From NCBI RefSeq assembly GCF_035994945.1, contig NZ_CP108677.1:4092001-4156000 (forward strand): a DNA stretch of 64,000 nt. Reading direction: 5' to 3'. The translations under genes and the position numbers were made by a program. Within the stretch, counting starts at the first letter, position 1. Each line of letters opens with the position of its first letter. The DNA is from Streptomyces sp. NBC_01216. Its GTDB lineage: Bacteria; Actinomycetota; Actinomycetes; Streptomycetales; Streptomycetaceae. Shown in pieces: positions 1-64,000 of the stretch. The notes beneath the pieces are model-generated. The model worked only from the letters and a program-made list of their open reading frames with translations. It ran no database searches and was not told where the DNA came from.

Positions 1-906
1 CGCGCGGCCCGCGTCGCCCGCCGCTACGGCCACGCCACCGACCCCTCCCTCACGCTGCGGGCGGCCCGCGCGTTCTACGACCCGCTCGTGTACCGCAGGA
101 TCAGGGCGGCGCTGGGCGGCCGGGTCCGCTACGCCGTCTGCGGCGGTTCACCGCTGGGGGCACGGCTGTCGGAGTTCTTCGCGGGCGCGGGCGTGGAGGT
201 CTACGAGGGCTACGGCCTGACGGAGACGACCGCGGCCTCGACCGTGACCCCGCCGCGGCGCCCACGCGGCGGGACGGTCGGCTGGCCGCTTCCCGGCACG
301 GCCGTGCGGATCGCCGGGGACGGCGAGGTGTGGCTCAAGGGCGGCCACGTCTTCGCCGGCTACTGGGACTCCCAGCGCGGGGTGGCGCTGCCCTACACGG
401 ACGAGGGCTGGTTCCCCACCGGTGACCTGGGATCGCTGGACGAGGACGGCTACCTGCGGATCACCGGCCGCAAGAAGGACATCCTGATCACCTCGGCCGG
501 CAAGAACGTCACGCCCGCCCCGCTGGAGGACTGGCTCCGCGCCCACCCCCTGGTCGGCCAGTGCATGGTGCTCGGCGACAACCGGCCCTACATCACCGCC
601 CTGATCACCCTGGACCACGAGGGGCTGACCCACTGGCGGCGGATGCGGAAGAAGGATCACCTCGCGCTGTGGGAGCTGGCGCGGGACGAGGACCTGCTCG
701 CGACCGTCCAGCGGGCGGTGGACGACGCCAACCGGCTGGTGTCGCGGGCGGAGTCGATCCGCGCGTTCCGGCTGCTGACCACGGAGTTCTCGGAGAGCAG
801 CGGCCATCTGACGCCCTCGCTGAAGCTGAAGCGCGCCGCGGTACTCCGTGACTTCGCGCGGGAGGTCGACGCGATGTACGACGGACCCGAGCAGCGGGAG
901 GGCTGA
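1..906 (+). CDS. Long-chain acyl-CoA synthetase, FadD15-like (C-terminal part; gene starts before the window)
   Basis: The frame is open from base 1 and ends at TGA 904-906, so the N-terminus lies outside the window. The family adenylates a fatty acid with ATP and transfers it to CoA. Visible family motifs are the YEGYGLTET adenylate-binding motif, the TGD triplet followed by the hinge region, and GRKKDILITSAGKNV with its conserved lysines, then a C-terminal lid domain. The long helical C-terminal segment after the GKN motif resembles FadD15-type long-chain ligases rather than the medium-chain type. It is followed, tail to tail, by the PNPOx gene. Substrate chain length is not deducible. Confidence 0.88.
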   Translation, partial: RAARVARRYGHATDPSLTLRAARAFYDPLVYRRIRAALGGRVRYAVCGGSPLGARLSEFFAGAGVEVYEGYGLTETTAASTVTPPRRPRGGTVGWPLPGTAVRIAGDGEVWLKGGHVFAGYWDSQRGVALPYTDEGWFPTGDLGSLDEDGYLRITGRKKDILITSAGKNVTPAPLEDWLRAHPLVGQCMVLGDNRPYITALITLDHEGLTHWRRMRKKDHLALWELARDEDLLATVQRAVDDANRLVSRAESIRAFRLLTTEFSESSGHLTPSLKLKRAAVLRDFAREVDAMYDGPEQREG

Positions 907-982
907 GGACCCGGCCGGCGCGCGTGCGGGTGCGGGGTGAGCACGGGGCGCCGGGTGGCGCGGCGCCCCGGGCGCCGGATCA

Positions 983-1660
983 TCAGGGCCAGAGCAGCTC
1001 GCGCGTCCAGGAGTCCGCGGCCCGGCCGCGCCGGTAGCGCAGGCGGACGTGCCGCCGGCGTTCGTCGCCCTGGAAGAACTCGACCTCGGCCGGCTCCAGG
1101 ACGTAGCACGTCCAGGTCTCCGCCGGGGCGTCCGGCTCGGCCCGCGCGCGCTCCCAGGCCGCCCCGCTCGCCTCGGCGAGGACGCTCGTCGACGGCAGCA
1201 CCTCGCTCTGCCGCCCCACCAGCGCGGAGGCGAGCGCGCCCGTCGAACGCACGCGCAGATCCTCCCGCGCCTCCTCGGCCGTCCCCACGGCCACCCGGCC
1301 CCGCACCCGCACCTGGCGGCCCTCACGCGGCCAGTAGAAGGCGAGCGCGGCCACCGGCCGGGCCGCGAGCTGGCGGCCCTTGGCGCTGGTCGCGTGCGAG
1401 GCGAAGTGCCAGCCGCGCGCGTCGGCGTCGTGCAGCGTCAGCATCCGTACGTCCGGCCGGCCCGCCTCGTCCACCGTCGCCAGCGACATGACGTGCGGTT
1501 CCACCTCCCCGGCCGCCGCCGCGGCCACGAACCAGTCGTGGAACAGCGGGAGCGGGTCCGGCGGAGTGTCCTCGGGCCGGAACTCCGGGAGCACCGTGTC
1601 CCAGACACGCGAGGACCGCAGGGCCTCATGAAAACGCGAGTCGTTCATGGCGTTCATCAT
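983..1660 (-). CDS. Pyridoxamine 5'-phosphate oxidase-family flavoprotein
   Basis: A 225-residue protein of the FMN split-barrel PNPOx family, the usual length for PdxH. It carries the FMN/PLP-binding segment (VRMLTLHDADARGWHFASH, then SAKGRQLAARPVAALAFYW) and ends in the C-terminal dimerisation element with an Arg-rich strand and a terminal Trp-x5-Pro. The expected reaction is oxidation of pyridoxamine or pyridoxine phosphate to PLP in the cytosol. The divergence around the first motif leaves open another FMN-dependent oxidase role. The start at 1660 has in-frame Met alternatives (1657, 1648) and no clear Shine-Dalgarno. It is a single gene, convergent with the acyl-CoA ligase gene. Confidence 0.8.
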   Translation of the reverse strand: MMNAMNDSRFHEALRSSRVWDTVLPEFRPEDTPPDPLPLFHDWFVAAAAAGEVEPHVMSLATVDEAGRPDVRMLTLHDADARGWHFASHATSAKGRQLAARPVAALAFYWPREGRQVRVRGRVAVGTAEEAREDLRVRSTGALASALVGRQSEVLPSTSVLAEASGAAWERARAEPDAPAETWTCYVLEPAEVEFFQGDERRRHVRLRYRRGRAADSWTRELLWP

Positions 1661-1693
1661 GGGGCCCCGCGGCCGGGTGCGGTGACGCGGGTG

Positions 1694-4600
1694 TCAGCCG
1701 GTGTAGTAGCCGGTGACGTCGGCGATGAGGTCGACGGTGCCGGTGTGGTTGTAGAAGGTGACCTTGCCGTCCTTGACGGGCACGATCACGAGGTTGGGGA
1801 CGGTCTGGCCGGCGGTGAAGTTGAGGTTCGAGGCGGCCCGCTGGGTGCCGTAGGGGTAGACCGAGACGAAGCCGGCCGCGGTCGGGTCGGTGGCGGTCAC
1901 GTTGAGAACGACGGCGGTGTACGTGTCGCCGACCTCCAGCGACACGGTCTTGCCCGCGCCCACCTTCGCCTTCGGGACACCGGTGCCGTCGCGGGTGTCC
2001 ATCAGCCGCTTGGGCTGCATGCCGGTGAAGACCGAGCCCTCACCGTCCTTGTAGTAGCCGGTGACGTCGGCGATGAGGTCGACGGTGCCGGTGTGGTTGT
2101 AGAAGGTGACCTTGCCGTCCTTCACGGGCACGATCACGAGGTTGGGGACGGTCCGGCCGGCGGTGAAGTTGAGGTTGGAGACCGTCGGCCGCGCGGTGCC
2201 GTAGGGGTACGCGGAGACGAAGCTCGTCGCCGTCGGGGCGGTGGCGGTGACGTTCAGGGCGACGGCGGTGACGCCGGGCTCGGTGACGGGCAGTGTCACG
2301 GTGCCGCCCGGTCCGACCTTGGCCTTCGGGACACCGGTGCCGTCACGGGTGTCCATCAGTCGCTTCGGCGTGACCGGCTGGTACTCCGAGCCGGAGGTGC
2401 CCTCGGTGTAGTACCCGGCGACATCGGCGAGCAGATGGACCGAACCGTTCTTGTTGTAGAACTCCACCCAGCCGTTCACGACCGGCACCGTCACCAGGTT
2501 CGCGGCGGTCCGGCCGGCCGCGAAGTTGAGGTTCGAGGCGGAGGTGCGCCGCGTGTCGTGCGGATAGACCGAGACGAAACTCGGCTCGGTCGGGTCGGTC
2601 GCCGTCACGTTCAGGACCACGGCGGTGAGTCCCTCGGTGGGCACACCGGCCTTGCCGGCCACCTGCAGTACCACGGTGCCGCCGGCCGGAACCCTCTCCT
2701 GGGGGACGCCGAGACCGCTGCGGGTGTCCATCAGCCGTGTGGGCGTCACCGGCGTGTAGGTGCCGGGAAGGGTCGTCAGCGAGCTGCCGGCGACGTCGAA
2801 GGCGTCCGAGGCTCCCCGAAGGGGGCCGAGGCCGTCGAGCGGATGGGCGGTCACCTCCCAGAGGTACTGCCCGGACTCGATGCCCCGGCCCTGGGAGTCC
2901 TTGCCGTCCCAGCGGACCCGGACGGCCGCTCCGGCCCCCCGCTCTCCGCTGTAGGTGCGGACGGTCTCGCCGTTGCCCTTGGCGACGCGCACCTGCCAGG
3001 AGCCCACCGCCTTGGAGAAGCGCCACACGGGCGACCACACGGCGGGCAGCGGCTCCACGCCCGCGCCCTCGAAGACCAGCGGCTCGACGGACTGCTCCAG
3101 CCGGGCGAGCGGCTGGGGTGTCACGCCGGTCTGCCGGACGTGGATGTCGCCGTCCGTGCCGACGAAGGCCACGCCGCCGCCGAACTTGTCGACGGTCCAG
3201 TCGATGCCACGGCCCGCCTCGGACATCCCGTACGGCAGATCGGCGAAGTCGGTGGTCTGTCCGGTACTCGCGTTCGTCAGCCGGAGCTCGCTGTCGACCT
3301 GCTGGACCACGAAGCCGTCTCCGAGCAGGGCGTCACCGACCGGCACCGGCACGCTCTTGCGCAGGGTCCGGTCGTAGACACCGGCCTTGTCCGTGCCGCA
3401 GGCCCAGTAGAGCCAGCGCCCGACGGCCTGGAGCTCGGTCGGCGCGCAGCCGGACGCGAGGTCGAGCGCGGCCGAGGTGACACCGGTGTTCAGGTCGTAG
3501 GAGTCGACCCGGCCGGCGGTGGCCGCGGGCTTCCACACCTTGGTGTCCCACAAGGCCGCGGCCGAGTCCGTGAGCGTCAGCTTCACGTCCGGCGTCGTGT
3601 CGTCGGGGTTCTCCAGGTCGACGGCCCAGGTGGTGTCACCGCTCCGCGCGAGGACGTAGCGGCCCGCTCCGTCGACGACCCGGCCGTTTCCGGGCAGCTC
3701 CGCCGTGCGGAGTTCCGAACCGGTGAGCGGGGCGTGGACGCGGGGCCCCGCCGAGAAGACCGACTCGCCGTCGCCCAGACCGGCCAGACCGGGCTCGTAC
3801 GGGATCAGGGAGAGGCGCCGCGTCGGCGTGGGTGTGGACGACGCGGTGGTGTCGGCGTCGTAGAGCCCCGTCTCCTCGTGGAGTTCGGAGTTCCGGGCGA
3901 GGAAGCTGAGCCGTCCGGCGGCCAGCGCGAGGCCCCGGTCCGCCGACCGGACGCGCGGGACCTCGCGGACCGTCGTGACGCGCGGAGTGCCGTCGGGGGC
4001 GAGGTCGACGCGGCGCACCGCCCAGTCGGAGCTGCCCGTGCCGCCGGTGACCAGGAGGCCACCGTCAGGGGTGGTGGCGAAGTGCCCGCCGGCGTGCGGG
4101 AGCAGTTCCTTGGTCAGACCGGTGCCGATGTGTACGGCCTGGAGCGCCCCACCGCGCAGATCCTTGTAGGCCGGGACCTTCCGGGTGAAGACGATCCACT
4201 TCCCCAGGGCGGTGAACGGGCCCAAGTCGTCGGCGTTCTCCGCCGTGGTGAGCGGGGTCTCGTCGACCGTCGTGGGGTCGGTGCGCGGAGCCGAGAACAG
4301 CTTCTCCGCGGTGGAGTCGTAGTAGCCGATGCGGGTCTCGCCCAGCGAGACGTCGATTCCCTCGCCGAACATCGCCACCGGCTTCAGCGTGGCGGTCGCG
4401 TAGTCGAGGAGGTACTGGGCCTCGGACAGGTGCCCCGGCTGCCAGGTGCTCAGGACGGCGCCCCGGGTGTCCTGCGTGACGACCCGCAGCTCGCCGAAGG
4501 TTCCCGGGAGGCCCGTCACCGGCTGTTCGACGACGTGGCCGTTGACGACCCGGAGCAACTGGAAGGCGTCATAACGCCCTTGGGCGTCGCGTCCGGTGGT

Positions 4601-5065
4601 CAGCACGGTGTCCGCGGTGTAGGCGCCGCCGAACGTCCGGCCCTCGGGCAGCGCGAGCGTGAGGGCCGTGTGCTCGGTGGCGAGATCCGTCACCGTGACG
4701 CGGCCGGCCTCGGCCCTGACGTGAAGACCGGAGTGGCCCGCGGCCTCGTCGTCGGTGATCGACCTCTCGGCGCCGGTGGCCCCGTCCGTCCAGAGATAGC
4801 CGGGCGTGCCCTCCCGCCGGTGGGCGTAGCCGGTGCTCCCGGCCTGCGTCAGTTCCTCCTGCCGGGGCTGGAAGCGACCCGGGTCCTGGACCACGACGTC
4901 GGCCGCGGCGTTCGCGGCGCGGGCGTCGTGCGTGGGCGTCGGCCCGGCGGCGGTCGCCGTTCCCGTGGCCGCGGCGCACATGCCGGCGGTGATGCCGAGG
5001 GCCGTGGCGAGGGTTAAGGCTTTGTTTCTCCGCGCGCGTCGTGGTGCGTGGGCGTGAATGTTCAA
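1694..5065 (-). CDS. Large secreted repeat protein with FlgD-like Ig domain and three C-terminal DTR repeats
   Basis: The chosen start is TTG 5065-5063 because GGAGGGGA (5078-5071) sits at good spacing before it and the next residues form a signal peptide: a run of arginines, a hydrophobic stretch, then an Ala-x-Ala-like end near residue 40. This gives 1123 residues. Residues about 60-680 are rich in short beta strands, propeller-like, with no catalytic motif that I recognise. Around 690-745 is a FlgD-type Ig-like segment (RWDGKDSQGRGIESGQYLW). From about 770 there are three repeats of about 110 residues, each with RLMDTR, VVLNVTAT, NLNF and a final GYY. The function is unknown; cell-envelope or extracellular adhesion is only a guess. 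It is a paralogue of the next gene upstream. Confidence 0.8.
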   Translation of the reverse strand: MNIHAHAPRRARRNKALTLATALGITAGMCAAATGTATAAGPTPTHDARAANAAADVVVQDPGRFQPRQEELTQAGSTGYAHRREGTPGYLWTDGATGAERSITDDEAAGHSGLHVRAEAGRVTVTDLATEHTALTLALPEGRTFGGAYTADTVLTTGRDAQGRYDAFQLLRVVNGHVVEQPVTGLPGTFGELRVVTQDTRGAVLSTWQPGHLSEAQYLLDYATATLKPVAMFGEGIDVSLGETRIGYYDSTAEKLFSAPRTDPTTVDETPLTTAENADDLGPFTALGKWIVFTRKVPAYKDLRGGALQAVHIGTGLTKELLPHAGGHFATTPDGGLLVTGGTGSSDWAVRRVDLAPDGTPRVTTVREVPRVRSADRGLALAAGRLSFLARNSELHEETGLYDADTTASSTPTPTRRLSLIPYEPGLAGLGDGESVFSAGPRVHAPLTGSELRTAELPGNGRVVDGAGRYVLARSGDTTWAVDLENPDDTTPDVKLTLTDSAAALWDTKVWKPAATAGRVDSYDLNTGVTSAALDLASGCAPTELQAVGRWLYWACGTDKAGVYDRTLRKSVPVPVGDALLGDGFVVQQVDSELRLTNASTGQTTDFADLPYGMSEAGRGIDWTVDKFGGGVAFVGTDGDIHVRQTGVTPQPLARLEQSVEPLVFEGAGVEPLPAVWSPVWRFSKAVGSWQVRVAKGNGETVRTYSGERGAGAAVRVRWDGKDSQGRGIESGQYLWEVTAHPLDGLGPLRGASDAFDVAGSSLTTLPGTYTPVTPTRLMDTRSGLGVPQERVPAGGTVVLQVAGKAGVPTEGLTAVVLNVTATDPTEPSFVSVYPHDTRRTSASNLNFAAGRTAANLVTVPVVNGWVEFYNKNGSVHLLADVAGYYTEGTSGSEYQPVTPKRLMDTRDGTGVPKAKVGPGGTVTLPVTEPGVTAVALNVTATAPTATSFVSAYPYGTARPTVSNLNFTAGRTVPNLVIVPVKDGKVTFYNHTGTVDLIADVTGYYKDGEGSVFTGMQPKRLMDTRDGTGVPKAKVGAGKTVSLEVGDTYTAVVLNVTATDPTAAGFVSVYPYGTQRAASNLNFTAGQTVPNLVIVPVKDGKVTFYNHTGTVDLIADVTGYYTG

Positions 5066-5161
5066 GGGATTCCCCTCCGTGGAAGCCTGTGACAGGCGAG
5101 GGCGGGGGCCGTTGCGGCATGTGCACGCCGTCCCCTTCGGCACACCCCGCCCCAGGCGGTG

Positions 5162-5214
5162 ATCGTAACAGCGGTCGGGGTGAAGGGAAACGGATTTTTC
5201 GAACCCGTTCAAAC
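5162..5214 (-). promoter_or_regulatory. Promoter and conserved upstream element of secreted repeat protein 1
   Basis: Read on the minus strand, a -10-like TACGAT lies at 5167-5162. An element with TTTGAAC and TTCGAAA half-sites lies at 5214-5193. The same pair, with near-identical spacing, precedes the paralogue at 8762-8814, which argues for common regulation. The surrounding gap (5066-5301) holds no other gene that I can see. Confidence 0.55.
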
Positions 5215-5301
5215 AGGTGGGGGGACGTTTCGGGGCCGGGTCGTCGCGGTGGACGGCCCGGCCCCGGGGCGGTTCGTGGCGGGGGGCTCCCGCCGTGGTT
5301 G

Positions 5302-8300
5302 TCAGCCGGTGAAGTAGCCCGCGGCGTCGGCGATGAGGTCGACGGTGCCGGTGTGGTTGTAGAAGGTGACCTTGCCGTCCTTGACGGGCACGATCACGAG
5401 GTTGGGGACGGTCTGGCCGGCGGTGAAGTTGAGGTTCGAGGCGGCCCGCTGGGTGCCGTAGGGGTAGACCGAGACGAAGCCGGCCGCGGTCGGGTCGGTG
5501 GCGGTCACGTTGAGAACGACGGCGGTGTACTTCGTCCCGACCTCCAGCGTCACCGTCTTGCCCGCGCCCACCTTCGCCTTCGGGACACCGGTGCCGTCGC
5601 GGGTGTCCATCAGGCGCCTGGGCTGCATGCCGGTGAAGCGGGACCCGGCGTCCTTGTAGTAGCCGGAGACGTCGGCGATGAGGTCGACGGTGCCCGCGTG
5701 GTTGTAGAAGGTGACCTTGCCGTCCTCGACGGGCACGACCACGAGGTTGGGCACGGTCCGGCCGGCGGTGAAGTTGAGGTTGGAGACCGTCGGCCGCGCG
5801 GTGCCGTAGGGGTAGACCGAGACGAAGCCGGTCGCCGTCGGCGCGGTCGCCGTCACGTTGAGGACGACGGCCCGCACACCCGGCTCGGTGACGGGCAGTG
5901 TCACGGTCCTGCCCGGTCCGACCTTGGCCTTCGGGACGCCGGTGCCGTCACGGGTGTCCATCAGGCGCTTCGGCGTGACCGGCTGGTACAGCGCGCCGCC
6001 CCAGCGCTCGGTGTGGTACCCGGCGACATCGGCGAGCAGATCGACCGCGCCGTTCTTGTTGAAGAACTCGACGTAGCCGTTGACCACCGGCACCGTCACC
6101 AGGTTCGCGGCGGTCCGGCCGGCCGCGAAGTTGAGGTTGGACGCGCTGGTGCGCGGGGTGCCGCCCGGGTACACGGAGACGAAGCTGGAAGCCGTCGGAT
6201 TGGTCGCGGTGACGTTGAGGACGACGGCCGTGACCGTCGTCGCCGGGACGCCCGCCGTGCCCGTGACCTTGACCCGGGTCCAGCCGCCGGCACCGAGCTT
6301 GCCCCGCGGCACGCCGAGGCCGGTGCGGGTGTCCATGATCCGGGTCGGCGTCAGGGGGGCGAACGTGCCCGGGACCGTCGTCGCCGAGCTGCCCGCCAGC
6401 CGCACCGTGCCGGTCAGCGTCCGCTGCTCGGCGGGGGCGGTCCCGCCGACCGGGAGGACTTCCAGCGACCAGTGGTATGTGCCGTTCAGCAGGCCGCGCC
6501 CCTGGGTGTCGTGCCCGTCCCAGACCGCCCGGACCGCGGCCCCGTCGCCGCGGTCGCCGCCCGTACTGCGCACCACCACGCCGTCGCGGTCCTTGACCGT
6601 GAGGCGCCAGGGGCCGACCTGCCGGGAGAAGCGCCATACGGGCTTCCACTCCACGTCCGGTTCGAGGCCGACGCGGTCACCGAAGGACAGGTACGCCGGG
6701 ACCGACGAGGCCAGGGCGGCCATCGGCTGCGCGGACACCGGCACCTGGCGGACCCGGATGTCCCGTGCGGCGTCGAGGTAGGCGACACCGCCCCCGAACC
6801 TGTCGACGGTCCACGTCTCACGGCGGCCCGAACCGGAGGAGGCCCGGAGGTCGGCGAAGTCGGTGGTCAGCCCGGTGGCCGCGTCGGTCAGCTTCAGCTT
6901 GTCACCCTCGTGGCGGACGACGTAGCCGTCGCCGAGCAGGGCCTCACCGGCGGGCACGGCCACGCTCTTCTTCAGGGTCCGGTCGTAGACGCCCGCCTTG
7001 TCCGCTCCGCAGGCCCAGTAGAGCCAGCGGCCGACGGCCTGGAGTTCGGTGGGCCGGCAGCCGGACTTGATGTCGACGGCGGCCGAGGTCTTCTTCGTCC
7101 CGAGGTCGTAGGCGTCGACCTGACCCGCCGTGGCGGCGGGCTTCCACACCTTGGTGTCCCACAGCGCCGCGGCCGAGTCCGTGGTGAACGGCACGTCCGG
7201 AGTGTGGATGTTGTGGTTCTCCAGGTCCCCGACGTACGCGGTGGTGCCGTTCTGGGCCAGGACGTACCGGCCGGAGCCGTCCACCACCCCTGCGGAGGTG
7301 GGAAGTCGGATGCTGCGCAAGGTGCTGGTGGTGGTCGGCGAATTGACGCGCGTGCTCGCCGCGTAGGCCGACTGGCCGTCGCCGAGTGAGGCCAGGCCCG
7401 CCGACGCGTTGATCACTCTCATCCGCAGTTTCGGGGCGGGCGGCGTGGCCGCCTTCGTGTCCAGGTCGTACAGGCCGTCCATGCCGTCCCGCTCGGTGTC
7501 GGCGAGGTAGCTCAGGCGTCCGCCGCCGAGCGCCAGACCACGCAGGGTCGCCGGGACCGGGGGGAGCGCGCGGACGGGCGTCGCCTTCACCGCGCCGCCG
7601 GAGTCGACGGTGATCCGCCGCAGGGCCCAGTCGCCGCTTCCGCCGCCGCCCACGACGAGGACGTCACCCTCCGGTGTGCGGACGAACGAGTCGTCCTCGG
7701 CCCGCGCGAGGACCCGTGTGACGGGGCCCCCTCCGACCGGGATCGCCCGCACGGCGTTGCCCTGCTCGTAGCCGTTCTCCGGGTAGGTCAGCGTGCGCTG
7801 GAAGAGCAGGGTGTCGCCGACGACGGAGAAGCGCTCGCCGGGGCCCTCCGCGCCGGTGGCCCCGGGGAGGTCGGTGGTGACGGGGGCCGCCGTCAGGTCG
7901 GCCCGCGGAACGGAGAGCAGCTCGTCCGCGTAGCTCGCGTGCGCCACGATGTGCCGCTCTCCCAGCGAGTAGGAGAAGGTCGGGGCGAACCTCTCCGGCA
8001 GGGGCTTCACGGTGGCGGAGGCGTAGTCGAGCAGGTAGAGGGTGCCGCCGTCGTCGCGGAACCGTACGAGCGCGCCCCGGGTGTCCTGCGCGAGGACGAA
8101 GAGCCGGCCCGTGGCCGCGGGCGGTTTCGCGACGGCCCGCTCGACCGTGGTGCCGTCGGCCGACGACTGCCACAGGGTCACCGAGGCCGGGGTGCCATCC
8201 CTGCCCTCGGTGTAGGTGACGGCCGTGTCGGCGTTGTACGCCTTGGCCCAGATCTGCCCGCCCGGAAGGGTGATCGCCTTCCGTGATCCGGTGGCCAGGT

Positions 8301-8661
8301 CGGAGACGGTGAGGGTGCGGGGCTGGTCGGCGGGAACGGAGTCGATCGTGGTCGAGAGCCCCGAGTGGTCCTCGGGCCGCGGGGTGGGGATGGGCGTGTG
8401 GGTCCCGGTCGCGAAGTCGGTCCAGACGGTACCGGTGCCCTCCATCCGGTGCGCGTAGCCACGGGTGCCCGCGTGCCACAGGAGCTCGTCGCGTGGCTTG
8501 TAGCGGCCGGGGGCGGGAATCACCGTCTCGTCCACGGCGGCCGGCGCCGAGGTGTCGGCGGCGGCGGGCCCCGCGGTGGCGGCGCACAGGCCGGCCGTGA
8601 CGCCCAGGGTGACGATCATCGCGAGTGATCCGCGCGTGTGGACGCGCGCGTGACGGCGCAT
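5302..8661 (-). CDS. Large secreted repeat protein 2, paralogue of the 1694-5065 product
   Basis: A protein of 1119 residues with an ATG start at 8661 preceded by AAGGGGGA. Its N-terminus is a signal peptide (RRHAR, a hydrophobic stretch, then AAA-D near residue 35). The layout matches its neighbour: a beta-rich domain of about 650 residues, the shared sequence TDSAAALWDTKVWKPAATAG, a FlgD-like Ig segment, and three C-terminal repeats with RIMDTR or RLMDTR and VVLNVTAT. The last repeat is almost identical at the DNA level to that of the neighbour over about 200 bp (roughly 5328-5530 against 1720-1922). That suggests recent duplication or gene conversion. It is probably exported by Sec; its function is unknown. 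Confidence 0.8.
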   Translation of the reverse strand: MRRHARVHTRGSLAMIVTLGVTAGLCAATAGPAAADTSAPAAVDETVIPAPGRYKPRDELLWHAGTRGYAHRMEGTGTVWTDFATGTHTPIPTPRPEDHSGLSTTIDSVPADQPRTLTVSDLATGSRKAITLPGGQIWAKAYNADTAVTYTEGRDGTPASVTLWQSSADGTTVERAVAKPPAATGRLFVLAQDTRGALVRFRDDGGTLYLLDYASATVKPLPERFAPTFSYSLGERHIVAHASYADELLSVPRADLTAAPVTTDLPGATGAEGPGERFSVVGDTLLFQRTLTYPENGYEQGNAVRAIPVGGGPVTRVLARAEDDSFVRTPEGDVLVVGGGGSGDWALRRITVDSGGAVKATPVRALPPVPATLRGLALGGGRLSYLADTERDGMDGLYDLDTKAATPPAPKLRMRVINASAGLASLGDGQSAYAASTRVNSPTTTSTLRSIRLPTSAGVVDGSGRYVLAQNGTTAYVGDLENHNIHTPDVPFTTDSAAALWDTKVWKPAATAGQVDAYDLGTKKTSAAVDIKSGCRPTELQAVGRWLYWACGADKAGVYDRTLKKSVAVPAGEALLGDGYVVRHEGDKLKLTDAATGLTTDFADLRASSGSGRRETWTVDRFGGGVAYLDAARDIRVRQVPVSAQPMAALASSVPAYLSFGDRVGLEPDVEWKPVWRFSRQVGPWRLTVKDRDGVVVRSTGGDRGDGAAVRAVWDGHDTQGRGLLNGTYHWSLEVLPVGGTAPAEQRTLTGTVRLAGSSATTVPGTFAPLTPTRIMDTRTGLGVPRGKLGAGGWTRVKVTGTAGVPATTVTAVVLNVTATNPTASSFVSVYPGGTPRTSASNLNFAAGRTAANLVTVPVVNGYVEFFNKNGAVDLLADVAGYHTERWGGALYQPVTPKRLMDTRDGTGVPKAKVGPGRTVTLPVTEPGVRAVVLNVTATAPTATGFVSVYPYGTARPTVSNLNFTAGRTVPNLVVVPVEDGKVTFYNHAGTVDLIADVSGYYKDAGSRFTGMQPRRLMDTRDGTGVPKAKVGAGKTVTLEVGTKYTAVVLNVTATDPTAAGFVSVYPYGTQRAASNLNFTAGQTVPNLVIVPVKDGKVTFYNHTGTVDLIADAAGYFTG

Positions 8662-8761
8662 GCTGCTTCCCCCTTGGAAATGCCTGGTCAGGCTGGGGCG
8701 GGCGCCGCTACGGCCGACTGGTCCGGTCCGTCCCCTGCGGCGGAATCCGCCCGAAAGCGTG

Positions 8762-8814
8762 ATCCTAACAGCGTCACCGGAGACACCGGAAGCGATTTTC
8801 GAACTCGTTCAAAC
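8762..8814 (-). promoter_or_regulatory. Promoter and conserved upstream element of secreted repeat protein 2
   Basis: On the minus strand TAGGAT (8767-8762) forms a -10-like box. The element GTTTGAACGAGTTCGAAAA lies at 8814-8796 and matches the element before the paralogue at 5193-5214. The rest of the 8662-9006 gap holds only degenerate inverted-repeat sequence (about 8842-8866 and 8978-9010). Confidence 0.5.
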
Positions 8815-8993
8815 GGTGCTCGGCCGGAAGGGAGTCGGGCTCAGTGCCTTTCGGGTGGCCTCTGGCCGGGCGGTCACGCCCTGGCACGCACGCTGCCGGC
8901 GTTGCCGACATGCCTCAGTAGCTCCGCTACAGCGACCTCCCGGGGCCTTGGAATCGAACACACCAGGCCGCGCCCGCCTGCCGTTCGAAGGTC

Positions 8994-9010
8994 ACCCGGC
9001 AGGCTCTCAG
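8994..9010 (-). repeat. Copy A of a post-stop repeat, CTGAGAGCCTGYCGGGT
   Basis: Read on the minus strand, CTGAGAGCCTGCCGGGT overlaps the stop codon of the thiolase gene. Close copies start at or within a few bases of stop codons at 16777-16793, 49757-49773 and 51358-51374. At 49757 it forms one arm of a perfect hairpin, so a role in transcript 3' ends is plausible. Confidence 0.55.
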
Positions 9011-10194
9011 CCGCGGCCGAGCACCACCGTTCCCGAGGAGCAGAACCAGCCGCCCGTGCCCGAGGCCACCGCCAGCTCCGGCAGGCTTCCGTCCGGCCTG
9101 CGGACCTGCGCCCCCGGCGCCTCCCCGCGCAGTTGTCGCACCGCCTCCACCAGCAAGAACAGACCCCGCATGCCCGGGTGGCAGGCCGACAGTCCGCCTC
9201 CGTCGGTGTTCACCGGCAGCCCGCCACCGCCCACCGTGAGGTGCCCCTTCCCGGCGAAGGCGCCGCCCTCGCCCTTCGGGCAGAACCCCAGATCCTCCAG
9301 TGTCACCAGCGTCATATAGGTGAACGCGTCGTATATCTGGGCGAGTTCGATGTCCGCGGGTCGTACCCCCGCCCGCTCGAAGGCCAGCCGGCCGCTGACC
9401 GCCGCCGGGGAGAGCGTGAAGTCGGGCCACTGCGACATCGAGGTGTGCGAGACGTACTCGCCGGTGCCGAGGACCCAGACCGGGGCCTTCGCCGTGTCGG
9501 GTACGTACTCCTCGGCCGCCAGCAGCACCGCGCAGCCGCCGTCGCTGCGGACGCAGCAGTGCAGCTTGGTGAACGGGTCGGCGATCACCGGGCCGCCCAG
9601 CACCTCGTCCACGGTGATCGGTTCGCGGAACATCGCCTCCGGGTTGGCGGACGCGTTCGCCCGCGCCTGGACGGCGACCTCGGCGAGCTGTTCCAGGGTC
9701 GTGCCGTAGGTGTGCATGTGTCGGCGGGCGGCCATCGCGTACTTCGCGACGAGGGTGTGGCCGTACGGCACATCGAACTGCAGCGGGCCGCGTGCGCCGA
9801 AGGAGAGGTTCGCGGTCCGGCGCCGCGCCTTGATGTCCGCGCGGGCGGTGGAGCCGTAGACCAGCAGGACGACGTCGGCGTGCCCCGCGGCGATGGCGTC
9901 GGCCGCGTGGGCGGCCATCACCTCCCAGGTGGCGCCGCCGACCGCGGTCGAATCGACCCAGCGAGGGCGCAGGCCGAGGTACTCGGCGACCTCCGCCGGG
10001 GCGAGGGTGCCCAGGCCCGCCGAAGCGAGGCCGTCGATCGCGGAGCGTCCGAGTCCGCTGTCGGCGAGGGCGCGGCGGGCGGCCTGGGCGTGCAGGGCGT
10101 AGGGAGTGGCGCCGTCGACGCGGCCACCGTCGGAGAGGGAGACGCCGACGACGGCGACGCGGCGCCCGGCGCGCTTCCGTGAAGGGGTGGACAT
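9007..10194 (-). CDS. Thiolase-superfamily protein, Ltp2/SCP-x-like (acetyl-CoA acetyltransferase annotation class)
   Basis: A 395-residue thiolase-fold protein. The nucleophilic Cys block of true thiolases (NCSGG) is replaced by a Val-Gly-Gly-Ala-Thr sequence near residue 86. The C-terminal part keeps GGGGLPVNTDGGGLSACHPG. That pattern fits the Ltp/SCP-x aldolase-like branch, which in steroid degraders cleaves side-chain carbon-carbon bonds as retro-aldolases with a DUF35 partner. The DUF35 partner here would have to come from the 19143-19574 gene. The ATG lies 7 nt after a -10-like TACCGT (minus strand, 10207-10202), so the mRNA is probably leaderless. It is divergent from the acyl-CoA dehydrogenase gene and has an operator over its promoter. 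Confidence 0.8.
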   Translation of the reverse strand: MSTPSRKRAGRRVAVVGVSLSDGGRVDGATPYALHAQAARRALADSGLGRSAIDGLASAGLGTLAPAEVAEYLGLRPRWVDSTAVGGATWEVMAAHAADAIAAGHADVVLLVYGSTARADIKARRRTANLSFGARGPLQFDVPYGHTLVAKYAMAARRHMHTYGTTLEQLAEVAVQARANASANPEAMFREPITVDEVLGGPVIADPFTKLHCCVRSDGGCAVLLAAEEYVPDTAKAPVWVLGTGEYVSHTSMSQWPDFTLSPAAVSGRLAFERAGVRPADIELAQIYDAFTYMTLVTLEDLGFCPKGEGGAFAGKGHLTVGGGGLPVNTDGGGLSACHPGMRGLFLLVEAVRQLRGEAPGAQVRRPDGSLPELAVASGTGGWFCSSGTVVLGRG

Positions 10195-10198
10195 GAAT

Positions 10199-10213
10199 CT
10201 GACGGTACATCAG
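10199..10213. promoter_or_regulatory. CTGAC-N5-GTCAG operator (site 1, thiolase promoter)
   Basis: CTGACGGTACATCAG, with one mismatch in the second half-site. It begins 5 bp upstream of the thiolase ATG and contains that gene's -10-like TACCGT. A bound repressor here would block transcription directly. Confidence 0.75.
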
Positions 10214-10341
10214 ATGCGGTTCGGCGGGCAGGGTGCGGGCGCGAGGGTCCGTGCGGTGTGGGCGCCCGCACCGCCGCCCCGTTTCGCGCGGTGCGCCGAT
10301 CCCGTCGACCCCCGGCCCTGTGCTTCTGTCGCGCCCCGGCC

Positions 10342-10360
10342 TAATATGACGCGCCGTCAG
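10342..10360 (+). promoter_or_regulatory. -10 box and CTGAC-N5-GTCAG operator (site 2, acyl-CoA dehydrogenase promoter)
   Basis: TAATAT at 10342-10347 overlaps the palindrome ATGACGCGCCGTCAG at 10346-10360, which has one mismatch to consensus. The acyl-CoA dehydrogenase ATG follows 16 bp later, after GGAGGGGA. Confidence 0.75.
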
Positions 10361-10376
10361 ATATGGAGGGGAGCCC

Positions 10377-11567
10377 ATGGACGCCGCCTTCACCGAGGAG
10401 CAGGACGAGATCCGCCGCACCCTGCGCGAACTGCTCGCCACGCACTGCGGACCCGCCGAGGTCCGTGCCGCCGTCGCGACCCCCGCGGGCTATGACGCCG
10501 GTCTGTGGAGCCGGATGTCCGGTGCCCTCGGGCTGTCCGGCCTCGCCCTGCCCGAGAAGTACGGGGGAGTCGGCTGCGGACCCGTCGAACTGGCCCTCGC
10601 CTGTGAGGAGACCGGCCGGGTGCTCGCGCCGTCGCCGCTCCTGGCGACCGCCGTCCTCGCCGCCCCGCTGATCGCCGCCCTGGGCGGTGTGGCGCAGCGC
10701 GCGGAGCTCCTGCCGCGCATCGCCGACGGCTCGCTGACCTGCGCCCTCGCCGTCCCGGGCGGCTCGCTCGCGCGAGCCCTCGGGCTCACCGGGGACGCCG
10801 CCGACGGCTCCTGGGCCGGGGGAGGCCGGGCCGGGGGTGTCCAGGGGCGGAGGGTGGACGGTCGCTGGCGGCTCTACGGGGAGGTGGCGCAGGTCCTCGA
10901 CGGGCACAGCGCCGGGCTGCTCGTGGTCGCCGCGCACATCGGCGGTTTCGCGCGGAGCCGGACCCGGCTGTTCCTCGTGACGGACGGGGCGGCGGGCCTG
11001 GTCCGGGTGCGCCGGCCGACCCTCGACGCGACGCGCCCCCAGGCGGTCGTCCGGCTGAGGGACGTCGAGGCGGAACCGCTCGGGGAGGACCCTCCCGCCG
11101 GGCCGGGCCTGCCGGCGGCGCTGGCCGCCGTGGGGCGGACGGCGGCCCTGGTCCTCGCGTTCGAGACGGTCGGCGCGGCCCAGGCGGCCCTGGACCGGAC
11201 GGTCGGGTACGTCGGGGTCCGCGAGCAGTTCGGCCGCCCCGTCGGCTCCTTCCAGGCGGTCAAGCACCGGCTGGCGGACCTGTACGTCCTGCTGGAGTCG
11301 GCGCGTGCCCTGGCGCACCGTGCCACGTGCGAGCCCGGGGCCGCCGGGCTCGCCCTCGCCTCGGCCCTGGAGGCGCTGCGGGCGGTGGCGGCGGACACGA
11401 TCCAGCTCCACGGGGGCATCGGCTTCACCTGGGAACACGAGGCACACCTGTATTTCAAGCGGGCGGCGGCCGACGAGCTGCTCTTCGGGCCGGTCCACCG
11501 GCTGCGGGCCCGCGCGGCCGAGGCGACGGGCCTGTTCGGCGACGCTGCCCGGGAGGTGGCCCACTGA
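10377..11567 (+). CDS. Acyl-CoA dehydrogenase family protein
   Basis: A 396-residue flavoenzyme of the acyl-CoA dehydrogenase fold, expected to introduce an alpha-beta double bond into an acyl-CoA. It has the N-terminal helical domain (EEQDEIRRTLRELL), a shortened middle barrel, and the C-terminal helical domain with REQFGRPVGSFQAVKH and LHGGIGFTWEHEAHLYFKRA. The ATG follows GGAGGGGAGCCC. Its stop overlaps the start of the next gene (TGATG), so the two are translationally coupled. Actinobacterial steroid and xenobiotic pathways often use paired, heteromeric dehydrogenases; no second copy is visible nearby. The substrate is unknown. Confidence 0.85.
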   Translation: MDAAFTEEQDEIRRTLRELLATHCGPAEVRAAVATPAGYDAGLWSRMSGALGLSGLALPEKYGGVGCGPVELALACEETGRVLAPSPLLATAVLAAPLIAALGGVAQRAELLPRIADGSLTCALAVPGGSLARALGLTGDAADGSWAGGGRAGGVQGRRVDGRWRLYGEVAQVLDGHSAGLLVVAAHIGGFARSRTRLFLVTDGAAGLVRVRRPTLDATRPQAVVRLRDVEAEPLGEDPPAGPGLPAALAAVGRTAALVLAFETVGAAQAALDRTVGYVGVREQFGRPVGSFQAVKHRLADLYVLLESARALAHRATCEPGAAGLALASALEALRAVAADTIQLHGGIGFTWEHEAHLYFKRAAADELLFGPVHRLRARAAEATGLFGDAAREVAH

Positions 11568-12061
11568 TGGCGAGCATCGGCGTACGCATGATGCGGAAGG
11601 TGTCCTCCACCCGCGCCTTCTCCAAGGTGGCGCCGCACGTCGTGCCGGCGCTGGACCGGGCGGTGCACCGGCTGACCCGGGGGAGGGTGCTGCCGAGCGC
11701 CCGCATGCTGCCGGGCGTGGTCCTCACCGCGCGCGGGGCCAGGTCGGGGCTGCCCCGGCGGACGCCGCTGGCCTGCGTGCCGGAGCCCTCCGGTGGCTGG
11801 CTGCTGATCGGGTCCAACTTCGGGCGTGAGGGGCATCCCGCCTGGACCGGCAACCTGCTCAGGAACCCGGACGCGGAGGTGAGCTGGCGGGGGGAGGCGA
11901 TTCCCGTGCGGGCGGAACTGCTGACCGGGGACCGGCGGGCGGCGGCCTGGCGGGTGGCGCTGGAGTTCTGGCCGCCGTACGCGATCTACCAGGCGCGGGT
12001 GGAGCGGGAGATCCGGCTCTTCCGGCTGACGCGGCGGGAGCCTGACCCCGGTCCGCCGTGA
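11567..12061 (+). CDS. Deazaflavin (F420)-dependent nitroreductase-family protein
   Basis: A 164-residue split-barrel protein. It has the family signature TARGARSGLPRRTPLACV near residue 55, then LLIGSNFGREGHPAWTGNLLRNPDAEV and a C-terminal PPYAIYQARVEREI. The family (Ddn-like) transfers hydride from reduced F420 to quinones, enones or nitro compounds. The ATG overlaps the preceding stop codon, so it is co-translated with the acyl-CoA dehydrogenase and probably acts on a related substrate. F420 supply is encoded in the same window by the FO synthase at 47169-49760. Confidence 0.8.
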   Translation: MASIGVRMMRKVSSTRAFSKVAPHVVPALDRAVHRLTRGRVLPSARMLPGVVLTARGARSGLPRRTPLACVPEPSGGWLLIGSNFGREGHPAWTGNLLRNPDAEVSWRGEAIPVRAELLTGDRRAAAWRVALEFWPPYAIYQARVEREIRLFRLTRREPDPGPP

Positions 12062-12187
12062 CGCCAGGGCTTCGCCGGGCCCGGCCTGTGGTGACGGGTG
12101 TCCGCCCCCGCGTGATCCGCGGGGGTCCGGCCCCGCTCCGGCCGTGCCCGTGCCGCGCCCGCCCGCGGCGGGGCCGGACACGGGAAC

Positions 12188-12224
12188 GCCGACGGCGGTG
12201 TCTCGCGGGAGGACCGCCGTCGGC
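12188..12224. terminator. Bidirectional hairpin terminator
   Basis: GCCGACGGCGGT (12188-12199) pairs perfectly with ACCGCCGTCGGC (12213-12224) over a 13-nt loop. It lies between two convergent genes. Confidence 0.8.
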
Positions 12225-12257
12225 GCGACAGGACGGATGAAGGGGACACGGCGCGGG

Positions 12258-12905
12258 CTACTTCACGGGCTTCTTCCCCGTGATGCCCAGATGGACCAAC
12301 AGCGCCAGGTTCGGCTTCAGTTCGGCCTGCTTCACGCCCCAGGTCTGGAACCCCTTCTGGTGGCCGGCGACCGAGGCCAGCATGGCGACCAGGGAGCCCG
12401 CCATCGCCGCGGGGCTGACGTCCTTGTCGACCCTGCCCTTCGCCTGGAGTTCCTTCACCGCGTCCGTCAGGGAGTTGGTGACGGAGTTGAGGATCTTCAT
12501 CCTGATCTTGTAGAAGCGTTTGTCGCCCTCGGCGGCCCCGAGGTCCACCACGCGCAGGATCGCGTCGTGCCTGCGCCAGAAGTCCAGGAAACCCTCGACG
12601 AGTTCCTCGGAGGTCGTCCAGCCGGCCTTGCCGACCCAGGAACGGCCGGAGAGCAGTTCGGTCAATCCCGTTCCCTCCTTGGCCATTTCCTCCGCGATCT
12701 CGAGGACGGCGCCCTCGACATCGGGGAAGTACTGGTAGAAGGTCGCGGGGGAAGTGCCCGCCTTCCGGGCCACGTCGATGACCTTGACGTCCCGGTACGG
12801 CGAGGAGCTGAGCATCTCGCTGAGGCAGTCGAGCAGCTTCTGCCGCGTCGCCTGACCGCGTCGTCCGGCCACGCGGCCGTCGACGGTGCGTACTTGTCCT
12901 GTCAT
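12258..12905 (-). CDS. TetR-family regulator, candidate repressor of the CTGAC-N5-GTCAG regulon
   Basis: A 215-residue protein with an N-terminal TetR helix-turn-helix (residues about 20-65: RQKLLDCLSEML, then VIDVARKAGTSPATFYQYFPD) and an all-helical ligand domain. The ATG at 12905 lies 6 nt after TAAGCT (12917-12912, minus strand), so the transcript is probably leaderless. The sequence CTGACGGCATGACAG covers the start codon and the end of that -10 box, which suggests autoregulation by the same palindrome found at the catabolic promoters. It is the only TetR gene in the window, which makes it the leading candidate for the regulator. The inducer, perhaps an acyl-CoA, is unknown. Confidence 0.85.
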   Translation of the reverse strand: MTGQVRTVDGRVAGRRGQATRQKLLDCLSEMLSSSPYRDVKVIDVARKAGTSPATFYQYFPDVEGAVLEIAEEMAKEGTGLTELLSGRSWVGKAGWTTSEELVEGFLDFWRRHDAILRVVDLGAAEGDKRFYKIRMKILNSVTNSLTDAVKELQAKGRVDKDVSPAAMAGSLVAMLASVAGHQKGFQTWGVKQAELKPNLALLVHLGITGKKPVK

Positions 12906-12917
12906 GCCGTCAGCTTA
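12899..12917 (-). promoter_or_regulatory. Leaderless -10 box and operator over the tetR start codon
   Basis: On the minus strand TAAGCT (12917-12912) is followed after 6 nt by the tetR ATG. CTGACGGCATGACAG (12913-12899) differs from the consensus at one half-site base. This geometry would give direct autorepression. Confidence 0.65.
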
Positions 12918-13198
12918 CCGACGGGTGATCGGCGCGCGATTCGGCCGACTGCAAATGGGGTGCGGGCCCCTCGGGGACCCGGGAGGGGGCTGTCCGGGCG
13001 TTCCATCGGGCCGGTCGTGTCCCGCGCGGCCGCGTCGGCCGCGCCCCGCGGCCCCCGGCCTGGTGTTCCCTGCTCGAACGGGATTATCAACAGCCTGTGG
13101 ACAACTTCGGTGGACAAGCCGGGAAGCGCCCGGCCCGGCAGGCCCCCATCTGCCCCTATGTCAGCATTTCGAGGGGTGCGGTGCCGGACTTCCGGGCC

Positions 13199-13204
13199 TA
13201 GCGT
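13199..13204 (+). promoter_or_regulatory. -10 box of a leaderless promoter
   Basis: TAGCGT ends 6 nt before the ATG at 13211, with no Shine-Dalgarno in between. The same geometry occurs at 46187-46192 and 47157-47162. Confidence 0.5.
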
Positions 13205-13210
13205 GGAGCC

Positions 13211-14263
13211 ATGGCCGCATTCACGGAGGGCACCCCGTGCTGGGTGGACGCGCAGCTTCCCGACCTCGAGGCGGGCAAGCGGTTCTACGGCGAACTCTTC
13301 GGCTGGACCTTCGACGCCGACCGGGACGAGGCCCTCAGCGACGGCGAACGGGTGGCCGGACTCCTGCCCAAGCGGGACGGCAGGATGCCGACCACCTGGA
13401 CGGTCTACCTGGCCACCTCGGACGCCGGCACGCTCGCCGCCCGGATCAAGGCCGCCGGCGGGCGGATGATCATGGAGCCCTATCCCGTCGGCCCGTTCGG
13501 CGTGATGGCGCTCGCCGCCGATCCCGGCGGCGCGGTCTTCGGACTGCGCCAGACGGGGGAGGACGACGGCTTCGAGAAGACGATGCGGCCCGGTTCCTTT
13601 TGCTGGATGGAGGTCTACACGCGGGAGCGGGACGCGGTCGACACCTTCTACGCCTCCGTCTTCGGCTACCTGGGCCGCCAGATCGAGGCGGCCGAGGAGG
13701 GCCGGGACAGCGGATTCGACTACCGGGTCTGGTCTCCGCCCGGCTCCCGCTCCGAGCAGGACACCGCCTTCGGCGGCCGGGCCGTGCTCACCGAGGCGTT
13801 CCCGGCGGCGATGCCCGGCCACATCCTGGTCTATTTCGCCGTCCGTGACTGCGACGAGACCTGCGCCACGGCCGTCCGGCTCGGCGGACGCGTCACCAAC
13901 CCGCCCTTCGACACCCCGCACGGCCGGATCGCCGTCCTGCACGACAACCAGGGCGCGCGCTTCGCGGTCCTGGCCGAGCCCACCGCCGCGGACCCCCCGG
14001 CCGGTCCGGCCGAGGCTGCGGCCGAGCCGGGCGCCGGGCTCGAGTCCGAGTCCGCGTCCGCGTCCGAGGGAACCGTCCCCGCCGACTCCGACGCTCCCGG
14101 CACCCCCGACGCCTCCGAGGCGCGCGACACTCCCGGCGGCGCGCCCGGAACCGGCACCGGCCCGGTCCGGGGCGCCGGCACCGGGCCGGGCTCGGCGGAC
14201 GGCCCCCGGCCCGCTCCCGGACCGGGGTCGCCGGCCGGCGGGGAGCCCGGCGAAATGAGATAG
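13211..14263 (+). CDS. VOC (glyoxalase-fold) protein with two VOC modules and a disordered tail; positional candidate for KbpA
   Basis: A protein of 350 residues. Residues about 5-125 and 130-258 are two VOC modules ([47 protein letters not shown]), as in Cfp30B-type proteins once annotated as hydroxylases. Residues about 260-350 are a low-complexity Ala/Pro/Gly/Ser/Glu tail with no visible domain. The gene lies 104 bp upstream of afsK on the same strand. In S. coelicolor, as I recall, the AfsK-binding inhibitor KbpA (about 252 residues) is encoded beside afsK. The core length and position here would fit, but I cannot align the sequences, so this is inference. The mRNA is probably leaderless. 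Confidence 0.75.
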
Positions 14264-14331
14264 GACACCCCGATCCGCCCCCGGGTTCGCCACCACCGCC
14301 CCGGACAGGAAGAATCAGGGCCACGGGGCCG

Positions 14332-14337
14332 TATTCT
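14332..14337 (+). promoter_or_regulatory. Putative -10 box of afsK
   Basis: TATTCT, 29 bp before the GTG start. GGGGAGG (about 14350-14356) is the Shine-Dalgarno. Confidence 0.45.
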
Positions 14338-14366
14338 CATGGCCCGTACGGGGAGGTGGCAGGCAA

Positions 14367-16775
14367 GTGGAGCAGCTGACGCAGCACGACCCGAGACGGA
14401 TCGGGCCTTTCGAGGTGCTGGGCCGGCTCGGCGCAGGTGGCATGGGTCTCGTGTACCTCGCACGCTCGGCGTCCGGGCGTCGGGTGGCGATCAAGACCGT
14501 GCGGACCGAACTCGCCGAGGACCAGCTGTTCCGCGTCCGATTCACCCGTGAGGTCGAGGCCGCGCGGGCCGTCTCCGGTTTCTACACGGCGGCCGTCGTC
14601 GACGCCGACCCGCGGGCGGCCGTGCCCTGGCTGGCCACCGCCTACGTTCCCGCGCCCTCTCTCGAGGAAATAGTGAACGAGTGCGGGCCGCTGCCGGCCC
14701 AGGCGGTGCGCTGGCTGGCCGCCGGTGTCGCCGAGGCCCTGCAGTCCATCCACGGCGCGGGTCTGGTCCACCGCGACCTGAAGCCGTCCAACGTCCTGGT
14801 CGTCGAGGACGGGCCGCGGGTGATCGACTTCGGTATCGCCTCCGGGGTCTCCAACACCCGCCTGACCATGACCAACGTCGCGGTCGGCACGCCCGCGTAC
14901 ATGTCTCCCGAGCAGGCCCGCGACTCGCGCAGCGTCACCGGCGCCAGCGACGTGTTCTCGCTGGGGTCGATGCTGGTGTTCGCCGCCACCGGCCATGCCC
15001 CGTTCCACGGTGCCAACCCGGTCGAGACCGTCTTCATGCTGCTGCGCGAGGGCCCTGACCTGGAAGGACTGCCGGACGAGCTGCGCCCGCTCATCGAGTC
15101 CTGCATGCAGATGGACGTCTCTCGCCGCCCCTCCCCGGCCGACCTCCAGGCGCAGCTCGCCCCGCACCTCTTCGGCTCGGGCAGCGACGACAGCGGCACG
15201 GCCTCCGCCTGGCTGCCGCAGAGCGCCACCGCGATGATCGAGCACCGCCGCGGCGGCCGGACGAGTCTCCCCGCGCCGGTCTCCGCACCGCCCGCGCCGC
15301 CCGTACCGCCGCGCCCGCCCCGGCCCGCACCGGAAGGGGGCGCGGACCCCCGTGGGAACGGCCACCCCGTCCCGGCCGGCCGGCACGCCGGTCCCGCGGA
15401 GGGCGGCGGTCCGGTCCGGCTCGCCGGGGCCACCGTCCCGATCGGGCCGGGGCCCCGGGTCGCCGACACCCGCGCCACCTTCGGTCTGGGGGCCGGAGCC
15501 GGTCCGGCCACCGGCTGGATCCGTCCGCCCGGCGGGGCGAACGGCACCGAGCCAGGTCCGCCCCCGGGTGCCCGGCCGCTGCCCTCGCCCGCCCCGCCCG
15601 CCGACGGCCCGTCCCCGGCCCAGCAGCAGGAGCCGGGTCTCTGGCGGCCCTGGCGTTTCCGGATGTCGAACGACGTCTGGGGCACCCCGGTCGTCGACGG
15701 CGACCTGCTGTACGTGACGTCCTTCGAGGTGCACGCCCTGGACGTGGCCAGCGGCCGACGCCAGTTCAAGACCCGCGACGTGGCCTGGTCCATGGCGGTG
15801 GAACAGGGTCGCATCCACGCCTCCGACGGTCCCACGCTGTACGCGCTCGACTCCTCCGACGGCGGCGAGCGCTGGCGTCTCGCGACGGACGCGTGGGTGT
15901 ACTCGCTTCAGGTCGACCGGGGCACGCTGGTGACCGGTACCCGGGGCGGCGGGGTCCAGGCGTGGGAGGCGTCCACCGGAGCCAAGCTGTGGGAGGTCAC
16001 CGGCGCGCAGAGCGACTTCGAGACCCCGGAGGCCGGCCCGTCCGTCCACGGCGACACGGTGTACGTCTGGCGGGACGCCCGGCTGTGGGCCCTGGAAGCG
16101 CGCAGCGGTGCCGAGCGCTGGTCGTACCCGGTCGGCGACGCCGCCTCCTGCGGCGGTGTCCCGGTCCGGGTGGCACCGGCCGAGGACGGCTGCGTGTACG
16201 TCGCGGCCGGCACCCGGGTGCTGTCGATCGACATCGCCGGCGGACACGTCCGCTGGCACTTCGAGGCACCCGCGGTCTTCCTCTCCCCGCCGGTCTTCGC
16301 CCCCGGGCCGGCCGTCACCGGCGGCGGCGTCTATCTCGCCGACTACCTCGGCACGGTCTACGCGCTGGACGCGGCCACCGGCCAGGACCGCTGGCGGATC
16401 GCCACCGAGGCCCGCCAGTCGGTCGAGCCGGTCCTGGTCGTCGACGGCAACGTGCACGTCGGCAGCGGAAGCGCGCTGTACACGCTCGACGCGGTCACCG
16501 GCACCCCGAAGTGGCGGTTCGCGGCGGGCGGGGAGCTGATCGGCGCCCCGGTCGTCGCCGACGGCCGGGTGCACTTCGGCTCCGCCGACCACGTCCTCTA
16601 CACGCTGGACGCGACGGGCGGCCAGCTGCGCTGGAAGTTGGCGACCGGCGGTGAGATCACCGGTTCGCCGGTGGCCCGTGACGGGGTCGTGTACGCGTGC
16701 AGCAAGGACCGGTGCGTGTACGCCCTGGACGCCGTCAAGGGCACGGCCACGGGACGGTCCGCGGCCCGCTCCTGA
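14367..16775 (+). CDS. afsK: AfsK-type serine/threonine protein kinase with C-terminal PQQ propeller
   Basis: A protein of 802 residues with a GTG start after GGGGAGG. The kinase domain spans residues about 8-270: Gly-rich loop [13 protein letters not shown] lysine near 42, HRDLKPSN near 134-141, DFG near 153, then a [10 protein letters not shown] activation segment. A Pro/Ala-rich linker (about 280-430) joins it to a PQQ-type beta-propeller with repeated [14 protein letters not shown] and YTLDA blades up to the C-terminus. There is no obvious transmembrane helix. Size (S. coelicolor AfsK is about 799 residues), architecture and the presence of afsS and afsR 7 kb downstream identify AfsK. AfsK autophosphorylates and phosphorylates AfsR to control secondary metabolism. 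Confidence 0.9.
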
Positions 16776-16776
16776 G

Positions 16777-16793
16777 CTGAGAGCCTGTCGGGT
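16777..16793 (+). repeat. Copy B of the post-stop repeat CTGAGAGCCTGTCGGGT
   Basis: It begins 2 bp after the afsK stop. Other copies are at 8994-9010 (minus), 49757-49773 and 51358-51374. This copy lacks the perfect partner arm seen at 49792-49808. Confidence 0.55.
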
Positions 16794-16865
16794 CCCCTGA
16801 GCGGGCCCCGGTGGTGCGGGGCCGGTCCCGGGCGGTCCGGCCCGGCGGCGGCGCGGCCGGTGTCG

Positions 16866-17504
16866 TCAGGGCCGCCGCCCTGACGGCGGCCCCTCGTCCC
16901 GCCGCTCTCCCTCCGGCTCCCACGAGGGCGGCCCGTACGGTTCCTCCATCGTCCGTGTGGGCGCGGAGGACGGGGGCGGGCCCGGGTAGGTGTCCGGCGC
17001 GGGATGACCGCGACCGCCGGTTCCGTCGCCTTCCGGGGGCGGATACGCGGGCGCGGGACGGGGCGGGGTGTCGAGCCGGGCGGTGCGCGTCCTGCCGCGC
17101 CCGGACATGACCACCGCGCCCAGCAGGAGGAGAATCCCGCCTCCGACGGCGTTCGCGACGCCGTCGCCCAGCCCCGTACCGTCGCCGCCGACCGTCAGGC
17201 CGCCCTCGGCCTGGCCCACCCGCACCATCCACAGGATGGTGAAGCCGAGCACGATCAGCCCGGCGAGTGCCACCAGTGTCCGGGACCGGAGCACCACGCC
17301 GAGCACGGTGACCAGGGCCGCGAACGCGAAGGGGAGCAGGATCGAGCCGATCACCTCCGCCTGCGCGTCGGTGATGCCGGTGAAGAGGTCGTCGATGCGG
17401 TAGTCGCTGCCGTGACGGCCGTCGTACCAGGCACGGAAGGGGCTCCAGACGGCGGCCGTCGCTCCGGCGAGGGCCAGGACCGAGCCGATGACATTGCGGA
17501 TCAT
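16866..17504 (-). CDS. Membrane protein with Pro-rich cytoplasmic tail, unknown function
   Basis: A protein of 212 residues. ATG at 17504 follows GGAGGCC at good spacing. A hydrophobic segment at the N-terminus (VIGSVLALAGATAAVWSPF) and three further helices (ILLPFAFAALVTVLGVVL, LVALAGLIVLGFTILWMV, AVGGGILLLLGAVVM) make a four-helix membrane protein. It ends in a tail of about 75 residues rich in Pro, Arg, Gly and Glu. It lies tail to tail with afsK. I do not recognise a named family, and no active-site motif is visible. Confidence 0.7.
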   Translation of the reverse strand: MIRNVIGSVLALAGATAAVWSPFRAWYDGRHGSDYRIDDLFTGITDAQAEVIGSILLPFAFAALVTVLGVVLRSRTLVALAGLIVLGFTILWMVRVGQAEGGLTVGGDGTGLGDGVANAVGGGILLLLGAVVMSGRGRTRTARLDTPPRPAPAYPPPEGDGTGGRGHPAPDTYPGPPPSSAPTRTMEEPYGPPSWEPEGERRDEGPPSGRRP

Positions 17505-17696
17505 CGATCGGCCTCCTTCGGTCCGGCTCTCGCTCCCGACGCTACGCCGGGCGGCGACGGCCTGCCACGTGGCGCCGGGCGGACCGGCGCGGGCCGGCCG
17601 CGCCGCCCGCGACGGGCCGCGCCGCATCGGCCGAACAGCCCCCGGACGAGGCCGATCCGGCGTCTTCATCACGCCGGACACCGCCCGGCGTGGCAC

Positions 17697-17702
17697 TAGG
17701 CT
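17697..17702 (+). promoter_or_regulatory. Putative -10 box
   Basis: TAGGCT lies 34 bp before the ATG at 17737. A G-run (GGGGG, 17726-17730) may serve as the ribosome-binding site. The promoter shares a 230-bp divergent region with the membrane-protein gene. Confidence 0.4.
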
Positions 17703-17736
17703 GGCGCGAACACGACAGACGGCACGGGGGCTCGAC

Positions 17737-18315
17737 ATGACGACGGGGACGGCACGGAAGCGGGGACTCAGGCTCGCTGTGACACTCACGGCGGTCGCAC
17801 TGGCACTGACCGGTTTCCAGACGAGCAGCGGCAGCGGCACGAGCAAGAGCTCGAAGAGCAGGAGCGGGAAGAGCAGGGGCGGCAGCACGTCCGGGGACTC
17901 CGGCGGCGGCTGCTCCCACTCCCGGAAGCGGAACGACGACTACGACTCCGACGACGCGGGCGGCGGGTCGCAGCACGCGACCGCCGCCCCCACGGTCGAG
18001 GCGTCGCCGAGCAAACGGTTCGAGGTCGTGGTCGTGGACTGCGTCCGGCCGGAACAGAAGAAGCGCGGCTCCAAGCCGGCCCGCAAGGCGGACACCACCT
18101 CCACCCTGCGGATCACCTCCCGCGAGAGCGTCGCGCAGACCTACGCGGTCATCCTGGCCTTCGAGGACGCCCAGGGTGCGCGGGTCGACACCGCCGAGCG
18201 GGTGATCACGGTCGAGGCCGGGGAGACGAAGACCTTCGAGGTCGCGATGAGGACCCCGAGGGCCGTCGACCGGGTGAAGGACTGCCGGGTGTCCGACGCG
18301 CGGGTGCGCGAGTAG
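17737..18315 (+). CDS. Putative secreted or lipoprotein-like protein with Ser/Gly/Lys-rich linker
   Basis: A protein of 192 residues. The N-terminus has basic residues, a hydrophobic core (LAVTLTAVALALTGF) and then a low-complexity Ser/Gly/Lys/Arg segment to about residue 85. No lipobox cysteine is visible, so it is either secreted or anchored by its signal sequence. Residues about 90-192 form an all-beta domain (FEVVVVDC, TLRITSRESVAQTYAVILAFED, RVITVEAGETKTFEVAM) like an Ig-like or FxLYD-type fold, with two cysteines that could pair. It points away from the membrane protein gene. Function unknown. Confidence 0.65.
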   Translation: MTTGTARKRGLRLAVTLTAVALALTGFQTSSGSGTSKSSKSRSGKSRGGSTSGDSGGGCSHSRKRNDDYDSDDAGGGSQHATAAPTVEASPSKRFEVVVVDCVRPEQKKRGSKPARKADTTSTLRITSRESVAQTYAVILAFEDAQGARVDTAERVITVEAGETKTFEVAMRTPRAVDRVKDCRVSDARVRE

Positions 18316-18328
18316 GGCGCCGGGTGCG

Positions 18329-18350
18329 GGAGCCGCCGTGTGGCGGCTCC
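18329..18350. terminator. Hairpin terminator between convergent genes
   Basis: GGAGCCGCC (18329-18337) pairs with GGCGGCTCC (18342-18350) over a 4-nt loop. Confidence 0.7.
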
Positions 18351-18375
18351 GCCGGGCCGAGCCCCCCGGGGTCGG

Positions 18376-19146
18376 TCAGCGCAGGCGGTGCCCGCCGCGG
18401 CGCCGGGCGAACAGCCCGGCCTGCCGCTCGGGTGGCAGGTTCCCCAGCGTGACCAGATGGGGTGCCAGGGCGAGGGCCGGCGCGCGGCCGGCCTCCTTGG
18501 CCGACCACAGGGCGCGGACCGTGCCCTGGACGGCCTCCGTGGGGTAGGAGGCGATGACGGCGGCGACCCGTCGGGCGGCGGCCAGTGCCCCGCCGGGCTC
18601 CGTGAGCTCGGAGACCAGACCCGTCTCGTAGGCCCGCCGGGCCGAGATCCGCTCGGCGGTCCCGGTCAGCGCCATCCGCGCGACCTCCCCGAACGGCATC
18701 CGCTGCGCCATGTGGACGGTCTCGAAGGCGCTGACCATGCCATAGGCCGTGTGCGGGTCGAAGAAGGCGGCCCCTTCGCCGGCGACCAGGAACTCCGCTT
18801 CCCCGAGGAGATAGAACGCCCCGCCGCAGGCCATCCCCTCCACGGCCGCGATCACGGGCTTCCACAGATCGTTCGCCTTCGGGCCGACGGTGAGCAGCGG
18901 ATCGTCGATCGTGTACGGGGAGGAGGGCTGCGGGACCTCGGCGGCGCGGTCGATGCCGGTGCAGAAGGCCCGCTGCCCGGCGCCGGTGACGACGACCGCC
19001 CGGACGGCGTCCTCGTAGCGGAACCCGCGCCAGACGGCGGCCAGTTCGCGGGCCATCCCCAGGGTCAGGGCGTTGTGCTTCTCCGGACGGTCGAGGGTGA
19101 CGACGGCGACCCCGGTCTCCTCGTCGCGTGCGACGGTGATGCTCAT
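18376..19146 (-). CDS. Enoyl-CoA hydratase/isomerase-family (crotonase) protein, atypical active site
   Basis: A 256-residue crotonase. It has the oxyanion-hole segments AFCTGID and VEGMACGGAFYL. The usual catalytic glutamates are absent: the classical GGGCEL block reads CGGAFYL, and the classical Pro-Glu segment reads FFDPHTAYGMV. It belongs to a divergent actinobacterial subfamily that may catalyse something other than simple hydration. The ATG overlaps the stop of the DUF35 gene (ATGA), so it is the last gene of a three-gene operon with the DUF35 protein and a thiolase-fold protein. Confidence 0.8.
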   Translation of the reverse strand: MSITVARDEETGVAVVTLDRPEKHNALTLGMARELAAVWRGFRYEDAVRAVVVTGAGQRAFCTGIDRAAEVPQPSSPYTIDDPLLTVGPKANDLWKPVIAAVEGMACGGAFYLLGEAEFLVAGEGAAFFDPHTAYGMVSAFETVHMAQRMPFGEVARMALTGTAERISARRAYETGLVSELTEPGGALAAARRVAAVIASYPTEAVQGTVRALWSAKEAGRAPALALAPHLVTLGNLPPERQAGLFARRRGGHRLR

Positions 19147-19574
19147 CCGCGCTCCAGCAGCCAGCGCGGTACGGCGAAGCCGTCGACGTCGGTGAAGACG
19201 ACCCGCACGGCCGCGCCGATCCGCAGCCGGGCCGGGTCGACCGAGTCCAGGGGAGCGTCCGGGGCGGCGACCACGTTCCCGACGAGGCGGATGCGGGGTG
19301 CCTCGGCGAGTTCCACGACGACGACGTTGTACGGGGCCTGGGCGGCGTAGTCGGGCAGGAGCGGCGGATGGGGCAGGACGAAGGACCAGATCCGGCCGCG
19401 TCCGGACATCGGGCGCCACACGCTGTCGAAGGACTGGCAGCACGGGCAGCAGGGGCGGGGCGGGAAGCGGAGTTCACCGCACTCCGGCGCCGCGCAGCTC
19501 TGCACGCGCAGCTCGCCCCGGGCGGTGTACTCCCAGAAGGGGGCGCCGTCCTCGTCGACCACCGGTGTCAGCAT
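19143..19574 (-). CDS. DUF35 OB-fold protein with zinc ribbon, partner of the adjacent thiolase-fold protein
   Basis: A 143-residue protein with an N-terminal rubredoxin-like zinc ribbon (C..PEC near residues 28-33, then CCPCC near 43-47), followed by an OB-fold domain (GRGRIWSFVLPHPPLLPDYAAQ; PYNVVVVELAE). DUF35 proteins form obligate complexes with thiolase-fold partners, as in the ChsH2-Ltp2 retro-aldolase of cholesterol side-chain degradation. The thiolase gene lies 15 bp upstream on the same strand and the crotonase overlaps its stop, so the three are one operon. This is the only DUF35 gene in the window and may serve both thiolase-fold proteins. Confidence 0.85.
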   Translation of the reverse strand: MLTPVVDEDGAPFWEYTARGELRVQSCAAPECGELRFPPRPCCPCCQSFDSVWRPMSGRGRIWSFVLPHPPLLPDYAAQAPYNVVVVELAEAPRIRLVGNVVAAPDAPLDSVDPARLRIGAAVRVVFTDVDGFAVPRWLLERG

Positions 19575-19589
19575 CCGTGCCTCAACTCC

Positions 19590-20732
19590 TCACGCTCGCA
19601 GCAGAATCGCCGAAGTGGGAACCCCCTCGCCGGCCGTGACCAGGCAGGTGGCGGCATCCGGGACCTGGGCGGTGGAGGTGCCCCGGAGCTGTTTGACGCC
19701 CTCGTTGATCAGGTTGAAGCCGTGGACGTACGCCTCGGAGAGGCCGCCGCCGCCGGTGTTCAGGGGCAGCCGGCCGCCGATCTCCAGGGCGCCGCCCTCG
19801 GTGAAGGCCGCCCCCTCGCCCCGGGAGCAGAACCCGTAGCCCTCGAGGGAGAGCGGGACGAGTGGGGTGAAGGCGTCGTAGATCTGGGCGACGTCCACGT
19901 CCCGCGGTCCGAAGTCTGCCTGCTTCCAGAGCTGCCGGGCGGCGGTCCAGGCCGGGCCGGTCAGCGGGTCGTCGTTCCAGTAGTTGACCATCCCGTGGTG
20001 CTGGGCGGGCAGTCCCTGGGCGACGGAGTGGACGTAGACCGGCTTCCGGCGGCAGTCGCGGGCCCGTTCCGCGGAGACGACGACGCAGGCCAGCGCGCCG
20101 TCGGTCTCCAGGCAGTTGTCGAAGAGGCAGAGCGGCTCGCTGATCCAGTGGGCGGTCATGTACATCTCGCGGGTCAGCGGGCGTTCGTACATGACGGCGG
20201 CCGGATTCTGGTTGGCACGGTTGCGGCAGGCGAGCGCGACGTTGAAGAGGTGGTCGCGGGTGGCGCCGTACTCGTGCAGGTAACGGCGGGCGAGGAGTCC
20301 TATCTCGTCGGAGGGCCGCAGCAGTCCGAAGGGCCGGGTCCACTGTCCGGGGGTGGGGAGCTGGGTCCGGGTGTTCTTCCAGGGGCGTGGGCCCGAACCG
20401 CGCTTGCGTGAGCGCCAGGCGACGCCGACGCCGGCCTGTCCGGTGGCGACGGCGGCGGCGAGGTGGCCGACGGTGGCGCACGAACCCCCGCCGCCGAAAC
20501 CGACCTTGGAGAAGAAGGTCACGTCCCCGGCGCCGATCGCCTTGGCGACCTCGACCTCGTCGGTCTCCTCCATGGTGTACGAGGCGAGGGCGTCGACCTC
20601 GGACGGGGCGATCCCGGCGTCGTCGAGGGCGGCGAGGATCGCCCGGCAGGCGAGGGTCTTCTCCGGCTCGGGGAGCCGTCTGGCGAAGGGCGTCTGCCCG
20701 ATCCCGACGATGGCCGTGGCGTCCTTGAGCAC
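19590..20732 (-). CDS. Thiolase-superfamily protein, Ltp2-like aldolase candidate
   Basis: A 380-residue protein with GTG start at 20732 behind GGGGAGG. Residues near the thiolase nucleophile read GGGGSCATVGHLA; the C-terminal block is LPLNTGGGGLSEAYVHG instead of the Cys-His thiolase end. That is typical of the SCP-x/Ltp branch, which works with DUF35 proteins. The DUF35 gene lies immediately downstream. The likely reaction is retro-aldol or thiolytic release of a short acyl-CoA from a branched or cyclic substrate. The promoter (TAGCCT, minus strand 20775-20770) overlaps operator site 3. Confidence 0.82.
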   Translation of the reverse strand: MLKDATAIVGIGQTPFARRLPEPEKTLACRAILAALDDAGIAPSEVDALASYTMEETDEVEVAKAIGAGDVTFFSKVGFGGGGSCATVGHLAAAVATGQAGVGVAWRSRKRGSGPRPWKNTRTQLPTPGQWTRPFGLLRPSDEIGLLARRYLHEYGATRDHLFNVALACRNRANQNPAAVMYERPLTREMYMTAHWISEPLCLFDNCLETDGALACVVVSAERARDCRRKPVYVHSVAQGLPAQHHGMVNYWNDDPLTGPAWTAARQLWKQADFGPRDVDVAQIYDAFTPLVPLSLEGYGFCSRGEGAAFTEGGALEIGGRLPLNTGGGGLSEAYVHGFNLINEGVKQLRGTSTAQVPDAATCLVTAGEGVPTSAILLRA

Positions 20733-20756
20733 GGTGTCCTCCCCGTTCGGCCATTA

Positions 20757-20775
20757 CTGACAGCGCGTCAGGCTA
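20757..20775 (-). promoter_or_regulatory. -10 box and operator site 3 (thiolase-DUF35-crotonase operon)
   Basis: Perfect palindromic half-sites CTGACAGCGCGTCAG at 20757-20771. The minus-strand -10-like TAGCCT (20775-20770) overlaps the palindrome edge. Confidence 0.8.
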
Positions 20776-20779
20776 CCGC

Positions 20780-20798
20780 TAATCTGACGGATAGTCAG
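20780..20798 (+). promoter_or_regulatory. -10 box and operator site 4 (FadD3-like ligase)
   Basis: TAATCT (20780-20785) runs into the palindrome CTGACGGATAGTCAG (20784-20798). The centre is 27 bp from site 3, so the divergent promoters carry one operator each. Confidence 0.8.
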
Positions 20799-20828
20799 CA
20801 AGTGGGTTCCGGCGGGAAGTGGTGGGAG

Positions 20829-22370
20829 ATGCGCGGCGACCTGGAATGGGGATCGATACCGAGGCTGGTGCGCGCGGCGGCCGAGCGCTACGGAGACGAC
20901 GAGGCGGTCGTCGAGGGCCGCACCCGCGTCTCGTACGCCGGACTCGGCGAGCGTGTCGAACGCGCCGCGGCGGCCTGCATCGCCTCCGGGGTCCGGCCGG
21001 GCGACCGGGTGGCCGTCTGGGCGCCCAACAGCCTGGACTGGATCGTCGCGGCTCTGGGCGCGGTCACCGCGGGAGCCGTCCTGGTCCCGCTGAACACCCG
21101 CTTCAAGGGGACCGAGGCGGCCTCCGTACTGGAGCGCTCACGCGCCCGGCTGCTGTTCGTCACCGGCACCTTCCTGGGCACCTCGTACGTGGCCTCACTG
21201 CGTCGCGCCCGCGTCCGGCTGCCCCACCTGGAGAAGGTGGTCGTCCTGGCGGACAGCGCGCCGGACGACTATCTGACCTGGAAGGCGTTCCTGGCCGAAG
21301 GCGACCGGGTCCCCTCCTCGCGGGTCCGCGCGCGGGCCGACGCGGTGGGCCCCGACGACCCCTCGGACCTCGTCTACACCTCGGGGACCACGGGCCGCCC
21401 CAAGGGCGTGGTCATCACCCACGCACAGACCCTGCGCTGCTACGCGATCTGGTCCGACCTCGCCGGCCTGCGCCGTGGCGACCGCTACCTCATCGTGAAC
21501 CCCTTCTTCCACACCTTCGGCTACAAGGCCGGGATCATCGCCTGCCTGATGCGCGGCGCGGTGATGATCCCGCAGCCCGTGTTCAACGTGGACACCGTCC
21601 TCGCGAACATCGCCGCCGAACGCGTCTCGGTGCTCCCCGGACCGCCCACCCTCCACCAGTCGTTGCTGGACCATCCCGCCCGCGCCTCCCACGACCTCTC
21701 ACCGCTGCGGCTGGTCGTCACCGGTGCCGCGGTGGTGCCGCTCCGGCTGGTGGAGCGGCTGCGCGGCGAACTGGGCGTGGACACGGTCCTCACCGCGTAC
21801 GGCCTGTCCGAGGCGAGCGGCATCGTGACCATGTGCCGCCGGGGAGACCCCTCCGACGTCGTGGCGACGACCTCCGGCCGCCCGATCCCCGGCACGGAGG
21901 TCCGGGTGTCGGAGACCGGTGAGATCCTGGTGCGCGGCCACCACGTCATGCGCGGCTACTTCGAGGACGAGGAGGAGACGGCCCGCACGGTCGACGCGGA
22001 CGGCTGGCTGCACACGGGTGACGTGGGCGTCCTGGACGAGGCGGGCAACCTGCGGATCACCGACAGGGTCAAGGACATGTTCATCGTCGGCGGCTTCAAC
22101 GCCTACCCGGCCGAGATCGAGCAACTCCTCGGCCTTCATCCGGACATCGCCGATGTCGCGGTCGTCGGCATCCCGGACGCGCGGCTCGGCGAGGTGGGCA
22201 AGGCGTTCGCGGTCCGGCGGTCCGGCGCACGGGTGACGGCCGACGACCTGATCGCCTGGGCGCGCCGGGAGATGGCGAACTTCAAGGTGCCGCGCGAGGT
22301 CGAGTTCGTGGCGGAACTGCCGCGCAACGCGAGCGGCAAGGTGGTGAAGGGGGAGCTGCGGGGGCGCTGA
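20829..22370 (+). CDS. FadD3-like acyl-CoA synthetase
   Basis: A 513-residue ANL-superfamily ligase. Motifs: P-loop-like YTSGTTGRPKG near residue 185, the region NPFFHTFGYKAGI, adenylate motif TAYGLSEASG, LHTGDVG, and the C-terminal lysine in RNASGKVVKGELR. It resembles M. tuberculosis FadD3, which activates the steroid C/D-ring propionate HIP; the NPFFH-FGYKAGI and LPGPPT-QSLLDHPAR blocks in particular look alike. The true substrate could be another ring-derived acid. ATG 20829 was chosen over in-frame GTGs because family similarity starts there and GGCGGGAAG lies 8 nt upstream. Confidence 0.85.
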   Translation: MRGDLEWGSIPRLVRAAAERYGDDEAVVEGRTRVSYAGLGERVERAAAACIASGVRPGDRVAVWAPNSLDWIVAALGAVTAGAVLVPLNTRFKGTEAASVLERSRARLLFVTGTFLGTSYVASLRRARVRLPHLEKVVVLADSAPDDYLTWKAFLAEGDRVPSSRVRARADAVGPDDPSDLVYTSGTTGRPKGVVITHAQTLRCYAIWSDLAGLRRGDRYLIVNPFFHTFGYKAGIIACLMRGAVMIPQPVFNVDTVLANIAAERVSVLPGPPTLHQSLLDHPARASHDLSPLRLVVTGAAVVPLRLVERLRGELGVDTVLTAYGLSEASGIVTMCRRGDPSDVVATTSGRPIPGTEVRVSETGEILVRGHHVMRGYFEDEEETARTVDADGWLHTGDVGVLDEAGNLRITDRVKDMFIVGGFNAYPAEIEQLLGLHPDIADVAVVGIPDARLGEVGKAFAVRRSGARVTADDLIAWARREMANFKVPREVEFVAELPRNASGKVVKGELRGR

Positions 22371-22388
22371 CGGAGTCCGCCCTCAGGA

Positions 22389-22468
22389 CCGGGCGCGGGC
22401 GTCGGCACCCCGGCCCCTCGTCCCGCGTCGGCGCCGGACGTCTCCGCGCGGGCCGGACGTCGGTGGCC
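22389..22468 (+). repeat. 80-bp direct repeat, left copy
   Basis: It matches 23290-23369 with a single difference (A at 22397-22398 region against G). It lies just after the FadD3-like gene. Together the copies bracket the lectin gene. The remaining sequence to 22716 shows no gene, only an AT-richer promoter-like stretch. Confidence 0.9.
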
Positions 22469-22716
22469 GCCTCTGCATACATCACTCGCGCGCGAGTGCC
22501 TCGTGCCTCACGGGGCGTGTACGTTCCGCCGTCGTATATCGGACAGGGGAAAGGCATATGCTTGCCCCGCCCGCCCCCAATGGTGCTCCATCCCCTCCGG
22601 CGCCATGTGCGGCGAGAGGCGAGTGGTCGTGCCGTACGTGTCGGGTCCTCATGCGGGGAGAGGGTGAGGCGGCTTGGCCTCATTGGTTCCCGGCCCAGTG
22701 AACTTCCGGATTGGAT

Positions 22717-23244
22717 ATGATGAATCGTAGAATCGGTGCGTTGATATCGGCACTGCTCACGTTGTTCGTGCTCGGTGGAATCAACGCGGCCAGTGCCAGC
22801 GCCGCCAACCAGGTCACTCTCGGTGTCTCCCATGACGCCTTCAATCACAGCTGTGCCACCCCGGAGGGCAACAGGACCTCCAACGGAACCGTGGTCACGG
22901 TCTGGCCCTGTACCGGAAGCAGTCTTCAGACCTGGTATATGACCGCGGACGGATATGTCACCCACCCGGCGAGCGGCAAGTGCCTGACTCCCTCGGGCAA
23001 CGCCAGTGGCACCAACGGAGCTGTTCTCACCCTTTGGACCTGTGACTACGGAAATCCGAATTCCCCCCAGCGCTTCACGGGTGATGGTGCGGGTTTCCGT
23101 ACCGTAAACGGTGGAAAGTGCGTTACCAACAAGGGGAATTCATGGGCCAATGGGACCTGGTTGACGCTTTGGACCTGCCCTTCCAGCCCTCCTACCCCCT
23201 CCGTCCAGCGCTGGGAAATGATCTACAGCGGATGGATCGTCTGA
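22717..23244 (+). CDS. Secreted ricin-type beta-trefoil lectin
   Basis: A protein of 175 residues from ATG 22717 (TTG 22711 and ATG 22720 are in-frame alternatives; no convincing ribosome-binding site). A signal peptide covers about 1-30 (ISALLTLFVLGGINAASASA). The rest is a single RICIN domain with three subdomains. Each has a Gly-x-Cys or related start and a Q-x-W-like end (LQTWYM, QRFTGD, QRWEMI), plus six cysteines suited to disulfides. It should bind a glycan outside the cell; no catalytic domain is attached. Its lower GC and less biased third positions differ from both neighbours, and 80-bp direct repeats flank it, so it may be a late arrival. Confidence 0.82.
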   Translation: MMNRRIGALISALLTLFVLGGINAASASAANQVTLGVSHDAFNHSCATPEGNRTSNGTVVTVWPCTGSSLQTWYMTADGYVTHPASGKCLTPSGNASGTNGAVLTLWTCDYGNPNSPQRFTGDGAGFRTVNGGKCVTNKGNSWANGTWLTLWTCPSSPPTPSVQRWEMIYSGWIV

Positions 23245-23289
23245 CCGTCTGATCGCCTCGGCCGATGCGGGATTCGCCCGCCCGGCTCG

Positions 23290-23369
23290 CCGGGCGCGGG
23301 CGTCGGCGCCCCGGCCCCTCGTCCCGCGTCGGCGCCGGACGTCTCCGCGCGGGCCGGACGTCGGTGGCC
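23290..23369 (+). repeat. 80-bp direct repeat, right copy
   Basis: It begins 45 bp after the lectin stop and repeats 22389-22468 with one difference. The copy is GC-rich, contains no ORF of interest, and leads into a strong hairpin. Confidence 0.9.
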
Positions 23370-23377
23370 CCGGCCCC

Positions 23378-23423
23378 GCACAGGACGAGGGGCCGGGTGT
23401 TCACCCGGCCCCTCGTCCTGTGC
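23378..23423. terminator. Very strong hairpin terminator
   Basis: 22-bp perfect arms (23378-23399 and 23402-23423) with a 2-nt loop. Each arm includes GGACGAGGGGCCGGG or its complement. It separates the lectin from the convergent afsS. The rest of 23424-23604 shows no gene. Confidence 0.85.
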
Positions 23424-23604
23424 CCGGTCGCGCGGCGCGCCGGTTCGGTCCGCCCGGTCCCCCCGGACCTCGCGGACGCCCCCCTGATCCCGACGCTCCG
23501 GTCTCCCGGGCGACCACGGCCCCGGCGGCTCCCCCGATGGCGCCGCCGCGACCGTCCCCCCGTTCGGAGCCGGCCCCGAATCCCCCGTGGGCCGGCTCGG
23601 CCCG

Positions 23605-23805
23605 TTACGTCAGGGGCTCGCCGGTGGCGTGCGAGTCGAGCGGCTTCATCGGCGTGCCGGTGGCGTGGGAGTCCAGCGTCGTGAACTCCTCGCCGGTGGC
23701 GTGCGAGTCGAGCGGCTTCATCGGCGTGCCGGTGGCGTGGGAGTCCAGCGTCGTGAACTCCTCGCCGGTGGCGTGCGAGTCCGTGGGCTTGAGGTTGTCG
23801 GCCAT
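23605..23805 (-). CDS. afsS: AfsS-like small sigma-like protein (DSHATG repeats)
   Basis: A protein of 66 residues from ATG 23805 with AGGAG 8 nt upstream, ending in TAA. It is almost entirely five DSHATG motifs at 12-residue spacing, alternating EEFTTL and TPMKPL linkers. At DNA level the unit is 72 bp, duplicated. AfsS of S. coelicolor (63 residues) is also a tiny repeat protein, called sigma-like, encoded just downstream of afsR, and is the transcriptional target through which AfsR raises antibiotic production. Position (220 bp after afsR, same strand), length and repeat design support the call. The repeat residues differ from those I remember for S. coelicolor. Confidence 0.85.
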   Translation of the reverse strand: MADNLKPTDSHATGEEFTTLDSHATGTPMKPLDSHATGEEFTTLDSHATGTPMKPLDSHATGEPLT

Positions 23806-23970
23806 GGAGCAGCTCCTGAAGTCGTACAGCGTGATGGGGCTGGAACGTCCGACCGGCGTCCCCTGTGGATCACCGGGCGGACATCCAGGGCCGATCACCT
23901 TAGTGGTGAGGCCTCATGGCGATCCGTCTGCCCCCCGACGCGGCGGATCGACGAACACCACTGTGCCGTG

Positions 23971-23992
23971 CGCCGATAAACGATTGATGAAC
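23971..23992 (-). promoter_or_regulatory. Candidate AfsR/PhoP direct-repeat site in the afsS promoter
   Basis: Read on the minus strand, two adjacent 11-bp units, GTTCATCAATC (23992-23982) and GTTTATCGGCG (23981-23971). The GTTCAYC core and 11-bp period match Streptomyces PHO-box repeats. The afsS promoter is the known site where AfsR and PhoP compete. It lies 166 bp before the afsS ATG. Confidence 0.6.
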
Positions 23993-24024
23993 GCCCAGGC
24001 CGGGTCGGAACCGCCTGGTGGCTG

Positions 24025-27003
24025 TCAGGCGACCGCCGCCGGGTGGAGCAGGACGCGGACGGACCGCGCCTCCGGGGACCCGAGATCCTCGAAGACCGTG
24101 AGCGCCTCGGTCCAGCACACGCGGGCCCGGTCCGTCTGCCCCAGGGCGGCGAGCCCCTGGCCGAGAACGGTCAGGACGTTGGCACGGCGCCACTCCCCGC
24201 CGATGCCGTGCAGCACGGACAGGGCCTGCTCGGCGTTGGCCGCCGCCGCCGCGTGCCGGCGGTCGGCGAGGTGCACCTCCGCGAGCCGGAACAGCGTCAT
24301 CCCGTGCCACAGCCGCTGGCGGCTCTCCTGGAAGACGCCGAGGGCCTCGGTCAGCACGGCACGGGCCTGGGCGGTCCGGCCCGAGGCGGTCAGCGCGAGT
24401 CCGAGGGCGTACTTGCCGTTGGCGAGCCGCAGGGCGAGCCCGGTCTCGGCCCGCTCGTAGATCGCGATGCCCTGCTCGGCGAGTTCGACGGCGCTGTCGA
24501 CGCGGCCGGTGGCCAGGTGTACCCGGGACAGGTTGCACAGGGCGCTGGCCTCGCCCGGCCTGTTCGCGTCGGCGCGGAAGGCGGCCAGGGCCCGGGACAG
24601 GTGGGCCTCGGCGTCCGGGTGGCGGTTCTCGTACAGGGCGAGGATGCCGCGCTCGTTGGGCGCGTTGCCCTCCGTCCAGGGGTCGCCGGACGCGCGGCCG
24701 AGATCCATGGCGAGGTGGGCCTCGCCGTCGGCGTCCTCGAAGCGTCCGGCCGTGCTGTGGACCTGGGTGAGCGTGGTGCGGGCGCGGCCCTCGGAGCGGG
24801 CGTCGCCGGCCGTGCGGGCGGCGTCCCGTGCGGCCATGGCCGCCAGTTCGTAGTGGCGGGCGTTGACGCCTGATTCGGCCAGGTCCTTCGTCGCCATCAG
24901 GAGGTCGACGGCCCGGCGCAGAGAGCCGGGGGCGAGGGACTGCTGCACACAGGCCAGCACGCAGTCCGCCTCGGCGTGCAGCCAGTCGAGGGCGTCGGCG
25001 TGGTCGGTGAACTGGAGCCCCGCGTGCCGGGTGGCCTCCAGATGGGCGACCGTCCGGTCGCCCGGCCGCTCGATGGCGTACACCCTCGCCGCCGTCGACA
25101 GGTAGAAGTCCAGCAGTCGCGACAGTGCCAGTTCCCTCTCCACCGGAGGGTGTTCGTCGCGTTCCGCGCAGGCACGCGCGTAGAGCCGGACCAGGTCGTG
25201 GTAGCGGTACCTGCCGGGGGCCGCCGATTCGAGCAGGGAGGTGTCGACCAGGGCCTCCAGGAGATCCTCGGTGTCGTGCGGCGGGAGGTCCAGGACCGCC
25301 GCGGCGGCCGCCAGCGAGATGTCCGGGCCGTCCGCGAGGCCCAGCAGTCGGAAGGCACGCGCCTGGGCCGGTTCCAGCTGGCCGTATCCGAGCTCGAAGG
25401 TGGCCTTCACCGCGAGGTCGCCCGCCTGGAGCTCGTCCAGCCGGCGCCGCTCGTCGGCGAGCTTGGCCGCCAGGACCGAGACCGTCCAGGTGCGGCGGGC
25501 CGCCAGCCGGGAGGCGGCGATACGGATCGCGAGGGGGAGGAAGCCACAGGCCGCCACGACGTCGAGCGCCGCCTCCCGCTCCGCCCGCACCCGCTCCGCG
25601 CCGACGATGCGGGTGAAGAGCTGGAGCGCCTCCTCCGGGGACATGACGTCCAGGTCCACCAGGTGCGCGCCCGCCAGGTCCACCATCCTGATCCGGCTGG
25701 TCACCAGGGCGGCGCAGCCGGCCGTGCCCGGGAGCAGAGGCCGGATCTGCGCCGCGTCGCGGGCGTTGTCGAGCAGGACCAGGACCCGCCGGCCGTCGAG
25801 CGTGGAGCGGTACAGCGCGGCCCGCTCGTCCGGTGAGTCGGGGATGGCGGAGTCGGCGACGCCGAGGGCCCGCAGGAAGCCGCCCAGCACGGTCTCCGCC
25901 GTCGCCGCCCGGGAACCCGCGCCCTGGAGGTCGACGTAGAGCTGGCCGTCCGGGAAGTGCGGCCGGGCCTCGTGCGCCACGTGTACGGCGAGCGTGGTCT
26001 TGCCGACGCCGCCGATGCCCGCGAGGGCCGAGACGGCCATGACGGAGCCCTCCGCGGCGGCGAGCAGGTCGCCGAGCTCCCGGACGAAGGAGGCGCGGCC
26101 GGTGAAGTCGGGAACGGTCGCCGGAAGCTGTGCCGGGCGCGCGGACGGTGCCGCGGACGGGGCGGCTTCCTCGGCCGGGCGGTCCAGTTCGGCGTCGGCC
26201 CGGAGAATCCGCTGCTGGAGCCGGGACAGCTCGGCGCAGGGGTCGACGCCGAGTTCGTCGGCGAGCAGCCGGCGCGTGTCCGCGTAGACGGCGAGCGCCT
26301 CCGCCTGCCGGCCGCTGCGGTACAGGGCCAGCATCAGCAGTTCGCGCAGCCGCTCGCGCAGCGGATGAGCGGCCGTCAGCGCGGTCAGCTCGGACACGGC
26401 CTCCGCGTGCGCGCCGACCTCCAGGTCCATGTCGAGCCGGTTCTCCACCAGCTGGAGCCGCCACTCCTCCAGGCGCGTCCGCTGGGTCTCGGCGTACGGC
26501 CCGGGGACGGAGGCCAGCGCCTCGCCGTCCCACAGTCCGAGGGAGGTGTTGATCCGGGTCCGGGCCCCGCCGAGGTCGCCGGCCGACCGCAGTTTCTCGG
26601 CCTCGGCTGCGAGGTCCCGGGCGATGCCGAGGTCCAGGGCCTCGGCATGCGTCCTGATGGCGTAGCCCCCGGACTCGCTGACGAGCACACCGGGGTCGAG
26701 GATCTTGCGCAGCCGTGAGGCGTACGTCCGGACGGCGGCCAGGGCCTGCGAGGGCGGTTCGTCGCCCCAGATCGCGTCGATCAGCTCGGCGGCGGTCGCC
26801 GTGCGCCCGTCGCGCAGCAGCAGTGCGGCGAGCAGGGCCCGCTGCTGCGGCGAGCCCGAGGGAAGTGCCTCGTCGTTCCGCCAGGCCCGTACGGGCCCGA
26901 GCACGCCGAAGCGCAGTTCGTCGGCCGGCCGCCGGTCGGCGTCCCCGGAACCCGCTACCGGAGTCCGTGGCTCCGGCACTTGCGGCCCGTTCTCACGGTC
27001 CAT
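24025..27003 (-). CDS. afsR: AfsR-type SARP regulator (winged helix, BTAD, NB-ARC, TPR)
   Basis: A protein of 992 residues; S. coelicolor AfsR has 993. Residues about 30-115 are the OmpR-like winged helix (LRFGVLGPVRAW to YASRLRKIL). About 120-270 is the bacterial transcriptional activation domain (GLWDGEAL, ELGVDPCAELSRLQQ). About 300-600 is an NB-ARC ATPase with Walker A GIGGVGKTT near 330. About 690-960 are TPR helices. Phosphorylation by AfsK and ATP binding are expected to drive DNA binding at the afsS promoter, linking nutrient and kinase signals to secondary metabolism. It lies divergent from the amidohydrolase gene, with operator site 5 between them. Confidence 0.92.
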   Translation of the reverse strand: MDRENGPQVPEPRTPVAGSGDADRRPADELRFGVLGPVRAWRNDEALPSGSPQQRALLAALLLRDGRTATAAELIDAIWGDEPPSQALAAVRTYASRLRKILDPGVLVSESGGYAIRTHAEALDLGIARDLAAEAEKLRSAGDLGGARTRINTSLGLWDGEALASVPGPYAETQRTRLEEWRLQLVENRLDMDLEVGAHAEAVSELTALTAAHPLRERLRELLMLALYRSGRQAEALAVYADTRRLLADELGVDPCAELSRLQQRILRADAELDRPAEEAAPSAAPSARPAQLPATVPDFTGRASFVRELGDLLAAAEGSVMAVSALAGIGGVGKTTLAVHVAHEARPHFPDGQLYVDLQGAGSRAATAETVLGGFLRALGVADSAIPDSPDERAALYRSTLDGRRVLVLLDNARDAAQIRPLLPGTAGCAALVTSRIRMVDLAGAHLVDLDVMSPEEALQLFTRIVGAERVRAEREAALDVVAACGFLPLAIRIAASRLAARRTWTVSVLAAKLADERRRLDELQAGDLAVKATFELGYGQLEPAQARAFRLLGLADGPDISLAAAAAVLDLPPHDTEDLLEALVDTSLLESAAPGRYRYHDLVRLYARACAERDEHPPVERELALSRLLDFYLSTAARVYAIERPGDRTVAHLEATRHAGLQFTDHADALDWLHAEADCVLACVQQSLAPGSLRRAVDLLMATKDLAESGVNARHYELAAMAARDAARTAGDARSEGRARTTLTQVHSTAGRFEDADGEAHLAMDLGRASGDPWTEGNAPNERGILALYENRHPDAEAHLSRALAAFRADANRPGEASALCNLSRVHLATGRVDSAVELAEQGIAIYERAETGLALRLANGKYALGLALTASGRTAQARAVLTEALGVFQESRQRLWHGMTLFRLAEVHLADRRHAAAAANAEQALSVLHGIGGEWRRANVLTVLGQGLAALGQTDRARVCWTEALTVFEDLGSPEARSVRVLLHPAAVA

Positions 27004-27111
27004 CGCTCCCCCTGCCCGTACCGCTGGTTTCGCCCGGCACAGTCTGCCTTGTCCGCGGGGCGCGCGTCAGCATCGGGTGACCGTCTGCACAGGATCCGCC
27101 CCGCCCGATAG

Positions 27112-27140
27112 CTGACGGGTCGTCAGATCGGCGCTACCGT
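27112..27140 (+). promoter_or_regulatory. Operator site 5 and leaderless -10 box (amidohydrolase)
   Basis: CTGACGGGTCGTCAG at 27112-27126 is a perfect half-site palindrome near the -30 region. TACCGT at 27135-27140 is followed after 7 nt by the ATG. Confidence 0.75.
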
Positions 27141-27147
27141 GGCCACC

Positions 27148-28365
27148 ATGGAGACCTTCCCGAAGATCATCTCGGTGGACGACCACACCGTGGAACCTCC
27201 GCACGTCTGGCAGGACCGACTCCCCTCCCGGTACCGGGAGACCGGACCGCGCGTCGTCCGCGCCCCCTTGAGGGAAATGAGCTTCCTCGGCGGCAGGTTC
27301 GCCCCCGTCATGGGCTCCCCGGGGGACGACGGTCCGATCGGCGACTGGTGGGTGTACGAGGACCTGCACCGGCCGCTCACCCGTCTCGACACCGCCGTCG
27401 GCTACGACCGGGACGAGATCCGGCTGGAGGTGATCACGTACGAGCAGATGCGCCCCGGCTCCTACCGCGTCCCCGACCGGCTCGCCGACATGGACGTGAA
27501 CCACGTCCAGTCCGCCCTCTGTTTCCCCACCTTCCCGCGGTTCTGCGGGCAGACCTTCACCGAGGCGGCCGACCGCGAGCTGGGGCTGCTCGGTGTCCGT
27601 GCCTACAACGACTGGATGGTGGAGGAGTGGTGCGGGTCCGAGGCGCGGGGCCGTCTCATCCCGCTCACCCTGATACCGCTCTGGGACGCGGAACTGGCCG
27701 CCGCCGAGGTCCGGCGCAACGCCGCCCGCGGGGTGCGGGCCGTCGCCTTCTCGGAGATCCCGCCCCACCTCGGGCTGCCCTCGGTGCACACCGACCACTG
27801 GGACCCCTTCCTGAGGGCCTGCGACGAGACCGGCACCGTCGTCGCCATGCACATCGGGTCCTCCAGCCGGATGCCGAGCACCTCGACGGACGCGCCGCCC
27901 GCCGTCGGGTCCACCATCACCTTCGCCAACTGCTGCTTCTCGATGGTCGACTGGCTGATGAGCGGCAAGTTCGAGCGCTTCCCGAACCTGCGCGTCATGT
28001 ACGCGGAGGGTCAGATCGGATGGATCCCGTACATCCTGGAGCGCGCCGACGTGGTCTGGGAGGAGAACCGGGGCTGGGGCGGGGTCGCCGAAAAGGTGCT
28101 GCGCCCGCCGTCGGAACTCTTCGCCGAGCACGTGTACGGCTGCTTCTTCGACGACGCCTTCGGGCTGCGGAACCTGGACGCCGTCGGCGTCGGCAACGTC
28201 CTCTACGAGACCGACTACCCGCACTCCGACTCCACCTGGCCCGAGTCCCGCGAGGTCGGCGAGGCGCAGATGGGGCACCTGGCGCCCGACGTGGTCGAAC
28301 GGATCGTGCGCGGCAACGCGATCGACCTGCTCGGGTTGACGCCTGACGGCCTCTGGCGGCCGTAG
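27148..28365 (+). CDS. Amidohydrolase-2 family metal-dependent hydrolase
   Basis: A protein of 405 residues from ATG 27148, chosen because a -10 box ends 7 nt before it and no Shine-Dalgarno exists; GTG 27139 is an in-frame alternative. It is a TIM-barrel amidohydrolase of the decarboxylase-like branch. Seen are an N-terminal metal-site variant (ISVDDHTVEPP), a mid-barrel His segment (VAMHIGSSSRMP), YAEGQIGWIPYILERAD, and the late catalytic YETDYPHSDSTWP with its metal-binding Asp. Members hydrolyse or decarboxylate ring-derived acids. It carries operator site 5 at its promoter, so it probably belongs to the same catabolic programme as the thiolases. Confidence 0.82.
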   Translation: METFPKIISVDDHTVEPPHVWQDRLPSRYRETGPRVVRAPLREMSFLGGRFAPVMGSPGDDGPIGDWWVYEDLHRPLTRLDTAVGYDRDEIRLEVITYEQMRPGSYRVPDRLADMDVNHVQSALCFPTFPRFCGQTFTEAADRELGLLGVRAYNDWMVEEWCGSEARGRLIPLTLIPLWDAELAAAEVRRNAARGVRAVAFSEIPPHLGLPSVHTDHWDPFLRACDETGTVVAMHIGSSSRMPSTSTDAPPAVGSTITFANCCFSMVDWLMSGKFERFPNLRVMYAEGQIGWIPYILERADVVWEENRGWGGVAEKVLRPPSELFAEHVYGCFFDDAFGLRNLDAVGVGNVLYETDYPHSDSTWPESREVGEAQMGHLAPDVVERIVRGNAIDLLGLTPDGLWRP

Positions 28366-28407
28366 GCCCGTCCGCGCGGGGAGTGGACGATCCGCGGTCG
28401 GCTCACA

Positions 28408-28480
28408 CCCCTTGCCTGATGGGGCGTCAGCGATGACGATGGGCCCCGTCATCGAAGCTGACGAGGCGTCAGACAAGGGG
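28408..28480. promoter_or_regulatory. Compound palindromic operator (sites 6 and 7) before the LLM oxidoreductase
   Basis: Site 6 is CTGATGGGGCGTCAG (28416-28430) and site 7 is CTGACGAGGCGTCAG (28458-28472). Between them is a palindrome with arms CGATGACG (28431-28438) and CGTCATCG (28447-28454). The outer flanks, CCCCTTG (28408-28414) and CAAGGGG (28474-28480), are also complementary, so the whole 73 bp is a nested inverted repeat. Confidence 0.75.
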
Positions 28481-28487
28481 TGGGTCC

Positions 28488-29408
28488 ATGGTGTCGTACG
28501 GGATGCAGCTCCCGGTCCAGTCGCAGAGCACCCTCTACGCCGAGCCCTGGGAGGCCGCGGCGGGGCCCGGCGATCTCGTCGAGATCGCCCGCGCCGCCGA
28601 CCGCGGCGGTTTCGACTACCTCGCGAGCTGCGACCACGTCGCCATCCCCCGGCGTCTCGCCGGGCCGATGGGCACCGTCTGGTACGACCCGGTCGCCACG
28701 CTCTCCTTCCTCGCCGCCGTCACCGAGCGGGTCCGGCTGCTCTCGCACGTCGCGATCGTGGGGCTGCGGCACCCGCTGGTGTCGGCCAAGGCGTACGCGA
28801 CCGTCGACCACCTGTCCGGCGGACGGCTCGTCCTCGGGGTCGGGGCCGGTCACGTGCCCGAGGAGTTCGACGCCGTCGGCGCGGACTTCGCGGGGCGCGG
28901 GCGCGTGCTCGACGAGACGATCGACGCGCTGCGGGCGGCCCTCGGGCCGGCGGAGTTCCCGGAGTTCGCCGGCGAGCGCTTCGCCTTCAAGGACCTCGGG
29001 CAGCGGCCCCGGCCGGCGCAGCGGCGGGTGCCGGTCTGGGTCGGCGGCTCCTCGCCCGCCGCCCTGCGCCGGGCGGCGCTGAAGGGGGACGGCTGGCTGC
29101 CGCAGGGCGACTCCCGCGAGGAGCTGCCGGGCCGGATCGCGCGGCTGCTGCGGCTCCGGGCCGAGGCGGGGATCGAGGCCCCGGTCACGGTGGGGGCCAT
29201 CACCGAGCCGCTGTACGTCGGCGTCGCCGGCTGGGAGGTCGGACGGCGGACGCTGACCGGAGAGGCGGAGGCCGTCGCCGCGTCGCTCCGCGCGTACGGG
29301 GAGATGGGCGTGCAGCAGATCCAGGTCCGCTTCCGCTCCCGGAGCCGGACCGAACTGACCGACCAGATGGCGGCGTTCGCCGCGGAGGTCGCACCGCGTC
29401 TGAACTGA
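28488..29408 (+). CDS. LLM-class F420-dependent oxidoreductase
   Basis: A protein of 306 residues, ATG after AAGGGGTGGG. It has the bacterial luciferase-like TIM barrel: an N-terminal strand, then DYLASCDHVAIPR near residue 45, the F420-class signature LVLGVGAGHVPEEFDAVG near 115, and VPVWVGGSSPAALRRAA near 180. The family uses reduced F420 to act on aldehydes, ketones or enones. It is under the compound operator and 14 bp before the remains of an SDR gene, so the transcript once carried both. The substrate is unknown but probably a CoA-pathway intermediate or ring ketone. Confidence 0.83.
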   Translation: MVSYGMQLPVQSQSTLYAEPWEAAAGPGDLVEIARAADRGGFDYLASCDHVAIPRRLAGPMGTVWYDPVATLSFLAAVTERVRLLSHVAIVGLRHPLVSAKAYATVDHLSGGRLVLGVGAGHVPEEFDAVGADFAGRGRVLDETIDALRAALGPAEFPEFAGERFAFKDLGQRPRPAQRRVPVWVGGSSPAALRRAALKGDGWLPQGDSREELPGRIARLLRLRAEAGIEAPVTVGAITEPLYVGVAGWEVGRRTLTGEAEAVAASLRAYGEMGVQQIQVRFRSRSRTELTDQMAAFAAEVAPRLN

Positions 29409-29422
29409 GGAGCGTGGCGGGC

Positions 29423-30080
29423 ATGGGCAGGCTGGACGGACGCGTCGTGGTGATCACGGGGGCGGCGCGCGGGCAGGGTGAGCAGGAGGCGCGGCTCTTC
29501 GCCGCCGAGGGGGCGAGGGTCCTCCTGGGTGACGTCCTCGACGACTCCGGGGAGGCGCCGACCGAGGAGCTGGGGGAGGAGCGGGCCGCGTACGTCCGTC
29601 TCGACGTCACCCGGGAGGAGGACTGGTCCGCGGCACGATCGTGCACACCTCCTCGTTCACGGGTCTGACGGGTATGGCGGGCGTCGGCGCCTGCGCCGCC
29701 TCCAAGCACGCCGTGGTCGGGCCCACCCGGGTCGCGGCGCTGGAGCTGGCGGGGCGGGGTATCCGGGTCGACGCGATCTGTCCCGGGCGATCGACACCCC
29801 GATGGGCAGTCCGGAGGGAGCGGACCCGCAGGCCACCGCGGCGCTGTACCGCAAGCTCGTCCCGCTCGGCCGGATCGGACGGCCGGAGGAGGTCGCGGCC
29901 CTGGCGCTGTTCCTGAGCGGTGACGAATCGGCCTACATCACGGGGCAGCCGTTCGTGATCGACGGCGGCCGGCCGGGGCCGGCCTCCGCTGACCGCGGAG
30001 CCCCGGACGCGGCGTCCCGGCGGACCGTCCCGGACAGTATCCCTGACGCGTCGTCAGCTATTGACGGGCCCGTGCGGTGA
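29423..30080 (+). pseudogene. Short-chain dehydrogenase remnant (internal deletion plus frameshift)
   Basis: The N-terminus is normal SDR ([14 protein letters not shown] at residues about 6-19) through LDVTREEDW. At about 29627-29634 the frame shifts straight into [14 protein letters not shown], so roughly 60 residues including the NNAG region are missing. The active-site Tyr of the YxxxK motif reads Cys (ACAASKHAV). A second shift near 29785 is needed to reach [11 protein letters not shown] and the C-terminal [11 protein letters not shown]. Three reading frames are used in turn. After about 29970 the frame runs on without family similarity to 30080. It is almost certainly nonfunctional. Confidence 0.85.
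30043..30057. promoter_or_regulatory. CTGAC-N5-GTCAG operator (site 8)
   Basis: CTGACGCGTCGTCAG, perfect half-sites, preceded by TATCCC. It lies inside the run-on tail of the SDR remnant and 88 bp before the next TTG start. Confidence 0.75.
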
Positions 30081-30105
30081 TGCGAAAGTCGGGCACATCA
30101 AGTAT

Positions 30106-30120
30106 CTGACGGTACGTCAG
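30106..30120. promoter_or_regulatory. CTGAC-N5-GTCAG operator (site 9)
   Basis: CTGACGGTACGTCAG, perfect half-sites; TATCT overlaps its left edge. It ends 24 bp before the TTG start of the second LLM gene, 63 bp centre to centre from site 8. Confidence 0.8.
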
Positions 30121-30144
30121 AAGTAATGAGGACGGTGAACCCCC

Positions 30145-31269
30145 TTGGAATTCGGGATCTTCGTACAGGGATACGTCGGCAAGCGCGCCGAGACCGATCC
30201 CGAGGCCGAGCACAAGGCGCTGATGGAGGAGACCGAGTACGTCATCCAGGCGGACACGTCCGGGTTCAAGTACGCCTGGGCCTCCGAGCACCACTTCCTG
30301 GAGGAGTACTCCCACCTCTCGGCGAACGACGTCTACCTCGGATACCTCGCCCACGCCACGGACCGGATCCACCTCGGCTCGGGCATCTTCAACCCGCTCG
30401 CCCCCGTGAACCACCCGGTCAAGGTCGCCGAGAAGGTCGCCATGCTCGACCACCTGAGCGCCGGACGCTTCGAGTTCGGCTCCGGACGCGGAGCCGGCTC
30501 CCACGAGATCCTCGGGTTCATGCCGGGCATCACCGACATGAACCACACCAAGGAGATCTGGGAGGAGACGATCGCCGAGTTCCCCAAGATGTGGCTCCAG
30601 GAGGAGTACCCCGGATTCCAGGGCAAGCACTGGTCGCTGCCGCCGCGCAAGGTCCTGCCCAAGCCGTACGGGAAGTCCCATCCGGCCATGTGGTACGCCG
30701 CCGGATCACCCTCCTCGTACGCGATGGCCGCCAGCAAGGGCCTGGGCGTGCTGGGCTTCAGCGTGCAGAAGGTCTCCGACATGGAGTGGGTCGTCGACTC
30801 GTACAAGACGGCCGTCAAGGAGGCCAGGGCGGTCGGCGACTTCGTCAACGACAACGTCATGGTCACCTCCACCGCGATCTGTGCCGAGACCCACGACAAG
30901 GCCGTCGAGATCGCGGTGAGCGGCGGGCTCAACTACCTCCAGTCGCTGCTCTTCCGCTACCACGACACCTTCCCCCGCCCCGAGGGCGTCCCGGAGTGGC
31001 CCGAGCTCCTCCCCGAGTACAGCGCCGAGATCATCGAACTCCTCATCGCCGAGGAGCTGATGATCTGCGGCGACCCGGACGAGGTCCTGCGCCAGTGCAA
31101 ACGCTGGGAGCAGGCCGGGGCGGACCAGCTGTCGTTCGGGCTGCCGATCGGTGTCCCGTACGAGGACACGATGAACACGATCAGGCTGATCGGCGCGCAC
31201 GTGATCCCCGAGATCGACACGGATCCGATCCACCGCACCACCCGCTTCCGGCAGGCCGCGGGTTCCTGA
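30145..31269 (+). CDS. LLM-class flavin-dependent oxidoreductase (luciferase-like monooxygenase)
   Basis: A protein of 374 residues with a TTG start at 30145 supported by family-like residues (EFGIFVQGYVG) beginning there and AGGA 14 nt upstream. The barrel motifs are YAWASEHHFLEEYSHLS near residue 43, HPVKVAEKVAMLDHLSAGRFEFGSGRGAGSHE near 92-125, and MWYAAGSPSSYAMAASKGLG near 185. The long insertions and the EHH motif place it with FMN/F420 monooxygenases acting on hydrophobic substrates. It carries two operators upstream and heads a run continuing with the amidohydrolase and aldehyde dehydrogenase. Confidence 0.83.
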   Translation: MEFGIFVQGYVGKRAETDPEAEHKALMEETEYVIQADTSGFKYAWASEHHFLEEYSHLSANDVYLGYLAHATDRIHLGSGIFNPLAPVNHPVKVAEKVAMLDHLSAGRFEFGSGRGAGSHEILGFMPGITDMNHTKEIWEETIAEFPKMWLQEEYPGFQGKHWSLPPRKVLPKPYGKSHPAMWYAAGSPSSYAMAASKGLGVLGFSVQKVSDMEWVVDSYKTAVKEARAVGDFVNDNVMVTSTAICAETHDKAVEIAVSGGLNYLQSLLFRYHDTFPRPEGVPEWPELLPEYSAEIIELLIAEELMICGDPDEVLRQCKRWEQAGADQLSFGLPIGVPYEDTMNTIRLIGAHVIPEIDTDPIHRTTRFRQAAGS

Positions 31270-31434
31270 CGCGGCGGCGCGGGACCCTCCCGCCGTCCGC
31301 CCGCGAGCGCGGGGCGGTGTCTTCCCGGGCCACCGGCCCCGTACCTGCCCCGGCCGGGGGTGTCGTAGCCGCGGCCGGCTACCGCGTCCGCGGCCGGGGC
31401 GTGTCCACGCGGTCCACCTGAGGAAAGGGACGTC

Positions 31435-33174
31435 ATGCTCGATCACCTGATCAGGGGGGCCACCGTCGTGGACGGCACCGGCGCCCCCGCCCGCGTCGCC
31501 GACGTCGGGATACGGGGCGGGCGGATCGCCGTCCTCGCCGAGCCGGGCACCACCACCGAGGAGACCGCCGGCCAGGAGGACGCCACGGGCCTCGTCCTCG
31601 CCCCCGGCTTCGTCGACCCGCACACCCACTACGACGCCCAGCTCTTCTGGGACCCCTTCGCCACCCCCTCCATGAACCACGGCGTCACCACCGTCGCCGG
31701 CGGCAACTGCGGCTTCACCCTGGCACCGCTCCACCCCGGCCGGCCCGAGGACGCCGACTACACCCGGCGCATGATGTCCAAGGTCGAGGGCATGTCCCTC
31801 AAGGCCCTCGAGGAAGGCGTCGACTGGACCTGGTCCTCCTTCGCCGAGTACCTCGACGCCCTCGAAGGCCGGATCGCCGTCAACGCCGGCTTCATGGTCG
31901 GGCACTGCGCCCTGCGCCGGTACGCGATGGGCACCGACGCCGTCGGCGGCCGGGCCACCGAGAGCGGGCTGCGGGAGATGGAGAGCCTCCTCCACGAGGC
32001 CCTGGACGCCGGCGCCTGGGGGCTGTCCACCACCCAGTCCGCTACCCACTCCGACGGGGACGGCGCCCCCGTCGCCTCCCGGCACGCCACCCCCGCGGAG
32101 CTCGTCACGCTCTCCCGGGTGGTCGGCGCGCACGAGGGCACCCAGCTGGAGGCCATCCTCGCCGGCTGTCTCGACCGGTTCTCCGACGCCGAGATCGACC
32201 TCTTCGTCGAGATGACGGCGGCGGCCGGCCGACCACTGAACTGGAACGTCCTCACCATCGACGCCGCCGTCCCCGAACGGGTCCCGCGCCAGCTTCTTGC
32301 CTCCGCACGCGCCCGCGAGGCCGGCGGCCGGATCGTCGCCCTCACCATGCCCATCCTGACCCCGATGAACATGTCCCTCGGCACCTTCTGCGCCCTCAAC
32401 CTCATCCCCGGCTGGGGGGAGATCCTCTCCCTCCCCGTGCCCGAGCGGATCAGCCGGCTGCGCGACCCGCGGGTGCGGGCGGAGATGCTGCGCCGCGCCG
32501 GCTCACGCGAGGCCGGGGTCTTCCGGCGCCTCGCCCACTTCGGCCGGTACGTCATCGGCGACACCTACAGCCCCGCGAACCACGGCCTCACCGGACGGGT
32601 CGTCGGGGACATCGCCGCCGAACGCGGCCAGGACGCCTTCCAGTGCCTGGTCGAGATCTGCGCCCACGACGACCTGCGCACCGTGCTCTGGCCGATGCCC
32701 TCCGACAACGACCCGGCCTCCTGGGAGCTGCGCCGTGAGACATGGGAGCACGAGGACGTGATGCTGGGAGGCTCCGACGCCGGCGCCCACCTGGACCGGA
32801 TGTGCGGGGCGCCGTACACCACCCGTTTCCTCGGCGACTGCCTGCGCGGCCGGAAGCTGCTGCCGCTGGAGCGCGCGGTGAGGATGCTCAGCGACGACCC
32901 CGCCCGGCTCTTCGGGCTGCGCGAGCGGGGCCGGATCGCGGAGGGCTACCACGCGGACCTGGTCCTCTTCGACCCCGAGCGGATCGACGCGGGCCCGGCC
33001 ACCCTGGTGCACGACCTGCCCGCTGACAGTCCCCGGCTCGACTCCCGGGCCGTCGGCATCGTCTCCGTCCGCGTCAACGGTGCCGAGACCGTCCGCGACG
33101 ACCGGGTGACCGGGGCGGTCCCCGGCCGGGTGCTGCGCTCCGGCCGGGACACGAGGACGGTGCCGACGCGATGA
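31435..33174 (+). CDS. N-acyl-D-amino-acid deacylase-like amidohydrolase
   Basis: A protein of 579 residues, ATG after AGGAAAGGGA. The composite beta-sandwich plus TIM barrel of the D-aminoacylase group is visible: an N-terminal DHLIRGATVVDGTG strand, the metal-binding DPHTHYDAQ (His63, His65), GNCGFTLAP, MVGHCALRRYAMG, a late GGSDAGAHLDRM, and the C-terminal GYHADLVLFDPERI. It should hydrolyse an amide or a cyclic lactam-like bond; acyl-amino acid activity is the default annotation, not a proven role. It overlaps the aldehyde dehydrogenase gene by 4 bp (ATGA), so they are co-translated. Confidence 0.83.
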   Translation: MLDHLIRGATVVDGTGAPARVADVGIRGGRIAVLAEPGTTTEETAGQEDATGLVLAPGFVDPHTHYDAQLFWDPFATPSMNHGVTTVAGGNCGFTLAPLHPGRPEDADYTRRMMSKVEGMSLKALEEGVDWTWSSFAEYLDALEGRIAVNAGFMVGHCALRRYAMGTDAVGGRATESGLREMESLLHEALDAGAWGLSTTQSATHSDGDGAPVASRHATPAELVTLSRVVGAHEGTQLEAILAGCLDRFSDAEIDLFVEMTAAAGRPLNWNVLTIDAAVPERVPRQLLASARAREAGGRIVALTMPILTPMNMSLGTFCALNLIPGWGEILSLPVPERISRLRDPRVRAEMLRRAGSREAGVFRRLAHFGRYVIGDTYSPANHGLTGRVVGDIAAERGQDAFQCLVEICAHDDLRTVLWPMPSDNDPASWELRRETWEHEDVMLGGSDAGAHLDRMCGAPYTTRFLGDCLRGRKLLPLERAVRMLSDDPARLFGLRERGRIAEGYHADLVLFDPERIDAGPATLVHDLPADSPRLDSRAVGIVSVRVNGAETVRDDRVTGAVPGRVLRSGRDTRTVPTR

Positions 33175-34628
33175 CCCGTACCGAGCGGCTCCTCATCGGC
33201 GGCGCGTGGACCGAGCCCGACGCGGGCTACTACGAGGTGGTCGACCCGGCCACCGAGGAGGTCGTCGGGCTCGCCCCCGAGGCGTCCCGGGCCCAGGTGC
33301 ACGAGGCCGCGGCGGCGGCCCGCGGCGCCTTCGACGCATGGTCCCGCAGCAAGCCGGAGGAGCGGGCCGCGATCCTCGACCGCGCCGCGGACGTGATGGC
33401 CCGCGACGCCGAGCGCCACACCGTCCTCGCCCAGGCCGAGACCGGGGCGACCACCGCGACCGCCCGCGGGATGCAGGTCGCCGTCGGCGTCTCCCGCTTC
33501 CGGCGGTACGCCCGCGGCGCCCTGGAGCCGGTCGAGCGGGCGCTGCCCCCGCAGATCAACGAGGCGGGTCCGATGGGACGGGCCGGGGTCTTCGGCGCGG
33601 TGGCGGCGCGCCGCGCGGTCGGTGTGGTCAGCTGCGTCACCTCGTACAACAACCCCTGGGCCAACCCGGCGGGCAAGATCGCCCCGGCGCTCGCCATGGG
33701 CAACACCGTCGTGGTGAAGCCCGCCCCGCAGGACCCGCTGTCCGTGTACGCGATGGCGCGGGCCCTGGAGGAGGCCGGCGTCCCGCCCGGTGTGGTCAAC
33801 GTCGTCACCGGTTCCGCGGCGGCGGTGGGCGAGGCGGCGGTCGACTCCCCCGACGTCGACATGGTGTCCTTCACCGGCTCCACGGCCGTCGGGCAGCGCA
33901 TCGGCGAGGTCTGCGGCCGGGAGCTGAAGCGACAGCTCATGGAGCTGGGCGGAAAGGGCGCGGCGATCGTCCTCGACGACGCCGACCTGGACTCCGCGGT
34001 GCGGGGCATCGGGACCACCTTCGCCTTCTACAGCGGACAGATATGCACGGCCCCGACGCGGGTGCTGGCCCAGCGCGGGATCTACGAACGGCTGGTCGAG
34101 CGGCTGGCCGGCGCCGTGTCGTTCATGAGGGTCGGCGACCCGCGCGCGCGAGGTACGGTCGTCGGTCCGGTGATCTCGGCGGCCCATCGCGACCGGGTGG
34201 AGTCGTACGTCGCACTCGGCCGTGAGGAGGGCGCCCGGGTGGTCGCCGGCGGTGAGCGTCCCGACCTCGCGCGCGGGTTCTACGTGGCGCCCACCCTGCT
34301 GGCCGACTGCACGAACCGGATGCGGGTGGTCCGGGAGGAGGTCTTCGGTCCGGTCGTGGTGGTCGTGCCCGTCGACGACGAGGAGGAGGCCGTCGCGCTG
34401 GCGAACGACAGCGACTACGGGCTGATCGACTACGTCTGGTCCGGCGACGTGGCCCGCGCGTTCCGCGTCGCGGCGCGGCTGCGGGCCGGCGGGGTCGGCG
34501 TGAACACCGTCGGCCGGAACATGGAGGCGCCGTTCGGAGGGTTCAAGAAGAGCGGTGTGGGCCGGGACGTGGGCTCGTACGCCCTGCACGCCTACAGCGA
34601 GCTCCAGGCGGTGGTCTGGCCCGGCTGA
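33171..34628 (+). CDS. NAD(P)-dependent aldehyde dehydrogenase
   Basis: A protein of 485 residues starting within the stop of the preceding gene. Family landmarks: coenzyme segment NNPWANPAGKIAPALAMGNTVVVKPA, the GSTAVGQRIGE loop, MELGGKGA with the general-base Glu near 258, catalytic Cys292 in SGQICTAPTR, and the C-terminal APFGGFKKSGVGRD. It oxidises an aldehyde to an acid, probably one produced by the LLM oxidoreductases or the retro-aldolase step. It is the last clear gene of the operator-controlled block. Confidence 0.88.
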   Translation: MTRTERLLIGGAWTEPDAGYYEVVDPATEEVVGLAPEASRAQVHEAAAAARGAFDAWSRSKPEERAAILDRAADVMARDAERHTVLAQAETGATTATARGMQVAVGVSRFRRYARGALEPVERALPPQINEAGPMGRAGVFGAVAARRAVGVVSCVTSYNNPWANPAGKIAPALAMGNTVVVKPAPQDPLSVYAMARALEEAGVPPGVVNVVTGSAAAVGEAAVDSPDVDMVSFTGSTAVGQRIGEVCGRELKRQLMELGGKGAAIVLDDADLDSAVRGIGTTFAFYSGQICTAPTRVLAQRGIYERLVERLAGAVSFMRVGDPRARGTVVGPVISAAHRDRVESYVALGREEGARVVAGGERPDLARGFYVAPTLLADCTNRMRVVREEVFGPVVVVVPVDDEEEAVALANDSDYGLIDYVWSGDVARAFRVAARLRAGGVGVNTVGRNMEAPFGGFKKSGVGRDVGSYALHAYSELQAVVWPG

Positions 34629-34754
34629 CCACCGTCGGACGGCGGCCGGGAAAGCCCCCCGGGAAAATTCGGAGACGGGTGGATGCACGGCCCCAGGCCG
34701 GAGGCACGGCAGGGGGCGTCCCCGCCTCGGGCGCCGGCCGGGGGGCCGGCGGGC

Positions 34755-34961
34755 TCAGCGGCCGGGCAGGAGGCTCTGGACCATCGCGTTGGCGGGCGGC
34801 AGGTCGGCCGGGGCCGGCTGCTTCTTCCCGGGGTCGAGGACACCGCTCAGCGGGACGACCGTGGACAGGCCGAGGTCGCTCTCGGCGACTGCGGTCCCGG
34901 CGGAACCGAGGGTGCCGGCCAGGCTGAGACCGGCCAGGGCCAGGGGGAGGATCTTCTTCAT
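34755..34961 (-). CDS. Small secreted protein, unknown function
   Basis: A protein of 68 residues. A signal peptide (KKILPLALAGLSLAGTLGSAGTAVA) covers residues about 2-27; the mature part is about 40 residues, Pro/Leu-rich, without cysteines or known motifs. There is no strong ribosome-binding site before ATG 34961. It is not a chaplin or rodlin by sequence. The clear signal peptide is the main reason to accept it as a gene. Confidence 0.55.
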   Translation of the reverse strand: MKKILPLALAGLSLAGTLGSAGTAVAESDLGLSTVVPLSGVLDPGKKQPAPADLPPANAMVQSLLPGR

Positions 34962-35064
34962 GCCCGGACCAACGGCCTCGGGAGCCGACCGGTTACGGCC
35001 GTACCGGAAGACCGGCTTCCGTCCGGAGGGCGGCGCCGGTCCGCGACAGGCGGCTCCGCACCGG

Positions 35065-35844
35065 TCAGGCCACCGGCCCGTCCGGTGCGACGGGCTCCCC
35101 GATCAGGGCCGTGCCGACCGTGCGGAACCCGAGCCGGCCGTAGAGCCGGGCCACGTCCGCGTCCGAGGCCGTCAGGAAGACCGTCTCCACCCCGAGGGCG
35201 CGGGCGTCCGCGACCAGCGCGGCGGTGACCGCGAGCCCCAGACCCCGGCGGCGGGCGGACGGCAGGGTGCCGACGCCGACGATCTCCGAGACGGCCCCGA
35301 CGGGCTGGTGCTGCCCCGCCGAGAGCGCGCCGCCCTCCGCGTCCAGGGCGGCGGCGAGCCGGGTCGCCCCCTCCGCCAGCCGTACCGCGACGCCGGCGAC
35401 GGCCGAGGGCGAGGCCGCCGCGCCGAAGGCCGCGTACGGCGCGGCGACCGCGCTCGGCAAGGCCGGATCGCCGGCACCCACCATGCGCACGGTCACCCCC
35501 TCGGGCAGGGCGGACGCCCCGTCCTCGGGCGAGCCCGCCAGGACCATCAGCGGATGCTCGTGCACCGCCAGCCCACTCTCCTCGACGGCGGCCCGCAGCC
35601 CCGGCGTCGTCTCGGCCACCCACTCGAACGCCTCGGGCGCCCCCAGCTCCCGCTGTCGTGCCCGCACCCGGTCCACCTCGGCCGCCGTCACCTCCCCGGA
35701 CCACCCGAGCGCGGGCCGGGCGTAGTAAGGCCAGCCGTCTCCCTCCCGGACGAACAGGGTCAGCGGCCCGAAGTCCTCGGCGCGGGCGGCGGACCGGGGG
35801 GCGGCGTCGTAGTAGGTCTCGAGTCGGTGCAGCATGGGGCTCAT
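35065..35844 (-). CDS. GNAT-family N-acetyltransferase
   Basis: A protein of 259 residues from ATG 35844 (35835 is an alternative; neither has a good ribosome-binding site). The C-terminal half is the acetyl-CoA-binding GNAT fold with the motif VGTLPSARRRGLGLAVTAAL near residues 195-215 and ARLYGRLGFRTVGT near the end. The N-terminal 120 residues are a second, degenerate domain, as often seen in Streptomyces GNAT proteins. The acceptor substrate is unknown. It is divergent from the second GNAT gene. Confidence 0.78.
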   Translation of the reverse strand: MSPMLHRLETYYDAAPRSAARAEDFGPLTLFVREGDGWPYYARPALGWSGEVTAAEVDRVRARQRELGAPEAFEWVAETTPGLRAAVEESGLAVHEHPLMVLAGSPEDGASALPEGVTVRMVGAGDPALPSAVAAPYAAFGAAASPSAVAGVAVRLAEGATRLAAALDAEGGALSAGQHQPVGAVSEIVGVGTLPSARRRGLGLAVTAALVADARALGVETVFLTASDADVARLYGRLGFRTVGTALIGEPVAPDGPVA

Positions 35845-36007
35845 CCAAGCACCGGACCCGGCAGGCCCGTCGGGACGTGGCGCGATCCGGTGGGGATTCC
35901 CGGGCGCCCACCGCACCGGCCGCCCGGGACACCGCACCGGCCGCCCGGGACAGCGCACCGGCCGCCCGGGGAGCCGGCGGCCGTCCGGGTGCGGGACGAT
36001 GGGGGAC

Positions 36008-36541
36008 ATGACCGAGATCCGCACCCCCCGCCTCCTCCTCCGACGCTGGACCGACGACGACCTCGTCCCCATGGCCGAGATCAACGCCGACCCCGAGGTC
36101 ATGCGCTGGATCGGCGACGGCTCCGTCCGCGATCTGGAGCAGACCGCCGAGGACATCGAGCGGTGGGAGGAGGAGTGGGACGACGAGGGCTTCGGTCTCT
36201 TCGCCGTCGAACTGCTCGGGTCCGGCGAGCTCATCGGTTTCACCGGACTGTCCGTCCCCGACTTCCTGCCCGAGGTACTGCCCGCCGTGGAGATCGGCTG
36301 GCGTCTCGGCCGGCCCTTCTGGGGGCAGGGATACGCCTCCGAAGCGGCGCACGCCGCGCTCGAGTTCGCTCTCCAGGACCGCGGACTGGACCACGTGATC
36401 AGCATCGCGCACATCAGCGACACGGCCTCCGAGAACGTCATGCGCAAGCTCGGCATGACCTCCGTGCGCGAGACCGAGCACCCCGTGTTCGGCGTGCCGC
36501 TGCGGGTACACACCATCGACCTCACCGAGTACGCGGGCTGA
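36008..36541 (+). CDS. GNAT-family acetyltransferase, RimJ/RimL-like
   Basis: A protein of 177 residues. It begins with TPRLLLRRWTDDDL, and carries IGWRLGRPFWGQGYASEAAHAAL and a late SENVMRKLGM, all typical of the RimJ/RimL branch that acetylates N-terminal or small-molecule amines. ATG 36008 is chosen by family start; 35999 is an alternative in the same frame. It ends just before a hairpin terminator and the VOC gene fragment interrupted by the integrated element. Confidence 0.82.
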   Translation: MTEIRTPRLLLRRWTDDDLVPMAEINADPEVMRWIGDGSVRDLEQTAEDIERWEEEWDDEGFGLFAVELLGSGELIGFTGLSVPDFLPEVLPAVEIGWRLGRPFWGQGYASEAAHAALEFALQDRGLDHVISIAHISDTASENVMRKLGMTSVRETEHPVFGVPLRVHTIDLTEYAG

Positions 36542-36559
36542 CTCCCCGGGGCACCGCGC

Positions 36560-36593
36560 GGGTGTGTCCTGGCGGGACCGCCGGGACACACCC
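36560..36593. terminator. Hairpin terminator
   Basis: GGGTGTGTCC (36560-36569) pairs with GGACACACCC (36584-36593). It lies between the GNAT gene and the convergent VOC gene 3' end. Confidence 0.8.
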
Positions 36594-36595
36594 GG

Positions 36596-36649
36596 TCACA
36601 GCGGCCGCAGCCGGGTGCGCAGGAGGCAGAACTCGTTGCCCTCCGGGTC
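36596..36649 (-). pseudogene. C-terminal fragment of a VOC/glyoxalase-fold gene split by the integrative element
   Basis: Read on the minus strand from 36649: Asp-Pro-Glu-Gly-Asn-Glu-Phe-Cys-Leu-Leu, then RTRLRPL and TGA (36598-36596). This is the usual C-terminal metal-site strand of VOC proteins (GNEFCLL). It continues in frame from the Asp codon at 45660-45658 of the 45631-45999 gene if the element is removed, restoring a protein of about 130 residues. Confidence 0.93.
36645..36649. other. attL core of the serine-integrase element (GGGTC)
   Basis: GGGTC is shared with the right junction at 45656-45660. To the left is VOC gene sequence; to the right is element sequence TCCCAACAC. The integrase starts 38 bp to the right. 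Confidence 0.88.
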
Positions 36650-36686
36650 TCCCAACACTCCGTTCTAGCGGTTCTGGAGTGTCGGC

Positions 36687-38504
36687 ATGGTGGCATCGGT
36701 CCTGGTCAAGCCCGGTAGCGGGAACCCGTCCGTCCCTACACAGGGGATGACGACCAGCACCCCAAGGAACCCGCTCGGGGGCACGGTCTACACCGAGACC
36801 CTTCGGGGTGTGCGGTGCGTCCGGCTCTCCGTACTCACTGACGAGACCACCAGTCCCGAGCGGCAGCGCGAGGCAGACGACATAGCCGCGGCAGCGCTCA
36901 ACATCGACTTTGGCGAGGGTGACGGGCTCCGCGAAGCCGTGGACCTTGACGTGTCCGCGAGCAAGGTTTCCCCGTTCGACCGTCCCGCCCTCGGGTCGTG
37001 GCTCGCCCGTCCGGACGAGTTCGACGTGTTGGTGTGGTGGCGCTTTGACCGTGCCATCCGGTCCATGGGCGACATGCACGACCTAGCCAAGTGGGCAAAG
37101 GCTCATCGAAAGATGCTCGTCTTTGCCGAGGGCATCGGCGGGGGTCGTCTTACGTTCGACTTCCGCAACCCCATGGACCCCACGTCTGAACTCATGATGA
37201 TGATGCTTGCCTTTGCCGCGCAGGTGGAGGCACAGAGCATCAAGGACCGGGTAACCGGTGCCATGGCGGCAATCCGCAAGATGCCGCTTCGATGGCGCGG
37301 TGGTGGTCGTCCCCCGTACGGCTACATGCCCGCCCCCATGCCCAAGGAACACGGCGGTATCGGCTGGACGCTGGTGCCCGACCCGGACGCCATGACGATC
37401 ATTGAGCGCATCGTTCGTGAGCTGTTGGACGGCCAGACCGTTTCGGCTATCGCCGTTGGGCTCAATGCCGATGGCAAGCCGAGCCCGCGCGATCACTGGG
37501 CAGTGAAGAACGGGCGCGAGACCGGCGGCAAGACTGGCGGAGTCAAGGGCAACACCAAAGACGCGTTTCTTTGGAACCCGACCGTTCTTACGCGGATGCT
37601 CCGCAACGAAACGTTGCTCGGCTGGAAGATGCACCGGGGCAAGCCCGTCCGGGATGCCGAGGGCAGCCCCCTCATGCAGACGGAACAGCCGATCATGACC
37701 CGCGAGGAGTTCGACCGGATCGGCAAGGTTCTCGACTCGCGGAGCATTGATAACCGGGACCGTAAGGACACGGACGCACTGCTGTTGCGCGTGATCCACT
37801 GCGCGCACTGCGGGGGCCGTATGTACCTGAACAAGCAAGAGAACAAGCAACGCCCGGTGTACAAGTGCAACCCGTACGCACGCGGGTTCAAGTGCGACCG
37901 CTCCGCGAACATCCGGGGCGATTGGGCGGACGAGTACGTGAGCGCCGAGTTCCTGCGGCTGGTCGGCTCCGTCCAGACGACACACGTAGTCGAGATCCCC
38001 GGCTATGACCCCGAGCCCGAGCTACGCGCCACCCTCGCCGAGTTCAACGAGCACCAGGCGCAAGGGGGGCGGCAGAAGTCGAACCACGCGCGCCAAGCCT
38101 GGCAGGACCGCGCGGATGCCCTGGACGCACGCATTGCCGACCTTGAGACCCGAGAGAAGCGCGAGGCACAGCGCATCGTGACCCCCACGGGCCGCACGTT
38201 CGCCGACGAGTGGGCGGAGAAGGACACTGCGGGCCGGCGAGCCATGCTCATTGAAGCCGGGGTTCGGCTGGACGTACGGCGCGGCACCCGTGGCGGGTGG
38301 CGGAAGCTGGACACGTCCCGCGTGGACTTCCACATGCACGGAGAGCTGGACCCCGCCGCGGAAGCCGCTACCGATACAGCCGGGGACCAGGACGCCGAAG
38401 CCCGCAACGATGCACCCCCGGCACCGGGCAGCACCGCCCGGCTCGTCCCCGAGACCGCCCCGGTTGCCGATTCCGTCCCCGAGCTGGTGCCGCTCGCTGC
38501 ATAG
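36687..38504 (+). CDS. Large serine recombinase (integrase)
   Basis: A protein of 605 residues. The N-terminal catalytic domain has the nucleophile Ser in CVRLSVLTDETTSPERQ (near residues 47-63), LVWWRFDRAIRS, and MMLAFAAQVEAQSIKDRV. The recombinase domain follows (PPYGYMP, ILVGLNADG-like region). A zinc ribbon (HCAHCGGRMY near residue 371, then CNPYARGFKC) leads to a coiled coil (about 450-500) and an acidic/Pro tail. It would catalyse attP x attB integration into the VOC gene; excision would need a directionality factor not recognised here. ATG 36687 is used; ATG 36747 is a possible shorter start. Confidence 0.93.
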   Translation: MVASVLVKPGSGNPSVPTQGMTTSTPRNPLGGTVYTETLRGVRCVRLSVLTDETTSPERQREADDIAAAALNIDFGEGDGLREAVDLDVSASKVSPFDRPALGSWLARPDEFDVLVWWRFDRAIRSMGDMHDLAKWAKAHRKMLVFAEGIGGGRLTFDFRNPMDPTSELMMMMLAFAAQVEAQSIKDRVTGAMAAIRKMPLRWRGGGRPPYGYMPAPMPKEHGGIGWTLVPDPDAMTIIERIVRELLDGQTVSAIAVGLNADGKPSPRDHWAVKNGRETGGKTGGVKGNTKDAFLWNPTVLTRMLRNETLLGWKMHRGKPVRDAEGSPLMQTEQPIMTREEFDRIGKVLDSRSIDNRDRKDTDALLLRVIHCAHCGGRMYLNKQENKQRPVYKCNPYARGFKCDRSANIRGDWADEYVSAEFLRLVGSVQTTHVVEIPGYDPEPELRATLAEFNEHQAQGGRQKSNHARQAWQDRADALDARIADLETREKREAQRIVTPTGRTFADEWAEKDTAGRRAMLIEAGVRLDVRRGTRGGWRKLDTSRVDFHMHGELDPAAEAATDTAGDQDAEARNDAPPAPGSTARLVPETAPVADSVPELVPLAA

Positions 38505-38605
38505 CCCTCGGTAGGCTCGGACTGCCCCCGGCCAGAATGGAGCGTCGGGGGTAGGGGCGGTGCCTTACAGGGGTAACCCTGGGATGCAGTACGACCGCCC
38601 CGACC

Positions 38606-38637
38606 AAGCCCCGGTAGTCCATGGACCGCCGGGGCTT
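38606..38637 (+). terminator. Intrinsic terminator after the integrase
   Basis: AAGCCCCGG (38606-38614) pairs with CCGGGGCTT (38629-38637), followed by T residues. Confidence 0.8.
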
Positions 38638-38700
38638 TCCCATGCCCGCAGACGGCCGTATGGGGCTCGCCGAGCGGCAGCCGGACCGGCGGGCGGAGCC

Positions 38701-38790
38701 ATGGCGATATGACGGTTAGAGGGGTTCTTTTGATTACGTCTAAAAAATAGAGAGAAAACCAAACAGCACGTCCAACCGTCATCCCGCCAT
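38701..38790. repeat. 17-bp inverted repeat around an AT-rich segment
   Basis: ATGGCGATATGACGGTT (38701-38717) and AACCGTCATCCCGCCAT (38774-38790) are inverted copies with two mismatches. The 56 bp between them is AT-rich, with an A-run at 38743-38748. No gene lies here. The region 38505-39452 as a whole holds no convincing protein gene. Confidence 0.75.
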
Positions 38791-38804
38791 GGTCGGCCCC
38801 CCTC

Positions 38805-38982
38805 GGGAATCTGCTGGACCCCACACCACAGTGAGGGACCGAGCGACCGAGCCGAGCCACCGTGCAGCACGGGGCCGGGAATTCGCTGGACCCCACACCA
38901 CAGTGAGGGACCGAACGGACTCCCCGAGCACTCCGCACGGCGGGGGCCGGGAATCCACTGGTCCCCACAACACAGTGAGAGC
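38805..38982 (+). repeat. Three iteron-like direct repeats at exact 72-bp spacing
   Basis: Copies begin at 38805, 38877 and 38949. Each holds GGGAAT-N5-TGG-CCCCACA-CACAGTGAG. Copies 1 and 2 are nearly identical over 38 bp; copy 3 is more diverged and ends about 38982. With the adjacent AT-rich inverted repeat this resembles a protein-binding array, either a replication origin or a control region. Confidence 0.75.
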
Positions 38983-39222
38983 GGGATTACCGCGCACCCC
39001 ACCAGCCCGGAAACGGCGGTCTGAGTGCCCGACTCTCACGAACAGCTCTGCCCGTGCAGCACGCACCCCGAGGGGTGGCCGCAGTGGTCGTGAGGCAGAG
39101 CGCGGGGAGATCACACCGCCCACTAGTAACCGCCCCTTGATCGGGGGTGCCGAACGGGGTTGCAAGCACGTGTGATCTCCCCACAGTGTCCGGACCGGCC
39201 GAGCCGGCGAGGACGACCACCA

Positions 39223-39320
39223 GCCCACATGACCCAATGGAAGAGGTGCGCGGTACCGGCCCCCTTGGGGAGACCCGTACACAATCCGCAGAGTTCCCGG
39301 TTCGACTCCGGGTGTGGGCA
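39223..39320 (+). tRNA. tRNA-like segment, anticodon arm not recognisable
   Basis: A 7-bp acceptor stem, GCCCACA (39223-39229) with TGTGGGC (39313-39319), is perfect. T8 and G9 are present, a D-arm ACC/GGT encloses AATGGAAGA, and a classical T-arm CCCGG-TTCGACT-CCGGG spans 39296-39312. Between them are about 47 nt that I cannot fold into a normal anticodon arm. A GTAC direct repeat (39253-39256, 39277-39280) brackets part of it. It may be a broken or unusual phage-type tRNA. Confidence 0.5.
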
Positions 39321-39370
39321 CTGTGCCATTGACCAGCACGTATGCCGTTCGCACCGAGGGTGACGACGAG

Positions 39371-39433
39371 CACCAGGACGACGAGCACAACGAGCACCAG
39401 GACGACGAGCACAACGAGCACCAGGACGACGAG
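39371..39433 (+). repeat. 24-bp tandem repeat, 2.6 copies
   Basis: The unit CACCAGGACGACGAGCACAA-CGAG starts at 39371 and 39395; a partial copy follows from 39419. Depending on frame it would encode an Asp/Glu/His-rich or Thr/Ser-rich peptide, for example a 31-residue ORF at 39342-39437. No supported start exists, so I list it only as a repeat. Confidence 0.8.
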
Positions 39434-39452
39434 CTAGAGGGGGTGCGGAACC

Positions 39453-39788
39453 GTGCGCTGTATCGACTGCACCGAGCCGGCGACGCACCGCGGACGCTGC
39501 GAGCAACACCACCAGGACTACGGCAAGCGGGCTTCGGTCCGTGCTCGGCGTGCTCGCCGCGCGGTACTGGTCCGGGTGTTCTCGGGGGCCGCTCGTCTCC
39601 GTGCCCTGGTCGGTGTCCGTGGCGGTGCCCGCTGTGCCCGGTGCGGTTCGCTCGTCCTCGCGGACGGGGTGGACGTGGACCATGTGCAGCCGCTCGCCCT
39701 CGGTGGCGAGGACACGGACGGGAACGTTCAGCCGTTGTGCCGTGACTGCCACCGAGGGAAGACGGGCGAGGACTTCACCGGGCCGTGA
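39453..39788 (+). CDS. HNH endonuclease 1
   Basis: A protein of 111 residues with GTG start 8 nt after GAGGGGG. An N-terminal zinc-binding Cys set (CIDCTEPATHRGRCEQHH) is followed by a classical HNH core: CARCGS, VDVDHVQPLALGGED, and NVQPLCRDCHRGK. It should bind a metal and nick or cut DNA. In actinophages, short HNH proteins sit beside terminase genes and aid packaging; no terminase is seen here. Its stop region overlaps by 14 bp with a convergent small membrane gene. Confidence 0.88.
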   Translation: MRCIDCTEPATHRGRCEQHHQDYGKRASVRARRARRAVLVRVFSGAARLRALVGVRGGARCARCGSLVLADGVDVDHVQPLALGGEDTDGNVQPLCRDCHRGKTGEDFTGP

Positions 39789-39921
39789 GCCACGCGGCGA
39801 GACCGCTTCCCGCGACTGTGGCGAGAGCTGCCACCAGCCATCCGGGGACGCGCTGAATCGTTAAGTGCAGCCCGCCGCAGCGGAGTTCGAACGCAGGGTG
39901 TTGTTCACGGTCGCTCGGCAT
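39775..39921 (-). CDS. Small single-pass membrane protein
   Basis: A protein of 48 residues. ATG 39921 follows AGAGG at good spacing, so this start is preferred over 39978. Residues about 1-25 are soluble (HPAFELRCGGLHLTIQRVP) and about 27-46 form one transmembrane helix ending in LTAR. Similar tiny proteins with RCGGLHLT-QRVP are, as I recall, widespread in Streptomyces, often near mobile genes. Function unknown. Confidence 0.65.
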   Translation of the reverse strand: MPSDREQHPAFELRCGGLHLTIQRVPGWLVAALATVAGSGLAAWLTAR

Positions 39922-39971
39922 GACTACCTCTCGTCGGTTGGCTGCCAGGGGAGCACGGGGATAGGCGAGAA

Positions 39972-40195
39972 GGTTCACCGCTGTGAACCCTTGCGCGCGG
40001 AGCCCCCAGGACTCTCCAGTTTACCTGCGGTGATTACAGAGAGTCACATCAATCAACCTTGATAGATGTGCGTTCTCGCTGATGGGGCTCTCTGGAGTCC
40101 CGAGTCATCCCATCGCGGCGTACAGGCACGGCGGCAGGGGGCACGGCCGTGAAACCTGTGAAACCTGCGGCCGGAACGTGAGAGCCCGTGAAACC
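39972..40195 (+). promoter_or_regulatory. Operator-like repeats upstream of HNH 2
   Basis: GGTTCAC (39972-39978) and GTGAACC (39983-39989) form a perfect inverted repeat. GTGAAACC occurs three times in direct orientation (40149-40156, 40158-40165, 40188-40195). The gap 39922-40238 shows no gene and seems to be a control region. Confidence 0.55.
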
Positions 40196-40238
40196 ACAAC
40201 AGTCACGTTGACACCCCCCCACTCGGAGGTGACCCCCT

Positions 40239-40634
40239 ATGCCGCGCAGACCCCGCCCCCCGTGTTCGGTACCCGGCTGCCCCGAACTGACTGCCCGTGG
40301 GGGCCGCTGTGCCGCTCACGAGCGTGAGGCGACCGCACTACGGGAGACACCGGGGACGAGCGCGTACGGGCGACGGTGGCCGAACATCCGCCGCCGCTAC
40401 CTGTACGCCCATCCGTGGTGCGTGCTGTGCAGCAAGCCGGCGACGGTGGCTGACCACTTCCCCGAGTCGCGCCGTTCGCTGGTCGCTCGGGGCGTGTCCG
40501 ATCCGGACGCATGGTCTCGTCTACGTCCGCTGTGCACGTCGTGTCACAACCGCGAGACCGCGAAGCACCAGCCGGGCGGTTGGGCTGCCGAGCGGGTCCG
40601 TCCTCGCTTGCCCGAGCCCCCGACCAGGGGGTGA
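40239..40634 (+). CDS. HNH endonuclease 2
   Basis: A protein of 131 residues, ATG after GGAGGTGACC. An N-terminal zinc knuckle-like C-x4-C...C-x2-H precedes a RRWPNIRRRYL helix, then the HNH site CVLCSKPATVADHFPESR and RPLCTSCHNRETAKH. This layout is common in phage HNH proteins encoded next to packaging genes. It is the gene immediately before the capsid gene, 116 bp apart, on the same strand. The two HNH proteins are not close copies of each other. Confidence 0.88.
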   Translation: MPRRPRPPCSVPGCPELTARGGRCAAHEREATALRETPGTSAYGRRWPNIRRRYLYAHPWCVLCSKPATVADHFPESRRSLVARGVSDPDAWSRLRPLCTSCHNRETAKHQPGGWAAERVRPRLPEPPTRG

Positions 40635-40750
40635 CCCCCTCCCCGAGCCCTGGAAGCACGGCAGGGAGGGAAGAAACTCGCATGGCTCATTAGAGCGTTT
40701 CTGTGGAGAGCTGTGCGCTGACCACTTAGCCAACTACGGATGGAATATTC

Positions 40751-41686
40751 TTGTCTCTCACTCTTTCTGAATCCGCCAAGCTCACCCATGACCAGCTACA
40801 GCGCGGCGTAATCGAGACGTTCGTTCAGGAGTCGCCGATTCTCGACCGGCTTCCCCTTGTGCAGGTGGAAGGGAGTGCGTTCAAGTACAACGAGGAGTCC
40901 AGTCTTCCTGGCGTGGCATTCCGTGCGGTCAACGAGGCGTACCCGGAGAGTACCGGCGCGCTGAATCAGCGTGTCGAAACCCTGGCGATCCTGGGAAGTG
41001 ACGCCGACGTCGACAAGTTCATTGTCCAGACGCGGGGTAACCTCAACGATCAGCGCGCGATTCAGACTCACATGAAGGTCAAGGCTGCTTCGATTCACTT
41101 CGCTGACCAGTTCTTCAACGGTGATGTCGAAGTGAACCCGAAGGGGTTCGACGGTCTTCGCAAGCGGCTGGTCGGGCGCCAGGTCGTGGACGCCGGGGGG
41201 AAGGGCGCCGTTGCTCACGGGCACGACTTCTTCGATCTGCTCGACACCCTGACCAACCAGGTGCGTGGCATCGACGGAAGGAACGGCGCGCTCTACATGA
41301 ACGCCGCGCTGCGCGCCAAGATCGCATCCGGTTTCCGACGGCTCGGAGGCAGTGAGCTGCTGAGCGCGGACATAGCCGGGAAGCCCACGGTCATGTGGAA
41401 CGGTCTCCCTCTGCTGGACGCCGGCCAGCGTCTCGACGGCACGGACGTGCTGCCGCTGACGACCGGGACCAGCGGTGCGGAGACCGGTGACATCTACGCC
41501 GTCCGCTTCGGGGCGACCGAGGCGGACGGCGGTGTCTCCGGACTCACCAACGGTGGTGTTCAGGTCACTGACCTGGGCGAGTCGCACGACAAGCCCGTCT
41601 ACCGCACTCGTATCGACTTCTACTGCGGCATCGCGCTCTTCGGAGGCAAGGCAGCCGCGCGCCTCACCGGCGTACTGAACGGCTGA
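40751..41686 (+). CDS. Phage major capsid protein, HK97-fold type
   Basis: A protein of 311 residues with TTG start at 40751; GGATGG lies 7 nt upstream. Sequence features fit small capsid proteins annotated in Streptomyces elements: RGVIETFVQESPILDRLPLVQVEG, then YNEESSLPGVAFRAVNEAYPESTG, a QTHMKVKAASIHFADQFFNGD helix, and a C-terminal beta-rich part ending IDFYCGIALFGGKAAARLTG. It would form shell pentamers and hexamers. No terminase, portal, protease or tail gene accompanies it, so the particle would need helper proteins or serve another purpose. A strong terminator follows. Confidence 0.82.
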   Translation: MSLTLSESAKLTHDQLQRGVIETFVQESPILDRLPLVQVEGSAFKYNEESSLPGVAFRAVNEAYPESTGALNQRVETLAILGSDADVDKFIVQTRGNLNDQRAIQTHMKVKAASIHFADQFFNGDVEVNPKGFDGLRKRLVGRQVVDAGGKGAVAHGHDFFDLLDTLTNQVRGIDGRNGALYMNAALRAKIASGFRRLGGSELLSADIAGKPTVMWNGLPLLDAGQRLDGTDVLPLTTGTSGAETGDIYAVRFGATEADGGVSGLTNGGVQVTDLGESHDKPVYRTRIDFYCGIALFGGKAAARLTGVLNG

Positions 41687-41695
41687 CCCGATCAG

Positions 41696-41739
41696 AGCCC
41701 CGCGCTCGCCACCCACACCAGGGCGGCGGGCGCGGGGCT
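41696..41739 (+). terminator. Intrinsic terminator after the capsid gene
   Basis: AGCCCCGCGC (41696-41705) pairs with GCGCGGGGCT (41730-41739), followed by T-rich bases. Confidence 0.85.
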
Positions 41740-41850
41740 TGTTGCGTTTGCGCCAACGAGCGCCCGTACAGCTATGGCCTCTTGACCGTGTGAGCTGGGT
41801 GAGTAACGCTCAAGCAATCCGATGCAATCGGATCGACACAGGGAGAGGTC

Positions 41851-42093
41851 ATGCGCTTGCGTTTCCTGGGCATCATCCCGAACACTCCAGACACCGACTC
41901 TCCGACCATCTGGCTTGACGAGGAGTCAGGGGATCTGCTGATCCAGTCCTACAAAGCCTCGGAGGAAGAGGTGAAGGCTTGCCAGGAGATTGGGTCGATT
42001 CCCGGCCACTCCACGGACGTGCCGGATCACGAGACGATCATTCGTCTTCCGAAGGTCATGCGGCAGTACCTGCCGCCCCACGACAGCGAGTAG
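41851..42093 (+). CDS. Small protein of unknown function upstream of DUF6879
   Basis: A protein of 80 residues, ATG after GGGAGAGG. Mixed alpha/beta: RLRFLGIIPNT, then a WLDEESGDLLIQSYKAS strand pair, then ETIIRLPKVMRQYLPP. No transmembrane helix or cysteine pair. It lies 14 bp before a DUF6879 gene and an HTH-DUF5753 gene in the same direction. In Streptomyces such trios recur, so it is probably part of a regulatory operon. I cannot name its family securely. Confidence 0.7.
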   Translation: MRLRFLGIIPNTPDTDSPTIWLDEESGDLLIQSYKASEEEVKACQEIGSIPGHSTDVPDHETIIRLPKVMRQYLPPHDSE

Positions 42094-42107
42094 GACCGAG
42101 CAGGACG

Positions 42108-42623
42108 ATGACGAACCCCGTGCTTGAGGGACTGGCGAAGGCTCGCCGCTCCGCTGTGCATCTGGAGATGCGCGATGCCTACCAGCCCAGTGACCCTGAG
42201 TTCATCGCGTGGCAGAACGGCAAGCGTCTCGATCCCGCCGACCGGTCGTCGTGGTGGCGTCCGTTCCTCGACGTGGTCGTTGAAGCGACGGGGCGCGGAG
42301 TCGAGATGCGGCGGGCGCGGATCGTTTCGGAGCCTGTGACGGACTACATCCGATACGAGTACGACGTGACGTTCCCGAACGTGGCGGCGGGCGAGCTTGT
42401 TCGCTGGTTGCCCCGGCGTCGGGCCGCTGACATCGCGCTACCGGGCACTGACCTGTGGATGTTCGACGGCGAGGCGGTGCTGTTCACGTACTTCTCTGGC
42501 ATTGGGGAAGTTGTTGATCGTGAGTGGCGGACGGAACCGGAAGTCGTGCAACTGGTCTCGTCCGCCTTTGAGTTGGTGTGGGAACGGGCCACGCCTCACG
42601 AGGAGTACAAGCCGGTCCAGTGA
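42108..42623 (+). CDS. DUF6879-family protein
   Basis: A protein of 171 residues starting at ATG 42108, 14 bp after the previous stop. It has the typical segments FIAWQNGKRLDPADRSSWWRPFLDVV, RRARIVSEPVTDYIRYEYDVTFPN, RWLPRRRAADIALPGTDLWMFDG and a C-terminal FELVWERATPHEEYKP. DUF6879 proteins sit beside HTH-DUF5753 regulators and may act as their partner in the way DUF397 does elsewhere. The biochemical role is unknown. It ends 3 bp before the regulator gene. Confidence 0.8.
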   Translation: MTNPVLEGLAKARRSAVHLEMRDAYQPSDPEFIAWQNGKRLDPADRSSWWRPFLDVVVEATGRGVEMRRARIVSEPVTDYIRYEYDVTFPNVAAGELVRWLPRRRAADIALPGTDLWMFDGEAVLFTYFSGIGEVVDREWRTEPEVVQLVSSAFELVWERATPHEEYKPVQ

Positions 42624-42626
42624 GTC

Positions 42627-43475
42627 ATGGCCCAGTCAGCATCATCTAGCGTCCAGCAAGCCCGGCAGCTCCTTGCCGACCGCCTACGCGAGTTGTTCAA
42701 GGACGCCGGACTAGAGGGCAAAGACCTTGCCGCGCGGTGCGGCTGGCATCCGTCCAAGGTGTCTCGGATCTCGACAGCGAAGACGCAGCCGAGCGAGGAC
42801 GACATTCGTGCGTGGTGCGCGGCCTGCGGCGCGGAAGAACAGGCAGAGGACCTGATCGCCTCTCTGCGGGCCGTTGAGGGCATGTGGGTGTCCTGGCGTC
42901 GGATGGAGCGCGCGGGGCTGCGACAGGCACAGAAGGCCCGACTGCCGCTGTATGAGCGCACCCGCTGGTTCCGGGCCTACTCACCGGGCCTGTTCCCCGG
43001 GCTGCTTCAGACGTTCGGCTACACCGAGGACGTGTTGCGTGCTGTTCAGCAAAGGCGGGTAGCTGTCGACGACGTGGCGGACGCTGTGGCCGCCCGCATG
43101 GAGCGTCAGCAAGTGCTCTATGAAGGGCAACGGCGCTTCGCGTTCCTCGTGGAGGAAGGCGTGTTGGGCAACGGGTTGGGTGACGCCGACACCCAAGCGG
43201 AACAGCTTGACCACCTGCTGACGGTCGGCGCGCTGCTCAATGTCAGCGTCGGTGTGATCCCGGTTCGCCTCGGGCGGACGCGTATGCCAGTCGAAGGGTT
43301 CTGGATCTTCGACAAGGCGCAAGTGAACGTTGAGCTTGTGTCCGGCTACCTCACGATCGCGCAGCCCAGCGAGGTAAAGGCGTACGCCGACACATTCGCC
43401 GCACTGGCCGACATGGCGGTCTACGGAGACAAGGCCCGCGCACTGATCACAAAGGCGCGTGACGCGCTTCTGTAA
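42627..43475 (+). CDS. HTH XRE-type regulator with DUF5753 domain
   Basis: A protein of 282 residues. Residues about 10-70 are an XRE helix-turn-helix (LADRLRELFKDAGLEGKDLAARCGWHPSKVSRIS). From about 95 to the end is DUF5753 (YSPGLFPGLLQTFGYTEDVLRA; FLVEEGVLGN; VSVGVIPVRLG; GYLTIAQPSEVKAY). Members of this large actinobacterial family (Scr1, BldB-linked) work with a small partner, often DUF397. Here the partner slot is DUF6879. A second member is at 53510-54379. It may control the element's own genes. Confidence 0.88.
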   Translation: MAQSASSSVQQARQLLADRLRELFKDAGLEGKDLAARCGWHPSKVSRISTAKTQPSEDDIRAWCAACGAEEQAEDLIASLRAVEGMWVSWRRMERAGLRQAQKARLPLYERTRWFRAYSPGLFPGLLQTFGYTEDVLRAVQQRRVAVDDVADAVAARMERQQVLYEGQRRFAFLVEEGVLGNGLGDADTQAEQLDHLLTVGALLNVSVGVIPVRLGRTRMPVEGFWIFDKAQVNVELVSGYLTIAQPSEVKAYADTFAALADMAVYGDKARALITKARDALL

Positions 43476-43563
43476 TCCGTGCGCAATCGCGTGCAATCGG
43501 TTGGGAGATGATCCCCACCCGTTCTTAGCGTGGTCGTCATCCAGACGACGCGAAGGGGTCGGC

Positions 43564-43758
43564 ATGAGCAAGCCGAGAACGTATCCCAGTGCCCCAGTGA
43601 CTTTGCCGCTGAGGCTGGACCCGGACCCCACGCCCGTACCGGGCTGCGCGGGTTGCACCGAGCTGGCCAATGTGCGCGACCGTGCCCGTGCGGGCGGTGA
43701 CATGACCACCGTGTCTGACTGCAACGTCTACTTGCGTCGGCACCCGGAGGGGCACTGA
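43564..43758 (+). CDS. Small protein with Cys-x2-Cys, unknown function
   Basis: A protein of 64 residues, ATG after GAAGGGG. The central VPGCAGCTELANVRDRARAGGDMTTVSDCNVYLRRHPEGH resembles many Streptomyces small proteins found next to HTH-DUF5753 genes; a metal site using the cysteines and the C-terminal His is possible. Its stop overlaps the start of the next gene (TGATG), so the pair is translationally coupled. Confidence 0.7.
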   Translation: MSKPRTYPSAPVTLPLRLDPDPTPVPGCAGCTELANVRDRARAGGDMTTVSDCNVYLRRHPEGH

Positions 43759-43985
43759 TGCCCCGCACAGTCATGCGCTACGTGAACCACACCATCAGCC
43801 ACCTGCCGGACGGCGGGATCACCGCCCAGCTCTTCTGTATGACTGCGGAATGCGGGGAGGACTCCGGGCCCCAGGGCGTTCCGGACGACGCCCAGGATTG
43901 GGCCCTACGGCACACCGGCCGGACCGGACACGATCTGTTCCGCCGCGAGTACACCGACCACGCCCGCGTGGTCCGCCACGAGTAG
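43758..43985 (+). CDS. Small DUF7848-like protein
   Basis: A protein of 75 residues overlapping the preceding stop. It has the pattern YVNHTISHLPDGG, CMTAECGEDSG, WALRHTGRTGHDLFRREYTDHARV, with Cys and His residues arranged like a small zinc-binding domain. Similar proteins accompany the 64-residue protein in Streptomyces mobile and regulatory loci. The role is unknown. The family name is from memory. Confidence 0.7.
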   Translation: MPRTVMRYVNHTISHLPDGGITAQLFCMTAECGEDSGPQGVPDDAQDWALRHTGRTGHDLFRREYTDHARVVRHE

Positions 43986-44129
43986 ACCCCAGCCCACTAC
44001 ATACCCCCCTTGTTCCGTCCGTGACCGTGGCGGCGCGGCGCAGCAGGAACGGGGACACTCGCCGGCTCAACTCTGGCGGGCTCTACAGGCCCCGTCCGTG
44101 TGCTCCCCCTGTGGTGCGCGGGCGGGGCT

Positions 44130-44381
44130 CTACCCGTCCTCGCGCTCGGTGCCGCTGCGGCCCCTGACGAATGAGCCCATGCCAGGCGTGGTGACGATCA
44201 ACCCTTCTTCGCGTAGCGCGGCAGTCGCTTTGCGGACCGTGGTCCGTGTCACGCCGAACTCACTCTCAAGCTGCACTTCCGACACCAGGTGTCTCGCGGG
44301 GTACTCGCCGCTGTCGATACGGCGACGAACCACGTCAGCAATCTGCTGCCACTTCGGGCGGGTGGGGTCGAACTCAATCAC
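44130..44381 (-). CDS. GntR-family winged-helix regulator, HTH domain only
   Basis: A protein of 83 residues. It is a bare GntR winged helix: WQQIADVVRRRIDSGEYPARHLVSEVQLESEFGVTRTTVRKATAALREEGLIVTTPGMGSFVR. The usual C-terminal effector domain is missing, so it is far shorter than full GntR proteins, which is common in Streptomyces mobile elements. It is divergent from the 44544-44858 gene and probably binds the AT-rich repeats between them. Confidence 0.85.
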   Translation of the reverse strand: MIEFDPTRPKWQQIADVVRRRIDSGEYPARHLVSEVQLESEFGVTRTTVRKATAALREEGLIVTTPGMGSFVRGRSGTEREDG

Positions 44382-44390
44382 GGGCGGACC

Positions 44391-44450
44391 CTATACATGG
44401 CCATCCATAGAGTCATAGACATACATAGGTGTGGACAGGGGTATACAGGT
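44391..44450. promoter_or_regulatory. AT-rich intergenic control region between divergent genes
   Basis: TATACA at 44392-44397 and 44442-44447 and several CATA/TAGA steps lie between gntR and the 104-residue protein gene. The composition is much richer in A and T than the surroundings, as expected for GntR operators overlapping promoters. Confidence 0.55.
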
Positions 44451-44543
44451 CTCGCTACCGTCGACTGTGAAGACGCCCCGACAAACCGCGTAGGACCGGC
44501 CTGTCGGGGCTAGCCGAAACAGCTTGTAGGGAGCTGCACGACC

Positions 44544-44858
44544 ATGCGCGATGCTATCGCCCGCGCCCTTTCCTGGGTGCTCTCCGTCCTCGCCCCTCGC
44601 CGGCCCGGACGCCACAGCGCGGAATTCCTCGCCGCACAGACCCCCGAGCCCGCCCCCGTGTCGCCCTGGTCCCGACCGTGGACCGCCCCGAGCGCGCGGG
44701 AAGTGCGAGCCATCTTCCGCAACGACCACACGCGAGAGCTGCCCGACCTACAACGCGAACGGCTCTGGGCTGCCGAGTTCGCTGCGCTCGGCGTGGACTA
44801 CGACTATCCGACGTTGCCGCTCGGCAGTCTCGTAAAGCGAGAGCGGGTGGCAGCATGA
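44544..44858 (+). CDS. Conserved-type small protein of unknown function next to gntR
   Basis: A protein of 104 residues, ATG with GTAGGGAG upstream. The N-terminus is an amphipathic, hydrophobic helix (RDAIARALSWVLSVLAP) followed by a Pro-rich linker, then REVRAIFRNDHTRELPDLQRERLWAAEFAALGVDYDYPT. The arrangement with a short GntR regulator and the following 67-residue protein recurs in Streptomyces integrative elements. No catalytic motif is seen. Its stop overlaps the next start (ATGA). Confidence 0.7.
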   Translation: MRDAIARALSWVLSVLAPRRPGRHSAEFLAAQTPEPAPVSPWSRPWTAPSAREVRAIFRNDHTRELPDLQRERLWAAEFAALGVDYDYPTLPLGSLVKRERVAA

Positions 44859-45058
44859 CCGCCGAGGAACTGTTCCCGACCGTCCTCGCCGGACACGTGG
44901 CGCTGTGCGTCAAGTGCCACACCCTCACGAACGCCCCCGTGGCAGTCCGCTGGATTCAAAGCAACAGCGGCCCCGGAACAACCCTCTACGCGTGCCCGGA
45001 CCACGCCGCGGAACTTGCCCCCGGTCCCCTCCCCGGAGAGCTGGAGCGGGGCATGTAG
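44855..45058 (+). CDS. Small Cys/His protein, possible zinc ribbon
   Basis: A protein of 67 residues coupled to the previous gene by a 4-bp overlap. CVKCHTLTNAPV and a later YACPDHAAE give Cys-x2-Cys-His and Cys-x2-His sets suitable for one zinc ion. Function unknown. A terminator follows directly. Confidence 0.68.
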   Translation: MTAEELFPTVLAGHVALCVKCHTLTNAPVAVRWIQSNSGPGTTLYACPDHAAELAPGPLPGELERGM

Positions 45059-45076
45059 CCCCTCGCAGACAGCAAA

Positions 45077-45109
45077 ACGCCCCGTTCGGCCAAGTGCCGG
45101 GCGGGGCGT
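45077..45109 (+). terminator. Hairpin terminator
   Basis: ACGCCCCG (45077-45084) pairs with CGGGGCGT (45102-45109). Confidence 0.75.
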
Positions 45110-45194
45110 CGTGCTGCCCGCCGACTTCCTTAAGGTGCGGCTACCGCCGGGCCATCAGACGATGGCGTTACTACCCTCCGGGAGGTGGTGTCAC

Positions 45195-45581
45195 GTGCGA
45201 GTGGCCATGATGCTGTGCGACTCCGCGGAGACGGACCAGGCAGGCAAGCTCAACATTCGTGGGGCAGGGTGGAGCGTGGTTTCGTCTCCGACGCTCCCGA
45301 GCGCCGTCGCCATGAAGATTGAAGTTCCGTGGAGCCTTCGGGGCAAACCCATGCACCTGGATCTGGAACTGGTCGACGCAGACGGGCGCAAGGTGGGCAG
45401 TGCGACCGCTGAACACGACGGTGTGACGTCGTCGCTTGCCCAGCCGGGCGTGCCCTTGGACTCAACGCTTGTCGTCCCTGTCCCCGCTCTTAACCTGAGG
45501 CCGGGGCGCTATGTGTGGCAGCTCAGGATCAATGAGGAAGATCCCGAAGGGGGGCACCTGGGGTTCACGGTCCGTCAGTAG
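45195..45581 (+). CDS. DUF6941-like beta-sandwich protein
   Basis: A protein of 128 residues. GTG 45195 is chosen because GGAGGT (45181-45186) is at ideal spacing and family similarity begins there (RVAMMLCDSAET). The protein is all beta: KLNIRGAGWSVV, VAMKIEVPWSLRGKPMHLDLELVDADG, and RPGRYVWQLRINEED. That is the pattern of DUF6941 proteins, found in actinobacteria and their phages. Function unknown. It is the last gene of the element, 75 bp from the right att core. Confidence 0.7.
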   Translation: MRVAMMLCDSAETDQAGKLNIRGAGWSVVSSPTLPSAVAMKIEVPWSLRGKPMHLDLELVDADGRKVGSATAEHDGVTSSLAQPGVPLDSTLVVPVPALNLRPGRYVWQLRINEEDPEGGHLGFTVRQ

Positions 45582-45630
45582 TCGCAACGGGTTCTAGCGA
45601 ACTGGGGTGTTGGGCTGACTGTCCACTACC

Positions 45631-45999
45631 TTAGAACTGGTAGTTAGACGTGTTGGGGTCGGCCAGGACGTGCCAGCTCTCCTTGCCGGTCTGGCCGATG
45701 TCGACAGGTCTGGCGCCGATGGCGAGCAGCCGCTCCAGTTCGGCGTCCTGGTCGCGGTCGGTGGCGCTGACGTCGATGTGCAGACGGAGCTTCCCCGGGC
45801 TCGGGTCGCTGTGGGGGCTGAGGATGAGGGTGGGCTGCGGGCCTCCGAAGCCGGCTTCGGGCGGACCGATCTCGATGCCTCCCTCGTCGTCCCGGCCGAG
45901 TTCGACGTAGCCGAGGACCTCACTCCAGAAGACGGCGAGCCCTTCGGGATCGGTGCAGTCGATGACGAGTTCACTGATGCGGCAGGCCATGCCCGTCAT
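45631..45999 (-). pseudogene. VOC/glyoxalase-fold gene, N-terminal part with element-encoded tail
   Basis: It encodes 122 residues: CRISELVIDCTDPEGLAVFWSEVLGY, LRLHIDVSATDRDQDAELERLLAIGA, then SWHVLADP. The normal C-terminal strand (GNEFCLL) is lost; instead the frame runs into the element and ends with an eight-residue PNTSNYQF tail at TAA 45633-45631. The missing end is at 36596-36649. The tail lacks the metal-binding Glu of the last strand, so activity is doubtful. Excision of the element would restore the gene exactly. Confidence 0.93.
45656..45660. other. attR core of the serine-integrase element (GGGTC)
   Basis: It matches the left core at 36645-36649. To the left lies element sequence ending in GTGTTG; to the right lies VOC coding sequence (GGCCAGGACG). 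Confidence 0.88.
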
Positions 46000-46186
46000 C
46001 GTAGGGAAGGGGGGACGGACTTCGGGAGTGCCTCTCCGGCCCTGTGTGCCGCGGGCGTGTCCCGCCCGTCCACAGCCCCCGCCCGGCGCCCGCCCCGCCC
46101 GGCCCCTCCGCCGCGGCCGGCCCCGGACTCCCGGGCGCCGACGACGCCCGGGAGTCGCACCTCTCGGAATTCCGGGCCCCTCGCCC

Positions 46187-46192
46187 TACCGT
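46187..46192 (+). promoter_or_regulatory. -10 box of a leaderless promoter
   Basis: TACCGT ends 6 nt before the ATG at 46199; no Shine-Dalgarno is present. Confidence 0.5.
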
Positions 46193-46198
46193 GCCCTT

Positions 46199-47029
46199 AT
46201 GCGGATCTCGACCACGATCTTCCTGACCGACGAGACCATCACGCCCGTGCGGATCGCACGCGAACTGGAACAGCGCGGCTTCGGCGGGCTCTACCTGCCC
46301 GAGCACACGCACATCCCCGCCGAACGGATCACCCCGTACCCGGCGGGCGGCGCGCTTCCCCCCGAGTACGCCCGCACCCTCGACCCGTTCGTCGCCCTGG
46401 GCCAGGCCGCGGCCGTGACCGAACGGCTCGCGCTCGGCACCGGCGTGACGCTGGTCGCCCAGCACGACCCCATCGGGCTGGCCAAGCAGATCGCGACGCT
46501 CGACCACCTCTCGGGCGGACGCTTCACCCTCGGCGTCGGCTTCGGCTGGAACAAGGAGGAGGCCGCCGACCACGGCGTGACATGGGCGACCCGTCGCGAA
46601 CTCGGCCGCGAGCGCATGTCCCTGATGCGAGCCTTGTGGGCTCCCGAACCCACCGCCTACCAAGGCGAGTTCGGGGTGTCGGTCCGCGCCTCGCACGTCC
46701 ACCCCAAGCCGGCCGGCGGGGCGCCGCGCATCCTGCTGGGCGGGGCGGCGGGGCCGAGGCTCTTCGCGCAGATCGCCGAGTACGCCGACGGCTGGCTGCC
46801 CATCGGCGGCCGTGGCCTGACCGAAGCCGTGCCCGTGCTGCGTGAGGCGTTCGAGAAGGCCGGCCGGGACCCGGCCACCCTCCAGGTGGTCCCCTACGCC
46901 GTCCTGCCGAACCCGGGCAAGCTCGCCCACTACGCGGAACTCGGCTGCGAGGAGGTCGTGCTGCAACTGCCACCGTCGGGCGACGACGAGGTCCTTGCGG
47001 TGCTCGACGCCTACGCGCGGTACCTCTGA
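46199..47029 (+). CDS. LLM-class F420-dependent oxidoreductase
   Basis: A protein of 276 residues. Signatures: [14 protein letters not shown] near residue 30, [45 protein letters not shown] near 80-125, and [24 protein letters not shown] near 180-200. The long GVGFGWN motif is typical of the F420-binding subgroup. The substrate is unknown. It lies 139 bp upstream of the FO synthase gene on the same strand, so cofactor synthesis and use are side by side. The leaderless start is inferred from the -10 position. Confidence 0.85.
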
Positions 47030-47156
47030 CCGCCACGCCGGCCGGAGGGGAGCGCGCCCCCGCGCCCCATGCCCCGGGGGCGCGCGAGGCGGCAGCCCCG
47101 GCCCGGTGGCCCCCGCCCACCTCGGTACACGCCGTCCCCCCGTCGGCCCCGGCTCG

Positions 47157-47162
47157 TATGCT
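47157..47162 (+). promoter_or_regulatory. -10 box of a leaderless promoter (fbiC)
   Basis: TATGCT ends 6 nt before the fbiC ATG at 47169; no Shine-Dalgarno is visible. Confidence 0.55.
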
Positions 47163-47168
47163 CGGTGC

Positions 47169-49760
47169 ATGACCGATCAGCAGCCCGGACGGCCCACCGA
47201 GAACTCCATGCGCCGAGCCCTCAAGCGGGCCAGGGACGGGGTGGCGCTCGACGCCGGTGAGGCCGCCGTGCTGCTCCAGGCGCGCGGGGACGATCTGGCC
47301 GATCTCACGGCGTCCGCCGCCCGCGTAAGGGACGCGGGGCTCGCGGCGGCCGGACGGCCCGGCGTCATCACGTACTCGAAGAGCGTGTTCATCCCGCTCA
47401 CCCGGCTGTGCCGGGACACGTGCCACTACTGCACCTTCGTGACCGTGCCGGGCAAACTGCGCCGGGCCGGGCACGGCATGTTCATGTCTCCGGACGAGGT
47501 CCTCGACATCGCGCGCCGCGGCGCCGAACTGGGCTGCAAGGAAGCGCTGATCACACTCGGTGACAAGCCGGAGGACCGCTGGCCCGAGGCGCGTGAGTGG
47601 CTCGACGCGCACGGCTACGACGACACCCTCGCGTACGTCCGGGCCATGGCGGTCCGCGTCCTGGAGGAGACGGGCCTGCTGCCCCACCTCAACCCGGGTG
47701 TGCTCTCCTGGACGGACTTCCAGCGGCTCAAGCCGGTCGCCCCCTCCATGGGGATGATGCTGGAGACGACGGCGACCCGGCTGTGGTCCGAACCCGGCGG
47801 CCCCCACTACGGTTCCCCGGACAAGGAACCGGCCGTACGGCTTCGCGTCCTGGAGGACGCCGGCCGCTCCTCGGTGCCCTTCACCAGTGGACTGCTCATC
47901 GGCATCGGCGAGACGTACCAGGAGCGCGCCGAGTCGCTGTTCGCGCTCCGCAGGGTCTCCCGCGCCTACCACTCCATCCAGGAGCTGATCATCCAGAACT
48001 TCCGCGCCAAGCCGGACACGGCCATGCGCGGGATGCCCGACGCCGAACTGGACGACCTGGTCGCGACCATCGCGGTCGCCCGCCACATCATGGGCCCCTC
48101 GGCCTGTCTGCAGGCCCCGCCGAACCTCGTCGACGAGGAGTACGGGCGGCTCGTCGACGCCGGCATCGACGACTGGGGCGGCGTCTCGCCGCTCACCATC
48201 GACCATGTGAACCCCGAGCGGCCCTGGCCGCACATCGACACCCTCGCGGAGAAGTCCCGCGCGGCCGGTTTCGAGCTGCGTGAACGTCTCTGCGTCTACC
48301 CCGAGTTCGTCGGCCGCGGCGAACCCTGGCTCGACCCCCGGCTGCTGCCGCACGTGCGGGCCCTGGCCGACCCCGAGACCGGCCTCGCCGACCCGGACGC
48401 CCCGGTACGCGGACGGCCCTGGCAGGAGCCTGACGAAGCCTTCACCGCCACCGGGCGCACCGACCTGCACCGCACCATCGACACCACCGGCCGCACGCAC
48501 GACCGCCGGGACGACTTCGACGAGGTGTACGGCGACTGGGAGTCGCTGCGCGAGGCCGCGGCGCCGGGCATGGTCCCGCAGCGCATCGACACCGACGTGC
48601 GCGCCGCGCTGGCGACCGCGGCGGACGACCCGACCCGGCTCAGCGACGATGAGGCGCTGGCCCTGCTGCACGCCGACGGGCCCGCCCTCGACGCGCTGAC
48701 CCGGATCGCCGACGACGTCCGCCGGGCGGCCGTCGGTGACGACGTCACCTACGTCGTCACCCGGAACATCAACTTCACGAACGTCTGCTACACCGGCTGC
48801 CGTTTCTGCGCCTTCGCCCAGCGCCGCACCGACGCCGACGCCTACACCCTCTCCCTCGACCAGGTCGCCGACCGCGCCCAGCAGGCGTGGGAGGTCGGCG
48901 CCGTCGAGGTCTGCATGCAGGGCGGCATCCACCCCGACCTGCCGGGCACCGCCTACTTCGACATCGCGCGCGCCGTCAAGGAACGCGTCCCGGGCATGCA
49001 CGTGCACGCCTTCTCCCCGATGGAGGTCGTCAACGGCGCCACCCGGACCGGCCTCTCCATACGGGAGTGGCTGACGGCCGCCAAGGAGGCGGGCCTCGAC
49101 TCGATCCCCGGCACGGCGGCCGAGATCCTGGACGACGAGGTCCGCTGGGTCCTCACCAAGGGCAAGCTGCCCACCGCCACCTGGATCGAGGTCGTCACCA
49201 CCGCGCACGAACTGGGCATCCGTTCCTCGTCCACGATGATGTACGGGCACGTGGACCAGCCCCGCCACTGGCTCGGCCACTTCCGTACCCTCGCCCGCAT
49301 CCAGCAGGAGACCGGCGGCTTCACCGAGTTCGTGACGCTGCCCTTCATCCACACCAACGCCCCGGTCTACCTCGCGGGCATCGCCCGCCCCGGACCGACA
49401 GTCCGCGACAACCGGGCGGTCACCGCCATGGCCCGGCTGCTGCTCCACCCGCACATCCCGCACATCCAGACCAGCTGGGTGAAGCTGGGAGCGGACGGCG
49501 CCGCCGAGATGCTTCGCTCGGGCGCCGACGACCTGGGCGGCACCCTCATGGAGGAGACCATCTCCCGCATGGCCGGCTCCGGTTACGGCTCGTACCGGTC
49601 GATCCAGGACCTGGAGTCCATCGCGGAGGCGGCGGGGAGGCCCTCCCGGCCGCGGACGACGCTGTACGGCGAGGTGCCCGAGGAACGGACGCGCACGGCG
49701 CGCGCCTCGGACGGGCACCTGCCCGAGCTGCTGCCGGTGCTGGGCGACGGGCCGGCCTGA
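47169..49760 (+). CDS. fbiC: FO synthase, bifunctional CofG-CofH fusion (FbiC)
   Basis: A protein of 863 residues, the length of actinobacterial FbiC. It has two radical-SAM modules. The N-terminal CofG-like half has CRDTCHYC (Cys81, Cys85, Cys88). The C-terminal CofH-like half has CYTGCRFC (Cys540, Cys544, Cys547). Each cluster binds a 4Fe-4S centre and cleaves SAM. Together they condense tyrosine with the ribityl-diaminouracil precursor to make the deazaflavin FO, the chromophore of F420. The F420-dependent enzymes in this window (11567-12061, 28488-29408, 46199-47029) depend on this product. Confidence 0.95.
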
Positions 49761-49808
49761 GAGCCTGTCGGGTGGCCTCTGACCGGTCCAAGGCCACCCG
49801 ACAGGCTC
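49757..49808 (+). terminator. Hairpin formed by copy C of the post-stop repeat
   Basis: CTGAGAGCCTGTCGGGT starts at 49757, overlapping the fbiC stop. GAGCCTGTCGGGTGGCC (49761-49777) pairs perfectly with 49792-49808. The following stretch to 50242 shows no gene, only a promoter-like TACAGT near 50200. Confidence 0.8.
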
Positions 49809-50242
49809 CGAGCCGCGGCGCCCCGCGTCGCGGTATCCCCTGTCGCGGCCTCCCTGTCACCGAGCCCGTGGCGCGGGCCCACCGTCACCGGGCCGTGGTG
49901 CCGACCGGGGGCGAGGACGGCCGCCCCGGCCCGTGCCGCCCGTCAGCCGACGAGGAGTGCGCGCCGGAGGCCGTTCGGCTCCCGCGCGTCGACGCCGAGC
50001 CTCGCGCCGGGAGGAGCGGAACGAGCGGTGACGCCCGGGACGAGCCCGGCGGCGACGGTCCCGTAGGCGATGCTCGTGGAGTGCCACGCCGCGGGTGGGC
50101 CACACCGCGGCGAAACCTCGGGTGAACCGCGGTCGAATCCGGCCCGAAGGGCGTCGGATCTCCTCACCTTCCGGCTCGCGAACGTCCCTACCGCGTCGAT
50201 TACAGTGCTGCGGCAGACCTGCGTCACCGGGGAGGGCACGTT

Positions 50243-51361
50243 GTGACCACGACCGTCGCGGCCGTGTGGGGCCGTGCCGAGCAGCAGGACTTCCGGGCCC
50301 GCGTGCGGGGCTGCCTCCTCGGTGGGGCGGTCGGGGACGCCTTCGGCGCGGGTGTCGCCGGGCTGTCCCTGGCGGAGATCCGGGCCGCCCACGGGGACGA
50401 GGGCCTGACCGAGCCCGTACCCGCCTACGGGCGGCGGGGCGCCGTCAGCGCCGCCACGCAGATGACGCTCTTCACCGTCGACGGACTCGTGCGCGCCCAG
50501 GTGCGCCGCGACACCGGCGTCTGGCATCCGCCCACCGACGTGCACCGGGCCCATCTGCGCTGGGCGGCCACCCAGCGCTCATGGGGCCCCGACGAGCGTC
50601 GCAAGGACAACGGCTGGCTCGCCCGTGAGGAATGGCTCTACACCCGGCGGGACCCCGCCCGCGCCTGTCTGACCGGCCTGGGCGACGAGGTCCTGGGCAC
50701 CCTCGACCGGCCCAAGAACCCGGACGCCACCGACAGCGGCGCGCTGGTCCGCTCCGCGCCCTTCGGGCTGCTCGTCGGCTGGGAACCGCAGCTGGTCTGC
50801 CAACTCGCGGTGGAGTGCGCCGCCCAGACGCACGGAGCCCCCGCCGCGTACCTCTCGGCCGGTGCTCTCGCCGTCGTCGTGCACGGGCTCGCGCGCGGCG
50901 AGAGCGTGGACGCCTCCGTCCAGCGGGCCCTCGGGCAGCTCGCCCCGCGCCCCGGCCACGAGCCCGTCACCGAGGCCCTCCGGCGGGCCCTGGGGGCCGT
51001 ACGGCAGGGGATGCCCGACGCCGCCCGGGTCGTCGCGCTCGGTGCCGAGATCGACCGGGCCGAGAACCAGCTCGCCGCCGCCGTCTACTGCGCGTTGGTC
51101 GGCGAGGACATCCGGCACGGGCTGCGGCTCGCGGTCAACCACGACGGGCCCTCGGCGGCGACCGGGTCCCTCACGGGTTCCCTGCTGGGGGCCCTGCACG
51201 GAGAGACGGCGCTCCCGCCGGCCTGGCTGGCGGAACTGGAGGGCCGCGGCACGGTCCTGGAGATAGCCGACGACTTCGCGATGGAGATGACACAGGGGGC
51301 CGCCCTGCACGGCCCCACCACGTCCTCGCCGGGCTGGCTGGCCCGCTACCCGCGAGGCTGA
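50243..51361 (+). CDS. ADP-ribosylglycohydrolase-fold protein lacking metal ligands (probable pseudoenzyme)
   Basis: A protein of 372 residues, GTG after GGGGAGG. The fold is clear: RVRGCLLGGAVGDAFGAGV at the N-terminus, then LPAYG-like PVPAYGRRGAV, QMTLFTVDGLVRA, and a C-terminal LAVNHDGPSAATGSLTGSLLG. In active DraG/ARH enzymes the first metal motif reads Thr/Ser-Asp-Asp-Thr and the last HDGDSDSTG. Here they read SAAT and HDGPSAATG, so nearly all magnesium-binding aspartates are Ala, Pro or Ser. Hydrolysis of ADP-ribose is therefore unlikely; ligand binding or a scaffold role is possible. Confidence 0.85.
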   Translation: MTTTVAAVWGRAEQQDFRARVRGCLLGGAVGDAFGAGVAGLSLAEIRAAHGDEGLTEPVPAYGRRGAVSAATQMTLFTVDGLVRAQVRRDTGVWHPPTDVHRAHLRWAATQRSWGPDERRKDNGWLAREEWLYTRRDPARACLTGLGDEVLGTLDRPKNPDATDSGALVRSAPFGLLVGWEPQLVCQLAVECAAQTHGAPAAYLSAGALAVVVHGLARGESVDASVQRALGQLAPRPGHEPVTEALRRALGAVRQGMPDAARVVALGAEIDRAENQLAAAVYCALVGEDIRHGLRLAVNHDGPSAATGSLTGSLLGALHGETALPPAWLAELEGRGTVLEIADDFAMEMTQGAALHGPTTSSPGWLARYPRG

Positions 51362-51374
51362 GAACCTGTCGGGC
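51358..51374 (+). repeat. Copy D of the post-stop repeat (CTGAGAACCTGTCGGGC)
   Basis: It overlaps the stop of the preceding gene, as copies A and C do. Two mismatches to copy C. Confidence 0.5.
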
Positions 51375-51413
51375 GCCCGTCGGCCGACGGTGTCCGGCGG
51401 GGCGGTCCCGGTC

Positions 51414-52196
51414 CTACCGCATCACCTCGCCCGCGTTGACCAGCAGCGACTGACCGGTGATGGCCCGCGCCCGCTCCGAGGCGAGGAAGACAGCCGCCTG
51501 GGCCACGTCACCGTCGGTCGCCAGCTCGGGAAGCGCCATCCGCTCGGCGAGGCGCGCCAGCACCGCGTCCTCCGAGACGCCCTCGGCGTCCGCGGTGAAC
51601 CGCACGTACGCCCGCACCGGCGGGCCCCACATCCAGCCGGGCAGCACGGTGTTGACCCGGATCCGGTACGGGCCGAGCTCGCGGGCCATCGAGTACATCG
51701 CCGAGGTCAGCGCCCCCTTCGACGCGGCGTACGCCGCCTGCCGGACCTGGGAGGGCGCCGCCACCGCCGACTGGGTGCCGATGAGGACGACCGACCCGCC
51801 GCCCGCCTTGAGCGCCGGCAGGCACGCCCGGGTCATCCGCAGCGTGCCCAGCAGGTTCACGTCCAGGACTCCCCGCCAGGTGGCGAAGTCGGCGTCCTCC
51901 AGGCCACCGAAGCAGGAGTCCCAGGCCGCGACGTGGACGACCGCGTCCACGGCGCCGAAACGTTCGACCGCGAGCGCGGCGAGGGCCTCGCACCGTGCCT
52001 CGTCGGTGATGTCGGTGGGGAGGAACGCGGTCCGCCGCCCCTCCGGGTCGATCTCGGCCGCCGATTTCGCGAGGCGGGCCGCGGTACGGGCGCCGAGCAC
52101 CGCGTTCCCCCCGTCCGCGACGACGGCGGCGGCGATCCGGTGGCCCAGTCCGGCGCCGACACCCGACACGACCACGGTCTTTCCCTGGAGCAGCAT
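51414..52196 (-). CDS. Short-chain dehydrogenase/reductase (SDR)
   Basis: A protein of 260 residues from ATG 52196 with GGGAGG 7 nt upstream. The Rossmann motif VVSGVGAGLGHRIA replaces the usual T-G-x3-G-x-G start with S-G-V-G-A-G-L-G. Then come VVHVAAWDS in place of NNAG, the catalytic Ser in VVLIGTQSAV, Tyr and Lys in AAYAASKGAL, and a C-terminal AITGQSLLVNAGEV. It is expected to oxidise or reduce an alcohol or ketone with NAD(P). It is divergent from the 52261-53016 gene, with only 64 bp between. Confidence 0.83.
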   Translation of the reverse strand: MLLQGKTVVVSGVGAGLGHRIAAAVVADGGNAVLGARTAARLAKSAAEIDPEGRRTAFLPTDITDEARCEALAALAVERFGAVDAVVHVAAWDSCFGGLEDADFATWRGVLDVNLLGTLRMTRACLPALKAGGGSVVLIGTQSAVAAPSQVRQAAYAASKGALTSAMYSMARELGPYRIRVNTVLPGWMWGPPVRAYVRFTADAEGVSEDAVLARLAERMALPELATDGDVAQAAVFLASERARAITGQSLLVNAGEVMR

Positions 52197-52260
52197 CCGG
52201 GCGCCTCCCGACTCGCGTGCCGCGCCGGCGGGGCCGGCAAGGGCCCGCCCCGGACACGCC

Positions 52261-53016
52261 CTGATCACCCTGGTCGAACCGCACCCGGGCCACGAGTACG
52301 CCTACAACCGCTGGTACGAGGACGACCACTTCTACGCGGGCGCGATGGCGATGCCCTGGATCTTCGCGGGCCGCCGCTGGGTCGCCACCCGGGACCTCCA
52401 GGAGCTCCGCAGGCCCGAGAAGTCAGCGGTCGCCCAGCCCGTCACCGCGGGCTGCTACCTCTCCACGTACTGGATCACCGAGGGCCGCTACGACGAGCAC
52501 ATGAAATGGACCGTCGCGATCAACACGCGCCTCAACCGAGACAGCCGCGTCTACCGCGACCGTACGCACGTCCTCACCGCCTTCCAGGACCACGCGGCCA
52601 CGGTGTACCGGGACGGGGCGGCCGGCCCGCGGGACCGGCACGCCCTGGACCACCCCTACGCGGGCCTGGTGCTCCAGGTGATCGACACCGACGGACCGGG
52701 GGAGCGGGCGGAACTCCTGGAGCGGCTGCGCTCACGGGAACTGCCGAAGCGGCTCGCCGGCTCACCGGCGGCGATGGTCACGGTCTTCCGGCCGACGCCG
52801 CTGCCCGGGGACCGGATGACGTATGTGCGGCAGGTCGAGGGGGTCTCCACCCGGCTGACGCTGCTGTGGTTCCTGGAGCGGGACCCACGCGACTGCTGGC
52901 AGGAGCACTTCGCCGGACTGGAGCGGCTCGCGGGGGAGTCCGGGCGGGTCGAGCTGGTGGCGCCGTTCGTCCCGACCGTGCCGGGAACCGACCGCTACGT
53001 GGACGCACTCAGGTGA
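52261..53016 (+). CDS. Conserved-type protein with no canonical start codon (5' end uncertain or lost)
   Basis: The coding sequence is open from well before 52261. It reads LITLVEPHPGHEYAYNRWYEDDHFYAGAMAMPWIFAGRRW at its N-terminus, resembling a ferredoxin-like dimeric alpha/beta-barrel (EthD/ABM-like), with two related halves and about 250 residues. No ATG, GTG or TTG occurs in frame between the SDR ribosome-binding site and 52261; the first possible codon there is CTG 52261, without a Shine-Dalgarno. Either a rare CTG start is used or the 5' end has been lost. The function is unknown. Confidence 0.65.
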   Translation: MITLVEPHPGHEYAYNRWYEDDHFYAGAMAMPWIFAGRRWVATRDLQELRRPEKSAVAQPVTAGCYLSTYWITEGRYDEHMKWTVAINTRLNRDSRVYRDRTHVLTAFQDHAATVYRDGAAGPRDRHALDHPYAGLVLQVIDTDGPGERAELLERLRSRELPKRLAGSPAAMVTVFRPTPLPGDRMTYVRQVEGVSTRLTLLWFLERDPRDCWQEHFAGLERLAGESGRVELVAPFVPTVPGTDRYVDALR

Positions 53017-53113
53017 GTCCCGCAAGCGAAGCCGAGCCCCCTCGGCCAGGACGGCGGACCAGTCGAGAGGGCTCTTCTCGCAACGTCGTGCGCACCAGGG
53101 CGGTCACCCCGGC

Positions 53114-53314
53114 TCAGAGCGTCCCGGTGCTCACCTCGCCGACGAAGGCGTTCCACGAATCCGGTCCGAAGGCGAGGGACGGGCCCTCGGGAGCCTTCGA
53201 GTCCCGCACCGCGATCGCGGCCACGACCGGGGACTTGACTTCGACACAGGCCCCGTTCCCTCCGGAATACGAGGACTTCGTCCAGATATCCGTAGCGCCC
53301 TGGGTAATCGCCAT
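53114..53314 (-). CDS. DUF397-family protein
   Basis: A protein of 66 residues, ATG after GGAGTC. It has the full DUF397 pattern: WTKSSYSGGNGACVEVK, VAVRDSKAPEGPSLAFGPDSWNAFV (here IAVRDSK). These tiny proteins pair with HTH-DUF5753 regulators; the gene for one lies 195 bp upstream on the same strand. The pair is often treated as a regulator plus modulator system affecting development and antibiotic production. The gap between them (53315-53509) has no other gene. Confidence 0.9.
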   Translation of the reverse strand: MAITQGATDIWTKSSYSGGNGACVEVKSPVVAAIAVRDSKAPEGPSLAFGPDSWNAFVGEVSTGTL

Positions 53315-53509
53315 GTTCTTGACTCCGGTTCTGCCAGTAGGTGTCGCGCCAACGTTCTTGCTGGCGTGATCGACGCTACTGGTCACCCCTGCCATGTGGG
53401 GCGTACGTTCACTCGACCGGATGGCATATTCCAAACGAGCTTCCTTGGAGGCCCCACAAGGGTGTAGCGTGCCCGCTTTCCGTGCGAGGACGGGCACGAG
53501 GGGCGGTAT

Positions 53510-54379
53510 TCACCCCGGGTTTCCCGCCGCGTACGCCTTGGCGATGTCCGAGATGAACTCCCGGGTCTGCTCGGCGTTCAGCGCCTGTGCCCGCAGATGC
53601 TCGTACATCACGCTGTACTTCGCGACGTCCTGCGCCTTCTCCAGATACAGGTCGCTGGTCACGCCTTCGATGTAGACGACGCTGGAATCGGAGGTGTCCG
53701 GGAACTCCAGGATCGCGTAGTGACCGCTGATACCCGGATGCGCACCCATGTCGAACGGCAGCACCTGCACGGTGACGTGCGGCAGCAGCGACTGCTCGAC
53801 CAGGTGCTCCAGCTGCTCGATCATCAGCCGCTTGTTGCCCACGATCCGGCGCAGCGCGCCCTCGTCGATGACCGCCCACAGCCGCAGATGACGCTCGTCG
53901 TCCCGGATCCGCTCCTGGCGTCGGGTACGGACCGTGACGCGCTTGTCGATGTCGGCCGGAGCGGACTCGGGCAGCGCGCCCCTGATCACCGCCTCCGCGT
54001 ATCCGTGGGTCTGCAGCAGGCCGGGGATGATCTGCGGTTCGTACACCCGCAGGCTCTCCGCGTCCGTCTCCAGCCCGATGTAGACGCTGTAGGGGATGTC
54101 GCCGAAGGCGTGCCACCAGCCCTGCTGGCGCGAGTCCTTCGCCATCTGCATCAGGGACTCGACGACCCGCTCGTCCTCGACCTCGTACACCCCGCAGAGA
54201 TCACGGACATCGCGCTGGCTGATCGAGCGACGGCCGTTCTCGAGGCGGCTGATCTTCGACTGGGAGACCAGAAGGCGCTCGGCGACCTGTTCGGCCGTCA
54301 TGTTCTTCTGCTCCCGGAGTCGGCGGAGCTCCTGTCCCAAACGGCGTCGCCTGACAGTGGGGTTGACGTTGGACGCCAC
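53510..54379 (-). CDS. HTH XRE-type regulator with DUF5753 domain
   Basis: A protein of 289 residues with GTG start after GGAGGTG. XRE helix-turn-helix at about 12-70 (LGQELRRLREQKNMTAEQVAERLLVSQSKISRLENG), DUF5753 from about 95 (YEPQIIPGLLQTHGYAEAVIRG; AVIDEGALRRIVG; VTVQVLPFDMGAHPG; ITSDLYLEKAQDVAKY-like end). It is the chromosomal counterpart of the element-borne regulator at 42627-43475 and is paired with the DUF397 gene. In S. coelicolor a similar pair lies near a D-Ala-D-Ala carboxypeptidase gene, as here. Confidence 0.9.
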   Translation of the reverse strand: MASNVNPTVRRRRLGQELRRLREQKNMTAEQVAERLLVSQSKISRLENGRRSISQRDVRDLCGVYEVEDERVVESLMQMAKDSRQQGWWHAFGDIPYSVYIGLETDAESLRVYEPQIIPGLLQTHGYAEAVIRGALPESAPADIDKRVTVRTRRQERIRDDERHLRLWAVIDEGALRRIVGNKRLMIEQLEHLVEQSLLPHVTVQVLPFDMGAHPGISGHYAILEFPDTSDSSVVYIEGVTSDLYLEKAQDVAKYSVMYEHLRAQALNAEQTREFISDIAKAYAAGNPG

Positions 54380-54635
54380 GGAAACTGCACCTCCGGCGGT
54401 CGGCTGCGTAGCTGTGAGTATCTACTGCTTGGCAGACTGCCACCAAAGGTGTGGTGTGCGCTGGGAAATGACGACAACGCGGTTGCCGTGCCCATGGCGA
54501 AGGGCAGGGCCCGCGGCGGGTGCGCGCTCGGGCATGGCTCGGGCCGCGAGGTCTTCGCGTGGCGGGTGCGGGGGTGGTCGTGGCGAGACGGCCACTCCCC
54601 GCACGCCTGCGGCTCCCGGAGCGGTTGCGTGGTGC

Positions 54636-55358
54636 TCAGTGCACGGCGGCGCGGGCCATGCTGCCGCGGTGGGGCTGCTCCGGGACGCCCGTGGGACGTC
54701 CGCCACCCGCGGCGGAACCACGGCGCGGCTGCGCGGCCACACCGTTCTGGACGTCCATCACGGCATGCGCCACGAGTCCGCCCATGGGGTCGTGCCGGAT
54801 CAGGTCGCGCAGCCGGGACCGCGACGACCGTCCTTCGTTCCCCGGGTACAGGTGCTTGCCGAGGCCGACCGCGTGGGCCAGCGCGGCGAGCGCCGCGGTC
54901 CGCGGGTCCGGCGGTACGCCGGTGCGGATCGCACTGTCCAGCCGGGCCCTGATGTCCCGGCTGATCGCCGTGTCCGTCGCCTGGTAGCGAGTCGTCGGCA
55001 ACACCCCGCACATCTGGCCTTCGACGGCATGCACCATGCCGCACCGCTCCAGATGAGCGAGGTACATCTGGCGCAGCCCCAGTCGGGGCCCGCCGATCCA
55101 GTGGACGGCCCGTACCGGACTGCCACGCCTGCGCAGCAGTTCCAGTGCGGAGTCCAGTGTCGGATCTCCGGTCGGCCGTGGCATCACCACGGCGATACGA
55201 TCCCCGTCAGGGGCTATCCGTCCTGCCAGAGCCAGCTCCACTAGCTGAGCTCCGGCGAGGCCGAGGTCGAGCGACTGCGGCTGCGCTGTGGTACCCGTGG
55301 CCGGGTCCAGAGCGAGCAGCAGAAGCTCCTCCGGAATTGTTCTGCGGCTCCTGCCCAT
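54636..55358 (-). CDS. GPP34-family protein
   Basis: A protein of 240 residues, ATG 55358 after GGGGAGG. It begins with RRTIPEELLLLALDPATG and continues with LDLGLAGAQLVELALAGRI, LRQMYLAHLERCGMVHAVEG, and ALAALAHAVGLGKHLYPG, the helical pattern of GPP34 (Golgi phosphoprotein 3-like) proteins. In eukaryotes these bind phosphoinositide and retain glycosyltransferases. In Streptomyces they are abundant paralogues of unknown role. The last 40 residues are low-complexity. The gap 54380-54635 shows no gene. Confidence 0.82.
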   Translation of the reverse strand: MGRSRRTIPEELLLLALDPATGTTAQPQSLDLGLAGAQLVELALAGRIAPDGDRIAVVMPRPTGDPTLDSALELLRRRGSPVRAVHWIGGPRLGLRQMYLAHLERCGMVHAVEGQMCGVLPTTRYQATDTAISRDIRARLDSAIRTGVPPDPRTAALAALAHAVGLGKHLYPGNEGRSSRSRLRDLIRHDPMGGLVAHAVMDVQNGVAAQPRRGSAAGGGRPTGVPEQPHRGSMARAAVH

Positions 55359-55541
55359 CCATGCCTCCCCGCGTGGATGAGTCACAGGGTGACCCCTCTC
55401 ACATTCATCTGTCGAGAGCGCCTGGGTGGTTCGTATGGGAACCAGTAGGTATGTCGTTCTCGTCTAGCACGGGAGCCAAGGGGTCCACACGGGACACTGG
55501 TGCACGGTTCGGACGTACGCATGACGCACGGAGGAGGCATG

Positions 55542-58181
55542 GTGGCGGGCGAGTCCCCCGACAAGGCGGAGCAGCAGGAGTCCCCGAGGGGGGCGGCTCC
55601 GGGTGGCGGCGCCCGGGATCCGAGGCTTTCCGTCCTCCGTGAGACCGAGGGCGCGTCGGCGGCTCCGGAGACCGCCCCGGCGGTCCGGGTGGACCAGCCG
55701 ACCGCCGTCTTCGCGAACCTGGCGCCGCGTACGCCCGAGGACGACGTCCGCTCCGTGCCGGAGCAGGAGACCGCGATCGACGGCGCCGCCGCGGAGGCTG
55801 CCGGTGACGCGCAGGCCGGGACCGGTGACCGGCTGCGGGCGGCGGTGGCGGCCTGGGTCGCCTCCGGCGACGAGGAGCGGGCCAGGGGCCCGGAGAAGAC
55901 GACGGAGGAGTCGGCGGAGGAGTCGGCGGAGCGGCCCGCGGGGAAGCCCGACGGGGGGCGGACCGCCGGCGACGGGTCGGTGGCCGCGGCCGGAGACACC
56001 GCCGACACCGAGGCCGATGCCGAGGCCGACACGGAGGCCGATGCCGAGGCCGACGACGCCGTGGAGGACGTGGATCGCGCGGACCACGGGGACGAGCCGG
56101 CCGTCGAGGACGGTCCGGCCGAGGGAGGCCCGGCCGCCGTCGCCAGGACCTCGGGCGACGACCGGGACGCGGGCGACGCGTCCGAGGAGTCCGCGTCCGA
56201 GGAGTCCGCGTCCGAGCCGTCCGCGTCCGAGGAGTCCGCGTCCGAGCCGTCCGCGTCCGAGGAGTCCGCGTCCGAGCCGTCCGCGTCCGAGCCGTCCGCG
56301 TCCGCCGGGGCCGGTTCCGAGGAGCCCGCTCCCGCCGCGTCCGCGTCCGAGGAGCCCGTGAGGGCGGTGGTCGCACCGGTCGCCTCGGCGGATTCCTGGT
56401 TCTCCGCGCGCAAGCCCGCCGCAGCCGCCGAGCCCGCAGCCGCCGAGCCCACCGCCGCTACCGCCCCGGAGCACGCAGAGCCCGCCGTGGCGTCGTCCGC
56501 CGACGACCCCGCGGACGGCGCGCCCGCCGTCGACCAGCCCACGGCCGTCTTCAAGGCCGTCCGCCCGGCCGCCGTGGACCAGCCGACGACCGCGCTGAAG
56601 CTCCCCCCGACACCGCCCCCGAGCCGGGAACCGGACGCGGGCGGGAAGGCCGGTCCGAGCCGGGATTCGGCCCCGGCCCCGGCCCCGCCGTCTGACGGGC
56701 CGACGCCGTCCGCCGAGCGCCCGAGCACGTTCGTACCCCTGCGCAAGGACGTGCGCCACACGCCGGCCGCCACCCCCGCGCCGGAGACGGACACCGGTAC
56801 GCCCGTCGCCCCGCGAATCCAGGTCCCGGCGCCCGCTCCGGACGCCCCGGCGTCCCTCACCGAGCCCGAGCGGACCAAGCAGCAGCCCATGCCGCCGCTG
56901 CCCCCTCTCGATCTCCTGGCCGAGCTGACGAACACCCCGCCCCCGGCGCCGACCCCGCTGCGCACCACTGTCCGGCGCGTACGGATCTGGACGCCGCTGG
57001 TCATCCTGCTCCTGATCGTCTTTGCGATCGTGCAGTTCGTCCGGCCGCTTCCCGAGCCCGTCCTCGGCCTCACCGCGGACCCCGCCTACACCTTCGAAGG
57101 CGGTGACCTGAACATGCCGTGGCCCAGTGAGGGCCAGGGCGCGGCCGAGGTGGAGGGCGTCGGCTCGCTGGGTACGTACGGCGCGCAGCGGCCCGCCCCG
57201 ATCGCCAGCGTCGCCAAGACGATGACGGCCTACGTGATCCTTCGCGACCACCCCATCAAGGGGAAGGAGTCCGGCCCGGAGATCGAGGTCGACCAGAAGG
57301 CCGGCGAGCAGGCCAAGGCGAAGGACGAGTCGACCGCGCCGATCAAGAAGGGCCAGTTCTACTCCGAGAAGGAACTGCTCCAGCTCCTCATGATCCCGTC
57401 GGGGAACAACGTGGCCCGGCTGCTCGCCCGCTGGGACGCCGGTTCCGAGGCCGCCTTCGTCGAGAAGATGAACGCCGCCGCCAAGGACCTCGGCATGACC
57501 GACTCGGTGTACACCGACCCCTCGGGTCTCGAGTCGACCACCGTCTCGACCCCGCTGGACCAGCTGAAACTGGCGAAGGCGGTCATGCAGAACGATGTGT
57601 TCCGCGAGATCGTGAACATGCCGAACCTCACCGTCGACGGCATTCCGGGCCGGATCGAGAACAACAACAACATCCTGCTCAAGCCGGGAGTCGGCGGCAT
57701 CAAGACCGGCTCCTCCACCCCCGCCGGCGGCAACCTGCTCTGGTCCGCGAACACCGTCGTCGACGGCAAGAACCGCCGCATTCTCGGCGTTGTGATGGGC
57801 GCGAAGAACGCCGACCAGCTCTACAAGAAGCTCCAGCTGGCGATCGACTACAGCCTCGAACTCATCCGGAAGGCACAGGCGGACGTGACCTCCGCCACCG
57901 TCGTCCGCAAGGGCCAGGTCGTCGGCCGGATCGACGACGGCCTCGGCGGCTCGACCCCGGTCGTCGCCACCGAGGAACTCAAGGCCATCGGCTGGCCGGG
58001 CCTCGAGGTCCGGCTGCGGCTGACCGACGGCGGCACGACCGTGCCGCACTCCGGCAAGGCGGGCGACGTCGTCGGCGAGATCTCCATCGGCACCGGGGCC
58101 GGCCGGGTCACCGCGCCCGTCGCGCTGCAGAAGGACCTCGTCGAGCCCGGCTTCGACAGGAAGCTGACCCGCCTGGGCTGA
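55542..58181 (+). CDS. D-alanyl-D-alanine carboxypeptidase (class C/PBP5-like) with long disordered N-terminal region
   Basis: A protein of 879 residues from GTG 55542, preferred because GGAGGAGG lies just upstream at usable spacing; 55521 and 55500 are alternatives. Residues about 1-480 are cytoplasmic and disordered: Ala/Glu/Asp/Pro-rich, with eight SEESA/SEPSA units and several DQPTAVF motifs. A transmembrane helix (about 482-500) precedes the extracytoplasmic peptidase: SVAK (Ser556, Lys559), SGN (Ser620), KTG (Lys721). It trims terminal D-Ala from peptidoglycan stem peptides. The repeated TAVF motifs may be docking sites, perhaps phosphorylated. Confidence 0.88.
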   Translation: MAGESPDKAEQQESPRGAAPGGGARDPRLSVLRETEGASAAPETAPAVRVDQPTAVFANLAPRTPEDDVRSVPEQETAIDGAAAEAAGDAQAGTGDRLRAAVAAWVASGDEERARGPEKTTEESAEESAERPAGKPDGGRTAGDGSVAAAGDTADTEADAEADTEADAEADDAVEDVDRADHGDEPAVEDGPAEGGPAAVARTSGDDRDAGDASEESASEESASEPSASEESASEPSASEESASEPSASEPSASAGAGSEEPAPAASASEEPVRAVVAPVASADSWFSARKPAAAAEPAAAEPTAATAPEHAEPAVASSADDPADGAPAVDQPTAVFKAVRPAAVDQPTTALKLPPTPPPSREPDAGGKAGPSRDSAPAPAPPSDGPTPSAERPSTFVPLRKDVRHTPAATPAPETDTGTPVAPRIQVPAPAPDAPASLTEPERTKQQPMPPLPPLDLLAELTNTPPPAPTPLRTTVRRVRIWTPLVILLLIVFAIVQFVRPLPEPVLGLTADPAYTFEGGDLNMPWPSEGQGAAEVEGVGSLGTYGAQRPAPIASVAKTMTAYVILRDHPIKGKESGPEIEVDQKAGEQAKAKDESTAPIKKGQFYSEKELLQLLMIPSGNNVARLLARWDAGSEAAFVEKMNAAAKDLGMTDSVYTDPSGLESTTVSTPLDQLKLAKAVMQNDVFREIVNMPNLTVDGIPGRIENNNNILLKPGVGGIKTGSSTPAGGNLLWSANTVVDGKNRRILGVVMGAKNADQLYKKLQLAIDYSLELIRKAQADVTSATVVRKGQVVGRIDDGLGGSTPVVATEELKAIGWPGLEVRLRLTDGGTTVPHSGKAGDVVGEISIGTGAGRVTAPVALQKDLVEPGFDRKLTRLG
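56181..56300 (+). repeat. 15-bp tandem repeat, 8 units, within the carboxypeptidase gene
   Basis: Units of TCCGAGGAGTCCGCG or TCCGAGCCGTCCGCG encode SEESA and SEPSA. Slippage-prone length variation between strains is likely. Confidence 0.9.
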
Positions 58182-58276
58182 CCGGCGGCCGACAGGCCGG
58201 GCGCCCCGGACTCCCGGGGCGCCGCGGTCGGCACCTGTTAGCGTTCCGGGGACGAGGAACACGGGAGAGGGCCGCA

Positions 58277-60124
58277 GTGACCACCGCCGAGCCGACGAGC
58301 GCCGACGAGGCCGCCGCGCAGCCGGGTGCAGGCGTGCCCCGGCGAATAGAGCTCCCTTCCCCCCGGACCCCCGCGGAGAAGCCCCCGGCCGCGCCGCCGG
58401 CACGCCCCGCCCGGCGACGGCGCCGCTACCCCGTGATGATCGCTACGGGCGTCGCCGCGCTCACCCACGTCCTCTGGTTCTTCCTGTTCGCGAACAGCGG
58501 CGGCGACCTCGCCGCCCAGGACGCGTGGGCCGAGTTCGTCGGCCGGCACCCCGACTCCGCCTACAACCTCGCCTGGTACGGCGGGATGCACCCGGTCTCG
58601 TACAGCGTCGTCTCGCCGTACCTGATGTCCCTGCTCGGGGTACGGACCACGATGATGATCGCCGGGACCGTCTCGGCCGGTCTGACCGCGCTGATCCTCG
58701 TCAGGCTGCGGGCCGTCCGCAATCCGCTCGCCTGCGCGCTCGCCGGGGTCTTCGCCTTCCTGTGCAACGCCCTGTCGGGACGGGTGACCTTCGGGCTCGG
58801 CCTGATGTTCGCGCTCGGCGCGGTCGCCGCCGTCTTCTGCTGGCCGCACCGCTGGCGCCACAGACGCTGGGCGAAGGCGGCGGTCGCGGCCCCGCTCGCC
58901 GGGATCGCCACCGCGTGCAGCCCGGTGGCCGGCCTCTTCCTCGGCGTCGCCGCGGCGGCGCTCTTCCTCAACAAGCGGCGCCCGGGAGCGTACGCGCTCG
59001 GACTCGCCCCGGTGCTGGTCGTCGCCGTCTCCGCCTGGCTGTTCCCGTTCTCCGGTACACAGCCGATGTCACTGGGCTCGACCTCGCTGCCGTTCCTCTT
59101 CGGGGTGCTGGTCCTCCTGCTCGTGCCCCGGGCATGGCGGACGGTCCGCACCGGCGCGGCCGTCTACTCGGTGGGCACGCTGCTGACCTGGCTGATCGAC
59201 TCGCAGATCGGCTCGAACGTCTCACGACTCGTCATGCTCTTCGCCGGTGTGGTGCTGCTGGCCGCCCTGCCCTACACGGTGCCGCGCTCGCGCAGGTGGT
59301 ACGCGGTCCTGCTGGCCTTCGCGGGACTGAACGCCTGGATCGGCTTCAAGGGCGTCGACGACGTCGTGCGGACCGCGCCCGACGCCTCCTGGACACGTGA
59401 GGTCGCTCCGCTGATCAACCAGCTCCAGGTACGGGGGGCGGAGAAGGCACGCGTCGAGGTCGTGCCGGCCTCCAGCCACCGCGAGTCCTCCGCGCTCACC
59501 CCGTACATCAACCTCGCCCGCGGCTGGAACCGCCAGGCCGACATGGAGCGCAACCCGCTCTTCTACGACGACACGCTCAACTCCGACAACTACCAGGACT
59601 GGCTCGACCGCTGGGCCGTGCACTACGTCGTGCTGCCCACCGGGGTACCCGACTCGGGCGCCGAGCGGGAGGCCGAACTGGTCGCGCGGGGGCTGCCCTA
59701 CCTGCGGCAGGTCTGGTCCGACGCCAACTGGCGGCTCTACGAGGTCGCCGACCCCACACCGCTCGCCGACCCGCCCGCCCGGGTGGAGCGGGCCGCCGCG
59801 GACGAGGTACTGATCCGCCTCGACGCGCCGGGCCGGGTGCTGATCCGCGTGCCGTTCTCGCCGTGGCTGGCGCTGCTCGACGAGGACGGCGGCAAGATCG
59901 AGCCGCCGCAGGAGACGGAGGCGTCCCAGGCGGCCCGGGAGGCGTCGGAGACCGAACTGCCGAAGGTCTTCCGCAACGAGGAAGGGTGCCTGGTCAAGGG
60001 CGAGCCCGACCGGGAGGGCGACGAATGGACGGAGCTGGTGGCGCCGAAGGCGGGTGTCTACCGGCTCGGGGCGCCGTACAAGATCTTCCCGCGCGGGACG
60101 GCGTGCCCGGAGGAACTCCGCTGA
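58277..60124 (+). CDS. Polytopic membrane protein, GT-C glycosyltransferase-like architecture
   Basis: A protein of 615 residues, GTG start. Residues about 1-55 are a basic, Pro-rich cytoplasmic tail. About ten hydrophobic segments follow between 55 and 350, and an extracytoplasmic C-terminal domain of about 260 residues follows (ALTPYINLARGWNRQADMERNPLFYDDTLNSDNYQDWLDRW). The early loop GGDLAAQDAWAEFVGRHPDSAYNLAWYGGMHPVSYS resembles the acidic first periplasmic loop of GT-C enzymes. It lies 95 bp after the carboxypeptidase gene, so a cell-envelope role is likely. The sugar donor and acceptor are unknown. Confidence 0.7.
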   Translation: MTTAEPTSADEAAAQPGAGVPRRIELPSPRTPAEKPPAAPPARPARRRRRYPVMIATGVAALTHVLWFFLFANSGGDLAAQDAWAEFVGRHPDSAYNLAWYGGMHPVSYSVVSPYLMSLLGVRTTMMIAGTVSAGLTALILVRLRAVRNPLACALAGVFAFLCNALSGRVTFGLGLMFALGAVAAVFCWPHRWRHRRWAKAAVAAPLAGIATACSPVAGLFLGVAAAALFLNKRRPGAYALGLAPVLVVAVSAWLFPFSGTQPMSLGSTSLPFLFGVLVLLLVPRAWRTVRTGAAVYSVGTLLTWLIDSQIGSNVSRLVMLFAGVVLLAALPYTVPRSRRWYAVLLAFAGLNAWIGFKGVDDVVRTAPDASWTREVAPLINQLQVRGAEKARVEVVPASSHRESSALTPYINLARGWNRQADMERNPLFYDDTLNSDNYQDWLDRWAVHYVVLPTGVPDSGAEREAELVARGLPYLRQVWSDANWRLYEVADPTPLADPPARVERAAADEVLIRLDAPGRVLIRVPFSPWLALLDEDGGKIEPPQETEASQAAREASETELPKVFRNEEGCLVKGEPDREGDEWTELVAPKAGVYRLGAPYKIFPRGTACPEELR

Positions 60125-60203
60125 CCCCCGGCCCCCACGGTCGGGGGCGGACGGGGACGAAACTCCCGTGCTTCGGTTCGCACACCTCTGCGATCATCCC
60201 CGC

Positions 60204-62375
60204 ATGGCGCACCGTCTCGAATCGCTGGTCATCCGTCACACCCACCGCATCTCCTCGCCCCAGGGCTCCGCCGGCGAAGGAGCCACCGTCGCGCGGCAGT
60301 TCGACGCGGCGCTGGCCTCCGTGGGCTTCAAGCTCTCGGCCGAGTTGCTGGAGCGGCTGTCGGGACTGTCCGAGGACGCCGTCGCGTACACCGCCCAGCG
60401 GACCCTGCGCGTCGTGAGCGAGATGCTGGGTGACCACGTCCGCCACAACACGTACTTCATCGACTTCCCGGCCAACGTGCCGGACACCGAAGAGTTCTGG
60501 ATGCGGTGCGTGACACAGGCGCTCGGCGACGCCGCGTCGCGCGAGAACGTGCTGACGCAACTGAAGCACGGGGTGCTGGACCTCCTCAGCCTCCCCACGT
60601 ACGGGAGCTACCAGCACACCTACGAGGAGATGCTCGCGGCGCAAGGCGAGCTGATCGCCTCGGCGGGCGACCGGGTGACCGTCCTGCACCTCGGACGGGA
60701 CCTGGACGACGAACTCACCGACCTGTACCTGGCCTTGGCGGGCAGCACGACGCCACTGGGCGAGGACCACCTGCGCGACCTCAAGACCCTCGCCGCGCAC
60801 CGCGCGCTCGGCCCCCAGCCCGAGACGATCCCCGTCCGGGAGAACCGGGCCCTCGTCAACGAGGCCCGCCTCGGCGTCGGCGCCGGACTCCTGCTGGACA
60901 CCGTCACCGATGTGCTGCGGCTGGCCTGCGCGCTGTCGGGCGGTGACGTGACGCTCCAGGAGCCGACCCGGTTCCGCGCGCTGTCCCGTCCGGTGCGCCG
61001 GGGACTGCTCGCGGGCCTCGACGCGGTGGTCGCGGCGAATCCGGCGAAGCTCGCCGACGTGCACGCGCACCGGGAGGCATTCAAGCGGCTCGGCGAGCGT
61101 CTTCACCCGCACGAGTACCCGCGCTGGCCCCACGCCGCCGACGTGTTCGCCGTCGCGCGGGGCGAGAAGGAGGCACGGTCCTTCGACAGCCGCGTCGGAA
61201 AACTGCTCGACGCGTCCGACGTCATCGGCGCGGTCACGCTGCTGAAGTCCGCTCCCGGCAAACTGTTCCGCACCCTGGACCTCCTGCTGCGCACCGCCGC
61301 GGACCAGGAGGAGCGGGACGCGGTGACGGCCGCCGCGGTCGAGGTCGCTCCCGAGGTCTCCGGCCGGGTCGTCCTCTCGGTCCGCGAGCACTTCCACAAC
61401 CGGGAGCGGGAGAGCGACGAACTCCGCATCTTCGTCAACCGTCGCGGACGCGCCTGGGTGACCCCCGACACCCGCTCCCCGGTACCGGCCGCGGACCGCG
61501 ACCGTCTCATAGCCGCCCTCGACGCCGAGACGCGCCGCCGGCTCCCGGCGCCGGGCCGCCTCCTGCTCGACCCCGAGGTCCTCGAGGTAGCGCTCCCGCT
61601 CAGCGGCCGGGCGACGGCGTCCGGGTTCGGCGTGCTTCCGCGGGGTTCGGTCTCGGAGGTCGACGGCGAACTGCTGCGCTTCTTCGTGTACTGGAAGGAG
61701 ACCGCGACCCGGACCGATTACGACCTGTCGGCCCTGCTCCTCAACAGCGACTACAGCACCGACTCATGGCTCTCCTACACGGTCCTCGAGGCCGCCGGAG
61801 GCGAGCACTCGGGCGATGTCACCGAGGCGCCCGACGGGGCCTCGGAGTTCATCAACCTGTCCCTGGACCAGCTGCGCGCCACCTTCGTCGTTCCGCAGGT
61901 CAACATCTTCACCGGCGAGGGCTTCGAGGAGACCGAGGAGTCGTTCTTCGGGTTCATGCTGCGCGACGCCGAGCAGAAGGGCCGCCCGTTCGAGCCGCGC
62001 ACGGTGCGGATGAAGTCGGAGCTGCGCGGGGTGGGCCGGGTGGCGCTGCCCCTGGTCTTCCAGCGCGGAGAGGACGGCCGCTGGCGTGCGAAGTGGCTGC
62101 ACCTGTACCTGAAGGGCATCTCGGAGGCCAACCGGGTCGAGGAGAACCAGGTCTCGGTGTCCAAGGCGGTGCGTGCCCTCGTGGAGCGCCGGCAACTGAC
62201 CGTGGGATACCTGATCGACCTGATGTCCCGCGACACCACGGTCACGGACCTGTGGGACGGCGAACGGGTCCCCGGCGAGCCCGTGACGTACATCGGTCTC
62301 GAGCGCCCCGAGGGGCTGCACCCGGACTCCCGGGTCATCACCCTCGAAAATCTCAGCGACTTGATTCCGGCCTGA
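60204..62375 (+). CDS. Large protein with TerD-like domain
   Basis: A protein of 723 residues from ATG 60204; no ribosome-binding site is evident. The N-terminal 430 residues are helical with no domain that I recognise. Residues about 440-620 look TerD-like: LRFFVYWKETATRTDYDLSALLLNS, then SGDVTEAPDGASEFINLSLDQL, VNIFTGEGFEETEESFFGFM, with acidic residues in positions where TerD proteins bind calcium. TerD proteins occur in tellurite-resistance and phage-defence-linked loci. No other ter genes are nearby. It is probably cytoplasmic. Confidence 0.75.
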   Translation: MAHRLESLVIRHTHRISSPQGSAGEGATVARQFDAALASVGFKLSAELLERLSGLSEDAVAYTAQRTLRVVSEMLGDHVRHNTYFIDFPANVPDTEEFWMRCVTQALGDAASRENVLTQLKHGVLDLLSLPTYGSYQHTYEEMLAAQGELIASAGDRVTVLHLGRDLDDELTDLYLALAGSTTPLGEDHLRDLKTLAAHRALGPQPETIPVRENRALVNEARLGVGAGLLLDTVTDVLRLACALSGGDVTLQEPTRFRALSRPVRRGLLAGLDAVVAANPAKLADVHAHREAFKRLGERLHPHEYPRWPHAADVFAVARGEKEARSFDSRVGKLLDASDVIGAVTLLKSAPGKLFRTLDLLLRTAADQEERDAVTAAAVEVAPEVSGRVVLSVREHFHNRERESDELRIFVNRRGRAWVTPDTRSPVPAADRDRLIAALDAETRRRLPAPGRLLLDPEVLEVALPLSGRATASGFGVLPRGSVSEVDGELLRFFVYWKETATRTDYDLSALLLNSDYSTDSWLSYTVLEAAGGEHSGDVTEAPDGASEFINLSLDQLRATFVVPQVNIFTGEGFEETEESFFGFMLRDAEQKGRPFEPRTVRMKSELRGVGRVALPLVFQRGEDGRWRAKWLHLYLKGISEANRVEENQVSVSKAVRALVERRQLTVGYLIDLMSRDTTVTDLWDGERVPGEPVTYIGLERPEGLHPDSRVITLENLSDLIPA

Positions 62376-62396
62376 GTGTTAGTGTCGGTCACGGCA

Positions 62397-62420
62397 AGGC
62401 CATGAAGGGGCTTCCTTCTC
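62397..62420 (+). repeat. 24-bp repeat, copy 1 (encodes MKGLPS if translated)
   Basis: AGGCCATGAAGGGGCTTCCT-TCTC. The second copy at 62579-62602 has one mismatch. Both can be read as ATG-Lys-Gly-Leu-Pro-Ser, followed at a distance by a F-A-x-L-A-L-like segment, so a diverged tandem duplication of about 180 bp is likely. Whether either is translated is unknown. Confidence 0.6.
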
Positions 62421-62471
62421 AAACACTCCAAATGAAATCGAGCTTCTTCGCTCTCCTTGCCCTCGACTTCA

Positions 62472-62500
62472 CCGGGAGGCGCCCCCGCGGCGCCTCCCGG
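62472..62500 (+). terminator. Hairpin terminator
   Basis: CCGGGAGGCGCC (62472-62483) pairs with GGCGCCTCCCGG (62489-62500). It is downstream of the TerD-like gene and repeat copy 1. Confidence 0.85.
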
Positions 62501-62578
62501 TTCTCGTGTGGGCCGGCCCCGGCCACCGCGAAATCGGCGCGACGCGGCCCCGAACCGCCTGGTACTTCGCCCGTGGCG

Positions 62579-62602
62579 AGGCCATGAAAGGGCTTCCTTC
62601 TC
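62579..62602 (+). repeat. 24-bp repeat, copy 2
   Basis: AGGCCATGAAAGGGCTTCCT-TCTC, one mismatch to 62397-62420. The remaining sequence to 62920 shows no gene that I can support. Confidence 0.6.
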
Positions 62603-62923
62603 CTCCGCCGCGCGAGCGGCCTACATGCGATGAGTCTGTCGCTTTCCTCGCCCTTCGACGCCACTCCGGGCGGTCCCGCGCCCACCGCGCGAGCACCGCC
62701 CGGAGCGGCGTCGAGTGCTGCCGCCGGACGTTGCGGCGTGACGTCGGCTGCCCGGATCAGACGGTCACCGCTTGCGATGAGGGCCCACTCGTAGGTTCCC
62801 GGCGCCGTCTCGACGACCGCGCGAGGCCGGGTCTGCCGCACCTGTTCCCGGGTCCCCGTGGCCGTCCGCCGCGGCGGAGCGACTTCGCGCCTTCTGGCAG
62901 GTGGGTGGCACGGCCTCGATCAC

Positions 62924-62971
62924 GAGAAAGGGCCGGCTCCGGGGAGATGCCCCTGTGAGCCGGCCCTTCTC
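62924..62971 (-). terminator. Terminator downstream of the tRNA-Arg 3' half
   Basis: GAGAAAGGGCCGGCTC (62924-62939) pairs with GAGCCGGCCCTTCTC (62957-62971) with a single bulged A. It is oriented to end a minus-strand tRNA transcript. Confidence 0.8.
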
Positions 62972-62975
62972 CTTG

Positions 62976-63017
62976 TGCCCCCGGCAGGATTCGAACCTGC
63001 GACACCCGCTTCAGGAG
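62976..63017 (-). tRNA. 3' half of a tRNA-Arg(CCU) gene, probable att site
   Basis: On the minus strand the sequence holds anticodon-loop CTCCTGA, stem AGCGG, variable GTGTC, a complete T-arm GCAGG-TTCGAAT-CCTGC and the acceptor 3' strand CGGGGGC plus A. The 5' half is missing: upstream bases do not pair with AGCGG or CGGGGGC. This is the usual state of the tRNA-side remnant after integration into a tRNA gene. CTCCTAAAG just upstream repeats the anticodon-loop sequence. Confidence 0.75.
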
Positions 63018-63277
63018 CTTTAGGAGTGGTATCGAATCTCTGGCGGGTGGTGCTCGGCTCTGCCCCGTGGTGCTCTTCTGCCTGATCAGCGCCGCGCGGC
63101 ATGACCGGCCATCCGGCTCAGGGCGGCTTCTGCCACGCCGTCCGCTCGCGCGTCGCTCACGCATTCGGCGGGCCGTGGGGCGTCCAGTGGCAGACCAGGC
63201 TGTGGCGCCGAAGGCTGATTTTCCCTGTGGGCGTACCCGGATGAGGAGCGGCATCCTTCTAGCCATGCATGTCACTG

Positions 63278-63307
63278 ACATTAATGTTACTAACCATGAT
63301 GTTAGTA
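63278..63307. promoter_or_regulatory. AT-rich palindromic operator region before the ATPase gene
   Basis: ACATTAATGT (63278-63287) is a perfect palindrome. TACTAAC (63288-63294) and GTTAGTA (63301-63307) form an inverted repeat around CATGAT. The stretch is far more AT-rich than its surroundings. The region 63018-63277 holds no gene that I can support. Confidence 0.6.
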
Positions 63308-63340
63308 TCTTTGTTGCTGGGTGCTCTGAGAGGTGGCGAC

Positions 63341-64000
63341 ATGGCGGATTTCGTGGGCAGGCGGCACGAGCTCGAGACGTTGGATCGCGAGCTGGGCAAG
63401 GTGACGGCCGGGGTCGGTGGGGAGCGGCCCGGGCGGTGCGTGATGCTCCGAGGGCGCCGCCGGGTCGGTAAGTCGCGATTGGTGGAGCGGTTCGCCGAGA
63501 GGTCCGGTGCGCCGTTCCTCTTCTATGCCGCCACAGGGGCGTCGCCGGGGGCGGACCTGGAGCGGCTCAGCCAGGATGCGCGGTCATCCAGCCTTCCGCT
63601 GGCGAATCTGCTGTCCGCGGCCCGCCCGGCGAGTTGGGATGCCGCCTTCGATGTACTGGCGGCAGCACTGCCGCACGACCGGGCGAGCGTGGTGGTCATG
63701 GACGAGGTGCCCTATTTGATGGATGCGGGGGGCGCCTTCGAGGGCATGCTTCAGCGGGCCTGGGACCGAGTGCTGGAGACGAAGCCGGTTCTGCTGGTTC
63801 TGATCGGCTCCGACCTGTCGATGATGGAGGCGCTGAACAGTTATGGACGCCCGTTCCACCAGCGCGGACGGGAGATGGTGCTGGGCCCGCTCAACCCGGC
63901 GGAGGTGGGCGAGATGCTCGGCCTCGATCCCGCCTCGGCCCTCGATGCGGCCTTGATCACCGGTGGACTGCCTCTGATCTGTGCGGAGTGGACGCACGGC
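63341..64000 (+). CDS. AAA-type ATP-binding protein, archaeal-ATPase-like (continues beyond the window)
   Basis: The first 220 residues; the frame is open at 64000. ATG follows AGAGGTGG. It begins FVGRRHELETLDRELG, has Walker A in MLRGRRRVGKSRL near residues 35-45, and Walker B in VVVMDEVPYLMDAGG near 120-130. The sensor-like strand VLLVLIGSDLSMMEAL and PFHQRGREMVLGPLNP follow. This matches the STAND-like archaeal ATPase group (ATP-binding protein with a C-terminal DUF234 or nuclease-like domain), often found on islands. Its first position after the tRNA half supports an island origin. Confidence 0.82.
   Translation, partial: MADFVGRRHELETLDRELGKVTAGVGGERPGRCVMLRGRRRVGKSRLVERFAERSGAPFLFYAATGASPGADLERLSQDARSSSLPLANLLSAARPASWDAAFDVLAAALPHDRASVVVMDEVPYLMDAGGAFEGMLQRAWDRVLETKPVLLVLIGSDLSMMEALNSYGRPFHQRGREMVLGPLNPAEVGEMLGLDPASALDAALITGGLPLICAEWTHG

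Follow-up and report, generated by a model that had tools for sequence, protein, structure and literature searches.

A SCO4421-type TetR regulator and a conserved palindrome predicted to control an acyl-CoA catabolic regulon in Streptomyces

Results

Genes and palindromic sites at the locus

The window, a stretch of 64 000 nucleotides from Streptomyces sp. NBC_01216, contains a tetR gene among genes of catabolic families, and sites of the form CTGAC-N5-GTCAG lie at the promoters. The ten sites listed in a preliminary description were all found where it had placed them, and its promoter positions and gene families were correct. Its count of five perfect palindromes had to be raised to six exact ones (20757, 20784, 27112, 28458, 30043 and 30106); the sites at 10199, 10346, 12899 and 28416 each have one mismatch. 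The genes and candidate operators are as follows.

9007–10194, minus strand: thiolase-fold protein (Thiolase_C_1; best NCBIfam model PRK06158, under cut-off)
10199–10213: candidate operator, one mismatch, 4 bp before the start codon (ATG) of the thiolase-like gene
10346–10360: candidate operator, one mismatch, upstream of the acyl-CoA dehydrogenase gene, with a TAATAT that it overlaps
10377–11567, plus strand: acyl-CoA dehydrogenase (best NCBIfam model IpdE2, under cut-off)
11567–12061, plus strand: F420H2/deazaflavin-dependent reductase, overlapping the acyl-CoA dehydrogenase stop
12258–12905, minus strand: tetR, 215 aa (Pfam TetR_N and TetR_C_38)
12899–12913: candidate operator, one mismatch, spanning the tetR start codon
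18376–19146, minus strand: enoyl-CoA hydratase family
19143–19574, minus strand: DUF35/ChsH2-type OB-fold protein (OB_ChsH2_C)
19590–20732, minus strand: lipid-transfer thiolase (PRK07855, above cut-off)
20757–20771: candidate operator, exact, divergent promoter of the lipid-transfer thiolase and FadD3-family ligase genes
20784–20798: candidate operator, exact, same divergent promoter
20868–22370, plus strand: FadD3-family acyl-CoA ligase (NF005801, 813.6 bits, cut-off 657; AMP-binding)
27112–27126: candidate operator, exact, upstream of the Amidohydro_2 gene
27139–28365, plus strand: Amidohydro_2 family hydrolase
28416–28430: candidate operator, one mismatch, upstream of LLM gene 1
28458–28472: candidate operator, exact, 15 bp upstream of LLM gene 1
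28488–29408, plus strand: LLM gene 1, F420-dependent LLM oxidoreductase (TIGR03619, above cut-off)
30043–30057: candidate operator, exact, upstream of the LLM gene 2 operon
30106–30120: candidate operator, exact, upstream of the LLM gene 2 operon
30145–31269, plus strand: LLM gene 2, luciferase-like (LLM) monooxygenase (Bac_luciferase)
31435–33174, plus strand: Amidohydro_3 hydrolase, probably in the LLM gene 2 operon
33171–34628, plus strand: aldehyde dehydrogenase, probably in the LLM gene 2 operon

No Pfam match was obtained for the reading frames 19582–20754 (another frame, at the lipid-transfer thiolase gene) and 30126–31421 (overlapping LLM gene 2). An in-frame start farther upstream is possible for the FadD3-family ligase.

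The tetR product has a TetR_N helix-turn-helix and a TetR-type C-terminal domain by Pfam, is encoded by a single copy in its own genome and gave an AlphaFold2 model with a pLDDT of 90.9; all 41 genus genomes sampled carry the gene. An afsK-like kinase is encoded nearby, as PMC3878966 has it for SCO4421, and the window fits the afsK-afsS-afsR region. The window TetR was taken as the orthologue of SCO4421 on the basis of this location and the protein family, without comparison to the SCO4421 sequence. According to PMC3878966, SCO4421 depends on whiA and shows activity in spore chains, and its deletion produced no visible phenotype on MS agar; the available part of that paper gives neither an operator nor a regulon. 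The preliminary description knew of no named regulator with this consensus, which agrees with one open-access literature collection, where the motif, its variants and the TetR Pfam accession gave no match and SCO4421 appeared in one paper, but the protein does carry a locus name and its deletion has been published.

Frequency and geometry of the palindrome

Six exact sites were counted in the window, compared with 0.06 expected from shuffled windows, and sites with up to one mismatch numbered 12, compared with 3.13 expected; neither count was reached in 100 shuffles (0/100). The excess was absent when two mismatches were allowed (28 sites, 41 expected). The spacing was fixed, CTGAC-Nk-GTCAG being found in the window only at k = 5 when k from 0 to 12 was scanned, while clusters from two other species, picked for their k = 5 sites, held 11 and 8 copies at k = 5 and 0 or 1 at other values. 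The CTGAC and GTCAG halves are common to the window sites and to the exact sites elsewhere in the genome, and the operator frequently takes the form CTGACG-N3-CGTCAG. Two extra one-mismatch sites in the window, at 41915 (inside a weakly scored predicted gene) and at 13150 (present in one of 30 tetR loci, its own), look like chance occurrences.

The claim that a −10-like box overlaps or abuts the first four sites and that at tetR was partly supported: TACCGT lies within site 10199 (minus strand), and TAATAT, TAGCCT (minus strand), TAATCT and TAAGCT overlap sites 10346, 20757, 20784 and 12899 respectively. Elsewhere no box was convincing.

Distribution across the genome and genus

The genome-wide scan proposed in the preliminary description yielded 35 exact sites and three of a reversed control palindrome; across the genus (41 genomes) the figures were 1589 and 87. 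Random scatter, which would have spoken against a regulon, was not what was found. Twenty-nine of the 35 sites fell between genes, against a non-coding share of 18% in the DNA examined (P = 1.6e-16), and 28 lay −40 to 250 bp from a predicted start, the nearest start being <100 bp away for 20 of these. By functional labels that the analyst assigned, 17 of the 35 precede acyl-CoA, ligase, thiolase/DUF35, amidohydrolase, LLM or flavin-redox genes or operons.

The regulon exceeds the 20 kb originally described, and some sites are not at catabolic genes. Several precede unrelated genes, for example PPK2, YnfA and a ricin-type lectin, six of the 35 lie inside genes, and one (L022) forms the core of a longer inverted repeat, a hairpin, between genes. 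Genome G035 has sites at the equivalents of all the window promoters and G013 at all except that of LLM gene 1, the 10199/10346 divergent promoter being represented in both, and each has further sites.

Conservation at tetR and covariation with the gene

Of 55 same-genus loci read, 53 have the palindrome by tetR (49 of 50, including all of the first 30, and 4 of 5 more). It was also found there in 17 of 19 loci from other families with f13 set aside (L136 and L165 being the same contig) and in 2 of 4 loci from f13. All 80 named loci have it at tetR, and none of the 80 has the control palindrome there; the control was by tetR in 0 of 32 loci of a second set. The palindrome is conserved at the regulator's own promoter in same-genus, other-family and named loci, covering several actinobacterial families. 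The loci without a nearby site were L140/G036 (66% identity) and L097/G162 (82%) in the genus, whose genomes still hold 28 and 30 exact sites, and L132/G070 and L133/G061 (42–43%). It was also absent by both weak TetR relatives tested (34–35% identity). Because the Streptomyces tetR promoter is conserved far past the edges of the palindrome, only the other families separate conservation of the operator from that of the promoter.

Site density was compared in 219 genomes outside the genus and f13. The median was 3.16 sites per Mb in 16 genomes with the TetR gene and 1.29 in 203 without it (P = 8e-8, relatedness uncorrected), the absences being soft, as the class search scored no more than 12 candidates per genome, and G201, G220 and G272 (weak matches, 34–37% identity) and G069 (33%) being entered as lacking the gene. 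The same comparison within f14 (7 and 5 genomes) and within f18 (6 and 14) gave P = 0.005 each, again with relatedness uncorrected. Genomes without the gene keep an excess of the palindrome (1093 copies, 292 of the control), and part of every site count is therefore background. The five f13 genomes, with 232–473 copies each, were excluded because these hundreds of sites look like 3′-end elements, and their inclusion would make the test falsely stronger. In 800 kb of the f13 genome G052, convergent genes flanked 17 of 24 intergenic copies, and a stop codon was present in 22 of 47 copies.

The ipd-type ring-C/D genes

An IpdA-like gene was detected in 32 of the 41 sampled genus genomes, and an ipd-type ring-C/D cluster was present in each of the nine Streptomyces loci read. 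Genomes with ipdA had a median of 40.5 palindrome sites and the nine without it ranged from 9 to 44 (P = 0.0012); two of the latter, both fragmented drafts, keep 43–44 sites. In eight of the nine ipd loci no site with up to one mismatch lay within 300 bp upstream of the cluster genes, and L155 has one weak palindrome site by kstR2. Another palindrome, CAAACGTTTG, occurs at the SDR/echA20-like promoter in seven of the nine loci, the mycobacterial KstR2 core CAAGnnCTTG was found in none of them, and a separate KstR2 orthologue is encoded in the genome of the window (L153:4616–5230, matching KstR2 4w97, E 7.7e-55). The SDR next to echA20 is not called ipdF here, as that name belongs to Rv3559c in PMC5380842. 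In Frankiales MAGs, six of six loci (L146–L148, L162–L164) carry a site with up to one mismatch at tetR and another at the echA20/ipdA/ipdB-like promoter.

Discussion

These data suggest that an autoregulated SCO4421-type TetR repressor, with CTGAC-N5-GTCAG as its predicted operator, very probably controls a multi-operon acyl-CoA catabolic regulon. The self-regulated TetR with a catabolic regulon of the preliminary description is well supported by the cross-genome comparison. The TetR (12258–12905) would sit, as a dimer, on the −10/start region of its own gene and of scattered operons whose products serve acyl-CoA activation, beta-oxidation, lipid-transfer-thiolase/DUF35 cleavage and F420/flavin redox steps. 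Transcription would stay blocked until the EthR-like core of the protein takes up an acyl-CoA or a related hydrophobic intermediate. The analysis shows the sites and their non-random placement, their conservation at tetR in several actinobacterial families, their covariation with the gene, and the gene families; that TetR physically binds them, that it represses and does not activate, which ligand it answers to and that the substrate is steroid-like (HIP-feeding) are inferred.

It appears very improbable that some other global regulator, such as BldD, reads the sites and that the TetR gene is just one of its targets. The 15-bp BldD box, nTnACnC(A/T)GnGTnAn (PMC7374567), is compatible with the palindrome in its outer bases and its TNAC-N5-GTNA spacing, and the two Streptomyces genomes with many sites but none by tetR would suit such a regulator. 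However, the TetR gene tracks site density across families, and the BldD centre, nC(A/T)Gn, was found in 1 of 35 own-genome sites and 0 of 23 in the G013 and G035 stretches, on which ground BldD was rejected as the reader of the palindrome. That the palindrome acts mostly as a terminator, or as some other dispersed hairpin, the role it apparently has in f13, is scarcely credible: the copy numbers in f13, the convergent genes of G052, the inverted repeat at L022 and the residual excess in genomes lacking the TetR gene all point that way, but most own-genome sites lie close to predicted gene starts, and no run of four T was found on the plus strand within 45 bases after the window sites.

A further alternative competes with the substrate part only. 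It is quite possible that TetR binds the sites and that the genes under its control turn over ordinary branched or fatty acyl-CoAs, such as those from storage or membrane lipids in sporulation, and not a polycyclic compound. The whiA dependence and spore-chain activity of SCO4421 are consistent with this, as are the mostly generic beta-oxidation families of the enzymes, the failure to find a KshA-type hydroxylase in the genome of the window, and the report that 55 of 57 Streptomyces genomes are without predicted steroid pathways (PMC4810484). Against it, a FadD3-family ligase, a ChsH2-type DUF35 protein, lipid-transfer thiolases and an HsaB-like flavin reductase (212.8 bits, slightly below the 230 cut-off) co-occur, site number in the genus follows the presence of ipdA, and the Frankiales MAGs place ipdAB-like genes, with sites, beside the regulator. 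The steroid-like substrate originally suggested is plausible, favoured by the Frankiales linkage but weakened by the different palindrome and regulator of the Streptomyces ring-C/D genes and by the missing hydroxylase. We tentatively propose that most Streptomyces, despite the prediction that the genus lacks steroid catabolism, may hide a pathway in two tiers for some bicyclic or polycyclic acid of steroid-like structure. In the upper tier, under the SCO4421-type TetR, the FadD3-family ligase, lipid-transfer/DUF35 cleavage and LLM and flavin redox enzymes would activate the substrate and feed a KstR2-controlled ring-C/D tier; in Frankiales the same regulator would have taken over the ring-C/D genes directly.

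The afsK-afsS-afsR locus is well known for antibiotic control in a heavily studied genus, and site-bearing genes surround it. A candidate operator, regulator and target list are now available for a TetR whose published deletion had revealed no role (PMC3878966). Genes of ipd type are common in a genus for which PMC4810484 predicts steroid pathways in just 2 of 57 genomes, and their frequency and clustering make what Streptomyces degrades with them directly testable.

Comparison with known systems

The nearest solved fold is EthR of Mycobacterium tuberculosis, to which the top 25 Foldseek matches all belong (TMq 0.73–0.80; 3sdg was assigned as EthR through a sequence search of the PDB), at 17–18% sequence identity and a phmmer E of about 6e-6. 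The fold is shared but the complex operator is not: PMC4482099 describes a larger and more complex EthR motif that is no classical palindrome, unlike the simple 15-bp one described here. KstR2 (Rv3557c) is a TetR repressor of the HIP (ring C/D) genes including FadD3 (PMC5380842, PMC3068626), with the operator AnCAAGnnCTTGnT, and no such operator or CAAGnnCTTG core was found in the window. The window TetR was ruled out as KstR2, no KstR2 being among its 25 PDB matches (E ≤ 0.01) and the genome having its separate orthologue; the parallel with KstR2 lies in the Frankiales, where the SCO4421-type gene adjoins echA20/ipdAB-like genes with sites. The operator of mycobacterial KstR (Rv3574), TnnAACnnGTTnnA (PMC1995591), is unlike CTGAC/GTCAG and was not matched by the window or genome sites, and the possible KstR relative in S. 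coelicolor is SCO2319 (32% identity), not SCO4421 (PMC1995591). KstR nevertheless resembles the system proposed here in being a TetR repressor with autoregulation, a palindrome over the −10 region and a large dispersed lipid/steroid regulon (PMC1995591).

Locus and sites in the window

Three genes near tetR (12258..12905, minus strand) presumably correspond to afsK, afsS and afsR, names assigned from sequence and gene order:

14367-16775: Ser/Thr kinase with PQQ repeats, fits afsK
23605-23805: small repeat protein, fits afsS
24025-27003: BTAD/NB-ARC/TPR regulator, fits afsR

PMC3878966 places the TetR gene SCO4421 near afsK (SCO4423), and the window TetR is therefore taken as its orthologue, on the basis of location near afsK and protein family. 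PMC3878966 also reports that SCO4421 expression falls when whiA is mutated, that a reporter is active in spore chains and that the deletion has no phenotype. The SDR gene of the luciferase-like monooxygenase (LLM) operon (29420-29970), a single open frame in the sampled genome G013, is broken across three reading frames in the window; it is either decayed or affected by a sequence error.

A window scan recovered all ten palindrome sites of the preliminary description at their coordinates. Exact CTGACN5GTCAG occurred six times, all inside 9.4 kb (shuffled sequence: mean 0.06, maximum 1), and sites with at most one mismatch numbered 12 against 3.1 expected; at up to two mismatches the window scan gave no excess. 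The one-mismatch sites 13150 and 41915 are probably chance, the former because it was seen in only one of 30 tetR loci, its own. Site 13150-13164 begins 61 bp before a glyoxalase-type gene at 13211.

Distribution across the genome

The control was the reversed sequence, which has an identical base composition and is palindromic too. The genome holds 35 exact sites and three control sites. Surroundings were read for at least 4 kb each side of 29 exact sites, and within the window for the other six. Counting as intergenic those sites with less than two-thirds of their length inside a predicted gene (gene caller written for this analysis), 29/35 were intergenic, compared with 18% non-coding in the examined DNA, and six lay inside genes; 28/35 fell at -40 to 250 bp of a predicted start. 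Acyl-CoA, CoA-ligase, thiolase/DUF35, amidohydrolase, LLM or flavin-redox genes or operons followed 17 of the 35, a count that rests on those operon genes that were scanned (six in the window, three in locus L024, two in L034 and one each in L021, L025, L026, L035, L038 and L040). Other exact sites precede genes of no obvious relation, including PPK2, YnfA, a ricin-type lectin and a FAD monooxygenase that is accompanied by another TetR. At this last locus (L039:4058-4102) one exact and one mismatched site lie between the monooxygenase and TetR genes, possibly reflecting cross-talk to the second regulator. The exact site at L022:3998-4022 makes up the core of an extended inverted repeat that lies between peptide-transport genes; it resembles a terminator or a processing hairpin more than an operator.

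Targets outside the window were compared with G013 and G035, matching by eye from N-termini. An ADP-forming CoA ligase, an HsaB-like reductase, a cyclase-family gene and the promoter of DUF35/149-aa genes adjoining a flavin monooxygenase recurred with sites in both; a MaoC-dehydrogenase-SDR operon, compared for G035 alone, recurred there with its site.

Conservation of the site at tetR

The window TetR is single-copy in its own genome and was found in 41/41 Streptomyces genomes. CTGACGGCATGACAG or a close variant covered the tetR start codon in 30/30 Streptomyces loci, in 49/50 of a larger set containing those 30 and in 4/5 further loci (53/55 in sum; exceptions L097 of G162 and L140 of G036). 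Among named loci, mostly Streptomyces and one titled Streptosporangium (TetR 89% identical), the site was present in 80/80; the control was present at tetR in 0/80 of these and 0/32 loci of a second set.

Within the genus the entire tetR promoter is conserved and half of the site is protein-coding, so loci outside Streptomyces offer the stronger test. Family f13 aside, 17 of 19 such loci (TetR 42-56% identical; L136 and L165 are the same contig) carried a site with at most one mismatch between -350 and +60 of the start; the exceptions were L132 and L133. The named ones, nine of the 19, come from three Frankiales/Frankiaceae MAGs, Frankia nepalensis, two Pseudofrankia, one Parafrankia and two Actinomadura; in Actinomadura, the large ligase-like and amidohydrolase-like genes next to tetR carry sites too. 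In f13 the site was found at 2/4 tetR loci, and near two weak TetR relatives (34-35% identity) none was found.

Site density also covaried with the gene. From 246 genomes of the class (22 Streptomyces, 224 others), five of the others, all f13, were set aside. Median density was 3.16 sites/Mb in 16 genomes with the TetR (at least 43% identity) and 1.29 in 203 without, absence resting on up to 12 candidates scored per genome (p=8e-8, kinship ignored); control densities were alike (0.31 and 0.29). Within families f14 and f18 the test gave p=0.005 each, kinship again ignored. Genomes without the TetR still held 1093 palindromes against 292 controls, showing that other palindromes of this kind form a background.

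The five f13 genomes (G052, G074, G092, G108, G124) hold 232-473 copies against 2-7 controls. In 800 kb of G052 (C1:1706001-2106000 and 3000001-3400000; L109-L128, L242-L261), 24 of 47 copies were intergenic, 17 of these between convergent genes; a stop codon lay inside 22 copies, and the stops of both genes inside six intergenic ones. In f13 the palindrome resembles an element scattered over gene 3' ends, possibly a terminator or uptake-type sequence.

Ring-C/D genes and the substrate

In six Frankiales MAG loci (L146-L148, L162-L164) the neighbours of tetR are genes for an SDR, an EchA20-like hydratase and two subunits resembling IpdA and IpdB; loci that extend far enough also include an IpdC-like protein. 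All six carried a site with at most one mismatch at tetR and another at the SDR/EchA20-like promoter. The gene names are taken from the ring-C/D genes of M. tuberculosis (PMC5380842) and were assigned by protein similarity.

The IpdA of L148 has a counterpart 61-68% identical in 32/41 Streptomyces genomes. That of the own genome (L153; C1:5604001-5624000) matches 6co6 (E 2e-95), an entry described as a probable CoA-transferase alpha subunit that we take to be IpdA, and is flanked by IpdB-, IpdC-, EchA20- and FadA6-like genes and a TetR matching KstR2 (4w97, E 7.7e-55). Ring-C/D clusters of this ipd type, with a KstR2-type TetR (matched by sequence in L153), thus occur in Streptomyces, although PMC4810484 reports 55/57 Streptomyces genomes to lack predicted steroid pathways. 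Across nine Streptomyces ipd loci (L153-L161; the own and eight others), the CAAACGTTTG palindrome stood at the SDR/EchA20-like promoter in 7/9, the position bound by mycobacterial KstR2 according to PMC3068626. L155 alone had a CTGACN5GTCAG-like site (one mismatch) near a cluster gene, upstream of kstR2; two further such sites there precede genes outside the cluster.

When the ring-C/D, ligase, site-count and KshA results are taken together, a late-entering steroid-like acid (HIP, for example) is a better fit than whole steroids, but the regulon may instead serve generic lipid turnover. No acyl-CoA ligase was seen in 8/9 Streptomyces ipd loci (by eye, from N-termini; L160 has one), and the window ligase is of the FadD3 family (NCBIfam). 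Streptomyces genomes with ipdA had a median of 40.5 sites (n=32), those without 9-44 (n=9; p=0.0012). The search of the own genome gave no KshA-type sequence; such sequences exceeded the cut-off in 9/41 Streptomyces genomes and were strong (about 300 bits) in 2/41.

Comparison with known regulators

At the tetR promoter the palindrome lies over the -10/start region (TAAGCT, then 6 bases, then ATG), an arrangement typical of repressor sites. The predicted TetR model is EthR-like (25/25 top Foldseek hits, TMq 0.73-0.80). We infer that the protein binds the palindrome, represses and responds to a ligand. The operator, regulon and role of this TetR were not found in a search of one open-access library, which covers few subscription papers. 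The kind of system is already known: KstR and KstR2 are autoregulated TetR repressors of a lipid/steroid-type regulon, and for KstR a palindrome over the -10/start region is described in PMC1995591.
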